A DNA stretch of 64,000 bases from Branchiostoma floridae. Taxonomy: Eukaryota; Chordata; Leptocardii; Amphioxiformes; Branchiostomatidae. The stretch lies in NCBI RefSeq assembly GCF_000003815.2, contig NC_049979.1, forward strand, positions 3,001,353 through 3,065,352, read 5' to 3'. The translations under genes were made by a program, and so were the position numbers. This document shows, in pieces, positions 1 to 64,000 of the stretch. The notes beneath the pieces were generated by a model. It worked only from the letters and a program-made list of their open reading frames with translations, was not told the DNA's origin and searched no databases. Numbering within the stretch: the first letter of the stretch is position 1; every line of letters begins with the position of its first letter.

Positions 1-876
1 TGCAGTGACCTTCTGATAGCTGTATATCTTTGCGTCGTGCTCAGCACCAAGGCAAGATGCCGTGATATGAGCAACACTCTTAAAGAAAATTGATGCCACT
101 TTGGACTCAGTATCTGTCAGTGCAGAACCTTTCTAAAATAGTTGAGTATCAATGTCAGTTGGGCATTTGTGGGTTATGCTAAGACTAATATTGTTCATTA
201 TGATTCCATTCTATGACTAAAGCAATGTTCATTTGTAGAATGGATGACATCCTCTGGAAACCCCGAAACTGATGTGAGTGTGCAAATAGAAAAAGAAAAA
301 GTTTGGCCAAAAAAATTGCCTTCATTATGAAATCTATGTGATCAAGAAGCTTGAACAAATGACAAAACATATCGAGTATGGTGTACCAAATGATATGTTC
401 TTCATTTTGTTCTTTCACATATTGTCATCTTTGTCTTTGGAATTGACTCTCACACCCTACAATATCAATATTTGTCTTCTGATATTTTTTTGCAGCTTGT
501 ACAATTTATAGTATGATGAAAACTTTTTAAAGATTTGGAAACAGACAAAAATTAATGTGTGCATATGTGTCATCGATGTAATATCAAATCGACATGGCCT
601 GATGCCTAAAAACAAGAAAAGGCAAGCGATACTCTTTCAAAACATCTTTCAGCCTATTTTTTGACACCGAATCTGTCAATGTGGAGGGGCTCCTAATAGC
701 CTGGTATTAATGTTGATGGGGCATCTGTCCGTGCGGGTTCCGTACGCAGAAGTGGTCATTTGCGCGGACAGAGGCAGATGTGCCCGTGCCTCGTGGTGAT
801 GGTCGTCATCAACTCTGCTAAACCACTTATTTAGGGAGAACAGAGGAGGAAATGGACTCAGGAATGATGGGCACAA

Positions 877-1400
877 CTTTCTTAGGGGTGGTTAAGGATG
901 ACATTGTTTATGTAGGGCTGAGTGTTCAAATACCGGCAAGGGTTTTTTTTTCTTTGTTGCTTGTTTCTTTGAAAGTCTCTAAATCAAAATAAAAACAGCA
1001 GACTTATTCGAATATTACAAAAAAATTAGTCCGAAGTGGATGGCTTTTTAGGCCGGGGGTTAAGGATCGGATTGTTTATGTAGGGCTGAGTGTTCAAATA
1101 CCGGCAAGGGTTTTCTTTTCTTTGTTGCTTGTTTCTTTGAAAGTCTCTAAATCAAAGCAATATGTATGTTCGAACATAGAAAAAAAAACACTGTCTGACG
1201 AGCATAGCTTTTTAGTGGTGGTTAAGGATGGGATTGTTTATGCAGGTCAGAGTGTTCAAATCTGAGTGAAAGTGTTCTTTGTTTCTTCGTTATTTCAAAG
1301 TCTCTAACAAAAAAAAAAAAGCATGTAACTTCCAAGTATCAAAAATAATATGGGAGTGTCAGATTAGTGTCAGACTTTTTAGGAGTAGTTGAGCAATGGT
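877..1400. repeat. Tandem repeat, 3 copies plus a partial, about 165 bp period
   Basis: Three successive units share GGTTAAGGAT, then ATTGTTTATG, GAGTGTTCAAAT and TCTTTGTTGCTTGTTTC followed by AAAGTCTCTAA. They start near 886, 1054 and 1213; a decayed fourth start lies near 1380. Units 1 and 2 are nearly identical, unit 3 more diverged. Purely intronic. Confidence 0.8.
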
Positions 1401-2687
1401 GTTTACTTCTTTATTTCTAACTGTCAACAAAATCTTTATCAGCTAACTCATGCCCGAAAGCTAATCACACGGAAACACACAGACTCAATGATAATGGTCA
1501 TAAGATAAAAAGTATCCATCTTGTCCAATCTGGCCTATAGATCTATCATATCGTGATTTTCTAGCTACGAATATCAAGAAAAAACAAGTGAGTGTGTCAG
1601 AAACAATTATTAGCAACAACTACAAAATATAGCACTAAAAAGTTCCAGTAGATATTTTCCTTGATGTCTTCAGGCAATTTTTAAAAGAAGACTTTATCAC
1701 TTTCGCTCAATTATCACTTATAAATAGCATAGCGTTTTCTTGCGTAGGAGATACCAGTCTCCAGCTTGACTTGACCTCTGACCGTTCCTATGGTAATTTG
1801 GTTTGTTCGAGGGCAAGTGTTTGGATGCAGATGTTGCTCCCTGTCAGCCGCCACCCTTTATATCTCATCACCATCTTGTTACCACACAGCGTATCTTTAC
1901 ATCCCATCCTTCACTGTCATGTGGATATGGATCAAGGGTGGGCCACACCAAGGCAGTTGGCCGGTTCTTGGGTTTTAAACAAAAATAACTTTACGAGGTA
2001 CAAAGTATGGTACAAAGTATGGCATCTTCATAACTACAGTTCTATTGCTTAACTTAAGGCTTATCTAACTAATACAGGAGTTGTAGTATGGGATAAGTTT
2101 CTTACATTCATTGGAGACTTTTACAATCAATTGAGGAATTTCTAATGTCTAAACCGTCTTTCATATATTTTCATGCAGGGGTTTTAAACTTGTCATCTTG
2201 TGCTGCCCAAAATTTTCATGTATCTTCAGTTCTGTAATTTCTATTTGTTAATGTTATAAACATACATCATGTTTCGTGGTAATATCTATTTATATTTGTT
2301 GGTATTTATGGATCTCTTAAAAGATTCTAGTAAAAATTATGATATTAGTGTGTGTTTGTTTTTTGTTTGAACCTTTATTCATTCATGACAAGCTCAAATT
2401 GGCCTGTAGGCCACTTTTCATTGCCCCCCCCCAATGAGTAATGCAAAAATGCTAGCAGCAAGACTAACACTATATTTCAAGTAGAATAGAATCTGTGTCA
2501 TTTATGTTAGTAGGTAGAATTTAAAGACACATTTTGTATGCCTATATTTTACTTGACTGGACAAAAGTCGGCATACTTTTTCTTACATCAGTAAAGGTTC
2601 AATCTTTGCTATTGAGATTGTGAATAGGTTTTTATATAGAATCATTTCAGTTTTTCAGCATCCCTTGTAGCACTCTCAGATTCCATG

Positions 2688-2909
2688 TGTAACGGTAGTT
2701 CACCTTTATCCGCATGGTAACCTATATCCATTGTTTTTACAAACAAGATATTTAGGGATATCTAGTCGACGGACGTTGATTTCAAATTGCACTACTTTCA
2801 TAGTATTCCAGTCTCAAATGCTTGTTAGTCGACTTGATATCCTTAATACTCCTATTCTACATACAACGGATAAAGGTTACCCCGCGGATAAAGGTGAACA
2901 AACGTTACA
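2688..2909. mobile_element. Palindromic MITE-like element (TGTAACG family), copy 1
   Basis: Starts TGTAACGGTAGTTCACC and ends GGTGAACAAACGTTACA. The inverted repeats run about 45 bases each side (TTTATCCG and GGTAACCTATATCC on the left, mirrored on the right), with inner mirrored segments around GTCGAC. There is no coding capacity. Three more copies of similar length lie at 10717, 26836 and 56888. Non-autonomous DNA transposon is the likeliest nature; the target duplication is unclear. Confidence 0.75.
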
Positions 2910-3053
2910 ACTGCTCCTCTTTTCAAGAGAAATTCAGGCTAGATTGAAGGTCAAGGTCAGTGTATTGTGATGCACTCCGTAAGCCTCCCGGTGCAGCTAT
3001 TCACGTTCGCTGTGAGTGTAACAAAAATCTTTCCCATCCATTTTCCTCCGTAG

Positions 3054-3143
3054 GCTCTGGACGGCTTTGTCTTCGCGCTGACCCGGGACGGCAGATTCCT
3101 GTACATCTCCGAGACCGTGTCGATCTATCTGGGGCTCTCGCAG
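3054..3143 (+). CDS. NPAS3: NPAS exon a: start of PAS-A
   Basis: Thirty codons in phase 0 at both ends, preceded by a pyrimidine-rich acceptor ending in CCGTAG and followed by the strong donor CAG|GTACGT. The peptide begins [15 protein letters not shown] and ends [12 protein letters not shown], the highly conserved N-terminal strands and helix of the PAS-A fold in the NPAS1/NPAS3/trachealess family. No earlier exon of the gene is recognisable between the window start and here, so the bHLH region lies outside. Unlike most later exons of this gene, neither edge is duplicated in the flanking intron. Confidence 0.93.
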
Positions 3144-6100
3144 GTACGTACCTCGCCCCAGCTGCACACACGCAACAGCAGATCAATGCTGATTTACGGC
3201 GGCCATGTCCGCCTGTCTTTAGAAACTATTACTTAGCCGACGCTGCACCTATGGGAGAGCGTAGGCTCCAAAGTGGAGGGCCGGCTATTTTCAGAGCCGA
3301 GAGGGGGCGATAAAGAGAGGGAAAGGACCCCTGCTGGGAGGCCATTGCAGTGTTGTGCTCCGGTAACATTCCCAAGGCTAAGCCTGGTCGGTAGCTTTCG
3401 GGAGCAAAAAGTTATAATGAAATCGAAGACAACAAATCACACAGAAATTGTGTATATTACTCGACAAACTGTTATTTCTTGTTTCTGCAAACACCATCAT
3501 TGTAGTGTTAATTTTGCTACAATCACATTGACCAAGATGGAGCCTGCCAAGCTTTCTGGAGCAAAAAGTATGATTTAGAAGACAACAAGATGCACAGAGA
3601 TTAGTCATGAGCATAAATCGAGTACTATACAGTACTACTTGGTGAACACTGTTAATTTTTCGTTTCTGCAAACATCCCGGCAAAGTCCCAGTTTGGAAAT
3701 GTGACCATAGCATTACACTACACGCTCAAGCCCTCCTTTCTTGCTTTTGGATGGCTTTGCTCGAATGTGCACTTTGTTGTGCCGACATGTACCAGTGTGG
3801 CATGCCCTTGCCCTGTTATTGAGATCCAACATGACAAAGCGCAGGGTAAGGTTTCCGTGATCTAAGGAGATAAACATCACCCCGTCCCAAAACACGGCAG
3901 AACCCGCATAATCTATGCGGGCCGACCGCGCACAGCGCCCCCACATAAATTCAGGAGCCTTCCCTGGTATTGATAATGGCCCTGAATATTCAGCATCAGA
4001 TGCACCCCGGTAATCCCTCTGATGCACTGGCCATCAAGCCGCCGTCTATAAATGTTCCCTCGCATGTCGGGTCACACGGGGGGAGCGGATGAAAATTCAG
4101 GGCCGTTACCACGGCCGGCCAAATGGCACATTGATCCAGTGTAATTGTGCCGAGTTTCTAGCGTTTAATTTCCCATTTAACTTCCGGCTACTTTGGACCG
4201 GTCGGAACGAGGCACAATCGTCTGCCGTGGCCTTGGGATAATGACGGCCCTAAGATCCTAGGAGGCGGTCAGATGACCATGAATATAGGATATAGGAGAA
4301 TAGTTTTTACACAACCAGCAGACACTTATATTGCTTTATAATGTTTCGATGTCTCTCAGACACCTTCGTCAGAGCTTCTAACTGGAGTTCTACTTCTCAC
4401 CGCTATATGTAGCAGATGTAGGTGGCGCTATTGCAGTGAGAAAACAATCCCAAACGTGGCTAAGCTTGTATCCCCCCTCGTCCCTCATCATCAAAACGTA
4501 AGCAATGTAATAAGTACCTGCTGGTTGTGTAAAAAGAACTCTCCTATATCCTATATTCTACCAACCTGATGAAACTATTTTCGGGACCATGAATATGTAA
4601 TGTTTTCCTCAAACTTCACTGGATTCGAACCCAGAACCTTCAGATTCTATGTCAACAATACTTACTACAAGACCACTTAACAAATGTAGGACGGTACTAT
4701 GTCTGCACCAAGTGTTTTCACTATTTCTGCCAGGCCTGTTCACCCCAGTGGGGCCAGTGTGGTCCCCAGACATGTCTCTAACCACAGACGTTGGACCTGC
4801 GGTTTGCCTGGCCGTCCCCTTGCTGGAACTGACATGTTTTGTCTGCACCTCTGGAGAGACACCCTAACGCAGCCCAGACTTTCTCCACCTGCAGTACATG
4901 ACCCTAACACAGACCAGACTTGCTGCACCTGCAGAGGATGATGGATTGTAACACCACTTTTAATTGGGGGTATAACTGAATGTGAAAGAAAACAAAACAA
5001 GGAAACACATTAGACAGGAGAAAGAAGAGTTCCTACCACATTTTTCATTCTTTTTCAACATTTCAAAACTCATACAAGGTACAGTACAAAACAGTACAGT
5101 ACAAAAACGAAAAAGGATGTGTCAGACTTCCCAAGACAGGTTGCTTGTCTGCCCCGAGCTCCCACCAACCCACTCCTGCCAACTTGACACATCAAAATAG
5201 AATAAAAACATACCAGAGCTCCACCTGAAAGGGGAAACATTCTGCAGAACATCCCGCCAGTCATACATTGTAACTTTGTGCATGTTACAGGCTGGACCAG
5301 ATTCTTCCTGGGGTTTTCAGCACATTAAAATGACAAAGTAACAAAGTATTCTATGTAAAATAATCTCCAAGGTATAAATACCTATAGTATGACTACAACT
5401 TACTGTTATGAGTTAGTGAAATATACAGGCACTGTCATGGGACAATATAAAAGTTTATTACTGTTACAGTTTGCAGTAAGGTCCGAGTTATACTGGTCCA
5501 GCATACTAGCCATGTCAGAAACTCTGGTAATAGTATCCATGGAAACCACCAGACCTGCACGACTTGACACATCGTTGCCAAGTTTCTCCACTTCGTTTTC
5601 CGTTGCTTGACATGCGAAGTGAATTTCCTATAGCCGGGCAAAACGACGACGCGGAACGAAATTATTCATGTGGATTCATGGGTCAGTTCCGCTCTCACCT
5701 CTGGCGGCGTTTCCGTGCTCTCCGGCCACGAACATGCCGTTCTGCCCCGAGATAAGAAGGTCTGGTCTGTTTTATCAGCGACGATGATTGCTCCGCGAGG
5801 TCCGGGGTCGCCCGGGTTCAGCCTTAAACTCACCCCGAAGGCTATCTGCCCACCCTTGTGTCAACTCGCAGGAATTCTCCAGCAATTTTGCTCACTTGGG
5901 GCGATCATTTTGCGGATCCCTCGAATCCTTTTAGGTCAGGAAATTGATGTTGAGGTCCGGATCGATTGATGCCCGGTGCCGGCCGGTGGCATGAACAATG
6001 AACCCTGACCCTTCATGCTCCGCTAAATCACCCATCTCCCTTTGTATTAGCCTCGCCTTTGATTGCCGCCAATGGCTGTTGATGGCAACTCTTGTGTTGA

Positions 6101-9100
6101 ATACGGAGGAAGCAACGAGTTTCTGACTGATAGTGCCGCTAAAGCAATCTCCAGCCTCCACCAGCATTTAGTGTAAGTGTCAGTGTTTGGTCCAGATTAG
6201 CCTTTCCGCCGTGAGTGCTCCGTTAGCGACCTTCTGATCGCAGAGCTATCACAGAGTGAGAAACGCACTGGGCGCATGTCATGGCAGTTTCTCAAGTGAG
6301 AAGGCGTGTGGATCACGCTTCGTATCTCCAAGTCCCCTGCCCCAAGCATGAAGTGAAGTTGACGTACGTAAATACGGGTTACCCCGAACATCTTCCAGCC
6401 TGTCAGAAGTGGTCAGGTTTGATCCCCGGGGTTTGAATGAGGTTGTGATTATGGGACACCTCTTCACGGCAGGATACGCTGACTCTGTCGCTCGGTGTTA
6501 CCGAGCTGGCGGATTAAAGAGATGGACAATAGAAGCTGGTGTGGAAGGAGGTCAACAAGAGGAATACAGTCAGTCTTATCATCAAAACACAGCGTTGGCA
6601 TTTTCAACTGACCTATCAGGATAACCGACTCTACATGATAAAGGGACTAACACACTTTTTTGTACATGCTCAGTCAGCATAAATGCCAGTTTTAGAAAAG
6701 AGATTTTTGCCTTCTTTATTTTGCTAAGAATGCTAAAAAGTTTGATTATTACAAGTCTAAAAAAAGCCAAAGATGAAGCCTATTAAATACTGCCCTTGCA
6801 AGACCACAGTTAGATGGCTGTTATACATGTAAAGCGTACTCAGGACATTGTAAAACAGCTGTTTTTGCACTTCTATATCAGGCTTTCCTTTTTCCAGACA
6901 TGTATGTTATACAGTGAGTTAGATCTATAGAACCACCATATACTTTGGACTGAGTAAATCCTGGGCCATGTAGATTTTGCTGGCAGAATGCTTTTGACCT
7001 AATGCAGACGCTCTGCCCTATGCCTACAGTGTACATTCTGGGCATACCCTGTCCTTATGACAACCCACCACACGGATGTTTGTTTATGGTGAATGCCAGT
7101 GATGACAGCCTGACCCACTGTCTGGCTACTGCCCTCCCTGCCAGAAAACCCCCCTCCCCCAGCTTTGACCTTGAATCCCAAACTGCTTGACCTTGCCAGG
7201 TGTGTCTCCCAAAGTCTTAAATTATAATTGATTTCAGACTTAGAAAAACAAAGGCCAACTATATACTGGTGAAAAACCGCCATGTGAGTCGCTGCCATGT
7301 GCGCAGCCATGACTGCGTGCGTCAGTTATTTTCCTCTTTAGCTTTAGACCAGTGACGACGACGGTTAACCGCCACGTAACCGTTTAACTATCACCTGAGT
7401 GCAAAGCGGGCCAAAGAGGGGAGGGTTTGAGCAAAAGTTCTCAGGCTTAGGGCTGATTTGTCTGGAGCCTGTTTTGAGGCCAGGCAGTGACAGCTGATTG
7501 ACAGGAGATTTGTAACAGTTGTTGTAAGGCTTTGTCACCCTTGTTCCTGGCAGTCTAACCCTTGTCCCAAGCCCAGCTAACCTCCCATGTCACCTCCCTG
7601 TAGACAATGGCGGGCGGCTTTGCCGCTACCATGGCAGCTTGTAAACCGATTTCAAGTTTCAAATTCAATTTGTTGGAGGTCAGTCCAAGGGCATTGGATT
7701 CCACATTTTCCCTGGGTGCAAGAGGGCAATAGTTTGAACATAGGGACTGTTAACGCTATATAGGGACAACACCAATCTTAGTTCTTGCTGTAGTGTAGTG
7801 TTGCTTTCTGTAGTGTCAATTTAGACAAAACAGATGCAGGGCTGACCCTTAGCATATTTTCATGGGTACAACATTTAAGTCTCAACATGGACTCAACAAT
7901 ATCTGATGAGGCTCTCCCCTCTGTCTTCTGTGGAGCTTACAGATCTGGATACAGGAATTTCATCGTCTGGATTTAGATCATACCACAAAACATGTAATGA
8001 ACATGAATAGTGGTGGCTCCATGTCGACTGGAGATCAGCCTTGCTTTTGTTCGAGATCTGAACTTCTCACTCCCAGTTCTCGCGATGCCTCGCAGTGTCA
8101 CTCACGTGTCTTTCGCCCACAATTCCTGCGTATGACGCAGGCCTCGTCATACGCCCATGAATGGTAAACCGTGATGGGGGTGTGGCGGGTGTGATACAAG
8201 CTCTGAGCTTTGTTTGGGACTAGGGCTGGATACCGGTACAAAACTGTTTTTTTTTCTTATTGGACCGGTCCCGAAAACCCGGACCTGAAAAAAATTAATG
8301 GACGGAATGTTGGACCAATTAAAAATGAACAAAATACATAATCAGGCATTCACACGTTTCGGGGATTACTGGTCGAGGAAAATAGCAAGAGCGAAGAAGA
8401 GTAGAGTTTATAGTCATTTCTACCAAGTTTTACAGTCAATAGTACAGACAGAGGTATTTAGCCTTTAGGATTTACTCCACAAAACAGATTTCTTCGTTGC
8501 GAAATGGACCATTGTTTTGAGTATCGTCCATTCACAAGTTTTCAAGACATACTGAATTAGGTCCAGGTTTAGGTCCAAACCTGGACCTGATCCTCTGGAC
8601 CTAAACCTGAATTTTCTGTACCGGTACCCACCCCTATTTGAGAGGACTCATCCTTACCACCATTCTCATGTCTACGAAGCTGTCTTCATTGATAGATGAC
8701 TGGTTACCTGCTTAACAAGGCACCATGGAACAGGTCTCAAATATGGCCATCAGTCAGTGTGCCACTCTGGTGGCAGGTCATTATTAGGATAATCGCCAGG
8801 TTGTTATTTGAATAATCACCTTGTGCTTGCGGCACTGTCCATTGAGACAGAAATTCCAGCACCTCTGATGGTTGGTAGGTATTAAATAATATTACATAAA
8901 GCTATATATATCATATTAGATGAAGTTTAGATGAGGATACTGAAACATTTAGAACAAACATGGAAAGTATGGGTAAGAAGCTTCCAACAACTTTTGTATT
9001 TTTGACCGGCCATTTTTCGTCTTGTTGAATTGAAAAGGTTAAATATGCTGCAATCTTTAAGTGAAGTGTGATAGCCGACAGACATGCATGATTTCTGAAC

Positions 9101-12100
9101 AATTTAAAGGAAGTCATGACAGATATGATTGTTTGAGTCAAAGTTGAACTGTAACTGATGAGGAAAGTTGAACTGTTAACAGTAATTTCCAAATCTAAAA
9201 TTGGACCGACCCAAATTTTTGACTGTCGATAAGAAAGGAGTAGAAACAGTCTCCTGGCTCCTGGAATTCAAACCAACGCCGCCAGATCAAAAATACAATG
9301 CGCTAAACAGTTGCACCAAAAGCCCAGAGCCCTTGGCACGATCAGTTTAGTGGCACTTGATCCCCTCTGTTACACTAGTCCCCCTTGTCAAGATTCAAGA
9401 CACAAAGTATACTCTGCAAAGGAATTCAGTAGGGACAAAACTAAAGAGACTCTACCAGTAAATCATTTTAACAACAGATTCAACATACGATTCAACATAC
9501 ATCAAAATGCCATGCACATTTTTAAAAAGCCATTAAGAAAAGCCTAATTAGTGAGCTTAATTCTCAGCATACCAAGACTGTTAATTAACATCAAAGGTAA
9601 TTATCCGGCATCCATCATTTTCTCCTGTCCCTGAGGGAAGCCATTGGGGATTATGAAAGTTGTGGATTTTGCATTATGTTAAAGATTTTGGGATGCATTA
9701 CGATATTGAAGGGATAGGTATATGTAAAAAACTGTTTTTTCTTCTTGGACTGGTCCGAAAAAACAGATCTCAAAAAACAAGTGGATTGGCTTTGGATCAA
9801 ATATAAAATGAACAAATATATTTAGGTTTAGGTTTACATGCAACAGCAGAGTAGAGTAGAGTAGAGTAGTACAGTTTACAGTTACTGTAATTTCTACCAA
9901 GTTTCTACAGTCAAACTTACATGTACAGAGCTCACTTGAAGACAGGATTTTAAAACTCCAGTGGGAGTCTGAGATACTCTGCCAAATAGATTCCTTTGTA
10001 GAAAGTTGGGCCATTGTTTTGAGTATTGCCCTTTCACAAGTTTTGACAAACGATTAGGTCCAGTTTCAGGTGCAGACCAGGACACGATCCTCTGGACCTG
10101 AATTTTGTGTGCCAGTACCCAACTCTATAGTAACGATCATAACAGATGCAGGGTGTGGGAAGTGAAGTGCACCTCACAACAAGCAGATGCTTCCCCCTTA
10201 TCGGAATCTCCGAGTGTTTGTCTGCACGGGCGTTAAGATCCTCCGTCGGCACGCAAGCCTGCGGGCTTTTCCGCCCGAGCACACTGTCAATCAGAGTAGA
10301 CACCACGAGTAACTCGTGACACTACTAATTTAAACTTTTCCATTTTCCGCGGAAAAACTGTTTTATACTTGAATTGCTTTTGAGCACATGTGAAGACCCG
10401 GGCCCACTCTCTTCACTTACCACCTCGCCGCTTCAAAGGACGAGAATTTAAGGGGTAATTAAACACCATTCTGCAGGCTGAGAAGGAAAATTGGAGCCAT
10501 TTGGAAGCCGGGGAAATCACTATTAGGATCTCAGGCGCTCCTGATGGGCTGCCGGGGGCAGCCGGCAAAATGGGGCAGAATGAGCTCCCTGATGAAGGAA
10601 ACAGAAAGTGCGTCATCTCAAGGTTTCAAGGAGTTGTAAGGAGTTGTGTAAGGAGTGTTTTCCGGCTGTGCTGAAGACGGAGAGAGGAAGTTTCCGGTGT
10701 TAGTTCTCCCACGCTGTGTAAAGTCAGTTCACCTTTATCCGTGGGGTCCGCTGTTGTTAAAGACAGTACATTTGGGGGCATCAAGTCGACAGATATTACT
10801 ATAACATTTATTAATATTGAACTTTGAAACCATCATCTGCCAGCTTGATATCCCTAAATACCCTGATTTTACAAACAACGGATATAGGTTACCCCACGGA
10901 TAATGGTAAACAAGCGCTACACGCACACACACACACATGATGCAGCCCCGCTGAGATAAATTAATTTCTTGGTCGGCTTCTAATAAGGATGAAGACCTGA
11001 TAACGGAGCGGAATCTAGGTCCCGGAGGCGTCAATTAGCCTGACGAGCTCCATCTAACCACTGGTTCTGTTTGCAAGCACGAGGAAGGGAAGTGTGTGCA
11101 TAGGGAGAACTGATCGAAATTCATTTTTGGGAATATGTGCACCAGTGCACGTAACCTCAGAATTTACATGTGCTAAAAAACTTTGGGTGCAAAACATTAG
11201 ATGATAAAGTACATGTAGAATGCTGTTAGCAAAAGGATGCATAAATAAATAAAAGGAGAACAGAGAGGAAAGAGTGGTCTTGTCCAGATAAAACTGTGAT
11301 AAACCCAACTTCAAAATCTACACTGAGCAGTACACCAAACTTTTTCTTTTGCTAACACTTTTGTAATAACATTATTTAAGTTAAACCCTTCACAAAAGTC
11401 TAGATGCCCAGATGCACCTGCAGTCGGAAGTGAGGTACAGATGAGCTCAAATAATAGGTTTACAAAAGTGCAAAATGTACCTAGCTTTTTTTAGTCCTGA
11501 CACAGGCAAAACGTAGCAGGGCCAGGGTACCAGGCTGCCTCGATGCGCATGGTGATGTACATGATGATTGTATATCCAAATCTAACATCGGTACCAGGGG
11601 TGTGGGTACAGGTCAAGACCTGAGATATTTGACAAAGTTACCACTGGTCTTCAATGATGACATTAACATGAATGAACACTTAAATAACAGATAACTTTTT
11701 TAGACTTCATGCATCTTATCATGCAGATTCCCCATGCTTTTGACAGGATCAAAGCAAAGACAGTGAACGTCCATGAAATGTTTCCATATTTTTCCAGAGC
11801 AAAATCTTCATCTTTTGTAACAACACACGTTTAGTAAGAAAATAACTTAAAGTAAGAAAAAATTTACAAGTCTATTTGAGCTCAGTGCAGGCTCTGGTAT
11901 TTTGAACCTAAATGATTTTTGCAGTAGTGCATGAGGACACATCCCTATCAGCCGGCCATTTGCCTTGGAAGTTACACGAACGAACTAGGCAATTTCAAAG
12001 GATCGCCACATCAAGGGGGCCGGCGACTCACAAGCGAGGGTGCCTTAGCGTCAGAGCAGTCAGGCACACCGAGAAGGTCTGCACTGGGGTGCTTGCAGAA

Positions 12101-15100
12101 AATTAGCCACCATCATTTTAAAGACATTAAGGAAATGGGATGGTATGGAGCAGGGAGCAGGGGAACTTTGCGAGGGCTTATCCGGGCTACGCCGAAGAGC
12201 CATTTCCCCCTCTTCATTACGACGTCGTCCCAGCGACATAATCCGCTACTTGTTTACTGTGCGATTGAGTGTAATCTGGATGGGCGATGTCGTTAACGCA
12301 GACACCTCTCTGACGCGTCCGTTCGCACTACGCTAAGCCACTCCTTCAGAGGAAAGTCACCTCTCTAGCCCACTCTTCTCCGACCAAAGAAACAAGAACT
12401 CGTAGTACGGAGTGTAACTCTGGTTGAAAGTGTTCATCATGCACTGGTCATGAATTTAAACATAGTACCTTTGTGATGATAAGTCATTCCTGATAAAGAG
12501 ACCAACACATCTCTGTCCTGCTCCTCTCTGAACTTGTACCATGGTGTAAGAAGAAGAATTAAGAACTCGTAGCATGGAGTGTAACTTCCTTCGGTAGACA
12601 TACACTGACTGGTCATGAATGAAAAAGTAGGTGGTTAACAACAGACATAATCTTCAAGGCATTCTTTAGGAGTTTGACTCTCTATCAATGGGAATCTATA
12701 AGCACCAATTCTAACTTCCTTCGCCAGAGTTAATTACATACTGGAAAAGTAACTTCATATGGTAAACAACACACACACAAACACCTCAATGATGGTATGT
12801 ACACAACTGTATAAACTCAATTCCTTAAAGGGACCATCATGTCTCTCTTTTGATGAATCATACTCCTGAGAAATGAGAATCGATTCAAACTGTCCTTGCT
12901 GGAGTTAATTACATCCTAGTCCTAAATTGAAAAGTTACTGGTAAACAACCCACGCAAACACCTCCATGATGCCATGAGGCTTAACTCCTCAAAGGGACAT
13001 GACACAGGGTTGTCTCCAGGACCCTTCCCTCCAGCCTCGTACGTAAATTTGCTTGTTGGGAAAAATTTCACCCCATCTGTCCCTAACTCATACTTCAGTA
13101 CATTAGATTGATTGAGCTTAATTTAGCTTAAACCTTTTCCTAAGCTTAATATGACAGATTGTACAAGGAAAATCAACAACATTAGCTTCCAAACAATGAA
13201 AGGGACGGATAAAGAAATTTAAAGCTGAGACAACCCTGATCTGACAGTTCTTCCTTTTGGTTCTCATGAAAAGAGAAATAGTAGATGCACCAGTGACAAA
13301 CTCCCACCATCAGAAATTATAATCGTTATGCACTGATCATTCATCGAAAAGTAGCTGGTAAACAAAACATGATCACCTCTGTCTATCCGTTTCTAAGCTA
13401 ACCCAATATCCCTTTCAAGTGACGGACACCTCTCCATCTATGTTTTTCCCTGATGACCAGAGAAACGGTAAATGTGCCGGTAACTAACTCCTGCAGCCGG
13501 AGTTAATTACGCACCCGTCATTAATCGAAAAGTGGCTGGGAAACAACACGCACGGATATATCTGCAGCGTTCCGTGCACTTGACGGGCAACTCTGACCCG
13601 TTTCTCCATGTGCATATTCATGAGGCCTCAACTGAAATTTGACGCCGAATCTTACAGCGATATCGTCACCATTTGGCACGCATCGTTGACCTGCAGTGAT
13701 CAGCTTTCTGCTTCCATGCAGGAACATTTCGGACAATTGAGCATTAAGGAAGTAATCCCTAATTGGACAGCACAGTACGTCGTATCAGAAGTTCGCACAA
13801 GTTTCCACAGGTTGTCTTATTTCGTAACTCCAGAAAAGTTTTTTGAGCCAGCTTTACAGGTGGTAGATGGAGTTGTAGCCTGTAAGTACTCCAATTACTT
13901 GTTGATAATCCTATTCAGTGCCTCTGTTACTTAAAACAAAACTAGACTCAGGACAAGACTCCTAGTAGTTGAATTCCTCCATATTTGATCATTTTGATCT
14001 TCTCAAAGTATTGTCACTGGCAGAGTCGTACTGAATAATGATTATCATGAATGTCAAATCAATTGATAATTAGTTATCCCCTGAAAAAAATGACAAAGCA
14101 ACCAACTAGATAATGGGTAGTAGTCAAGAGAGAACCTACAGTAGCTTGTGGAATAGCAGTACAGTAGGACACTATCATGTGATGACTTCATTCATCTGTC
14201 ACTTCGCTTTCTGGCATATTGCAGTAAAAGGTACCCACAACTTGCAGGACTTCCCTCTGACATTGAGACTTGAACATGGCAGGGACAAGTGGGTAATGAT
14301 AGATGAACAAACATTGATGCTGAATCTATCTGTTAGTGCCTGTAGTTTTACCGCTCTACCCTTGAATAAGTGATGGTAATTCATGTAATTCATCATCATC
14401 ATGATGTTTGTGTATCTATTAAAGCCTTTTATACTGAGGCACTGACTCTGTTACCCCTTTTGTAATACAGAGAAACTTTGATAGAAAGTATTTCTAAACC
14501 AATGCAAAAAAAATGAAATGAGTGAAATAGTTTTTAGATAAATGAAGAAAAAAAACAACTGCACCAGCCAACTGGTGAGGTGTACAAATGTAGACGTGAC
14601 AGAAAGCTTGACTCTGTGCGTCCTTCCTTAACGCTCGGCCCATTGTGACAGCATCACCCGCGACCTTGCTGTTCCCCGACGACGAGCGTCTTTATCAGTC
14701 ACGCGGTAGCCACGGCAACCAGAGGACAGCCACGTCGTCGTGTGAGCGATGGATCATCATTAGCACGGACCTCTGCGTCACCGACATCCATCACGTGTCG
14801 CTCTGCCGTTGCCGAGCGCAGCCATGGCAACCGAGGTTGCCGCCCATCACTCATAAACTCGAACAGGTTATTCACACCGGCTTTCATGAGAAAGCAGGAC
14901 CATAAAATACTTCAGAATGGCAGGACTGATTGTATCTAGGCCAGAGCTATGAAATGCAAGCATGTATGATTTTCGTATTTACGGACAGGCGCCATGCTTA
15001 AGCTGGGTTTGCATGCTGGTATTGGACATAATAAGACGGGCAATGCGTTTTGGGCTGCCCGAGAGGACCACAGACTCGTAAAACCGAGTTACGTCCTGTT

Positions 15101-18100
15101 TGGTAAGGGACCCGTGGGACTGCCGCCGCCGAAAATGGTCCCAGCTCCTCCCTAACCCCTTTAGGCCGTCGTAACTAGGCTTCTCCATCGCATGGATCCT
15201 GCCAGTCTATCCAATTCCGGACCCTGTGATGAGGGAACTGTATATATGCAGATGAGCCAAAGACGACCAATTAAGGCGGCAAAATAGAAATCCATTGCTT
15301 CAGAGCACACAGATTTGCCGTAAGTTGGGGGAGAATTACGCCCTCTTCGTGCCGACGTACCCACACACTTACTCGCCGAGCCCCGAAACCTCTCTCTCTA
15401 GACTTTATCGATTTACTCCCACCCCCATTTGTAATGCCATTTGGATGGAAATGTGCACTAGGTTTTTATCCCAGAATCACGGGAGTTTCGGGACAGTTAT
15501 TGAGGTACAGGTGGCGAATTACCTCCAAAACACATTCGTCTCCCCAGGCACAAAGCTTCAATATCCCTCCCCCTGATAGGATGCACCGGGGGTCAAAGGT
15601 GGGGATAATGGGTGCAAGCCACCCCCCAGGCAAGGGCAGGGATTGTTGGGGGAGACCTTTACACCCCCTGCAGCCAGCAGGAGGGGAAATTGGTGCACTT
15701 GACGGGACACCTCGGTCAGACTGGCACGGATCGCGCTCCGCTGGCCGGACGTGGCAAGGCGGAGAGAGCAGCTCTGCCCCCAAGGTCAACCAGCGCCCGG
15801 ACCTTTCTCTCCCCGTCACCCCATTTGAGAAAATTGCCCTGTTTTGATTGAGTCCGCCGCGCGGAAAGGTTAGCTTGGCTGGTCACTCGCAACCGAATTT
15901 ACCATATTCCGTGCCCCGGAGCCACGGAGAGGGAGAGAGAGGGAGAAAAGGTCCGTCAGACGGTCAGACTCCCAATGATAAGTCCCTCATCTGCACTTAA
16001 GGACGGACGCGGGCAGAGGCTATTGGAGGATGAGGAAGGGAATGGAGGTCTTGATGTTCGGATCCATCCTTTTGTATCCCCCCTCCTCGGAAGTGCTGGC
16101 TTGATGTACGGCCACGCAATTTACAGAACATATTCATGAGCTCCCAATAAGTCCATTAACCGGTGAATTCCCTGCTCAAGGTTTTAGCCGAGATCGCTTC
16201 GCACGGCGTAATTCCCACCCTGCCGGAGAAAAGCACAAGTCACTCAAGTGCACAATGAAAGGGGGAGATGAGTCCGGGAAGAGTTTTGTTAAGAAGTGCA
16301 ATCCGGAGGTGGAAGTGGTTCGACGGGAAGAAGAAAAGAGCTGCAACTCTGAAGGATTAAAAGGGATGCGGTGCCAATCTTGCCGGAAAGTTTGGTACAG
16401 ACCGAGGTGAAACTTCAGGAGAAATATAAAAGATTCATTCCAGAAAATTAGAATGTCTACTTATATGTCATAAAGACATCTTTGGCATGAACAAAATTTT
16501 AAGGGCATGTTTGTCATTTTTCGTCAGAGTAACACAAAGCTTTACCCCAAGCCCATTGCCCACTGTGCCATCAGGGGTTAACATGCATTCCACTTCCCAG
16601 CAGACTATGTGTAATATTATAATACACAGAACTATTAGGCATGTATACAGTCATGATCATGTGTTGTATGATGAAACTGGATTGTGGTATGACAAATTTT
16701 CAGATCTTTACTGCAAATGGGAACCACATATTATTGTACGTTGTGAGCAGCCTAATATTTTATTGCATTACCCGATGCATTGCCAATGCTTATGGCCCCT
16801 ATTGTAGGATTTGAGTGAGGGAAAAAGTGCAAGTATGTTTGGCTATTTCTTGGCAACATTCCCTAGCAATATTCACAGAGTACCAAATTTGTTGAGAAGC
16901 TGACATACTTTGATCGGGTTTGTTTGTTCTGAGCAATGGACAAGTTAAACTCATAATGCACTAGTCTCATTATTGCCATAGATTAACTTTAAGCTCTAAA
17001 CATGATAAAACACACAAAAACATTTTGTAAGAAGTTGCTATTGATGGAAACACAAGACAGTATTTTGTTCTGAAGAATATTTCCCACTTTTGCCTCCCAA
17101 ATCCTTTACATATGCCTTTTAAAAACATTCCACTCCCAAAGTCTATGTATAAGTCAGTGTGTATACATATGTTATATATAGAACAGTGCAGGCTGTGTTT
17201 ACCAGTGGGGGGAGTGACGGTCCCAGACAGCGGCTGACATGACCCCTGCCCTGTCTGTCTCAGTCTGCGGCCCTGCCAGACACAACAGTCAGCTGAGCTG
17301 ATTGACCCCCTTGTTTTGCTGCCCCTCCCCTCATGAATTATTTCCCCTATGCTATACCACAAGGGAAGGTCTTTACATAATTGCTAGGGTCCATTCGTGT
17401 GCCCCTAGCGCCATGCAGTCTTGGTACAGGAAGCCTGGCCATGGCAGGTTTCAGCTAAAAGATCACAGTGTTTTGCCAATAGGGATTCACACCCCAAAGT
17501 GAAGAGCTTCCACACTATAAAATGTACAGTAGGCTGCACAAGAAAGATACAAACTAAAGTAAAATATGTCGGGAATCAGGATACAGTCTACCAAAACTGT
17601 GAAAAGGAACTAAAAGTTGCCGACTTGTGCACCTTAAAAACCCTCTTTTTAAGTAGTAACATATATTATTAACATTCATATGATTAGGCACTAATCTACC
17701 AAACACCTTCCTATACAACTTATACAGAGTCTCAAAATTGATGGATTCCTCTACTCCTGTATAGGAAAGAAAGTGATCCTAGGGCTGTGAACAACCCACC
17801 CAGACCAGATATAACTGTGACACTGACAGTCTGATTGAGTAGCAACTCTAACCAGAAACTCAGATTCTTCCTTTGCCTAAGAATATACTCTGCTCATGAT
17901 CAACTCTTCTTGATCCTGCTTTAAATGTGAAGACAACCTCAGTCTGGTGCAGATTTACTATCATAGACACACTTTACAATTAACTTATAATTATATTGTC
18001 TTTGAATATTTTATTCACTCCTTAAACTATCATAGAACCAGACAGAGTAAGTAGCTAATCTTTCTTGAGTACAAAAAACAACATACACATGTACATGTAC

Positions 18101-20649
18101 AGTGTACAAATATCATAATTACATAAAAGCTGTTACAACTTATAATAGTATTGCAATCTACACTGTACATCACAATTGTCTGGTTTATAATTTTTACATG
18201 TTTTGAAACATGCCCATTACAAACAAAGTTCGATTCTTCCTTATACTTAAGATTTGTCTCTCTGTGGGTTTCTGCAACCAGAGGTTGACTAACTGCAGTT
18301 CTGCAGTGGTCCATCAGAGGGACAGAGGTGTTCCCTTGCCAAGTCAAATTAGCTTGCTGTATCACAGCCATGAGCTGATAGGCACTAGCATGGGATGTTG
18401 AGATATTGGCAACTGTTTGTAGATTTGAGAGAGGTGGATTTGAAAGTTGAGTGGCATTCACATATTTTTGTGTGAGCTCAGTTACAATGTACTATGTTCA
18501 TGTCTGATCTGGTTGATAAAAGTTTGCTCAGCCACTGGGGCAATCGTTCACACCCGGTAGGATTTTTATGTGGTAGGACTTTGCCCAGTGGGAGTTCATT
18601 GCTGGCCACAAGGAGACTGGCAGAATGGAAATTCTTGGCGGAGGAATTCCTGCACTGTTTGTAACCAATAGAATTGTACTGTTTTGCCAGAGAGCTTCCT
18701 TGTGTCAAGATCTTCATCGTCATCACAGGCTGGTTGCCCAAACCAGGTCTACTCTCTCCCTCCAGACATCTCTGCCCCCCATAGTGGTCTTTAATCCTCG
18801 ACCCGCAGCCCCGCATCACGAGAAAGTTGGTCTAGATACTTTGTTCATTTCATTTCCTTTTCCTGAATTGGCAGTGTCAATCCTCTGTCATGAGAAGCAA
18901 AGAAGCTGGGACCGAAGCTAAAAATTCCAACTTTTTGACCTGACATTTCAGCAGTTTTCCCCCCGTCGACTGAGTCAGCGCCCAACAAACATCCGAGCTT
19001 GCCAGTGGCGGATCTTGTGCCGATCTCAGCGTGGCCGTCTTGTCAATAGCTGACGGCACCAATCAATTATCTGCCGCTGTCACACAATTGCAGCTTATGT
19101 TCTTCCATCTGAACGGTTCGTTTCCCTCATTACCTAGGCCGATTGTCTGCACCAGATACTTATTGCAAAGCTTCACAACAAATCAGCGGCTCCGCTGATC
19201 TGATTTCGAGCTCAATATTCCGCACCCCGCCCGTCGCTGTTCAGTCGATCGAGGGGACACAGTCGAGAGAACGAGTCAGCGAGGCGCGTTGACGTAAATC
19301 CTTTTTCGAAACTTCACGTCTGTTTACTGTTATATCTAAGTTCACAAAACTCCACATCATTTGCTTGTAATCATTGTACATCACAGAGAAAGGAAAGTTT
19401 AATAAAACTAGTTTTATTCAAAACTAACTTTTTTGTTGCGCAGTCGTTTGAGGGGACACAGTCCAGGAAACCAGTCATTGAAGCTTATGAGCATAAATCT
19501 CCACTTTGTTCGAGAAAAATCTGATATTCTCTGTTTAAGTCGATTCACAACCATCTTTTCAAATTGATGCCTGCACTACTGTAGTTATTTCAAGCACCCA
19601 TATATAGGATATGAAAGAGCCAACGAAGATAAAACGGTGAAAAGTTTGCAATATTAGCAATGTTCTGTAACAGTTGTTAATCAAATAACAATCAAATGAC
19701 ATGCATATGGAAGAGATACAGCCAATATGTACATATGATATAGGAAAAAGTGTATAGTTCATTGTCTGTTGGATGAAAAGCTTCAGTGATCACATATACC
19801 TATCTAATACATGTCAGTACAGCATCATATGCACTGAGATCCTATTTGCTTGCCCGACATGGTTTGAGAGCACCGCTCACTTGCAAGAGATTGTCAGTGC
19901 TCAGCCAAGTGGTAAAAACTCCAGAGACTGAGTCAAATCCTGTTCCAATGTGTGTATTAACACTCGCATTAGATGTTCGGCGAGACTTCAGACTGAAACG
20001 ATTTTTGAAGCTTCCATTTGCGCATTGTGCAACCGCCGACCGAAACAGCCGCGAGCGATCCCCGGGAGTTAGAGTTACTGCGGCCCTCGATGTAAAACTG
20101 ACCGACGAAATGAGTCAAGCATAATTCCCATCCTGCAACATCACTCAACTGATAAGAATATTAGGGAATCAATAGACGGCTGCGGGCCTCGCTTACGCTA
20201 TCTGTGGGGACATATTTCACCGGTCCTACCGATGCACAAAATGGATTTGTACCACTTACATGAACCTTAAATGTATCGGGGGGGTCCCAGCTGTGCCAGA
20301 AATTGCACCCAGATATCTGTCGGCAATCATTTCACACTGGGAGCCTAAAACAGAAGGCAGAGGGCTCCCTGTCCCATCTGTACATGTATGAGAGATGATG
20401 ACAGACAAAGACACTCTGTCTGTCTTGTAAAGACACTTAATTCAGGGGTTTTCAGTGTGTCGAAAGTCGGAAACCATAGATATACTATACAATAGAAGCT
20501 TTATTAACACAACCAGAAGGAAAGTTACTTTTGTATGGCCAACTATAAACTACAACAACAAAAGAGAGAAAGAATACAGAATATATCTTACAATTCTACA
20601 TATACAATATAGGATAATAAGGGAAAACCTCTATACCATCAGGTGGGGC

Positions 20650-20721
<72 letters not shown>

Positions 20722-23700
20722 ATGTAATACGTATATATGTATTTATAATAGGAGGAACATGCATTTTGGGATGACTAGTTCATTTGATGTATTCATGATC
20801 TTTAATTGAGATTTACCACATTTGTGGAAAGATTGACAGAACAGGTGACTATCACCTTTTCAAGATGTGAACCTGGAGGTCAGACTGTAAGGTTTTAACC
20901 ACTCACTCAGGGATGGACCTTTCTGAGAAGTGTCGTGGGTTTTTTGATGAATGAATGAATGAGTACCTTTGTTGTACATATATACCCACTGGTTTGAGTA
21001 CAGGTCGCAACAAAAGAATAGTTGAGAGATACATGAAATATATATATTAATTTATAGACTCTGTTTCCCTACTTCATACACCTATGTAACACAGACAAGT
21101 TCATATTCGTAAAGAATTTAAACAAACCTTTGATTTAAAACATACCTGTTCCTACATTTTCAGAATCACAAAGTAGCGTGAAGTCAAATTCACTTAGTAG
21201 AATATGATTCTTGTCTTGGTTGACATAAAAGTTAAGCTCCCTCTTTGTTGTATAATCTACATTCTACTAGAAAATCTTATCATTGGAAAGGATCTTGAGT
21301 TTTGTTAATGTACTTCCTCCTGGCCCAGGTTGAGATGACTGGCAGCATTCTACTAGAAGATCTTCAATTCTATCATTGCAGTGGAAAGGATCTTGAGTTT
21401 CCTAGTAGAAATAAATCTTCAATATTTTTCTATTATTTACAGTGGAAAGGATCTCCAGTTTTCGTTGTGTGGAAAGGATCTTGAGTTTTCTTTCTTTTTT
21501 TCTTTCTTCAGGTTGAGATGACCGGCAGCAGCGTGTTTGACTACGTCCATCCCGGAGACCACGCGGAACTCGCCGAGCAGCTGGGGATCAAGATCTCCCT
21601 TCAGGGGCACCAGGGGCAGGGGGCGGCTTCCGAGGGGGAGGGCAGGGGTTCCACAACACCTTCCTCCTTTCCCATCCCGGAACATATAGAACCGGGTAAG
21701 CCATGCCTTTGTAATCCATGAAATATATATCCATTTCCCAACCCCTTCCTCCTTTCCCAGAACATATAGAACCGGGTAGGGAACCCTTTTCTCAGGTCAT
21801 GCTGGGGGGTAAGAACCCCCCCCCCCCCCCCCGGGACCCCGAATAGCAAGCTTGCACCTGCGGCGCTCATCTTGCTCCTTCAGCACTCACCAGTCCAAAA
21901 AATGTCCCAAAGAATCAGCCCACCAAAAAATACTGGCTACAGGCCACCTTCATGACATTGTAACCCTCCAACTACAGGCAGACAGTTAAGGAACAAAAAT
22001 TGTCTCACCACGCCGATAGCTAGGACTGAATGGTTGAAACAGTCATTCTTACACTGTGCCGTAAAACAGCGAGGGGGTGTCTTATAGGAATACATAGCAG
22101 GACATGACATACTTTTTTCTGCATACATTGAAAATTACCTGCACCAGACAAATTTTACCTGCACCACATTGAATTTAGTATGAATCATTAAAAATTTTCA
22201 GAAACCATTGCTATTTTCTTACTTTATTTTTTTCAGGTGGTAACAGTCAATGCAGCTGATAACAATCCATGTACACCAGACCTACACCATAGGACATTTA
22301 TGTATAAAACCCAGGCTAGGTGCAGGTAGACATCAGAAATACCTGCACAGATCCAATTTTTCCTGCACTAACCTGTATATTTCAAGCCCTACATAGTTTG
22401 AAACTGATTTATTCAAATGTAAACGGAAGCTGCATGTTTCATCTTCTTACTGGATGCATAGAAGTTTTGACAATGTCATTTACTTATCTCTGTCATGTAG
22501 AAACAGGAAAGGAATCTTTTCAGACATCATGTAAGCAGTTCAGGAAATAGCTTCATCACAATTGGAAGATTTATGCCCAGTCAGAGAACGGTTACTATGA
22601 AATCACTCAAATGTCAATCTTTCGACACAACATTCAGCACCAAGGAGAGGCACCATCAACAATTTAGTAGGATACTCAAGAGTGCTTACCTCCAGAAATA
22701 GCAACAAAGAAACCAACAAACTTAAACCAACAAAGAAACTGAATTGAAAAAGAATGACAAGAAAGCCTTTTTGATATTCAACACTTCTATGACTGTTCAA
22801 CCTTTAGGTCACACCAATTTTATTTGTTGGTTCACGGATTGTTTCAGAAAAGAATATCATGGAGCAACAGGGTGGAAATAAATAAAAACATTTGCCAAAA
22901 GTCTGAGGTAAACATAAGGACTAAACATAGAAAATGATAAGTTTTCAGCTTGAAAAAAGCAAACAAACGATACCACAGTACAGTAGCTGTACCTGTTTGT
23001 TGAAAATTTAAGTACAGTTTTTATGTATGCCTTTGTGAATGAAAATTTTTACTGCATTGATAAATTTACCCACAGTGTAAAGGTACTTGGGCAAATTTGC
23101 TATTCTGGAAAGTTGTTGAATGACTTCATAGTAATTTCATGGTCGAAATTTTCTGAATGGTAGCTGAAGTGAATTTTTTTGTCATTTTCGAAAAAATAGG
23201 AGTGGGTCTCCGAAAACTTATCAATTGAATTACAATGTACCTTTGTCCCAGTACAAAACACTGAACAGTCTTAGTATATACATGCAGCATGCAACAGGTT
23301 AAACTATGCCACAGCTACGTGTGCAACACGGCAATGTCTGTAAGTTTTGATTTTTGATTTGGTGCTTTGAGTATCTATAACTAATGAGCTGGAATACAAA
23401 GTATATGGCGGCAAAATGCAAGTTAAAAGATAGGCACTGTACTGTACTATCTTCTTCTTCTTCTTTCTTGTTCTCCTGGCCGAACTCTGTGTACTGTACT
23501 ATGAGTGGGGGCTATTCCATTATACTCTTCTCAGAATTTTTGTCATCTCTTTATGTGGATAGGCTGAACAAGTCTGAGCTAATTTCACTTGACTCCATCA
23601 ACTTAGGGAGTACTCCTGCACTGTGGTTGCTGGATTGACTCAAGATGACAGGGAAGTCAAACAACGTCGAGAGCAAAAGAGCAGGGAGAAAAGTTCCAAG

Positions 23701-26700
23701 CAGGTTCCGACCCAATTGGGCTGGAATATGTAACAGGGTGCGCTGATGTAGATCATAGCCGTGCCCGTATCAGGCTGATCGCATGCCGGAGATAACAGAC
23801 CAAGTGCACGATCGGGCGGCGGCTGTGCCCGGCAAATCATCTGCATTGCTGAGTGCGCTAACGAAGACAAGGCCTGACCCGTCATCGGGGTGGGAATATT
23901 ACAGGGGGACGGGCTGGCCAACGACTCACGCATTCCGGGCACGGAGGGATTTTCACTTCAAGTACTCTCCTAGGACGCCGTATTGACATGTACCCTTGTA
24001 CGGGGGAAATAGGATAGCGCAATTCAGCAGCAAAACTATTATTTCAGCCGTGTATTAATATCTCATGGTCATAACTGTCCATAAATTGCATGCCGGGGCT
24101 TGTACAAAGCAATAACTATTTGCTCCGGGTCACCGAACTATTAGCCAGTGTGACGGGTGATCTTTGACATGGGGCACCTCTCAGAAATGCATGATATTTA
24201 AGTAATGTCCATTTAATTGCGACATTTGATGTAGCAGACTATGTCCATTCTATTAGATTTTTATGTTCCGTGCAAGAGATAATTAACATTATCCGTGTAG
24301 CAAATGTTAACGCGGGTTTATGGTGTTAGGCTGGGCTATTAAAGTCGGGGGAAGTTTTTCCCAAAAGAGTTATTATCCGCCAACCTTACCAAATAATTAA
24401 GTGTTTGCGTTCAATTTACAAAGTGATGCCCGCTGCGAAGCGGGGCGCTAAAATGGCAAGCGCATCCTCGCCTAATTGGACCTAATAAACGAAGTTTTTC
24501 GGTCGTCTTCGGAAAATGAATGGAACGGTAATCCGGTAATGCACGAAAGTCCGGGCATTACGACCTGGCTCGCGGGGCTTCTGTTGGCACGGAAACGCGG
24601 GCACGCATCACCGTTGACCTCCTCATCAAGTGCAGCAGTCATGTGCAAGGTGACAGAAAGCATTTAGGCCCAGCAGACTGGAAAGGGCAGCCTGCACCGC
24701 GCGGGGTCTCTCCAGAGGAGGTCGCCTGTGAATGTTACTCCAGGCACCGGTGACACCCAGGGTGGAAGCTACAGAGAGGTGGGAGGAGGGAGAGGGACCC
24801 CTACTCGGGCGGACGCACGGCCCGGCAACTGTAATGACACGCCGGGTGCCCCCACTGTACGGGTGCCGTGCTCACATCCAGTGTAGTGGCTCCCCCGGCG
24901 AAGTCGTTACCGCTTTAACGAGACGGTTGTCGAGAACTTTATGGCTTAATCGTAAAGGGATTTTACTTTGTTATACCAAAGGATTGTTGGGCTGGAGTTT
25001 TTGTTCCTCCAGTGGACCATCTGTCTAATGCCCACAGTCTATGATATGTTGATTTTCGACCCTTGGTATTGACTAAGTCAGAGGCATGGGCTTACAACAG
25101 TGGTAGAACTGAGTTGATGAAAAAGGTCAAAATCCATGGACTAGTCTTGTAGAGAGTCTTTTTGAGAGTTTGTGGGTCTGCACTTTTGTGCATGTACCTT
25201 GTTTTCACCTCCTACTGGTTGATTGGTTCTCATTGGTTGCAAGTTTCACACATCTTTTGTTTTGTCAGTTACCATTGGTTGTAAGTTTCATGCACAATGT
25301 AGCTTTTGTTTCAGAAGTTACCATTGGTTCTACTGGGTAAGTTCCATTAAGATTTGGTTTCGTAAGTTACCATTGGTTGTAAGTTCCACAAAGCTTTTGT
25401 TTCGTAAGTTACAATTTGCTCTTAGTTTCACTGGACCATGTACAACACTTCTGAACTGTGTATGCTCCTGCAAAAATTAAAAAAACAAACAGAGAAACAG
25501 CCTAATTAAGACCAGTCTGACCCGTCACACTTCACTTTCGGTTTTCGTGTTTACTTAATTACTTTTCATGGAGACAGTCATTGTGTTAACATGCTCCGCT
25601 TCATTTATTCATACATTCGCATTCATCAAACTTCATTTTGTCAACGATTTCTTCCTTGGGAGAAAGAAAAGTGCCATATTGACCGCCGTTTCGATCCCGC
25701 CAATTACGCCATGAAATATTTACTGGTCTCATTTTCGCAGAGAATATCTCCTACACGGCAAAATCCACTTACACCTCATCCATCGCTCTTTAGATCACAT
25801 CATTCTGGTAATCTGCATTCTCTTTTGTCCAGAGTTATCCCTGTAACCACCCCACTGAAACCGATTCCCTTTTAATCCAGCTATTTGTCGTAACTTTCCA
25901 TTCAACATCTACCCGCTCCCACCGTCCCCCCGTCTGGCAGATTACTTTTCCGGGACCCTTTTCGACGCTCCTGCATTCAACATTTTCAATTTGTGGTGCG
26001 GGTAATTCCATTACTCCTCAACAATCCAGCATCCATCTTTGTGCTGATGTCGGCACGATGCTCCGAAATCCGAAATTCCGACCTACAAGGAAATCAAGCA
26101 GTCGTAGATAACTCATAAATCTGAATTCCTCCGAGGGTCCCCCCATATTGATCTGGCAGAATGAGTAGCTAATAAAACGGTTTTCCTCCATGGTTACAGC
26201 CAAGTGGTTTGCCCCGCTCAGTCTGGGTGCAAGCCCCATATTCTCCGTCGAACAAGGAGATATTACAGTCCACTCAATGAAGAGCGAATGTTGTGGAAAG
26301 AGGGTGGATCAGCAATAAGCTTGCCTTTGCTCCCAGGTGGATTTCCTGCAGAATATTTTCATTAGGAAGTTATAGGTTGGGAATTAGATTCAGCCACTTC
26401 CTCTTTCTCGGTTCGTTCGAGGCTGTCAATTACTGAGCTTCGATGGCGCGGAAGGTGTTAAGTTTGAGGAGACCCTCTCAAAAAACTTGTCGCATCATCA
26501 GTCACTCTCCCGATCTGGAGTGAGATAGCTGTACACATGTATACAACCGCAGGCTGTTATAAGAAGAATAAAACAGCGCTCTGGCCACATCCCTCACATG
26601 TAGCATGAGAGTTCATCTGAGTTGATAGAGTTCATCTGAGTTGATGAAATACATTGCGAATGAATGAAAGACCTTTATTGTACATTTATGCTCTAGTTCT

Positions 26701-29700
26701 AAGTTCTAGTCCATAATCTGCAAACTTCCTGGAAGGAATATCACGCAAACAAGCTAAGTACAGGTCATAGCGATAAGGCACAATTTCATATAGTGTTACT
26801 TTCTACATCTATACAGAGACTACCATATGCTAGTATGTAACTCTAGTTTACCTTAGTTTATCTGCTGGGTAACCTATATCCGTTGCTTGGCAAAACAGTG
26901 TATATAGGCACATCAATTTGACAGGTGGTAGTTTTAAACTGCAATGTACTGAAAATGATTTTAAACCAACGTCCGTCAACGTGATATCCCCAATTACCCT
27001 GTTTTTAAAAGCAACGGATATAGGTTACCCTACGGATAAAGGTGAACTAGCGTTACAGGTTCAACTTCTTCTTGACAGTTGTAAACATTTGGGCAGATGT
27101 AACCAATGATACAGGATTCATCTAGTTGCATGAATAGAATAAACTGTTCTCCAAAATTGGACTCTCCAAATTATCTAGCTGACTCACTCAGCCAGCTGAA
27201 GAAGACAACACCTTCCCACTCTCCTGACAATAATTTGACAAATAAGGATAAATCGCACAGGTTTTTGTGTTCATCTCTCCAGATGTCAAGTACAGACATT
27301 TTGTACCTTTACACAGACATATACATTATTGTTCCTGTGTGGTCCCTTGCAATTAGCATGAGTTGCAGGTGCTGCTTAAAATATCTAAGCTTGGGGTTAA
27401 TGACACACGAAATATATGAGTCATGACCAATGATATCTAACAGATTTTTAAAAATTCTATTAGCACAACATAATGTAAACCATCAAGCAAAGGCAAATAA
27501 AAGACTTTCTAACAGACTCTGTATTTATGTATTTACATTTACCACGTTTGTGGAATAATTGCTATAACAGGGGACTATCACCTTTTCAAGATGTCAACAC
27601 AGAGACCAGTCTGTAGGTTTGATCCACTCCCACCAGAAAGGTCCCAGACTCTTTTTGATGAGTACGGCGGGTTCTTTAATATATATAGTGGGCGTGGGAT
27701 GTTGTTCTCCCCAAACACAGAACCTCCATTCAACGTCCTATCCGAGGGACGGCCCCAGCCGTAGCTAGGTACTCATTTTCACCTGAGTAAAGTGAGGAAA
27801 GCGGTGTTAAGTGCCTTTTCCAAGGTGACACGACGGGATTCAAACTCGGTCCCAAGCCAAACACGCTGCCACTGCGCCACATGATCTCACTAGTGGTTGC
27901 TTTTGTTTCCGCAGATGTCATAGGCCAAACCATCACACCGGACTACAGGTGGGACAAGTCATGTTTCATCAGGATGAAGTCCACCCTGACCAAGAGAGGG
28001 GTACACGTCAAGTCTTCTGGCTACAAGGTGGGTACACCTCAAGTCTTCTTGCTACAAGGTGGGTACACGTCAAGTCTTCTGGCTACAAGGTGGGTACACC
28101 TCAAGTCTTCTGGCTACAAGGTGGGTACACGTCAAGTCTTCTGGCTACAAGGTGGGTACACGTCAAGTCTTCTTGCTGCAAGGTGGGTACACGTCAAGTC
28201 TTCTGGCTACAAGGTGGGTACACGTCATGTCTTCTGACTACAAGGTGGGTACACGTCATGTCTTCTGGCTACAAGGTGGGTACACGTCAAGTCTTCTGGC
28301 TTCAAGGTGGGAGCACCTTTGGTTTTTTTATCTTCTTGAAGATGGAGCTACCATAACTGCTTTGGGTCTAAATGATGTATGGATGTAGTTCTATCCCAAG
28401 CTCTCCACATTTATGGAAAGAAATAAAACTGCTCTGCTCTTAACATCACAGAACCCACACATGACAGAAAAGGTGGGATCCTTCGTGTTCCACTGTCTCA
28501 TAAAAAAGGAGTCAAACCCAAGAAGTTACATTTTAGGGACCTTAGACTAGAGTAGTCGCTTACTATATTGTTAACAATTGTAAACTTTATGGATTATGGT
28601 GATTTTTGGTGGGTAGGCATGTGGGGTCAGCAAGTCTCCTGTTGGATGGCCTTGGTACTGCAGCAGCATTTTTTTAGTTTTATGTTTGGTCCTGGTTTAT
28701 ATTGTTTCAAGGATTTGGAAAACATTATGCTGGAAAGCAAGATCAACCCAAAAAAACAGAGCCCCCCTAGGAAGATTGTGTGGAATTTGGCATAAACAGT
28801 TTCAGGGACTGAATAGCCAAGTTCTCTTCCCAGCTCTCCAATATCATCAAGTAGTCCCTTTGCAAAATTCATAAATATCTGGGAAGCAGGTCAATAGGGG
28901 GGGAGGAGGGGATTTTTGTCCTTCACAGAGGATGGAATGGGCAAAATTTTTGTCTGTCCCCAGCCTCAAAATTCAGTCAAAGGATGGCTGCTGGCTAGAG
29001 CCCTGGTGCACAGATGTCCCCCATAAAACAGATTTGTGTGGCTGGACCACCGCTGCTGACCTGGAAAACTCCAGGTTAAGTTGCTGAGAAAGTTAAGTTC
29101 AGGGCCCCTACATCAATTTTGATACCACATGGGTGTCTTTTGTACACAATTACATGTAAATGCCACAAATCAATCTGGCTGGGTTTCACTGCAAAAAGGT
29201 CAATACATGCAGTCCACTTCCTTCCAATGCTCTTGATATCACCTGATTTTTGTAAAAGTTCCGACCGAATTTTCGATGATGAACTTGGAGTTTGTCCAGA
29301 CAGTATCAGAGATAGCAGGACAGACCTGCATTTAGGCATCAAAAAATCTACTTGGGTTTTCAGACAGAATAAAGTAAGATAAGGCCACACCAATTTTATT
29401 TGTTGGTTCTCGGATTTTTCAAAAATGAAAAAAAAAAGCAATCAGACATCATAACAGCAACAAGCAAGGAGGAAAACTTCATAAAACTGAGTGCACCAAG
29501 GCTTAAACCTGGTCCTTGGGCTTTGCTTTCCTTATTTTTTTTCCAGGTAAACATGTCTTTTTTATATTTTTCAAAATCCTACAACTAACAAGTTAAACTG
29601 GTGTGGCCTCATATAAAGGCAATATACAAAGATTACATCACAATCCTTGGAGAAAAACTTGAATTTGGCTACCTTCACACCTAAAATGTTGAGTCTTAAG

Positions 29701-32700
29701 ATACAAACTTTCCTCCTTATCCTCTTAGTATGCTGAACTTCCAGTTCAGTATAGTTATTCTTTTTATTCGAGAAACAACAAAATGGCTTGGTGTGGCCTC
29801 ACATGGAGAAAAAAGGGGGACAAAGCAATCTGTTGTGCTGTTGATGAAGACTGGCTTCTGATTTACTCCGGCCATTGTCAATGTCATCAAGAGAGGGAAA
29901 ATTTACTTCCCAGTCGGACAATATGGTTTTGTTTAGTCTGCCCAGTAAAGTTTGGGCTCCTTTGTCGTGGCTGCTTTTATCCGAGAGAAATTTGGGAAAA
30001 GTGATTTGGCCGGTGTGTGTGTGTGTGTGCGTGTGAAAAGTGCCCCCATCACACGGGGAGAAAAGTCCTGACAGTACAGGCCGAACCATTATGGGGTGGT
30101 TAGGGAGGAAACGTTGGGAGCCGGATCGAGAAACGAAAGTGCTTTCTACAAAAATCAATAGGAATGCACTTAAAGTAGGAAGCTCCTTTGAGCCTGGGCA
30201 GGCTTTTTGCCTGCAGTGATCTCAGTGCTCAGACCCAGCTCCATTTGTAAATTCCTGCATTTTGGAATCCCCCCCTCCCCACAAGTACAATGACGAGTCC
30301 AGAAAAAAATGCAGCGTTCACGGCTAAATAATGAAGTGTGGGAAAGCCTCACCCTGCCGCGCGAGGCAAAAACCTTCAGCCGCGGGGCGACCTTCGGCAA
30401 ACTGGAGCACATTCATCAGAAACCCGATTGTTTACCCCTCTTTGTTATCAAATTTCCAACATATCCAAACGACACTGTATCCCCAACTAAGTGACAACGA
30501 ATGGCGGCTGGTATGCATGGGAACCCATTAGGATTGATAGCATCATTGTTGGGCCCCGCTTTTTGTTGTCGGTTTGCCGCTCAAGTTGAACATTACAAGG
30601 TCTCCCCGGAAAAGTCCTCCCCGAAACAACGCCCTTGGGTGGGATTCCAGCCTGCCCTCTGACACCTATTCGCTTTCTGTCTGCTCCCGTTTCCGAGCTG
30701 CCGGCTCCTGGTTGGCTGTCGCCGACGGTTTTATCGCCGCGGAGCGCGAAACGGGCGGGGGCCGTTCCCTGTCCGGGAGGTCACTCTGGGTGTCAGAACA
30801 GGTGCAGATTCAGCTGTGACTTATTCAATGTAATGATTTTTGTAATGGGACGATCAATATAATTTAGTAGCCGGAAAAGAGTTCCTATTGATGTCAAATA
30901 TATGGATTTTACGTCACCCGAATCACACCTTCGGCCAGCGGCGCAAGGGATCGTCTCATTAAGCTTTAGAGGGCGGAACAACTTTACGGATGGTTTGCTG
31001 CGGAAATGTAATGTCCGTCTATCAAAACGATCATAAATATCCTCCCAAACAACATAACAGCTCCCTCGCTATGCGGAGTCTTCAATTTTTCCCCCACAGT
31101 CTTTCACAAAGTAAAGTTTACATCCATTTCTTACACTCGCTGCCCCTCTTGTGAACTATTTCTAGCTTATCATTAAGTTTAGAGGCCTGGAGTATCAATT
31201 GTACGGCAGCGATTCTCGCCGGCAAATTGCCATCAACACCTGCACAGGCGATCCTTGCGAGGCGTTCGGGTTCCCCTTCAGAAGGTAGCCAGTCAGTGTA
31301 ATAAACAGATTACAGGGTGAGTTGTGCCAGACAAAAATTAAGTCAGCCGTTGATAAATATTACAAAAGCCGGGAAAATTGCTTTTCTATCTCGTTGTATC
31401 TTTGATCTTCATCGGGGGCTAATATTACAGGTCCAGCGTCCATCGATCAATACCGCGTAGATGAGAAGCGCCCGGGTATCAAGGAAACCATGTCCCTGTG
31501 AAAGAACCTTTCCCTCGGAGCAATACCGGACCATTCCAAGGTCAAATTAAAATAATCACCAAGTTCCGAACCTGCACCACACTTAAACTTGTACAACAAA
31601 GGATTGCGGGCCAATCTTTTGATTATGCATTGTACAAACCATGTCTACACTGGATTTTTTTAAACATTTAAAAACAGGAGACAAAGAAAAATAACAAATT
31701 CTTCATCAAATTTAAAAATCATTTTAGGCCACATCAATTCAATTTTTGGTTCTTGGACAGGGGTGCATATAAAACCGTTTTTCTTGTTGGACCTGAAAAA
31801 TATTCAGGGGACCTGATTTGGGACTGATTAAAAAAACAGGTTATACAGGCACTACAGTGGCAGGCGTTCCTGTGTTTTAAGGGTTACCTTTCCAAGAAAG
31901 TAACAAGAGCCAAGTAGAAGAGAATTGCTAGTCCTTCTTACCAAGTTTCTACGGTCAAACTTGGTCTAACTTAACAGAGGCAGGAGGGGAGTCTGCATTG
32001 TCAGCACAACTGTTACAGGACCGAGGCACCTGCCATCGTATTGACATTGGCAACGTCAAAATGTTGGGCAAGGGAACTGGGTTATTTTGCATAACTGCGA
32101 AGGCTGCCCTTGAAGAAAGGAATGTCAGGAAGGGAGAGGGGGGGATGTGTTGTTGGTAGTTGGAAAGTTCACCTTGCAACAACACAAACTAGCTTTCATT
32201 CAAAATGGTAATGTAAAGAACATCTTCAAAACCCGGGGGTTGGGGGTGGGAGGTTGTGTGTTGTAACAGCAGAGTCTTTAGCCCAGAACCCAAAGGTCCT
32301 GGGTTCAAAAGTTCAGTAGCCCTGGTTAACTAACTGGGTTGCACCCTCATGTTCTGACACGTCTACATGTACAAATGTATGTTTCGACATTCCCAATATA
32401 GTATGTTTCGACACCCCTAACCCTAAGCCAAACACTAGCATAGGGGTGTCATAAAGCAGGAAACATACATGTAAGGCCACACCAATTCAATTTGTTGGTG
32501 CACATATTTTCTAAAAGTGATAATATAGCATTCAACATCATGAAAGAAATGAGTATGAAGGAAAACTTGAATACGACTGTATTCACTTCATGAAACTGTG
32601 CACCAAGGCATAAACCTGGACCTCAGACTTTGTTTTTCTAGTTTAGCATACTCTTTTTATGTTTTCAAAATCCAACATATTAAATTTTTAAGGCCTAAGG

Positions 32701-35700
32701 GCATCGTATTCCGTATTTTGGAACATAGGGCCTGTCCCTGTCCTAACGGTTCTTTAATTTGGCAATCTGGATAAGAATGTCATCCCCAGTGATAAACTGG
32801 CAGAAGGGGGGATACAAGCTTAGCCATGTTTGGGATTGTTTTCTCACCGCAAAAGCACCACCTACAGTACATCGGCTACATATAGCGGTGAGAAGCAGAA
32901 CTCCAGTTAGAAGCTGTGACGAAGGTGTCTGAGAGACGTAAGCGCAATGTAAGTACCTGCTGGTTGTGTTAAAATTATTCTCCTATATGAAATGGTTCTT
33001 TAATTAGTTGCTTTTTCTTTCGTCAGGTAATACACGTCACGGGGCGGTTACGTCCGCGGCTCAGCCTGTCGCACAGCCAGCGTAACCCGATCACCATCCT
33101 GGGCCTGGTCGCCGTGGCACACGCCCTCCCCCCGCCAACCATCAACGAGATCAGGATGGAACAGAATATGTTCGTCAGCAGGGTCACCATGGACCTCAAA
33201 ATCATCTACTGCGAGCCCAGGTAAAAGTCTTTCAGTGTTGTCACTGCCCTATTCTTAGACAGTTCTAGGGTTAGAGTTTGGGTTTGGGTAGAAAGAGATC
33301 AGGATGGAACAGAACATGTTCGTCAGCAGGGTCACCATGGACCTCAAAATCATCTACTGCGAGCCCAGGTAGGAGTCATACAGTATGCCAAAAACTTAAG
33401 CACCTGGATATAGTTTTGGAAACGGTCAGACGTTTCAACTACTATCCAGTAGTTTATGCCAGTGACACTGAAGAGTATATCCTATCTGGGAATTGATATG
33501 TCATTCAGTGTCATTCAGTGTTGTTACTAGAGTCATTCATCAGTGTTGTTACTAGGACTGCCTTATGTTCAGACAGTACTGATATAGATAGATAGATAGG
33601 AGTGGTGGAACATAGGCACATAGGGCTGTCAGAACATTGTATACGTGTGCAAACGCAACCTCATTTTGCTTGGCGCAACTTCATTTTAAACGCAGGCAGT
33701 GCAGTGTGCAACCTAAAATTTTGCAGTTGGAACACTGCTTTCAAATTTCCCCCACATTCCTGCATAATCTTTATTTATTACCTGATAAGATGAAACATAA
33801 GTAGTTACATGTACCTGGAAGAAAAGTTAATGTATATTTAGGTGATTTGAAGAAAGTAATAAATTGAAAGTGGGGCAACCTGAAATGTTGATGGCACAAC
33901 CTGGCTTTTGACTCAGGTTGCCACCCAGGCAGCCTGGCTGAAAAAAAGTATTTTGAGCCCTGCATTGGGACGCACACTTTTGTTATTTCTATTTGACTGT
34001 TGTTTGATACAAGCACCCTGCAAATGGTTCTTTCATGGAGGAATTAAGCATAAGAAAGTGCCCACGGAGTTTTGTCTTGCAATCAATATGGAAAGATACA
34101 CCGGGGGATTCCAGCCTAAGTAGTGCTCTTACCAAAGGAGCAACTGGTATTTGGCATAAAAACTTCAGAAGCTTATTGCTGAAACACCACTGCTTGGAAC
34201 TAAGAGCCCTTTTAGTTTCATCTGTATTAAGATGAAATCTCGTGGTACTTACACTTCACTTGGAGCTTCTCTACTGAATTGAAAAGCAAAATTTACATTC
34301 ATTACTGTAATATCTTTGCATCTAGTTTGACATCACAATGGAAAATGAGCCAGTTTCCTTACAGTAAAGACTGGTGTTGTTATTGGCCCTGTCCTTGGTG
34401 CTGAAGGGTTGCCTCTTGCTGTTTCAGTGCAAAACAACAACAACAATCCGTACCCAAATCCTCATACTTTCAAGCACAGTTGTAGACATCTTAACCACAG
34501 TGTCTGTAGCTATGATTATGAATGCCAATGGCTCTTTTTTTGTGGACTTAAAAAAGAAATTTAATTGTACTAATGGATTCCTCTTTACACTTGTGATTTT
34601 CAAAACTTGAAGAGTACCACGTTGGAGGTTATGCCTCTATGCTCTGACACCCCTATGTTCCAACACCCCTATGTCCTAGTCCTAACACCCCTATTTTCTG
34701 ACACCCCCTAACTCTATAGCCCTAACTCAAACCCTAACATTAAAACATAGGGGTTTCCCCACCAATGTTGAAAGCCTTACATTTCATGTACATGAAGTTA
34801 CTGTTACAGTCAGTAGATTCTAATGGATAAAGAAAAACATCTTTAGCACTGCTGTTTAGTTTCACATAAAAATCGTTCCAAATATCAAACCTTATAGCTT
34901 CAACTTTCTTTTTATTTTCGCCCCCCTCCTCCCGATTTAAAGCCCAGCAGGTGATGGACAGAGCCGAACTCATCCCACGGAGCCGAGTCCCAATGGATAC
35001 GTACCGCTTCTGCGGACTCCAGATATCGCTCTACCATAGCAATTTGCCATCAAGAAGATCATAAAGGGAAACGCATAACCTAATTGATTTTTTTCTCTCA
35101 GCCGCGCGCGCGCTCGGCGTGTGACATTCATTTCCAACCCCCGTTTTGTGAGTTTGCGATATTAATACAAGTCGAAGTATCTGGCAATTTCCTGCCCGCG
35201 GACGGGAATTATTTACCACACCTGGATCAATTATGTTTCATCAACTCTGCCATTTTAATCTCTGCTCCTTCCATTTGCAACATGTAATTTTCTGATCTGC
35301 AGAGATTTATTCCTGAAATGGTCCTGCCAGATCCTCTTTCATGCCCAGCAGATCAATGGGGGAGGAAAGAGTCTCCGCTCTTTGCTCTTTGCTGTGCCTC
35401 CTTCTATTGAAGCCTACAGAAAGGGAAGCCCAACCTCTTTGTGTCTAGAGTTTTCTTCATAAGAAAGGATGAACAACAGCAATCCTCCAAGGACCGTTGA
35501 CCACTTTGGTGACTTTGGACGATGATGAAGACTTTGTGACCAAAGCTTCAGCCTTGCCTGCTATGCATGTACTTCGTATATATTCCTTCAGGCTCATTTG
35601 CGTGGAAGTCCAGGAAATTTTGGAAGGGATGAGCACATCCCATTAATGGATTATGGCAGTCATTATTGGCTTGTAGAATGCCATTAAGGGATCTATAATA

Positions 35701-38700
35701 TTTTGATTTGATTAGAGGTAAGTCGAGTCGTGGATGCAGAAAGAAGAGACGCTGTCCCCTCGCTCTTCTCTCTCCGCTATCTTCTCCCAGCATCTTTCCT
35801 CGCCAATTGGGTCGTGAACATGCGAGCCATAAGCGGGTATTCATCTGTCATCCTCGCACAAACCTGGCCCGACCTTGGGGCGGCCTGTCTTATCTCCGGG
35901 CGGCTCCCTATTAGCGACGGGGCAGCGATACGACGTCACCGCCGCCAGATTTCCTACTTCTGACACACACATACAGGTTCGGGGCTGGAAATCCTGGGTA
36001 TACAAGCCAGGGCTGCCTCCACTTTTAAATCATTGCGTGCATTTTTGGGAGCTGTTGGTTTTCGTCGCTGAATTTGTCATTAAAGCTTACGGAAAAAATC
36101 TCTATATCAGGTGCATGAACTTCTGAAATTTTTGGTTCGTCCCAACAAGCAAATTTTCGTCCCAAGGGTCCAGGTCCGGGTCTTGCTGTACGCCAGAAGC
36201 ACTTTTGTGCACCAAAACTGTGAACTGTACAATTAATTCATGACAGTGGGTGCACTTAGATATTTGTATAGGGATACGAATGATAAGTTACTATTATACA
36301 CTCAAGTACACAGCGTGTTCTTGACATTTAAGTGTTAAATTATAAGAAAATATTTCTTGTGCAAAATTTTGGAGTTAGCTGTTGAATTTCAGATTCAACC
36401 TCTCAAGAGAGGCAGTAGTGCTTTGCTGACATTCTCTTTGATTTTGTGTTCATGTGCACCAGGAATTGTTTCTAGATCTTTAGGTTTATTGTTTTACAAT
36501 ATACAAAAAAAAAACCATTAAAAATCTCTTTTTTTTAAGTCAGGTGCACCAATGCACCTATTCTGAAAAACAAACTTCAAGCCCTGAGTTTATACAGACC
36601 TGATGTGATCTGTTGTCGAGGTTGTCTTGTGGGACATGCTACCATTCAAATTGTGATCTAGGTGCTACTGTTACATGTAGGTATGTGCTCGTCCCATTGG
36701 TGAGGGGGATATCACAAACGTTCTTATTACAATATCAAAGACAACAGATGTCACACGTGCGATCAATGGCTTATCAAAGTGGTCAGTCGGAGGAGAAGCA
36801 ACTTCAAAGGGTTAATCCGACGAGGGGTATCGCCGTTCGGCCGGCTTTGCCGAATGGAGCCCCTTGAAATTAGACCTTTTTACGCACGACAGGGCAGCTT
36901 AGTTTTTATTCTCTTATTCAAAGTTAAACCCGACCCTTTTACTATGTTAATTTGGAGGGCCCAATGGGCTGTAGGTTTTCCTCTTGGAGGTTGTCGGCCC
37001 TGCAAGCTGCTCGATAAATGCCTCTATAGCACCACCATTGGATAGACTCGGCTTCATAAATATGGCATCGCCTGTTCCCGCGACATCCCCGAGGATTTCC
37101 TCTAACGCAGACACTGTATTTGATCTAAAAACCATAACTGCGTTTCCTTGTTCATTACGCCGTTATGAAATATGTAACAGACCAAAAGACATCTTTCCTA
37201 CCTTGTTACTCGACACTAAAGGTTCTATTACAGACTTAGGAGGAGAGCGCCGCAGGAAATGCCCCATGACTAAAAACACGAGCTCGTCAGCGAACAGATT
37301 CTGGGGGATTTGAAAGATCCTTGGGGGGCAAGAGGGTGGCACCGAGGCAATTTAGCTGGTGTATCGCATACAGACATGTTTGACTGGGTCTTTTGGAGTG
37401 GAAAAAAGGGTAAAAGAAGTATATTTTTATTGCATGTTCTTACCCTGAGGGATAGGGTATGTCAACGACATTTGTAGGATGCTATTCTACAGCTGTATAT
37501 GGTCAGGGTTAGTAACACAGGAAAGATGGCACTCAACAATTCTTACTGAAGTATTTTTCTTTGTTATGTCTGACTCTGAGTTACTTGTCTAATGTACAGA
37601 TTTTTGGTTTGCAGAATTTTTTTTCTTTATTTTTTGTTTCACTGATTTCTTTTGATGTTGATAGCTTATATCTGGGGCCTCCCCCCAGGGTATATTGAAA
37701 ACCACTACGTTTCCCCTAGTAAAATGAAAATAGAACAATTTTGCAAGAAAATACAATTCTAAGGTCACTCCAATTTAATTTGTTAGTTCTCAGATTTTTT
37801 CAGGAGCAACAGGACAAAAAGCATGTTTGCTGAAAGTAATCAAAAGTACAGCTTTGATATAATTGAAAAAAATGCTGCAATAATAAACATATACCCACAT
37901 TGTACATTGTATAGAGAACTAATTAAGGCTTTTTAGCCCATTTACTATACTGGAAAGGGAGCTGTCATGATTTGGGGGGGGATAGGAGTGAAAAAATAGA
38001 ACCAATTAATTAAATTGGTGTAGCCTAATGAAGAAATTGTTCTCGTTGCAGAATCACAGACTATATGGACCTGGCGCCATCTGACGTTGTGAGCAAGAGC
38101 TGCTATGACTTCCTTCACGCCGAGGACGTAGAACCATTCCGAAGGACACACTACGACTGTAAGTACCAAATCTATATACTTGTATGCCTCGATGAAGGTT
38201 AGACATTCAGGTAATAAGATACCCCAAAAAGCAGTTCCTCAAGCAACTGGATAAAAAAAAGCAGTTACTCAAGCAACTGGATATGATTTTGGTAACGGGT
38301 CAGACATTTCAGATAACATCTACTATCTTTTAGTCAGTGACACTGAAGAGATCTAGAAGAAACTGTGTATTTGCTTGTTTTTTATATTCAGTGTATATAA
38401 AAAACACACTTTCTACAACTTTGCCCCCCAAAAATGTTGCTTCACTAAGGCTTCATTATGAAATCTAACTATAGTTAGGAAGGTTGAACAAATGACTTAG
38501 AACACACAGTATGGTATACCAAAAAGCAGATTGGGAGTTTACTTTGGCTTTCTATGACATTAGCATACATTTTCCAATATTCTTTTCCTATCAGAATCAA
38601 AACAACATGGAGTAATAGTTGAAAAAAACATTTCTTCATATCTGTGTACTGTGCCTGCCCTTGCTCATAAGAAATTGATTGATTTTCAATGACTGTTGAC

Positions 38701-41700
38701 GTTCAATACGCATTTTGACAATAGGTTTCTGTAATTTCACGCATCATTTCAGGCTTCTTGTAGCTGTATTTGTATGATAATTTCAGTGGATGTCAATAAG
38801 GCGTTCATTCAGTCAATAACAAAAGACTAGTCCATGCAAACCTGTTTAATGGACCCGTCTTTGTGGTAGTTGCAAGCCTTAATGAAATGAAAATGTATTC
38901 AAAATCAGTGTCAAAATATGCAATAAATAATTACTATATACTGTAATTCCTGATTTTTTCACTGTACTTTTATGTTCACGATTTTCACTGTGACGACTGT
39001 AACGTGAACTTATCATTACAGATAACAAATAATTCACAGACTTTTCTTACGTGCACATGCTGCCATCGTGAACATTAAGTTCCGAGAAGAAGTTAAATTT
39101 TCTCAGACCGTGAAAGTTTGGTACCGAGAAGACAAGGTGAATTACAGTATTATACATAGCATCAGTCAACTGTCTACACGTGCAGGGGAGCACAAGTTGT
39201 TGACATGTCTCTCATCTTCAGCATTCTTTAGGGTGACAGATCAACTTCAGGATAAATCTGACCCATTGCCTGAATCATGTGACGCATCACTCAAATCATG
39301 TGACTATGAGGTCACATGCCCAATGATTTGGTCATTCATCCTGAAGATGACTAGGTCTGGCTGAAAATTCTTTCTTTTCTTCTGAATTTGTGTGTGTGAG
39401 AGAAACTAATTACAATCCTTCTTACAAATTTAAAAAAAATCATTAATTACATTTTCATTTTGTCCTTTGGGATGAAAATCATCTATTTTTTTAATTTCCG
39501 GCCTGCATCAAACTTACTAACAAAGTTACAGGCAAGCTGTTTTTCCCCCGTTGTGCGATTCATGTGACACAAGTATCCGGATCACACATTCTGACAAAGC
39601 CTGAAGATGCAGCCGAAAACTCACGGAAGTGTCTGAAGAGAAAGTTTCCGTCTAAATTACGATCCATCCGCACAAATGCACCCTAAGTACCTCTATCATG
39701 CGTCGCAGTGTCCTGATTAGCTGGGAAGAGTCTGCCTCTCCGAGTCGCTCCGGCATTTCTCTCCAGCGTGCTCGCAGACTTAATTGAATCAGTGCTGCAC
39801 TTTAGATGTCGTATCATTATCCTGCGGGCTCGTCCCACCGAGGATTGAGCAACGCCGGCAGAGGAAAGTCTTACTGAGGAGATTTTAATATCCCCCGTGT
39901 GTGTGGCTGACGCAGACTGTCTCCATTTGGCCTCATCAGAGAAACATACTCTCTGTACAGAGCATGTTGCGAGCGAAGGAATCTGCATGCTGTGTTTCGC
40001 TTAGTGTTTTGTGTTCTATGTTCTTGTGATCGTAGTTGTCTGAACACTGTCGTTAGAGTGGCAGGCAGGAAGTGAGTGGGAAGCGAATGGCAGGAAGGGA
40101 CTCCTAAAGTAATGGGAACAGCCAAATGAACGGACTTGAATCATGTAGCAGTTTCCTTGTTTGTATGTATGTAAAAATTGTGTATATAGACTTATAGGAC
40201 TTATAAGGACTCTAAATGATGTAAGTGTATTCTCTGTTATTTACTTTGTCTGACCCTTGCCTCTTCCCTTATGACCTCAATGAAAAGTGTCTTGCAGGCC
40301 AATTTTAGATTTCATGAATAGATAACGGTTCAAACAAAACAAACAAGGAAGAAAAAAATATAAGTGGGAGGGTAGCGAGTGGGAAGATGGTGTAGCCACA
40401 AAGGTTAGACTTTTAAGAGTGACCGGAGGTAGAGTACAGAGGTGGCAGATATGGCTGTTAATCAGACATGACAGTCATTCATTTTGTATCAGTAATACTT
40501 GGAGACTTTATTTAGCCCATTAGCTATGTTTGTACCTGGATGTCTAACCTTCACACCGAGATATAATAAACTGCGGCTCCTGTGGAAGAACTCCCATCCT
40601 CGGCCACCTGTAGCAGGGCTGCGTTGATTGATGGTTGTGAAGTTCGGACCAGTCCGTTAGAGTTTCCCCCGCTGTCAGCGTGCTCCACGCAGAACCACCA
40701 CCAGACAGGCAGCCAAGGCTACAAAGAAATTGCCTGTCGAGATGAGGCGGAGAAAACTATCCATCACCGGCAGCATCCGTCCTCCATCGCTGGACCACTT
40801 CCTCCTGCCACATGCTCCACACCAGGGAAACCCCAGCATCAACTCCTGTATGGCTGGTTCAGGTTAATTCTCTCCTTCTCAGGATTGGCTACTGACTGCT
40901 CCCCCTTTGGTTCCCCCCCCAGGATACCCTAATCAGGGCCACTTCAGGTTAATTCCCTGGTTATTGTAATTGATTGTCGAGGCATAGGTCTTAAAAACCT
41001 CAGTTCCACAGCTCCCGTCAGGACTACAGGAAAATATGAGCAGCATTGTCACTGACGAAAGATGACGGATGTTATGTGAATCGTCTGACCGTTCCCAAAT
41101 CACATCCAGTTGCTTGTCAATGAGTAATTGCTATTTGCAACCTGGATGTCCAACCTTCATTGACGTCTGAGTAACACTGCATGCCTTAATTCTGCAAGCA
41201 ATTTGTGGTTACCATAATTATTGTTATAACACCACAACTCCCCTTAATAATTAGGCTAAGAGTTCCCCCTACAAAGTGGTGGAACCAATGAACTGTCCTG
41301 CTGTCTTAAAGTGAAGATTGTTGTTCGTTAAGCTATCAATCCAGCCTCACAGCTAGCTGTAACCAGGCAGCTTTAGAGACACGTCATGGAACCAAGGAAC
41401 GACAGCCTTGGTGAAGATCACTAAGCAGAAGTTGACAGCGGTGACAACTGGATGTACTGCCATATGGCTTGTGGAGTGTTGGCTCATTTTCTAAGCATTT
41501 TGTTAAACAGAGGGCCAAGGAACAACATTGCTGCAGTCGAAGTGATGCTTGTCATTGTGGAAGTTACCAGCAAGTGAAAAGAAGCAGGACTTCCTCCCGT
41601 GTCTGTCCCATGTGAGAGAGGATAACTGCTAATTTTCTAGTGGTACATGAAAGTTAATGCTGTAAGTTTGGCCCCTCTAGCAGCTTTTTTGGAACTGCAG

Positions 41701-44700
41701 GGGCAAATTTTCTTTCAGCTTTTGGATGGATAAGCCTTGAAGGTGTTGACAGATCATCATAATATTTGGTATGTTTTGGAATATCTCTCAGCTTGTTTGT
41801 CGTTACATTAGAGATGTATTTCACTGATTAACAATCAAGACAGACACTTGTCTAATGTTGTGGGAGAGATGTAAAATGTAGGATCAAGAAATCAGCTTCA
41901 TCTTGGAGGGAGTGCGAACGTAAGGGGGCGGGCTCCTTTGGGTGGCGCGAGCCGGATGATGCATTATCGACAACGAGAGGTGACAAATGATGAATAGCCA
42001 GGTATCAACACCTGCCCGCGCAACTCTCCAGGAGGAGGGGGGAATTTACAGGCGGCAATAAAACGGACAGCGGTCGTTTTTTCTCTCCCCTGATCTGAGT
42101 CACCCCTCGTCTGTGCAAACAGATAAAACCGGTTTTACCCGTCCGAGGTCGCCCCGGCCGCCCCGAATCCCCTGTAATTTACCACCCAACGTTGACAGAC
42201 AGCCGAACTTTTACTATCTGTATCAATTAGGAATATTGTTTTCAATATGAACAAGCGCCGGATGCTCCACCAAGACCTTTAGGGTGAGAATGCAGCTAAT
42301 GCATGTTTCTGGACTGGAAGTGATGCTGTATGGTTTAGAGGTGCCCCGAGGGAGAGGGTGACTGATGTCTTTTATGGGCCTCTTGCTGTAAAGCCTTTTC
42401 ACTCACTGCTCACATGGATTGGGCTGCTCAGAGTATAGGAATCGATATGGGCTACAGGGCAATTCTGATAACTGAGGTTAAATTTGAAATGGGAAGTGTG
42501 TTTCGACCCAGCTTTGGCTAACAGAATTCTGTTCTGCCACTGGGAGTAGCAAAACGGAAATGTGCAACTTATTCCACTGTCCTTGGTGCTAAAACAGTCA
42601 TTGCTGTTGAAGTTCATTCTCAACGGGTTTGAAACTCTTGCGAATGTCACAGAATTGCTGCTGCTAACTTAATTTACAAACCATCGGCACTGTCCTCGGG
42701 ACTGACACAACGTGGTCAAAGTGAAGACTTTAGAGAACAGTACATGCTGCTTACTCTACTTAGCACTCAGCACTTATGTCTAGTAATGAGGAAGAGTATA
42801 AAAAGTTAAACACACATCACTACCAGTGGACCAGCCCCCTGCTGTAGTGGCCTGCACAAATGTGTGGCCCAAGGGCTACTTGAAATGGAGATGGGCGCCA
42901 TCCCTAAGCATCTGCACAGATATATGGGCAATTCTAACTTCTTCTTTTTTTATAGATACAAATTCAGGGTATTCTGCCACTGGGACTATAAGAAAGGAAA
43001 TGTGCCAGATGTTCCACTGTCCCTGGTGCTGAAAAAGGCGTTCATTTGCCTTCAATCGAACAATAAGTCTGGAAAGTTTCCACTTAACTAAATGTACAAA
43101 GGATTTCTGTAGTTTCTTTACACAAGAAACAGGCTCCGTTTCTGGTGCTGGTACCACATGTGAAGGTTTCAAAGAACAGTTCAAGAGATACTTCAAATAC
43201 TTGTCCTAATTTGCCACTGGTCATAATGAAAAGGACAAGTGCAGCAAGCAGATTTGGACTCTCTTCCAGAAGAGAAATTGCTAACTGGTAACAGGCATGA
43301 TTTTCGTTATGTTGTCCAGTTACCACTTGTGGCTACTGGACAATGGCGGGTGCATCTGGGTGCAGACATGTTGTTTATGCTCATTTGTTTGTTTATTGCA
43401 GTGATAAACAAGGGTCAGGTGTTCTCCAGTTACCATCTGTGGATGGTGGGTATTTCTGGGTGCAGACATGTTGTTTATGCTCATTTGTTTGTTTGTTTAT
43501 TTCAGTGATAAACAAGGGTCAGGTGGTGTCCAGTTACTACCGGTGGATACTGAAGAACGGTGGGTACATCTGGGTCCAGACGTGCGCCACCGTCACCTTC
43601 AACACCAAGAACAACAACGAGAAGAGCGTCATCTTCATCAACTACGTCCTCAGGTGACCTTACATTCTTCTCTCTCAAATTCATTGACTTTTTTCATCCC
43701 AAGAGAAGTGGATTACCCCTATAAGTTATGAAAGTTTGAAAAGAACATTCAGTCAGGTGGAAACAAAGTGGACCTATTTTGGGAAGCGTTTGTGTGTTTG
43801 ACAGTTTGCAGAAGACCAGCATAACTCGATAACACCTGGATGCATTGTATTGATATTCGTTATGTGGGTAGGTCTTGATGAGACCTGCCTGGAAAAGATT
43901 AGATTTTGGCCCTACTAGCAGGTTGTTAGGGTACTGCAGGGGAACTTCCAGGTTTGATATCCAGTTTTTAATAGTTTGTTTTTTTCCAGTTTGACTTCCG
44001 TTCTACAGATATGTTCCTAATGATGTAGTGTTGTACACGGGAGTTGTGACAGGCTGGGGTGATCAGTGCTTTATCACTGCACCGCCTCCTGCAACTTCAG
44101 AGATAAGATTGAGTTTGGTCGCCCCCAGGCGAGAGGTAAATCTTCTGTCCTGGGTTCTCCCCGCCACACGTGTGGCCGTCCTGCCCCATACATCAACAAC
44201 AAAACAAACGGCGGCGTCCCATACATTGTCCCCCTTTTGCTGTCAGTGCCATCTGTATAGCCCGCATCTCGGACTGCCTGGAGACAAGATTACGTCCCGC
44301 GTTCTCCCGGGCAGGATGGAGGATCTCCTCGGCCGTCGTGAAATACGGCCAGCTGTCAGCTTTGACGAGGTTTGGACGAAGTTGAAGCGTTTCAGCACTC
44401 GGATATATGTAGGCTATTATACAAACAGACGGGTGCTTCTTCTGCCAGATTAGGTATTAGCGCACATAATGCTGGGGGCTTGTCTGGAAATCTCTGATGC
44501 AAATAATCACAGGGAAGTGTTTGTAGCTGATAAATCATCATCTACAACTTTGTGACTCTTCAAAGAAGAACTGCGTTTGGTTTTTACTTTGTACAGCTTT
44601 GTGCTTTACTTGACTTTGACTTTTCTTTACATATGGTAAAATGTAAAACCAGGATGTCAGCACTCCTTTTTAAAACAAAACAAAAAACGATGACAAGAAA

Positions 44701-47700
44701 CCAGAGTAAACAAACTTTCTTCATTCTTTCCTTGCCCTGATTTGACCTCTTTAACCCACACTGCACTTGATGTAACAAGTTCTATCATAGTTCCAGGGAA
44801 GAACTAACATTGATTTAAGATGACAAAACAACAACGAGAAAGTCTTGTAGTCTTGACTTTGTATTGCCTAAGTTCCTTTTTTTACCTTTGCTAAAAAGGT
44901 CTGTGAGCAGCATAACTGGAAAAAAGCCTTAAATGGAACCTAATTGTATTTAGTAGGTGGGTAAGGGTCGGAAAACACGAAGGTAATGTTTAATACTAGA
45001 CCCCCTAGCAGCTTTCTAAGGTACTGCAGTGGAACTTCCAGTTTTGATATCTTGTGTTCTGGTCATCTGATAATTTTCAGTGGTAGATACATTGGTTCAG
45101 AAAGTTAATGTTGTAAGTTTGGCCCCTCTAGCAGCTTTTCTGGAACTGCAGGGGCCAATTTTGTTTCAACCTTTGTATGAGAATAAGCCATGAAGGTCTT
45201 GCCGGATCGTCATAATTTTTGACTATCTCTCAGCTTGTTTGTCATTACATCAGAGATGTATTTCCCTGATTAACAATCAAGACAGATGCTTGTCTAATGT
45301 TGTGGGAAAGATGTAAAATGTAGGATCAAGAAATCAGCTTCATCTTGAGTGATGCTCAGCCAGTCGCAGTGTTTAAAGAATCGGAGTCGTTCATCTCGTG
45401 AGGAGGAACGTTCTCCTGCTGTTCGAGCCGGTGGATTTCCTTTGTCTGAGCGGGCACGCAGGCACAGATCCTTTTAAGCAGCTCAGCGCACTTAACAAAA
45501 CATCGCGACAGATTTTTCAGACTTTGCCGCATGATGAATCTCCGTGGCGACGTACCATAGATATGCTCTCGACAAGATTTACAGTCATGAAAATCAACTT
45601 ACAGTAAAAATATCAGGCAAAATTGTTGCAATGTCCTGAATATCCTTCAAAAGGATGCACCAGTTTCGTCCTTGTCGTGGCTTTTTAAAAAGAATCGTAG
45701 TCCCAAACGATTCACAGATTGTTTGGAATGAAACAGGGATGACAGCATTATTGTTTATGGATAGTTAATTAGATTTCATAATTGCTACGTTCCCTGTACA
45801 TATCATGCATAATTTTGATAAGGAAATCTGGGTGTACTGGCATGCCTTGGGGGCGTTTGTATCCAGAAGTAATCCCTTTTTCATATAAAATCATAAACAA
45901 GATTAAATGGCAGTCGAGGGGAAATATTTGTCATATCACAAAGGAAAATCCCCCAAACCACAACAATCAGAGCAAGTCATCAAGTCCAAATAACCCAGGA
46001 GGGCAAATGGCACCCGGCGCTCTTCAGAGGAAAGACTTTTGGTTCTAATGGTCTCGGTTTGATTACAGTGACACCTGTCAATAGTTCTGTTGCTTCTGAA
46101 TCAGAGCTACAAGAACATGAGTAACTTAGAGAAAATAACAGGACAAGCTTTTCTGAATAAACTATAAACTATAAGCTTTTCGAGGGCTTCAAGGGTGAAG
46201 ACTTTCCATTCCTAATGGTCTTAGTTTGATAACAGTGACACCTGTCAATAGTTCTGTTGCTTTTCTGAATCAGAGTTGCAAGAACATGAGAAGAAAAGGA
46301 TTCACAGTGACTTAGAGCAAATAACAGCACAAAGTGAAGATTTTCCATTCCCATTTAAATGGTCTTAGTTTGGTTAGTGACAGCTTCAGATAGTTTTGCT
46401 GCCTTTCTGAATCAGAGCTATCACTACTCGAGAACCAAGCAACCTACAGTAGGGCATGTGACATTCCAAGTTCTTTGCATGCTGAAAGTTTTCACATTTA
46501 TTCCTATTCTAATAATAAATACATAAACTTGCAAATAAACTCTCATTTATAAATAGTCTCAAAAACCTTTTAATCACATTGTACTGCAGCAATAGTATTG
46601 TTGCACTAGTTGTAAACGTTTATATCAATTTTTGTTTATCTATTTATTTATTCGATCGTTACAATTGGCTATGCAAATAACCAACATTTGTGACTGCATT
46701 TGTAAGCAGTGACACATTGCTGCAGTACAATACAAACCAGTCAGAATTACCCTGAGGAAAGTGACAGACGGTCACCAAAACGTTGGTGGGAATAAGGCAG
46801 GGGTTGTGTGAAAAATTAGTCTCTGTATTTAGTGACATACATGTACCAACCTGATGAATCTATTCACAGATTGATTGATTGATAGATTGACAGACAAAAC
46901 ACATCTGCACGACACGGCCGTTTCCAAGGCGACTCGTTCCCCTAACTTCTCAAGGACGCGTCGCCTGGGGCGCCGCCATCTTTATTCATGTCCGTCTCCT
47001 CCAGAGACTGGGAAATAAACGTCTATTACTTCTGGGTGGGTTGGAATCCGCCAGGGAGCCCGGGATTTGGGCGAGCTCGAGGTAAAACCGGGATCTTAGT
47101 CCTGCTGTGACGCCGCTGCTTTCAGGGGGACTCCGGGATTCCTCACGACCCAGAGCGACGCTTTGATGGATGCGCAGAGCGATGAAAACTTTATCTTCCC
47201 GTAATTGGCAAAGGGGAGAAGAGAAATGGATTGTTAGGAGGGAATGAATGGACGGTTTACTTACCGACATGCACAGGATGGTGGTGAGGAATGTGTGACT
47301 GTAGGTTTGTTGAATAAGAGTTGAATTGAAGACAATGGATTTAAACAAAAGGACAATGGATTGAAACAAAAGGATGCTGATCTGGACGATCAACTGAAAA
47401 ACATCTATACATGCATGGTATCCAGCGCCTCTACTCTTTTTCACCTAAGTCAAGTTATTATATAATGATTAAGGTGTAATGGGTCTTTCCCAAGATCAAA
47501 TCATTGGAGCCTGTCAGGGACTTGAGCTGGGGCAATGGCCGAGTGGGTAGAGTGTTCAGCTTGCACTCAGTAGGTTGTGAGTTTGATTCCTGGCCGAGTC
47601 ATACCAAAGACTTTAAAAATGGTACAAGCTGCATCCTCTGCTTAGCCCTCAGCATTTGGGAAAGACATGGTAGTGGAACACACACCACTACTGTACATGT

Positions 47701-50700
47701 AGTGATTGTTGACTAGCCCCCTACTGTATTTATTTCTGTTTTATTTAGACAGGGTGGACAACTCAGTACTATGCGTTCTGCTTTTCAGTTGTGCCCTGTA
47801 CACAAAATAGCATAACAAGAAATAAGATAAACAATGAACAAATCAAAGTAACAATATATACATAAACATAAATCAAAATCATAACTCATTAATCGAAGTT
47901 AGTGCCGGGTCAGGAGGTCAGGGGTCAGCAGTGATTACCGTTTCTTAGCAGTTTCTTGAACGACAGTGCAGAACTGGCCACTTTAACCGTTGGCGGCAAC
48001 TCGTTCCATGAAAATGCACCCCTGTATTCGAATTTTCTACGGCCAGATTCAAGTCTGACTTTCGGTAGTTGCAGTGATAGGTTTGAATTAAGCCTTGTTG
48101 CGTATGTGTGAGATGTTCTGTTAAATATTTGTAAGTATTCTGGTAACTGCCGATGGATTGACTTGAAGACGGTTTGCAGGAGGTGCATTTTCCTACGAGA
48201 TGCCAGAGATTTCCAACCTAATGTAGACAGATGGTCATTATCTACATGTGATCTACGTGACAGACCGAGCACAAGCCGTGCTGCACGGTTTTGGAGTTTC
48301 TGGAGATTGTCAGAGAGAGATTTTCCGCAGTTGCCCCATACAGTATCACAATAATCAATCTTAGGAAGAATCATACAGTTAAACAGCATGGAAAGTGTCT
48401 TAGGTGGTAAAATGGGTACTAAACGTCTTAACACTCCCAACCTAGAGGATACTGCATTGCATAGTTTGTTCATGTGTATACTCCATGTTAGACAGGAATC
48501 GAACCAAACACCTAGATATTTAAAACATGCAACAACTTCCAAAGATGTACCAGAAAGGGTAAGATTTAGTTCTTCTGTTTCTAGCCGCAGCCTTCTTGCA
48601 GTGCCAAAAAGCATTGACTTGCATTTACGGACATTGAGAGTTAGCCTGTCTACAACAATCTGTAGTGATTGTTGACTAGCCCCCTACTGTAGTGATTGCC
48701 CAAAAGTAGTGGCCCAAGGCTACAAAAACAGAGATGGGTGCCACCCTACATGTATGCACCATCTGGAGCAGATAGGACTTTGACTTAAAGTACATTATTT
48801 TGAACCCAGAACCTTTAGATCTTAAGTCAACAACCCTAAAGCTAAGGGCACAACCAGACATCATGCAATTTGTCTGTCTATTTTTTGGTGAGGCCACGTC
48901 CGCCACGTATTTCTGAAAACGTTCAGGCTGTACAGCCTAGGCGCGTCGCCCGTATTGGCACGTACGGGGGGCGAATCCGCAGCCCGATGGCACACAAATT
49001 TTTCCTGCATGTTAAGTTCCACGGCGTGTCTGTGTGCTCCAAAATCTGTCGGATTTCCTACAGTCCCAAAAGATTGCCCACGTTTGGCACGTAGACAGCA
49101 CGTATTTGCACGTACGGCAGGTTGTGCCTTAGCTTAAGAGTACCTTGCAACTTTCCTCACTTTTTTCTGCCCCGCTCCCCCTCCAGTCTGCCGGAGTACA
49201 AGGACATTCCCATGGACATCAGCCAGGTCCCCGACCTGCCCCAGGACCCCCCGGACACCTCCGACTCTTCCGACACATCCGACAGCGAATCAGACTCCAA
49301 CCATGACACAGGTGATTACTTCCTTTCTTTCGCTTTGTCCGAAAATGATTTCATGAGGCTGTTAGAACATAGGATATTATTATATACTTTCCCTTTACAC
49401 AACACCCCCAACTCTTCTGACACATTCAAAAGCAAATGAGACTCCAACCATGACACAGATGATTACTTTCTTTCTTTCTTTCTTTTTTTCCAAAAATAAC
49501 TTCATGAGGCTGTTAGAACATAGGATATTATTATATAGTTTCCCTTTACACAACACCCCCAACTCTTCTGACACATTCAAAAGCAAATCAGACTCCAACC
49601 ATGACACAGGTGATTACTTCCTTTCTTTCTCTTTGTCCGAAAATGATTTCATGAGGCTGTTAGAACATAGGATATCATTATCATATAGTTTCCCTTTACA
49701 CAATGACCCCAACTCTTCTGACACATTCAAAAGCAAATCAGACTCCAACCATGACACAGGTGATTACTTTCTTTCTTTCTTTCTTTTTTTCCAAAAATAA
49801 CTTCATGAGGCTGGTAGAACATAGGATATAGTTTCCCTTTACACAACACCCCCAACTCTTCTGACACATTCAAAAGCAAATCAGACTCCAACCATGACAC
49901 AGGTGATTACTTTTTTTTTTTTTTTTTTCTGAAAATAATTTCATGAGGCTGGTAGAACATAGGATATAGTTTCCCTTTACACAATGACCCCAACTCTTCT
50001 GTCACATTCAAAAGCAAATCAGACTCCAACCATGACACAGATGATTACTTTCTTTCTTTCTTTTTTTCCAAAAATAACTTCATGAGGCTGGTAGAACATA
50101 GGATATAGTTTCCCTTTACACAATGACCCCAACTCTTCTGACACATTCAAAAGCAAATCAGACTCCAACCATGACACAGGTGATTACTTTCTTCTTTTTT
50201 TTTCTGAAAATAATTTCATGAAGCAGGTAGAGCACAGGATATTGGAGTTTCCCTTTATACAACAAGTAAAGTCTCGCCGGCTTACATTTCTATACCAATC
50301 AGACATCTTCCTCAGAGCGGTGAGAAGGAGCCCTCCAATTAAAAGTTCTGACCCAGAAGGCATTAAGACGTAAGCAGTTGAGACTTAAATGGTTGTGTAA
50401 AAGAAACGTCCAACATTAATCCTTTCTTTCCTTTCTGTACTGATTATATAGTCAGATATGCTTGTTGGCATCTACATGTACCAAATATGATGCACACAAA
50501 CATACATTTGCTTTATGTTGTACAGGTGTAACATTATGTTATCCGTAATCAATATCGAATGCTGTGTATCCTACAAGTACATTGTTGTGTATTATCATGA
50601 GCAGCGTTCATCCAAATAAATCATATTCATAATAGTATACGTTCATCACTATTGTATCATTTATAAGGGAAGCAGATAGATATTAAGCCTTAAACTTAAA

Positions 50701-52917
50701 GCTTTCCTGCACCAGTTATGTTACTCTACTGCTTATCACACACATGTACTGTAATCTACAGGAATATAGAATTTGAAAAAAATTAAGGTAACATTTATCA
50801 TGAAATTATTCCTATATTTCTAGAAAATGACCTTTACTGTAAGATAAAAATGAGATAGGTGATGAACAAAACAAAAATGATAACTACTAAGGTTTTATGT
50901 ACATTGACCGGTTAATGTTTCATCCACAGAGCAAGTCAAGGTACAGTACTAATGCAATACAGAAAGCCAAGAGATAGAAATAGTCTGCATTTACTTGCAA
51001 ACGTTGACTTTCTGTATGACTTGCTTTTTCAAAAGATATCACATAGATTGAAGATTATGCATATGCTTTGAATAGAATAGAGGATGACTGCCATTCCGAA
51101 ATAGAACAACGGTTACATAGAAGAGAGAAATACACTGTATAGACTTGTATTTCCCTAAATCATTGTAATGCAAACATTAATTTATACTTCTAATGCAGCT
51201 AGACAAACCTTTCACTGCAAAACATATCTGATCCTTTATTTCAAATCTAAAAAGCAAGAGGTTTAGTGTTATCTAGTCCATCTTGTACCTAACAACTTTG
51301 AGAATGGTTTGTTGTGACCCGTGTATAGCCCAGTGTGGCAAAAATTTGCAACAAAGGCATTCATTCATTCATTGCTTCTTTGCTTCGTCCGCAGAACAAG
51401 AAGACTCCAGGTCAGACAGCGACAAGGAGAGCGAAAGCGGAAACAGCGAAACGAGCGAGCCCGAGAACAAAAAGAAGAGGCGGTCCGACGCCAACCAGTC
51501 CGATAGCAAACAAGGTGCCAACCAGAGGCCGAACAAGAGACGACGGAGTGTGACGAGCAACAAGAAGGCCGACAAGAACCGGCCGGTGGGCCACCTCTCG
51601 GAGAGAGACGCTTCGGAGAACAACAGTGAAACAAAATCAGATGCCAAATTAGACGTAGCGGATGCATATTCCTTTCGCACAGAGGACAGTGAAGAGAACG
51701 GTGCTACAGACCCGGCGGACGTGCTGAGCGTGTCCTCGGTGCACACGGTCGACACAGACGAGGATTTGCAGGCGGACAAGGCTTCCCTTTCTTCTTCCAC
51801 GGACAAGAAACACAGGAAGGCTGCAAAGAAGGCGAGGAGGAGATCCCGTCCGTCGGTGGACTCGGAGACAGAGCACTCGGTCCAGTGGGTCTCCTCCGCC
51901 TCCAGTGCAAATGACTCGATAACTAACAAAGGTGCTGAGAAAAGTAGACAAACGCTGCTGGAGAGAGCCCCTCCGGCGTTCCTATCCTCCCCCGAGAACG
52001 ACTCGGGCCTGAGAATCAAGTCGGAGCCCAGGGAGGGGAGCTTAGATAGCGACGGTTGGAACAACCCGCCCAACCGGCAGGCCTCCGAGGCCCAGTCCCC
52101 CCCACCTCCCCCTCCAGACAATCAGGCCAGGCTGCTTCCCAGCGGCATGCCGCTAGTCTCTTCCAACTCCAGCCAAGTAACCATTCCAGACTCGGTGCTC
52201 ACGCCGCCCACCACCGAAGGCACCAGCGCGACCGCGACCCTCTCCCCCGCCCCCCTCTGTCTCACCTCCAGAAGTTCGGGGGCCGGGACGACCACCGAAA
52301 CCTACACCATCACCCCCCCGCTCTCCGTCTCTCCCAGGGAATCCAGGTACCCCATGGGCGCGAGCGTGTTTTCCAGGGAAGTGTTCGCGCGCCAGCACAT
52401 GTACCCCAAGGAAAGTGCAACCGAAGGACTCCAGAGGTTCCTCGGAACCCATCAAAGACTGCCCGTGACCAGCGCCGTCACGGCGGGGGCGTACCAGAGG
52501 ATGTACAGCGCCGAGGCCATGAAGGCGGGGTTCTCGGACGTGCCCTACGCGAGCCACGCCAACCTGCACCTCCCCACCTCGCAGCCTGTCAACCTGCTCG
52601 ACAGTGGGGGGGCGCACCTCGGGGAGGGGCACTACGTGCTCGACAACTCCGCCATGGAGATGCTCTACAGACAGGTGCGGCACGGCTTCCCTCCGCCCGG
52701 CGCCTACGGCAACGCCATGCAGCCCGCCGACCTGCTGCCGGGCGTCGACCCGCAGACGCACCACGCGGCGGGCGCCGCGGCCGCCATGGGGATGTACCAG
52801 ACGCCGGACGGATTCATCGCCACGGCGCCCTTCCACCTCTTCGGCGGGACGCTCCCGACACAACAGCAGCAGCAGAACAAGCAGCAAAACGACGACCAGG
52901 ACGGCAGCCCCGTCTGA
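3054..52917 (+). CDS. NPAS3: NPAS1/NPAS3-type bHLH-PAS transcription factor, 3' part of gene (8 exons)
   Basis: Eight exons join in consistent phase to 827 codons and a stop. In family terms the product is a class I bHLH-PAS protein that dimerises with ARNT-type partners and regulates transcription in the nucleus; the insect orthologue is trachealess and vertebrates have NPAS1 and NPAS3. Residues are numbered from the first visible codon. PAS-A covers about 1-194 ([48 protein letters not shown] then VIHVTGRL). PAS-B covers about 195-279 ([19 protein letters not shown]). [11 protein letters not shown] segment follows, then a Ser/Asp-rich acidic stretch, basic clusters, and a tail with IPDSVLTPP and MEMLY motifs shared with vertebrate NPAS3. 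The bHLH exons are absent and must lie upstream of the window. I label it NPAS3 because the tail matches NPAS3 best, but in an invertebrate it would be the single pre-duplication NPAS1/3 gene. Family assignment is very secure. Confidence 0.95.
4281..4584. mobile_element. Inverted-repeat element with 41-bp termini
   Basis: Bases 4281-4321 and 4518-4558 are inverted copies with about 38 of 41 matches (core GGATATAGGAG and ACACAACCAGCAG). A 12-base direct repeat, GACCATGAATAT, occurs at 4275-4286 and 4585-4596 and may be the target duplication. Internal sequence with TCTCAGACACCTTCGTC recurs inverted at about 32815-32990. Non-autonomous; superfamily not determined. Confidence 0.65.
4609..4690 (-). 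repeat. tRNA-derived SINE head (minus strand)
   Basis: On the minus strand the sequence reads GGTTCTGGGTTCGAATCC, a good Pol III B box, preceded by a degraded A-box/D-arm half with no intact cloverleaf. A related head (GGTTCTGGGTTCAAAAT) is on the minus strand at about 48797-48870. Not a functional tRNA gene. Confidence 0.5.
8221..8636. mobile_element. hAT-like non-autonomous element, copy 1
   Basis: Begins TAGGGCTGGATACCGGTACA and ends with the inverted counterpart TGTACCGGTACCCACCCCTA. TAGGG(C/G)TGG termini resemble hAT elements. No transposase is present, and the flanking 8 bases are only partly alike. The interior TCTACCAAGTTTTACAGTCA and GGTCCAGG blocks recur at 9703-10130 and 31755-31965. 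Confidence 0.6.
9703..10130. mobile_element. hAT-like non-autonomous element, copy 2
   Basis: Shares ordered blocks with the element at 8221: AAAAACTGTTTTTTCTTCTT near the left end, TACCAAGTTTCTACAGTCAA, GGGCCATTGTTTTGAGTATT and CCTCTGGACCTGAATTTTGT near the right. The ends are eroded. A TAGAG microsatellite expansion is present near 9850. Confidence 0.6.
10717..10921. mobile_element. Palindromic MITE-like element (TGTAACG family), copy 2
   Basis: Contains AGTTCACCTTTATCCG on the left and ACGGATATAGGTTACCCC plus GGTAAACAAGCGCTAC on the right, with the same inner GTCGACAGA segment as the other copies. The ends are more eroded than in the copy at 56888. A CA microsatellite abuts the right end. 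Confidence 0.7.
13540..13760. promoter_or_regulatory. Candidate regulatory block with POU-like core
   Basis: CATGTGCATATTCATGAGGC (13608-13627) contains overlapping POU/octamer-type half-sites, followed by unique sequence (CTGAAATTTGACGCCGAATC). Inference only. Confidence 0.3.
15000..16430. promoter_or_regulatory. Candidate regulatory block in NPAS intron a-b
   Basis: Unique-looking, GC-balanced sequence with little self-similarity in the window, unlike the flanking AT-rich repeats. It includes ACATATTCATGAGCTCCC and TTTGTAATGCCATTTGGATG, octamer/homeodomain-like cores. Vertebrate NPAS3 introns are known to be dense in conserved noncoding elements, so this is a plausible enhancer; conservation cannot be tested here. 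Confidence 0.3.
20648..20722. repeat. (TA)n microsatellite
   Basis: About 75 bases of almost uninterrupted TA dinucleotides with two TG interruptions. Confidence 0.9.
20795..20965 (-). repeat. Fragment related to the 27530 SINE body
   Basis: Shares TTTACCACATTTGTGGAA, GACTATCACCTTTTCAAGAT and the following CCAGAAAGG/CCTTTCTGAG region with 27535-27670. It lacks the tRNA-like head. Confidence 0.55.
21261..21529. repeat. Acceptor-side junction duplication at exon b
   Basis: Unit A (21261-21346) starts ATTCTACTAG and ends CCCAGGTTGAGATGACTGGC plus AGC. Unit B (21347-21529) starts with the same ATTCTACTAG and ends TTCAGGTTGAGATGACCGGC plus AGC, the true exon start. The duplicated block therefore includes the splice acceptor and the first 18 coding bases of exon b. 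GGAAAGGATCTTGAG is further repeated inside. From the decoy acceptor the frame stays open until a TGA at 21482. Confidence 0.85.
21512..21695 (+). CDS. NPAS3: NPAS exon b: PAS-A middle and variable loop
   Basis: Starts in phase 0 after TTCTTCAG and ends in phase 1 with CCGG|GTAAGC. It encodes [20 protein letters not shown], nearly invariant in the family, followed by a low-complexity Gly/Ser/Pro loop of about 40 residues. Vertebrate members have a similar length-variable insertion in PAS-A here. Both edges are duplicated nearby: the acceptor plus the first 18 coding bases recur at 21311-21346, and the last 35 or so bases plus donor recur at 21741-21778. The listed edges are the only ones that join the neighbouring exons in frame. 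Confidence 0.93.
21741..21778 (+). repeat. Intronic copy of exon b 3' edge and donor
   Basis: CTTCCTCCTTTCCC, then GAACATATAGAACCGG|GTAGGG repeats the last 35 or so bases of exon b (donor GTAAGC) 80 bp downstream, with a small internal deletion of TCCCG-type bases. The GT at 21776 could serve as a second donor. Confidence 0.8.
21816..21832. repeat. Poly-C tract (17 C)
   Basis: A run of 17 C, followed by GGGACCCC, about 120 bases after exon b. The minus strand is a G-run with quadruplex potential; such runs are also prone to sequencing length error. Confidence 0.85.
22807..23237. mobile_element. MITE of the GGCCACACC family, copy 1 (eroded right end)
   Basis: Left terminus GGTCACACCAATTTTATTTG is followed by TTGGTTCACGGATT. 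The interior AAGTTTTCAGCTTGAAAAAA is shared with the copy in the PCDH15 intron (60219-60586). The right inverted repeat is recognisable only as AAAAAATAGGAGTGGGTC and beyond. Confidence 0.65.
23640..24660. promoter_or_regulatory. Candidate regulatory block in NPAS intron b-c
   Basis: Unique sequence with CCATAAATTGCATGCC (Cdx/POU-like), TTTAATTGCGACATTTG, AAATAATTAAGTG and other homeodomain-like cores between repeat-rich flanks. Inference from composition and motif density. Confidence 0.3.
25215..25435. repeat. Minisatellite, 4-5 units of about 45-55 bp
   Basis: Units share ACCATTGGTTGTAAGTT, a variable middle, then CTTTTGTTTCGTAAGTT. Intronic; no splice-site content. Confidence 0.75.
26836..27057. 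mobile_element. Palindromic MITE-like element (TGTAACG family), copy 3
   Basis: Left end TGTAACTCTAGTTTACC, right end GGTGAACTAGCGTTACA; internal GGTAACCTATATCCGTTGC is mirrored by GCAACGGATATAGGTTACC. Length 222 bp, equal to copy 1. Confidence 0.75.
27530..27880 (-). repeat. tRNA-derived SINE, minus strand, beside exon c
   Basis: Read on the minus strand it starts GTGGCGCAGTGGCAGCGTG (A box) and continues to GGACCGAGTTTGAATCCC (B box), followed by a body with GTGTCACCTTGGAAAAGGC. Body sequence (ACCTTTTCAAGATGT and ATTTACCAC on the plus strand) recurs at about 20800-20960. The SINE head ends 34 bases before exon c, just outside its pyrimidine tract. Confidence 0.75.
27915..28027 (+). CDS. 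NPAS3: NPAS exon c: [14 protein letters not shown] segment
   Basis: The acceptor TTTCCGCAG lies 35 bases from the edge of a minus-strand SINE. Phase 1 start (split Asp codon with exon b) and phase 0 end. The peptide includes [20 protein letters not shown] and ends GYK, which in the family is followed directly by VIH(I/V)TGRL, the start of exon d. That places the true donor at 28028 (AAG|GTGGGT). The last 28 coding bases with their donor are repeated nine more times immediately downstream in 31-bp units, giving nine more potential donors. Confidence 0.94.
27998..28306 (+). repeat. 31-bp minisatellite replicating the exon c 3' end and 5' splice site
   Basis: The unit is the last 28 coding bases of exon c plus the first intron bases GTG. 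One copy is the exon end itself (27998-28027); nine follow at exact 31-bp spacing (starts 28028, 28059, 28090, 28121, 28152, 28183, 28214, 28245, 28276). Every junction reads AAG|GTGGGT except the last, AAG|GTGGGA at 28307. Substitutions are few (for example CACCTC for CACGTC, CATGTC for CAAGTC). All three frames are nearly free of stops. In the exon frame the first stop is the TGA at 28235 in the unit starting 28214. Confidence 0.95.
29383..29608. mobile_element. MITE of the GGCCACACC family, copy 2
   Basis: Left end GGCCACACCAATTTTATTTG, right end mirrored as CTGGTGTGGCC; 226 bp. Flanking trinucleotides TAA and TCA differ by one base from a TNA duplication. No coding capacity. Confidence 0.7.
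30300..31620. promoter_or_regulatory. Candidate regulatory block in NPAS intron c-d
   Basis: Long unique GC-balanced stretch with AAATATGGATTTTACGTCAC, AACGATCATAAATATCC and GATAAATATTACAAAAGCC segments. It lacks the window's repeat families, making it one of the larger clean intronic blocks. Confidence 0.3.
31727..31754. mobile_element. Solo left end of a GGCCACACC MITE
   Basis: GGCCACATCAATTCAATTTT then TGGTTCTTGGA matches the family left terminus but is cut by a hAT-like fragment. Confidence 0.5.
31755..31965. mobile_element. hAT-like element fragment
   Basis: Left part AGGGGTGCATATAAAACCG and internal TACCAAGTTTCTACGGTCAA match the 8221/9703 family; the right half is missing. It interrupts the left end of a GGCCACACC-type element at 31727, so it may be a nested insertion. 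Confidence 0.5.
32475..32695. mobile_element. MITE of the GGCCACACC family, copy 3
   Basis: Left end GGCCACACCAATTCAATTTG, right end AATTTTTAAGGCC; 221 bp, flanked on both sides by TAA, a 3-bp target duplication of the TNA type known for PIF/Harbinger-like transposons. Confidence 0.72.
32812..32992. mobile_element. Partial copy of the 4281-type inverted-repeat element
   Basis: Carries GATACAAGCTTAGCCATGTT, AGCGGTGAGAAG, GAAGGTGTCTGAGAGACG and ACCTGCTGGTTGTGTTAAAA, matching the element at 4281-4584, partly in inverted order. It ends about 35 bases before NPAS exon d. Confidence 0.6.
33027..33220 (+). CDS. NPAS3: NPAS exon d: end of PAS-A and inter-PAS linker
   Basis: Starts in phase 0 after TTTCTTTCGTCAG and ends in phase 2 with CCCAG|GTAAAA. 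It encodes [17 protein letters not shown], then [20 protein letters not shown] and [11 protein letters not shown], a close match to vertebrate NPAS3. The 3' 74 bases and the donor are copied 148 bp downstream at 33295-33368 with one difference. Reading through this donor meets a TAA at once, so the exon boundary is firm. Confidence 0.95.
33295..33370 (+). repeat. Intronic copy of the last 74 bases of exon d with donor
   Basis: Matches 33147-33220 at 73 of 74 positions; the one difference (AAT to AAC in an Asn codon) is synonymous. The copy ends CCCAG|GTAGGA, a usable donor. The sequence before it (GGGTAGAAAG) has no pyrimidine tract, so it is unlikely to act as an exon on its own. Confidence 0.9.
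33380..33495 (-). repeat. Dispersed repeat (CTGACGAAAG...GTCTGACC type), copy 1
   Basis: Minus-strand copy recognisable by ACCTGGATATAGTTTTGGAA, CGGTCAGACGTTTCA and CAGTGACACTGAAGAG. The same ordered blocks occur at about 38200-38352 (minus), 41045-41165, 55812-55930 and 63700-63840 (plus). Probable SINE or MITE of unknown type. Confidence 0.6.
34930..36000. promoter_or_regulatory. Candidate regulatory blocks in NPAS intron d-e
   Basis: Two unique segments (about 34930-35320 and 35690-36000) with AACCTAATTGATTT, GCGATATTAATACAAG and CCACCTGG-like neighbours. No coding potential was recognised. Confidence 0.28.
37763..38025. mobile_element. MITE of the GGCCACACC family, copy 4, abutting exon e
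   Basis: Left end GGTCACTCCAATTTAATTTG, right end AATTAAATTGGTGTAGCC; flanked by TAA on both sides (37760-37762 and 38026-38028). Only 23 bases separate the right target duplication from exon e. The sequence CCTAAT across the element edge is a reasonable branch point 25 bases from the exon. Confidence 0.75.
38052..38158 (+). CDS. NPAS3: NPAS exon e: PAS-B start
   Basis: Split codons at both ends (phase 2 in, phase 1 out). The peptide contains [20 protein letters not shown] and then [14 protein letters not shown], the N-terminal half of PAS-B. Acceptor GTTGCAG, donor ACT|GTAAGT. A short inverted-repeat element ends 26 bases upstream of the exon (23 bases beyond its target duplication), so the branch point probably lies at the element edge. 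No junction duplication was seen. A copy of a dispersed repeat begins about 40 bases downstream. Confidence 0.94.
38200..38352 (-). repeat. Dispersed repeat, copy 2
   Basis: Contains GGTTAGACATTCAGGTAATA, CAAGCAACTGGATATGATTT, GGGTCAGACATTTCAGATAA and AGTCAGTGACACTGAAGAG. GCAGTTACTCAAGCAACTGG is locally doubled. It starts about 40 bases after exon e. Confidence 0.65.
41045..41172 (+). repeat. Dispersed repeat, copy 3
   Basis: Plus-strand copy: TTGTCACTGACGAAAGATGA, ATCGTCTGACCGTTCCCAAA, CATCCAGTTGCTTG and CCTGGATGTCCAACCTTCAT in order. Confidence 0.65.
41649..41908. repeat. Direct repeat R, copy 1
   Basis: About 260 bp shared with 45101-45348 in the same orientation, starting AAAGTTAATGCTGTAAGTTT and ending AAATCAGCTTCATCTTG. 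The similarity is high with small indels, and the two lie in different introns. Shorter related pieces occur near 43905 and 45000 (GTACTGCAGNGGAACTTCCAG). Confidence 0.8.
41890..42270. promoter_or_regulatory. Candidate regulatory block in NPAS intron e-f
   Basis: GATGATGCATTATCGACAAC, GGAATTTACAGGCGGCAATA and GTATCAATTAGGAATATTG in unique, GC-balanced sequence directly after direct repeat R. Inference only. Confidence 0.28.
42722..42912 (+). repeat. SINE body fragment, 5' truncated
   Basis: Shares AGCACTCAGCA, CACATCACTACC, GACCAGCCCCCTGCTGTAGT and GCCCAAGGGCTAC with the SINE at 47524-48760 but lacks the tRNA-like head. It lies between two diverged copies of TTCTGCCACTGGGA...GAAATGTGC (about 42531 and 42973). 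Confidence 0.6.
43314..43505 (+). repeat. Two upstream copies of the exon f acceptor and 5' half
   Basis: Copy A (about 43314-43401) and copy B (43402-43505) each contain a CCAGTTACCA-type exon segment, GGGTGCAGACATGTTG, then GCTCATTTGTTTGTTT and an acceptor (ATTGCAG or ATTTCAG). Copy B begins TGATAAACAAGGGTCAGGTG exactly like exon f and is offset by 104 bp. From copy B the frame stays open until the TGA at the real exon start. Confidence 0.85.
43506..43653 (+). CDS. NPAS3: NPAS exon f: PAS-B end and PAC
   Basis: Phase 1 start (split Leu) and phase 2 end with CTCAG|GTGACC. The peptide includes [35 protein letters not shown], then IFINYVL, the characteristic PAS-B/PAC strand pattern with the YRW and GGYIWVQ motifs. 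The acceptor and 5' half of this exon have two degraded copies upstream, the nearer starting at 43402. Only the 43506 start continues in frame through the whole PAC motif. Confidence 0.94.
45101..45348. repeat. Direct repeat R, copy 2
   Basis: Second copy of the segment at 41649-41908, sharing GGCCCCTCTAGCAGC, TATCTCAGCTTGTTTGTC and GATTAACAATCAAGACAGA. Either a dispersed repeat or a local duplication; no terminal structure was seen. Confidence 0.8.
46028..46440. repeat. Tandem repeat, 3 units of about 150-165 bp
   Basis: Units share ATGGTCT(C/T)(G/A)GTTTG, AGTGACA(C)CTGTCAATAGTT, CTGTTGC and CTGAATCAGAG(C/T)T(A/G)C, starting near 46036, 46200 and 46355. Confidence 0.75.
47698..47728. repeat. 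31-bp target site duplication, left copy
   Basis: Identical to 48661-48691 over 31 bases (begins TGTAGTGATTGTTGACTAGC). Together they bracket the LINE fragment. Confidence 0.9.
47729..48660 (-). mobile_element. 5'-truncated non-LTR retrotransposon (LINE) with reverse transcriptase C-terminus
   Basis: On the minus strand an open frame of about 245 codons enters at the truncation point (upstream of the first Met at 48614) and stops at 47925. It contains [42 protein letters not shown] and FSWNELPP, the thumb and C-terminal region typical of jockey/CR1-like reverse transcriptases. The catalytic fingers and palm are missing. The 3' end has a TAAATAAAA-type tail. A perfect 31-bp target duplication encloses it. 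The frame is intact to its stop, suggesting a fairly recent insertion; it is a dead-on-arrival copy. Confidence 0.9.
48661..48691. repeat. 31-bp target site duplication, right copy
   Basis: Perfect copy of 47698-47728, marking the 5' side of the minus-strand LINE insertion. Confidence 0.9.
48797..48870 (-). repeat. Second tRNA-like SINE head, minus strand
   Basis: The minus strand reads AAGGTTCTGGGTTCAAAAT with a degraded D-arm half, related to the head at 4609-4690. Confidence 0.4.
49187..49311 (+). CDS. NPAS3: NPAS exon g: PEYKDIPMD and Ser/Asp-rich segment
   Basis: Acceptor CCCCTCCAG; phase 2 start (split Ser) and phase 1 end (ACAG|GTGATT). The peptide begins [18 protein letters not shown] and continues into [15 protein letters not shown], matching the post-PAS segment and Ser/Asp acidic run of NPAS3. 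The final 50 bases or so, including the donor, are the seed of a satellite of about 140 bp with six more intronic copies. Confidence 0.92.
49262..50270 (+). repeat. Satellite of about 140 bp replicating exon g 3' edge and donor
   Basis: Six intronic copies follow the exon edge. Each contains CAACTCTTCTG, ACATTCAAAAGCAAATCAGA and CTCCAACCATGACACAG, then GTGATTACTT or ATGATTACTT, a T-rich run, TTTCATGAGGCTG and AGAACATAGGATAT. Donor positions: 49610, 49760, 49903 and 50180 keep GT; 49459 and 50041 read AT. The copies resemble each other more than the exon, implying expansion from one diverged duplicate. Confidence 0.92.
49312..51394. other. NPAS intron g-h (2.1 kb)
   Basis: The first 950 bases are the exon-edge satellite. 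The region to 50420 resembles the 4281-type element (GCGGTGAGAAGGAG, TGGTTGTGTAAAAG). The rest is AT-rich with no feature recognised. The acceptor before exon h has a good pyrimidine tract (GCTTCTTTGCTTCGTCCGCAG spans it). Confidence 0.65.
51395..52917 (+). CDS. NPAS3: NPAS exon h: C-terminal regulatory tail and stop
   Basis: Long terminal exon of 506 codons plus TGA, entered through TTCGTCCGCAG with a split Glu codon. Order of features: acidic Asp/Glu/Ser stretch; basic clusters NKKKRR, NKRRRS and [15 protein letters not shown] (probable nuclear localisation); an IKSE sumoylation-type motif at about 52015-52026 within a conserved block running into DGWNNPPNR; Pro-rich segment; IPDSVLTPP at 52183-52209; [15 protein letters not shown] at 52653-52667; and a terminal block around [17 protein letters not shown] ending in a Gln-rich tip. 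Several of these motifs are shared with vertebrate NPAS3. The exon is very GC- and CpG-rich, so long shadow reading frames occur in other frames and on the other strand. Confidence 0.95.
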
Positions 52918-54121
52918 AAAACACGGGCGCCCCCTGGTCCTGCAGTTCCCGACTCGGGGCACAGGCAACTCCCGTGCGGATCAGTACAAAAAACATACAT
53001 CTGATTGTTGTACCATCCTCACCACGTTGTGTGTGTGTATGTGTGTGTTTTTGTCCATGAAACTGACAACACCACAAGCAAAATTGTTAAGATCCGCCCG
53101 TTTCTGTAACCAATACGCCACCGACTCCACAGTATCCGGATCCCCCAGGAGTTGCCTGTGCCCCGAACCTGACATGGATGATGTGATCAACTCGAGGAGT
53201 GCAGTTTTCACCCCACACAGAAATGCCGCGCGTGCATTCTCTCCCCTCGCTGCTCCCCTATAGCCAATTCTACAGTGTTCCGTGGAGTTTTACTGCTTAG
53301 CTCTTGTAACTGTTGCGTAATCGTCGAGAGGTCCTGCTTATACATGTATACGTGCAAAATGCTTGTGAGTTTGCCACACACAAGCCACATCTAATTGTTG
53401 CATCTCAATTCACCCACAGAAAACTGCACTCCTCGAGTCTACTACAGATATCTCTACATTACTCACCCGACTGACATTGTACAATACTTAAGTAACCGTT
53501 GTTGGAATCCTTTCCGTGCCCAGTTTGCTCAGATTTTTGGGGGTGCATATCCGCCGGATATTCCAGAATTTTCCACAGTAGTTCCTCCTGGCAACTGGCG
53601 AAAACACCCGGAGAGGAAAAAAAAAAGTCTCTACTTCCAACTAGTTTGTTGAAATTCTTGTTGTTGGTGCTTGTGCTTTGAGCAGCTATTGTAAGAATGA
53701 GGAAGAAAATGACTTCTCAGACACAGAAAGAAATGCCATACTGCCCATGTTCTGGGCCCTTTTGCCATGCCCTGCCATTCAAGTCCAATCCGAGTAGCAC
53801 AGACAAAACAAAATCTGCAGACGACAGTACATCAAAACAGTACAGCGAAGCCTTTCATTCCAATCAAATTGAATCTTTTTGGAACTACGAAGGATAGGAT
53901 TGTAGATTTTGTATTAATGTAAATTGATTTTGTACAAAAATTTAAAAAAAAACGGGATATGACCCCCTACCTCCGGCAGGCCAAACGTCAGGAGATTGCA
54001 GCAAATCCTTATTTTGTCTGTGGAATTTCAGTAATGTTGCGATTGTGTAAATATTAGGCTAAATATCTTGGTAGCAATCTTGCAATGATGCTAACTTGCA
54101 CTTTTCTCGTTTTGTGTTGGT

Positions 54122-54201
54122 GCCTCAATGAAATTGAGGCGGCCTCGTTATCTATGTTGATGTCCTGTCTCATTTTTTTTGCTCCCTCAATGAGATTGAG
54201 G
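54122..54201 (+). other. Paired stem-loops in the 3'UTR
   Basis: GCCTCAAT-GAA-ATTGAGGC at 54122-54140 is a perfect 8-bp stem with a 3-base loop. CCTCAAT-GAG-ATTGAGG at 54185-54201 is a second copy with a 7-bp stem. They could act in the mRNA (protein binding or stability) or be traces of a small repeat; the sequence does not decide. Confidence 0.5.
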
Positions 54202-55408
54202 CTAAATTTAATTCTGAATAATTTAATTAAGGATTTATATACTGCTTGCTGCTTGGAACAAGCAGGACTTTGTTGAGGAAGAGTTTGTATTTTTTGTTAA
54301 CAGCTTCAGAAGCGTACAAGAAAGGTCTCGGTTGAGACGGAGCTTAGACAATGTTATGTTGAGGTGAAATCCAGGGAGTGAGAGATAGAGGATAAAAGCG
54401 GGTGAAAAACATCAGTTTCCAACTGAAGATATAAAATGCACAGTTTAATATCACAAGTGATGAATATTTGTGAGTCTCAGAAAAAGAAAAAAAAAAACTC
54501 CACGGAGCCGGCAACAGAGAAAATCCCGGCTCTGACGGCGAACCTTTCCCCAGACTGACAAATACGACTGACGAATTCTCTGCCAACCACGACTAATTGT
54601 TGGGAGATAAATTGTTAGAGAAGAATTACTATCTAACTACTACGGAGCCACGCTGTGGTGGTGGTGCAGTACGTTTTATTGTGGAGATGTTGTGTCGTCG
54701 AATCTCATTCCAGCTAATCAAAGTGGTTGTGCTCAAACACATCATGTTGTGGAAAAAAAGTGTCCAAATAACAATCTGGGTGTGGAGTTTTCTTGCTTGT
54801 CTACGAGAGACAAGGTTTGCCAAGACATGGCCTTTTCTTGGAATACATTTTTAATGTGAATAGCAGAAATTCAATGTCATTGCAATAATGGCCTATTTTT
54901 CATGCCATGTGTTGACAAATATTGCTAAAACATCCGAATGAATGTCGAAATTGCGTAGGTAGTAGACACAATATTGCAATCTTCCATCAAATTATTTTTG
55001 AATACTTGAAAATAATTGGGATCAGACGTTGCAATGAATGATTTCAGTGACAATACCCACGAGAACGAAGCTCTCACACGTAGCTCTACTGCAATTATAA
55101 CAACGGAGTCTCTCTCTACACATTCAAACCCACAATCAAGCTCTACCTTCCATATATATGGTAACTACACACACTTTAACACCCATCAGTCTCAAACAAC
55201 TCTTATACACAGTCACACACACCAGAATACACACCTACATACGTACGTACCGTAGTCGTTTGCTCGTAACATTAACTCATTTCATGCCCACACACAGCCG
55301 TAGTGTAGCAGTGTACCGTTGGTGTTTTCCAGCTCTTTACCGGAATTGTGAATTATGTGGTGGTCCCTCTACCAACAGTGTGTAAACATGTTTCTCCAGC
55401 CGTACACA

Positions 55409-55414
55409 AATAAA
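55409..55414 (+). terminator. Candidate poly(A) signal of NPAS gene
   Basis: Canonical AATAAA followed about 30-60 bases later by a GT-rich downstream element (TGTGTTACC, then TTTGGTGTGGTG). It is the best-formed polyadenylation signal between the NPAS stop codon and the next gene. Confidence 0.5.
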
Positions 55415-55480
55415 AGGTGTTCTAATGCTTTGAACCGCGTCTGTGTTACCTGGTCATTTGGTGTGGTGAATTTTATCTAT

Positions 55481-55519
55481 GTTATATATATATATATATA
55501 TTTAGAGAGAGAGAGAGAG
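55481..55519. repeat. (TA)n and (GA)n microsatellites
   Basis: TATATATATA run directly followed by TTTAGAGAGAGAGAGAG. Confidence 0.9.
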
Positions 55520-55811
55520 GGACTCGAAATTCATTCTGGAGAATACCGTATTTTCTTGATTTGAAAAGTACACAGTTTTAGAACTTTTCAAAATCCAAAA
55601 GGTATAACTACTGCATATTAGAAAAATTGTATTCTTCTTCTTTGAAAGCCCACATTCTGCATATAGAATATTTTGGCTTTTTTGTGTGTGGTGCGGATAC
55701 GCGTTGGCTTACTTCTGTCTTATTAACTATGATCTGTTACACATTATTCCTCTCTTCTGCATAGTAATTCATAGTTTGGATAAAAAAACATGCTCTCCAA
55801 CGAGATCACTT

Positions 55812-55932
55812 AAGTGTCACTGACGAAAGGTAGTGGATTCTACCTGAAACATCTGACCGTTTCCAAAGTCATATCTAGTTGCTGGAGTAATTCCTGTTTG
55901 ATGTATCTTATGACCTGGATGTCTAAAATTTG
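55812..55932 (+). repeat. Dispersed repeat, copy 4
   Basis: TAAGTGTCACTGACGAAAGG, AACATCTGACCGTTTCCAAA, ATCTAGTTGCTGGAGTAATT and GACCTGGATGTCTAAAATTT in the family order, downstream of the NPAS poly(A) signal. Confidence 0.65.
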
Positions 55933-56479
55933 AGATTATTGCCCAGATAAATGGGAAGAGGACCTGAAACTAGAGCCAGAAACCCAGGGGAACACAGGCA
56001 TCAAGAGAGACATACAAATTTACAACTTAAAGTAAGGACAGTGCAAAATTAGCCAGGTGAAGGAGAAGAAAACATCGTAAATGTGAATTTATCTGGTGCA
56101 AAAACTTCAAGATTGGTGAAGAAGGATAGCATACTTTATTTGAGTTTTCCCTTTTTGAGGACTACATCAGGGTTACATACTTTATTTTGAGTGTGTAATT
56201 TAATTGAGAAGATGTGGGTGCACTGGTGCACCTTACCTACATGTACATGCATATGTAACAGTCTTGGAACACAGGAAAAACTTGAAGGTGAACAACGTGA
56301 ACTGAAGTACATGTAAAACTTGCAAAGACAGTTTTGAGAAGTTGCATTGAACCAAATTCTACAGCTGAAGTCGAATTTATTATCAAAGTAACACAAAAAA
56401 GCTTTAAAAGTATACATATTTTTATAATATGCTAATACTACTGTGCAGTTAGTGCATTTATGTATAATTATTACCCTAC

Positions 56480-56870
56480 ACAGACTTCAAAGTGCACCCC
56501 AAGTGCACTACAATACAGACCCAGGCCAGCCACTCCAGGTCTATGGAGAAACGATCAAGGAGGTGCAAGATTTCAGATACCTTGGTTCAAGCATGGCCTT
56601 AAAAAGCACAGAGCTTTGGCCTGCGCCATGTTTTGGAAACTAGCTAGAACCTCTTTGGAGGAGCGATCATATCCCGATTGCACCCAAAGTCATAAGATTA
56701 GATGCACAGCTCGTACACATTATGCTCAGCATTTCCAGCCCTGCCTTTGGATGCTGGAAAAATAGTGGAAACAAATTTGCCAGAGGAGTAAGATGGGAAT
56801 CCCACACACCTGGCTTGGTTAATGGCAAAATTGTTCACCCTATTTGGCCAACTTACGCTACTTTTTCAGC
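56480..56870 (+). pseudogene. Degraded LINE reverse-transcriptase remnant
   Basis: Frames 56443-56643 and 56460-56765 together carry YGETIKEVQDFRYLGSSMA and RALACAMFWKLARTS, recognisable as the post-catalytic region of a non-LTR retrotransposon reverse transcriptase. A frameshift between the two frames and following stops show it is dead. No element ends were seen; a MITE follows directly. Confidence 0.65.
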
Positions 56871-56887
56871 GCCCAAAGAGATGTGCT

Positions 56888-57112
56888 TGTAACGCTAGTT
56901 CACCTTTATCCATAGGGTGACCTTTATCCTTTTTCTTTATAAACAGCACATTTTAGGAGCGCTAAGTCTGCAGACAGTGGTTTCAAATTTGCAGTATTTT
57001 CAAAATGTTCCGATTTGAAACCACTATCTGTCGACTTCATATCCCTAAATACGTTTTTTCTTACAAACAACGAATATAGGTTACCCTCGGATAAATGTGA
57101 ACCAGCGTTACA
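56888..57112. mobile_element. Palindromic MITE-like element (TGTAACG family), copy 4
   Basis: Left end TGTAACGCTAGTTCACC, right end GTGAACCAGCGTTACA; 225 bp and the best-preserved termini of the four. Internally TTTCAAATT and its mirror flank a short spacer. It lies in the NPAS-PCDH15 intergenic region next to a LINE remnant. Confidence 0.78.
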
Positions 57113-59132
57113 TTATAGTGAAAGACAAAAGAAGACTGTAGCCACAAACATTTGTAGCCATTGTGATATTTTTAGGAAACAATAATGTAAAAAGAAACAT
57201 GCATTCTAGTTCCAGAATCAGTGGCATAAAGTCAGAAGGTTTTAAAACAAGTGAGAGGACTCTTGAACTATCTTAAATCCTGCTCTCTGAATCAAGCTTG
57301 TGAGGTTTCGATTGCAATCTACAGCACAGCAACGCCATCTACTGATATAAGGAAAAACTGCACATTCAAGAACAAACCGGTCAATTGAAAAAGGGGGTTG
57401 TTGAAAAGGTGGAACTGTCCACTGGTACCAGGTCAGACTACCCTTCTTGGGTATGCATGAGAAAAAAGGGAATTAATGGCAATTTCAGCTGTGGCTGGAC
57501 AGCAGGCAATACTGCTGGAGTGGGGGTTGGGAATGGGGCACAGCTGCAACTGAATAAACCACGGAGATTTATAAAACCTTGAATAAACATAATATATGAG
57601 GAGAAAATTTGATAAATTTTAATTTCAGACTTACCTTGTTATCAGTCATACCGCTTTACTATGAATGTCTGTATTATAAAGGGGAACGGAAGTTGTGAAA
57701 ACCCTAAACAGCATCATCAGCAGGGGCCACTAGGGCTGTCCCCTGGCAACAGGACTAATTGAGTTTTATTACTTTAATAAATTCCTCATGCAAAGTTCAA
57801 CAACAGATCGGAATTTAGCAAACAGAAACCCATTAGAAAAACAACCTTAACCAGCCTCTACTTTGTGTAGTGCAGCTGTGTAGGTCAATGACATTTTCAA
57901 TTCTTAACGGTTAATTAATTTGGGTTTGAATGCTGGGCGTAGCGATATTTCACCCAGTGAGGTAAGGTTACCTTGAAGTCTAAAAATAATCACAGTGTGA
58001 AAAAAATGTGATCATCAATGAATGAAGGAAGGGTAGAAAGTCAATTAAAAGCATAAAAGTCAAAGACATTTGTTTACCTAACAAATGACACCATCACTTC
58101 CTTAGACAAACACTCAAGCCTTTCTGACATCTTCTGAGATTGGGTGTTACTTTACCTGCGTATGGATACTGTTCAATCTGTGTGTCATCAGGAGGAAATC
58201 AGGAGGAAAACTTTTAAACAACAACTTTGAACATCTTTTCCTGGCTATTGGTTAGTCTGTCTGGCAGATTTGCAGGTAAGTTCATAGTATCATACACTTG
58301 GTGTGGCACTGAAGCAATATTAAGGTCATTTGGCAAAAATATATTTTTTTGTTTAGATTCTCACATGTTCCCCTAGGACTTGTTCTTCTCGTACATGTAC
58401 TAAAAGTTCACATTTGCAAACAGGCTTATGTTAGAGAAATAAGGTTATGACAGTCAAAATTGTTGGTTTTTAGTTACCCCATGTTTGAGCAAAACCCCTC
58501 CATACTGTTTTAGTTAGATTTTTTAAGACATTCACTCAAGTTGGAGTATATTTCACAAGGTAAAATCTTCCGTTGCACCTGATAACTGGTGGCACTAGAC
58601 TGCCGGAAGTTGTTATAAATGTTTAAAAACAATGTGTCTTAAAGTGTAAATAGGAGGGGGCACGTAAAGCTATCCTGAAAACCATTTTCTAACAAAAGTA
58701 TAAGATAATTGCCAATAATTGTATTTCTGCTACCTGGTACTATTTTGCCATTCAAAGTCACGTAGCTTTAGAAACAGCTGTCAAGATCAAACATGATATG
58801 CATCATTTATATTTAGATATTTTCTTCCTCAAGAAGGCTATTCAACTCTCCCAATATGTCTATTAATACACTCACTATTGTTTGACAATTGTAGTCCACC
58901 ATTTTGACTTTGCCCTTCAAGGTCAAACAGGAAACATGCACCCTTGTTAAAAAGCTGGCTACCTAAGTTACATTGTAACCGGACTCTTTTGTACCTTGTT
59001 TGTATCAGCATTCCTCTGCCTGCTTCACCATATTGTATAGCACTGCTACAATCCAAAACACTTTCAAGGTGGAGCACATAACAGACTTGATGCCATTTTT
59101 AACACAGCAGAAATAGACTCACTTCAGAAGAC

Positions 59133-59205
59133 ATGGCGGACGGGACCAGGATATGCCTCTTCACCATGCTGGTGGTGCTGCAAGTGGTTACATTATCTGC
59201 ACAAA
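59133..59205 (+). CDS. PCDH15: PCDH15 exon 1: start codon and signal peptide
   Basis: MADGTRICLFTMLVVLQVVT then LSAQ is a typical signal peptide (short polar start, hydrophobic core, small residues before cleavage). The ATG has a purine at -3 and G at +4. It ends in phase 1 with CAAA|GTATGT and joins the next exon to give NPCES, matching the DxC start of mature PCDH15. The start is supported by the signal peptide; an additional upstream exon cannot be excluded. Confidence 0.8.
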
Positions 59206-62200
59206 GTATGTATACACCAACCCAAACAGGTGTCTAATGAATTTACGCCAACAATGTAACTGTTGTTGCCCTCACATGACTACACTTTGCCTGTGTTTTT
59301 TGTTTGTAAAATGGGTTCAACATATAAAGGTGTAATCTTGTACTAGTGATTTCATTGTTTACATAATCCCCCTCAGACCCATGCGAGAGTCCGGTGTTTA
59401 CAAATGGGATGGTGTTTGAAGCTATCCCGGAGAACAGTCCAGAAAGTAAGTCACCATCTATCCCATGTTACGCCTTGGGAACAACTTTGAATCAAGGAAA
59501 ATAGTAAATATAGGAGCTATAATTGGGGTACCCGAAACGAGGATTAGCACGACGTGAAGTTCCTCAAAACACGACAATCGACACGAAACGTGCCATTTCT
59601 CAAACGCCGCTATCTTTGCACGGGTGCGGAGTTACTGCCGCGTGACGGTAACCACAGGCGTGTAAAAATATAGACAGTGTCATAGATACCTTTCTTCCTT
59701 AACCTACTCCATGCTGCCTAGCTATAACCCTGTATCCAATACAAATTTCTTGCCAAAATGCTTAGCAGGCTGAACTTCAATGAATTTGCAGACATCTTTA
59801 AACACTAACATTGGCATCATAGCATTAATATTACTGAAAAAACAACATTAGATCAAAATGAATATTCTAGATCTGTAAGATGTAAATACTACTGTATCAA
59901 CGTTACCGATATGTGTTTGAGTAGGTAGGGTAGCCTTTGCTGCATGACAATTGTAGTTTGGACTACTTACAGTCTAAGCAGGTAGGTAGTCTAGAAACCT
60001 TAAAAATACCAGTTCTGATTGTAGACACAACCATTGTGGCGAACATGTCGTTCGCGGGAACAGCAGTAGGCCCTGGCCAGACCATCGAGCTGACTCTCCA
60101 GGACTCCAGCGACAAGGACTGGGGTCTGCTGGTAGAGGAGCTTCAGCAGCTCAGGCTACGACTTGCGGGGAAGGTCTTGGATAGAGATGTAAGTGTTGAC
60201 TTTATCAATCCTTGGTGAGGCCACACCAATTTAATTTCTTGGTTCACGGATTTTTTCATAAAAAATATGGAGCGAGAGGGCGAAATAAAAATAAAAATAA
60301 AAATTGTAAAATGGTTGGGGTAAAGGTAACGACTAATCCAAAACATAAAGAAAAAAAGTTTTCAGCTTGAAAAAAGTACAAAAACACTATTATTGTACAG
60401 TAACAGCACCTGTACCCACACTTTAAGGAGCTTATAATATAAAGGCCAATTTACTACACCAGAAAGTTGGTGATTGGCTTCATTAATGGTGAAAATTTGC
60501 TGAGTGGTAATTTTTATTTTTATTTTTTTTCTCCAAAAAATAGGAGCGAGCGAATCCGTGAACCAAGAAATTAAATTGGTGTGGCCTGAGGATATTATAG
60601 AATACAACATGGTGTATTCCGTATTACCCGGATACCAGCTTGACTGCGGGTCAGATTGCCAGAAGGCGATCCAACCTGCGTTAGGGCTGGTACCGAGGTT
60701 AATTAGTTTTAACCTGTTATACAGTTGTCCAGAACTACCGTTTTGTTTTAATAGGGGGTTGCCGGCATTCGAGATCTTAGATTCGTCGTTAGGTGCAAGA
60801 CTATAGCAACAGATGCAATGGTGAGTGTCCTTGAATGTTCTTTGAAAGATAGAGTGCACATTGTTATGTTTCTATCCTTGAAATTATCATCACTCTCCAA
60901 ATATGAAAGTCCACACGGTCCTACATCAGAGCTTGCATTGATTCTATATGGTGATTGTTTATCATCACATGGCTATGGCAACTATCCTACAGGTGGACAA
61001 CAGTATCATAGCAACAGTTCTGGACCTGAATGACAACACACCGAGTTTCGTCGGGGCACCATACAGCCAGGAGGTCATCGAGGTAAGGAATAGAGAAAGC
61101 AATCTTCTTTTCCGATACGAAATGTTTCCTTCTCCTAAATAGTATATCTCCGACATGTACACTGTATGTATGCCAAAGATTAAAACAGTAAGATATCAAA
61201 TGTAGATTACTCAGGAAATATCCCACTCTAGCTGAAAAGTGATGTACTTTGTTTCTGTATACTATTATTATTATTATTATTATCATATTTATTGATAATA
61301 AAAGCAGTTCATTACACTGGGTCAGTCAATTTTGTTTTTCTGTATACTACACCTAATATACAAATTGTCTTGGTTTTTGTTGTGCCCCCATGTATTTTCA
61401 TCTTTTGTAGATTTATTTGTATCAGATTCTCTTTCTGAATAAACCAGTAGAGACCAAAAAAAGGCAATAACACCATTGTTCATCCAGCTGACTCCCGTTG
61501 GGTCCACCATTTTCCGGAGATTGACAACTGAGGACCCAGACAGCAATGAGAATGGCAAGGTGTCATATCAGATTGAGGTATGAACTTAAATAGAAGTGCA
61601 GTTGAATGAAAATGCAACAGGGCCCAGTTTTATAACTTAAATGAGACTATCATTCAACTGGTTATTAAAAAAGCTGACAAGTATAGAACATTCAGGTTCA
61701 AGTGTTTTAATAGAAGAGAAAACCTCAGCCATAAATTTGTTTCCTGTATGTAAAGAACTTGTGAACATTGGTTACAAAGGAAAAAAAAATCTGAGACTGC
61801 ACATTTCTTTATTTTGATTTTCAGGGACAGAGTGACTATTTCGAGATTCCGCTACCGTCAACAGGTGACATTGTTTTAAAGAAGTCTTTGGACTATGAAG
61901 GTTTCCAACCCGGCGAGGAGAAGAAATATCTCATCCCCATCGTAGCACATGTAAGCATGAAATCCTTCTCATGAACGGTTTCAGAACATTTTGGAATGTT
62001 TCCACTTTTTCTTGATGTTCCACTTTTCCTAATGTTTCCCAAATGGAAAACATATTGTCTTTCTCTGTCATGAACCAATCAGAGCTTAGAACTGCCGGTC
62101 GCATCAGCATAGTAGCTATTACAGCAAATATGAATGAAATATTGCATGTTACAAAAAATATGAAGTCTTTTTGGCAACGCCTCAGGGGTGAGCCTATCAT

Positions 62201-64000
62201 GGAATAGTATTGTGTGTGAGTACTGAGTAGCTTGACAAAAGGCAAATTACTGGGAAGGAAACATCCTGCACTTTGTCGAAAATGTGCCTTCTAGTCTTTT
62301 ACTGTCTTGCCCCTGATTGATACAGTCATGTACATTAGAAATTAATGTCCTTTCTCAGGATTTGGCGGCAAACTTGAGCCTGCGCAAGTCCTCCACCACA
62401 ACTGTGACCATCATTGTGACAGATGGAGACGACCAGGCAGTCCAGTTTCTCCCGTGCATTCAGCAGGGAGACATCTGTGGCAGTCCGCTGTACGTCTCGT
62501 CTGTCATGGAGAATACAGAACCGGTAAAGATTCTTTATACGCTAGTCATATACTGGATAACTACAGAGTAAGGTTAGGGTTAAGGTACAGATTTTCCATC
62601 ATGGAGAACAAAGAACAAATAAGGAGTCTTAACTTACCGGCAAACTGGTAAGAAATTGAATATTATAACAATTACAAAAGAGCAAGAGTCTGGGACAAAA
62701 TGATGAGCTGCTGAATATGTTTCCGTGCCATGTTGTAAACTTTCCATCACAAGAACTCAAGTCAGACACAAAATGCCAGTGAATGTTTAAAAAAAGAAGT
62801 CTTTTTCATAATTTTATAATTGTTCAAATCGAAAGAAACTGATGAAACTGCTGCTGCTGGTGTTCATTCTAGGACATGCTGGGCTTTGACAATAACAATA
62901 CATGTATGTGTTTGTTGCAGCTAAACCAGCCCCTGACCTTTGACCCTGCACCTGTATTTGCCATAGACCTTGACACAGGTGTCCAGGGACCTCCTGGCAT
63001 AGTCTACAGTTTCTTAGCAGGTAGGTGTCTTTCTTCAAGATTTTTCAAAGTCAAAATGGGTGCTATGTGCTTTATGTGGGTTTTCATCTCATATATTGTC
63101 ATACTGCAATCAGTTTAGGCATTCTTGGTTAGCTTCATGAAGGTCTTGAATGCTGACATTTGGACCCACTTCCCTGAGGTTCCTGACATGCTCCCTGTAA
63201 GGTCAGAGTTCAAGGTTACTCCAAGGTAAACAAGAAAAGAAATTTAGCTTAATATGACACTTGCCTGATACATTGTGTTTTAGTCTGAAAAAAAAAATGG
63301 TGTAGTTTAGGCATTCTTAATACATGGCAGTAGCAGTTAAATACTTGATTATATGTCATCTTACTAAAGCTCAACTTAAGACAGACCTTTTCACTTTGTC
63401 AGGCTCCCCAAGTGATTTCCGGGACTACTTTGACATAGACGGGCCAACAGGGAACATCTCACTGAAACGACCCGTGGAGAGGACACAAGTAGAGGAGTTC
63501 ATCATCACCATCAAGGTCATTCATCGTTTGCATTTTTCAATACCAAGATAAACTAGAGATGAGATATTGAGCATCTATTTGCAAAATTTTGAATGACTAA
63601 TAAGATTTCATTTTTACTCATTCATTTTCAATACACTTAACCAGAATGATAAATTTTCAAATTTATCAGAAGTTTCAGACAGGCTGTCTTTCATAAGTTT
63701 TGCATCAAGACTTGTCAGTCTTTCATCAGGGACTTTTATCGGTCCAGTAACTATTGAAGGGCTGCATATATATGCTTTCTGAAACATCTGACCATGTACC
63801 TTTTGTATTGGGAATGAATGAATGTCTAACCTTTGCCTACATTCCTTGCTACATCCATCCATCCATCCATCCATCCATCCAGGCAGAGCAGGATGACAAC
63901 CCCTTACGGTACGCCACAGCAGACGTGAAGATTGGTGTAGAGGACGACGACGTCAACAAGCCTTACTTCTTCATCTCCACTGGGGAGTCGCAGTTCAAAG
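59133..64000 (+). CDS. PCDH15: Protocadherin-15 / Cad99C orthologue, N-terminal part (11 exons, runs off the right edge)
   Basis: Eleven exons join in frame to at least 391 residues. In vertebrates PCDH15 forms the lower part of hair-cell tip links with CDH23; fly Cad99C organises microvilli. Precursor numbering: signal peptide 1-24; EC1 about 25-139 with Cys27 and Cys116, VLDRD at 98-102 and DLNDN at 135-139; EC2 about 140-251 with LTPVGSTIF, DPD at 170-172, FEIPLPSTGDIVL, LDYE at 206-209 and DGDD at 248-251; EC3 from about 252 with FLPC, AIDLD, the GPPGIVYS block, AEQDDNP and EDDDVNKPYF. The FLPC and DGDD linker features, the EC1 cysteine pair and the AEQD block distinguish PCDH15 from other cadherins. 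The rest of the extracellular repeats and the membrane segment lie beyond the window. Confidence 0.9.
59377..59445 (+). CDS. PCDH15: PCDH15 exon 2: EC1 N-terminus
   Basis: Short exon, phase 1 at both ends, acceptor CCCCCTCAG and donor AAA|GTAAGT. It encodes PCESPVFTNGMVFEAIPENS then PE: the first EC1 strand with Cys27 and a PEN-type calcium-binding glutamate. Too short for reading-frame searches but fully supported by phase and homology. Confidence 0.85.
59446..60024. other. PCDH15 intron 2
   Basis: A CpG-bearing stretch at about 59520-59660 is more GC-balanced than the rest; its role is unknown. No repeat element or exon was recognised. Confidence 0.6.
60025..60188 (+). CDS. PCDH15: PCDH15 exon 3: EC1 core
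   Basis: Phase 1 start, phase 0 end, donor GAT|GTAAGT. Begins NTTIVANMSFAGTAVGPGQT then IEL, aligning with the EC1 segment of vertebrate PCDH15 that has an NGT-like start and a TIEL strand. Ends KVLDRD, the LDRE-type calcium motif. Confidence 0.9.
60219..60586. mobile_element. MITE of the GGCCACACC family, copy 5, in PCDH15 intron 3
   Basis: The terminal inverted repeats are identical for 34 bases (GGCCACACCAATTTAATTTC then TTGGTTCACGGATT), 368 bp overall, flanked by TGA on both sides. TNA duplications and GGCC ends fit a PIF/Harbinger-like non-autonomous element. It fills most of the 566-bp intron. The perfect ends suggest the youngest copy in the window. Confidence 0.85.
60755..60820 (+). 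CDS. PCDH15: PCDH15 exon 4: 22-codon exon with second EC1 cysteine
   Basis: Acceptor TTTTGTTTTAATAG, donor ATG|GTGAGT, phase 0 both sides. The peptide GVAGIRDLRFVVRCKTIATD then AM supplies the strand between LDRD and the DxNDN linker, including Cys116. Without it EC1 would lack a strand and the disulfide partner. Two other frames here contain stops or no family match. Confidence 0.8.
60993..61082 (+). CDS. PCDH15: PCDH15 exon 5: EC1-EC2 linker
   Basis: Thirty codons, phase 0. VDNSIIATVLDLNDNTPSFV then YSQEVIE contains the canonical DxNDN calcium linker and the first EC2 strand. Acceptor TCCTACAG, donor GAG|GTAAGG. Confidence 0.9.
61083..61487. other. PCDH15 intron 5
   Basis: AT-rich; contains an (ATT)n run at about 61262-61282. 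Nothing else was recognised. Confidence 0.6.
61488..61577 (+). CDS. PCDH15: PCDH15 exon 6: EC2
   Basis: Thirty codons, phase 0. LTPVGSTIFRRLTTEDPDSN then ENGKVSYQIE matches the EC2 start (LTPVGTTIF-like) with the DxD calcium motif. Acceptor TTCATCCAG, donor GAG|GTATGA. Confidence 0.9.
61825..61950 (+). CDS. PCDH15: PCDH15 exon 7: EC2
   Basis: Forty-two codons, phase 0. Contains FEIPLPSTGDIVLKKSLDYE and KYLIPIVAH; FEIPL..TG.IVL..LDYE is a strong PCDH15 EC2 signature. Acceptor TTTTCAG, donor CAT|GTAAGC. Confidence 0.92.
61951..62358. other. PCDH15 intron 7
   Basis: AT-rich intron with a short local repeat (GGAATGTTTCCAC and TTTCCCAAATGG-like pieces). No element was recognised. Confidence 0.6.
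62359..62523 (+). CDS. PCDH15: PCDH15 exon 8: EC2-EC3 linker
   Basis: Fifty-five codons, phase 0. Contains RKSSTTTVTIIVTDGDDQAV and QFLPCIQQGDIC. The DGDD linker replaces the usual DxNDN, as in vertebrate PCDH15, followed by FLPC and a second nearby Cys. Donor CCG|GTAAAG. A faint copy of its 3' edge occurs about 95 bases downstream. Confidence 0.92.
62524..62920. other. PCDH15 intron 8
   Basis: Contains TCATGGAGAACAAAGAAC at about 62600, a roughly 78 percent copy of the exon 8 3' edge and donor region. The rest is AT-rich with no feature. Confidence 0.5.
62921..63020 (+). CDS. PCDH15: PCDH15 exon 9: EC3
   Basis: Phase 0 start, phase 1 end (GCAG|GTAGGT). PVFAIDLDTGVQGPPGIVYS then FLA carries the DxD motif and the PPGIVYS block that aligns with RPGILYS in vertebrate PCDH15. 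Confidence 0.9.
63021..63402. other. PCDH15 intron 9
   Basis: TAGGCATTCTT occurs twice (about 63116 and 63308), a short duplication. Nothing else was recognised. Confidence 0.5.
63403..63515 (+). CDS. PCDH15: PCDH15 exon 10: EC3
   Basis: Phase 1 start, phase 0 end. Encodes SPSDFRDYFDIDGPTGNISL then KRPVERTQVEEFIITIK. The donor AAG|GTCATT is weak but is required to join TIK to AEQD, a junction conserved in the family. Confidence 0.88.
63700..63840 (+). repeat. Dispersed repeat, copy 5 (degraded)
   Basis: Only CTGAAACATCTGACCATGTA and GAATGTCTAACCTTTGCCTA remain clear, inside the last visible PCDH15 intron. Confidence 0.4.
63851..63880. repeat. (CATC)n microsatellite forming the acceptor tract of PCDH15 exon 11
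   Basis: About seven CATC repeats run directly into CCAG|GCAGAG. The repeat itself supplies the pyrimidine-rich sequence of the acceptor. Confidence 0.9.
63883..64000 (+). CDS. PCDH15: PCDH15 exon 11: EC3 end (cut by window edge)
   Basis: Phase 0 start directly after a CATC microsatellite. AEQDDNPLRYATADVKIGVE then DDDVNKPYFFIS closes EC3 with a variant calcium linker and continues past the end of the window; no donor is visible. Confidence 0.88.

What the first reader, a model, noticed from the sequence alone, without database searches (positions are those of the whole stretch)
21261..50270. Six splice junctions of one gene carry tandem duplications that span the exon-intron boundary
In five of eight visible NPAS exons, a block containing the exon edge, the splice site and some intron is duplicated next to the real junction: exon b both edges, exon c donor (10 donors in series), exon d donor, exon f acceptor (two extra), exon g donor (six extra). 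Exons a, e and h show none. Coding edges being the duplicated unit so often is hard to put down to random minisatellite birth, since exons are under 5 percent of the window. Possible causes are replication slippage or DNA breaks at junction sequences, selection for backup or competing splice sites, or tolerance of insertions that leave a working outer site. The sequence shows the duplications directly; cause and function are inference.
Basis: seen in the sequence. Interest (0 to 1): 0.9.

Follow-up and report, generated by a model that had tools for sequence, protein, structure and literature searches.

The report
Duplicated splice junctions in lancelet gene
A probable lancelet gene carries extra tandem copies of several of its exon edges, splice sites included; this matches the known lancelet oddity called "mirages", and a small sample of the same genome shows such copies about as often in nearby introns, so exon edges do not look like special targets.

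Summary
The gene is an NPAS1/3 orthologue, very probably lancelet. Of 15 exon edges, 5 are spanned by local duplications under a uniform rule (b acceptor, c donor, d donor, f acceptor, g donor). A sixth (b donor) has an exon-edge copy stopping 3 bp inside the intron. Exon c has ten donors in series. Exon g has six extra copies, four with GT. Exon f has one extra acceptor plus an exon-only fragment.

The kind is already named: "mirages", reported in lancelet Adh3, globin, TnC and PGBD5 genes.

A partial survey of the same genome (244 exons, 473 edges, 29 stretches) found junctions spanned in 18/473 (3.8%), adjacent intron positions covered in 119/3114 (3.8%) and wider noncoding DNA at 5.9%. Junction/adjacent-intron ratios were 1.00-1.50 across settings (widest 95% range 0.64-2.60): no strong hotspot, mild enrichment not excluded. 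In the 239 edges of profile-defined exons, positions 60 bp inside exons were depleted (3/239, ratio 0.23-0.30).

Best reading: local tandem duplications are common throughout this genome; copies inside exons are purged, those at junctions tolerated because the exon-proximal site still works. NPAS is an upper-tail gene.

The parts
3054..3143 (+). NPAS exon a; no duplication across either edge
21284..21347 (+). copy of the exon b acceptor region (intron, AG, 19 bp of exon)
   Evidence: exonic 18/19, intronic 33/42 identical to 21470-21530
21512..21695 (+). NPAS exon b
   Evidence: joined translation of b, c, f matches NPAS3/NPAS1 structures 5sy7/5sy5
21735..21778 (+). copy of the exon b donor edge with GT; only 3 intronic bases shared
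   Evidence: exonic 40/41 plus 6 gap columns
27915..28027 (+). NPAS exon c
27999..28311 (+). 31-bp unit x 10.1 at the exon c donor; ten GT donors 28028-28307, the first being the authentic one
   Evidence: only match in the genome
33027..33220 (+). NPAS exon d
33292..33384 (+). copy of the exon d donor edge (77 bp exon + 16 bp intron)
   Evidence: exonic 75/77, intronic 12/16
38052..38158 (+). NPAS exon e; no edge duplication
43310..43470 (+). one extra exon f acceptor with exon start, plus one exon-only fragment
43506..43653 (+). NPAS exon f
49187..49311 (+). NPAS exon g
49255..50264 (+). about 140-bp unit x 7 at the exon g donor; 4 of 6 extra donors keep GT
51395..52914 (+). NPAS last exon h, coding part (stop codon follows); acceptor not duplicated

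Best explanation
These are 'mirages': lancelet minisatellites born as local tandem duplications that happen to straddle an exon-intron boundary. The genome holds such duplications in many places. Those inside exons are purged. Those in introns or across a junction survive because the exon-proximal site (first donor, last acceptor) still gives normal mRNA. Copies then expand, homogenise and decay like other minisatellite units. Shown here: the duplications, their commonness in noncoding DNA, the lack of strong junction enrichment in my sample, and depletion 60 bp inside profile-defined exons. Inferred: selection as the cause of that depletion, faithful splicing at NPAS, and the birth mechanism (slippage or break repair).
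For: Survey of 473 edges: 18 spanned (3.8%) versus 119/3114 adjacent intron positions (3.8%) and 5.9% of noncoding positions more than 100 bp from known exons. Junction/adjacent intron 1.00 (95% 0.64-1.42), 1.26 (0.93-1.85), 1.50 (0.96-2.60) under three settings; in profile-defined exons 0.99, 1.22, 1.26. Profile-defined exons are depleted 60 bp inside: 3/239, ratio 0.23-0.30. Independent cases with the same anatomy: myosin P-loop exon with 17 acceptor motifs including the authentic one, myosin exon with seven donor motifs including the authentic one, kinesin acceptor x3, globin acceptor array of about 150-bp units, like the published BflGb6 mirage. The splice dinucleotide is intact in 15 of 17 alignable copies, near what about 8% divergence alone would leave. 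Exonic and intronic parts diverge similarly, 42/618 versus 86/1017. Passages of PMC3087553 report regular splicing at other mirages.
Against: NPAS itself is an outlier: 5/15 has p 1.7e-4 to 1.3e-3 at survey rates, and its own distant noncoding DNA is not especially duplicated. Under two of three settings junctions are 1.26-1.50 times adjacent intron with lower limits just below 1, and positions 10 bp inside exons are 1.38-1.69 times (limits include 1). The exon depletion is absent in the paralogue-defined exons (9/234 at 60 bp inside versus 33/1541 adjacent intron) and so is not significant in the pooled set. Spanning varies between stretches more than binomial (p = 0.011). The exonic part of the exon d copy is better kept than neutral decay predicts (2/77; p 0.0025 if 12.5% is expected, post hoc).
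Confidence: 0.73

Rival explanations
1. Exon-intron junctions are mutational hotspots for tandem duplication, for example through breaks or slippage at splice-motif sequences or transcription-linked structures.
For: 5 of 15 NPAS edges versus 2.9-4.0% background, shift p about 0.01; overdispersion between stretches; junction/adjacent-intron ratio up to 1.50 (0.96-2.60) under the loosest margin.
Against: Ratio 1.00 (0.64-1.42) under the main setting and 0.64 (0.38-1.02) against wider noncoding DNA. A ratio up to about 2 could also come from slower loss of similarity when one copy is a constrained exon (inference).
Confidence: 0.13
2. Extra splice sites are kept by selection as backup or competing sites that tune NPAS splicing.
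For: Exon d copy keeps 75/77 exonic bases while its intron part decayed; c decoys are intact donors, and the third and sixth extra ones would extend the exon in frame.
Against: Decoys of b, d and g would bring stop codons; 2 of 6 g decoys have lost GT; over 15 mirages exonic parts are not clearly protected.
Confidence: 0.07
3. Assembly artefact (haplotype mis-joins or collapsed repeats).
For: Copy numbers of lancelet PGBD5 mirages differ between two assemblies, and one globin mirage was described as aberrantly assembled in the genome draft.
Against: Copies differ from each other in scattered bases and one is interrupted by unrelated intron sequence; resequencing data upheld the PGBD5 repeats.
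Confidence: 0.04

Closest known systems
Lancelet 'mirages' (Adh3, globin BflGb6/BflGb9, TnC, PGBD5)
   Same: Minisatellite-like tandem copies spanning donor or acceptor boundaries, many with intact GT/AG, units from about 10 to 160 bp, seen at both edge types (passages of PMC3087553; of PMC3902484).
   Different: Here five or six boundaries of one gene are affected, with up to ten donors in series; expression and instability are untested.
Intron gain by tandem duplication (potato RdRp)
   Same: Tandem duplication crossing an intron-exon boundary (abstract of PMC4974935).
   Different: In potato the duplication made a new intron; no new intron is shown in NPAS.

Membership tests
lancelet mirage minisatellite | tandem repeat unit spans an exon-intron boundary | tested here: met
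   five edges with at least 8 bp each side; b donor only 3 intronic bases
lancelet mirage minisatellite | copies lie on the intron side of an intact authentic junction | tested here: met
   authentic donor is the first of each series, authentic acceptor the last; protein conservation supports the limits of b, c and f
lancelet mirage minisatellite | host is a lancelet | tested here: inconclusive
   no call names the species; indirect support: 513-Mb genome and a globin exon whose acceptor lies in an array of about 150-bp units (1 of 5 globin loci fetched), as published for BflGb6; that it is the same gene was not tested
lancelet mirage minisatellite | length polymorphism or somatic instability | not testable with these tools
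   no second haplotype seen for the g array; no reads
lancelet mirage minisatellite | regular splicing is undisturbed | not testable with these tools
   no RNA data
intron gain by tandem duplication | duplication creates a new spliced intron within former exon | not testable with these tools
   no RNA data or other lancelet genome

The most novel reading that the evidence does not exclude
In a subset of lancelet genes, NPAS among them, junctions really are preferred duplication targets or preferred survivors, and the spliceosome follows a strict position rule (exon-proximal site wins) even among ten or more near-identical neighbouring sites, making these arrays natural tests of splice-site choice.
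Probability: 0.18. Interest if true: 0.65.

Novelty: new member of a known kind. Interest (0 to 1): 0.36.

Why it matters
In the papers I saw, mirages are reported gene by gene. This adds a gene with several, and a first small estimate that roughly 3.4-4.7% of exon edges in sampled myosin and kinesin genes (16 to 22 of 473, by setting) carry a spanning duplication, about what nearby intron shows. That points to a general high duplication load plus purging, and leaves a good natural system: arrays of 7 to 17 near-identical splice sites in which correct choice would have to rest on position, not motif. They are also candidate raw material for new introns, as proposed for lancelet globins.

Tried and rejected
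Strong junction hotspot: not supported as a general rule. First pass with myosin motor exons alone gave 9/151 by the coverage rule (11/151 by the listing rule) against 4.7% far noncoding; kinesin alone 4/88 against 5.9%. Exonic protection of copies: suggested by exons b and d, not upheld over 15 cases. Dispersed mobile element as source: the c array has only its own match; the g array contains a roughly 60-bp stretch with dispersed relatives, but its exonic part is local. Second haplotype: none seen for g. Eight bHLH loci (L001-L008) gave no hit in the same scan and were not pooled.

Dropped rows and rules: of 142 myosin matches I used the 76 that lay in 20 stretches I picked; of 134 kinesin matches I used 45 in nine stretches and left out the two extra kinesin copies at C2:31967610 and 31967761 as decoys. 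Paralogue-defined exons needed at least 3 loci and 45 bits, and hits above 92% identity were dropped. The coverage rule gives 18/473; the listing rule in the same call prints 20. The divergence count used profile-defined and NPAS exons only; 4 of its 21 rows (overlapping arrays, NPAS g among them) could not be aligned and were left out, and two dubious rows (L022, second L036) were dropped to reach 15; with them the count is 51/678 versus 89/1034. Splice-site weights were recalled, not trained. The five globin loci L040-L044 served as positive control only. L009 and L010 did not enter the survey.

Papers: PMC3087553 and PMC3902484, passages seen; PMC2206037, passages seen, only tandem repeats in scaffolds mentioned; PMC4974935, abstract and outline seen. 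The original Adh3 mirage paper (PMC117041) is not held, so its content is taken from PMC3087553. Searches on mirages and boundary duplications; their listings (capped) showed no genome-wide survey of lancelet mirages, but most subscription papers are not held.

Full report
What was claimed.

Gene and place. The window is G000:C1:3001353-3065352 of a 513-Mb assembly of 431 contigs. Joined exons b, c and f match NPAS3 and NPAS1 of solved structures (5sy7, E 2.8e-46; 5sy5, E 4.5e-35). I set exon limits from conserved protein and splice sites: a 3054-3143, b 21512-21695, c 27915-28027, d 33027-33220, e 38052-38158, f 43506-43653, g 49187-49311, h 51395-52914 with the stop codon following. No call names the species. 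The genome size, and a globin exon whose acceptor lies in an array of about 150-bp units as described for B. floridae BflGb6, make a lancelet, probably B. floridae, very likely.

The duplications. A uniform self-comparison of the whole window found them. Under a rule of at least 8 bp on each side of the edge, 5 of 15 edges are spanned: b acceptor, c donor, d donor, f acceptor, g donor. The b donor has a copy of 41 aligned exonic bases that stops 3 bases into the intron. Exon c has ten donors, nine with the same score and the last weaker. Exon g has six extra donors, two of which have lost GT. Exon f has one extra acceptor and one exon-only fragment.

Chance within the window. Of noncoding positions more than 1 kb from exon edges, 2.9-4.0% (six settings) lie inside such duplications. 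Shifting all 15 edges together round the first 59.9 kb reaches the observed number with p 0.0085-0.0112. The neighbouring cadherin-like gene, from about 59.9 kb to the window end, gave no hit in the same scan, though TRF lists short arrays at 61995-62039 and 63852-63881. So NPAS is unusual, but it was picked because it is unusual.

Survey. I located exons of myosin motor and kinesin genes in the same genome, fetched 20 stretches of 10 kb and nine shorter ones, and added further exons of the myosin stretches found by protein similarity between loci. This gave 244 exons (121 profile-defined, 123 paralogue-defined), 473 edges, 29 stretches. Junctions spanned: 18/473 (3.8%; exact 95% 2.3-5.9%). 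Wider noncoding positions, more than 100 bp from known exons: 5.9%; junction/noncoding ratio 0.64 (95% 0.38-1.02), and 0.74 (0.42-1.29) and 0.95 (0.58-1.58) under two other settings.

Closer comparison. Against intron positions 40-250 bp out, the junction ratio is 1.00 (0.64-1.42), 1.26 (0.93-1.85) and 1.50 (0.96-2.60) under the three settings; in profile-defined exons 0.99 (0.64-1.41), 1.22 (1.00-1.72) and 1.26 (0.92-1.62). So a strong hotspot is not seen, and a mild excess is not excluded. A mild excess is also expected if similarity is lost more slowly when one copy is a constrained exon (inference). Positions 60 bp inside exons: in profile-defined exons 3/239, ratio 0.23-0.30 with upper limits 0.46-0.61, a clear depletion; in paralogue-defined exons 9/234 with no depletion; pooled 12/473, ratio 0.64-0.86 with limits including 1. 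Paralogue-defined exons may include copied exon fragments, which would hide a depletion, but I did not test that. Limits: two gene classes, related genes, splice sites predicted by recalled weights, some unrecognised exons counted as noncoding.

Other cases met. A myosin P-loop exon has 17 acceptor motifs, the authentic one included, in a roughly 50-bp array; another myosin exon has seven donor motifs; another donor has a 97%-identical copy at 90 bp; a kinesin exon has three acceptors at about 151 bp spacing. One myosin stretch has 4 of 12 edges spanned, so NPAS is not alone, and spanning is overdispersed (p = 0.011). NPAS at 5/15 has p 1.7e-4 to 1.3e-3 at survey rates, before allowing for its having been picked.

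Are the decoys kept? In 15 alignable mirages, exonic parts differ at 42/618 positions and intronic at 86/1017. If only the copy drifts in the exon and both copies drift in the intron, a ratio of 1:2 is expected; 1:1.24 gives no sign of protected decoys, though local alignment trims the worst parts. The splice dinucleotide is intact in 15 of 17 alignable copies. Using the decoys of b, d and g would bring stop codons. In exon c the third and sixth extra donors would add 31 or 62 residues in frame, and a stop lies further on. The exon d copy is a single exception with a well-kept exonic part (75/77) beside decayed intron (12/16, then an interruption).

Known kind. [quoted passage not shown] Passages of PMC3902484 report them in PGBD5, cite Adh and TnC, and note copy-number differences between assemblies with resequencing support. 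The potato RdRp case (PMC4974935 abstract) shows boundary-crossing duplication making an intron.

Verdict. Real, already named in kind, new in this gene as far as my searches show, and best explained by a high general duplication load with tolerance at junctions. The open question worth pursuing is how splicing picks the exon-proximal site among many equals.

Noticed in passing
L018:3832-4933: Myosin P-loop exon with 17 acceptor motifs (authentic one included) in a roughly 50-bp array, each carrying the start of the P-loop coding sequence; the same stretch has 4 of 12 edges spanned.
   Followed up: partly
L036:789-1203: Kinesin exon with two extra acceptor copies at about 151-bp spacing, with about 92 bp of exon in the aligned copy.
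   Followed up: partly
L044:409-1054: Globin exon acceptor inside an array of about 150-bp units, like the published BflGb6 mirage; gene identity not tested.
   Followed up: partly
49300-50270: The exon g unit contains a stretch of roughly 60 bp with many dispersed relatives in the genome.
   Followed up: no
865-1323: A roughly 166-bp unit repeated about three times upstream of exon a, largely open in one frame.
   Followed up: no
59900-64000: Exons of a second, cadherin-like gene (judged by eye, no family search) with no hit in the local duplication scan.
   Followed up: no
33144-33384: Exon d copy: exonic part nearly intact, intronic part decayed and interrupted; more contrast than neutral decay predicts.
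   Followed up: partly
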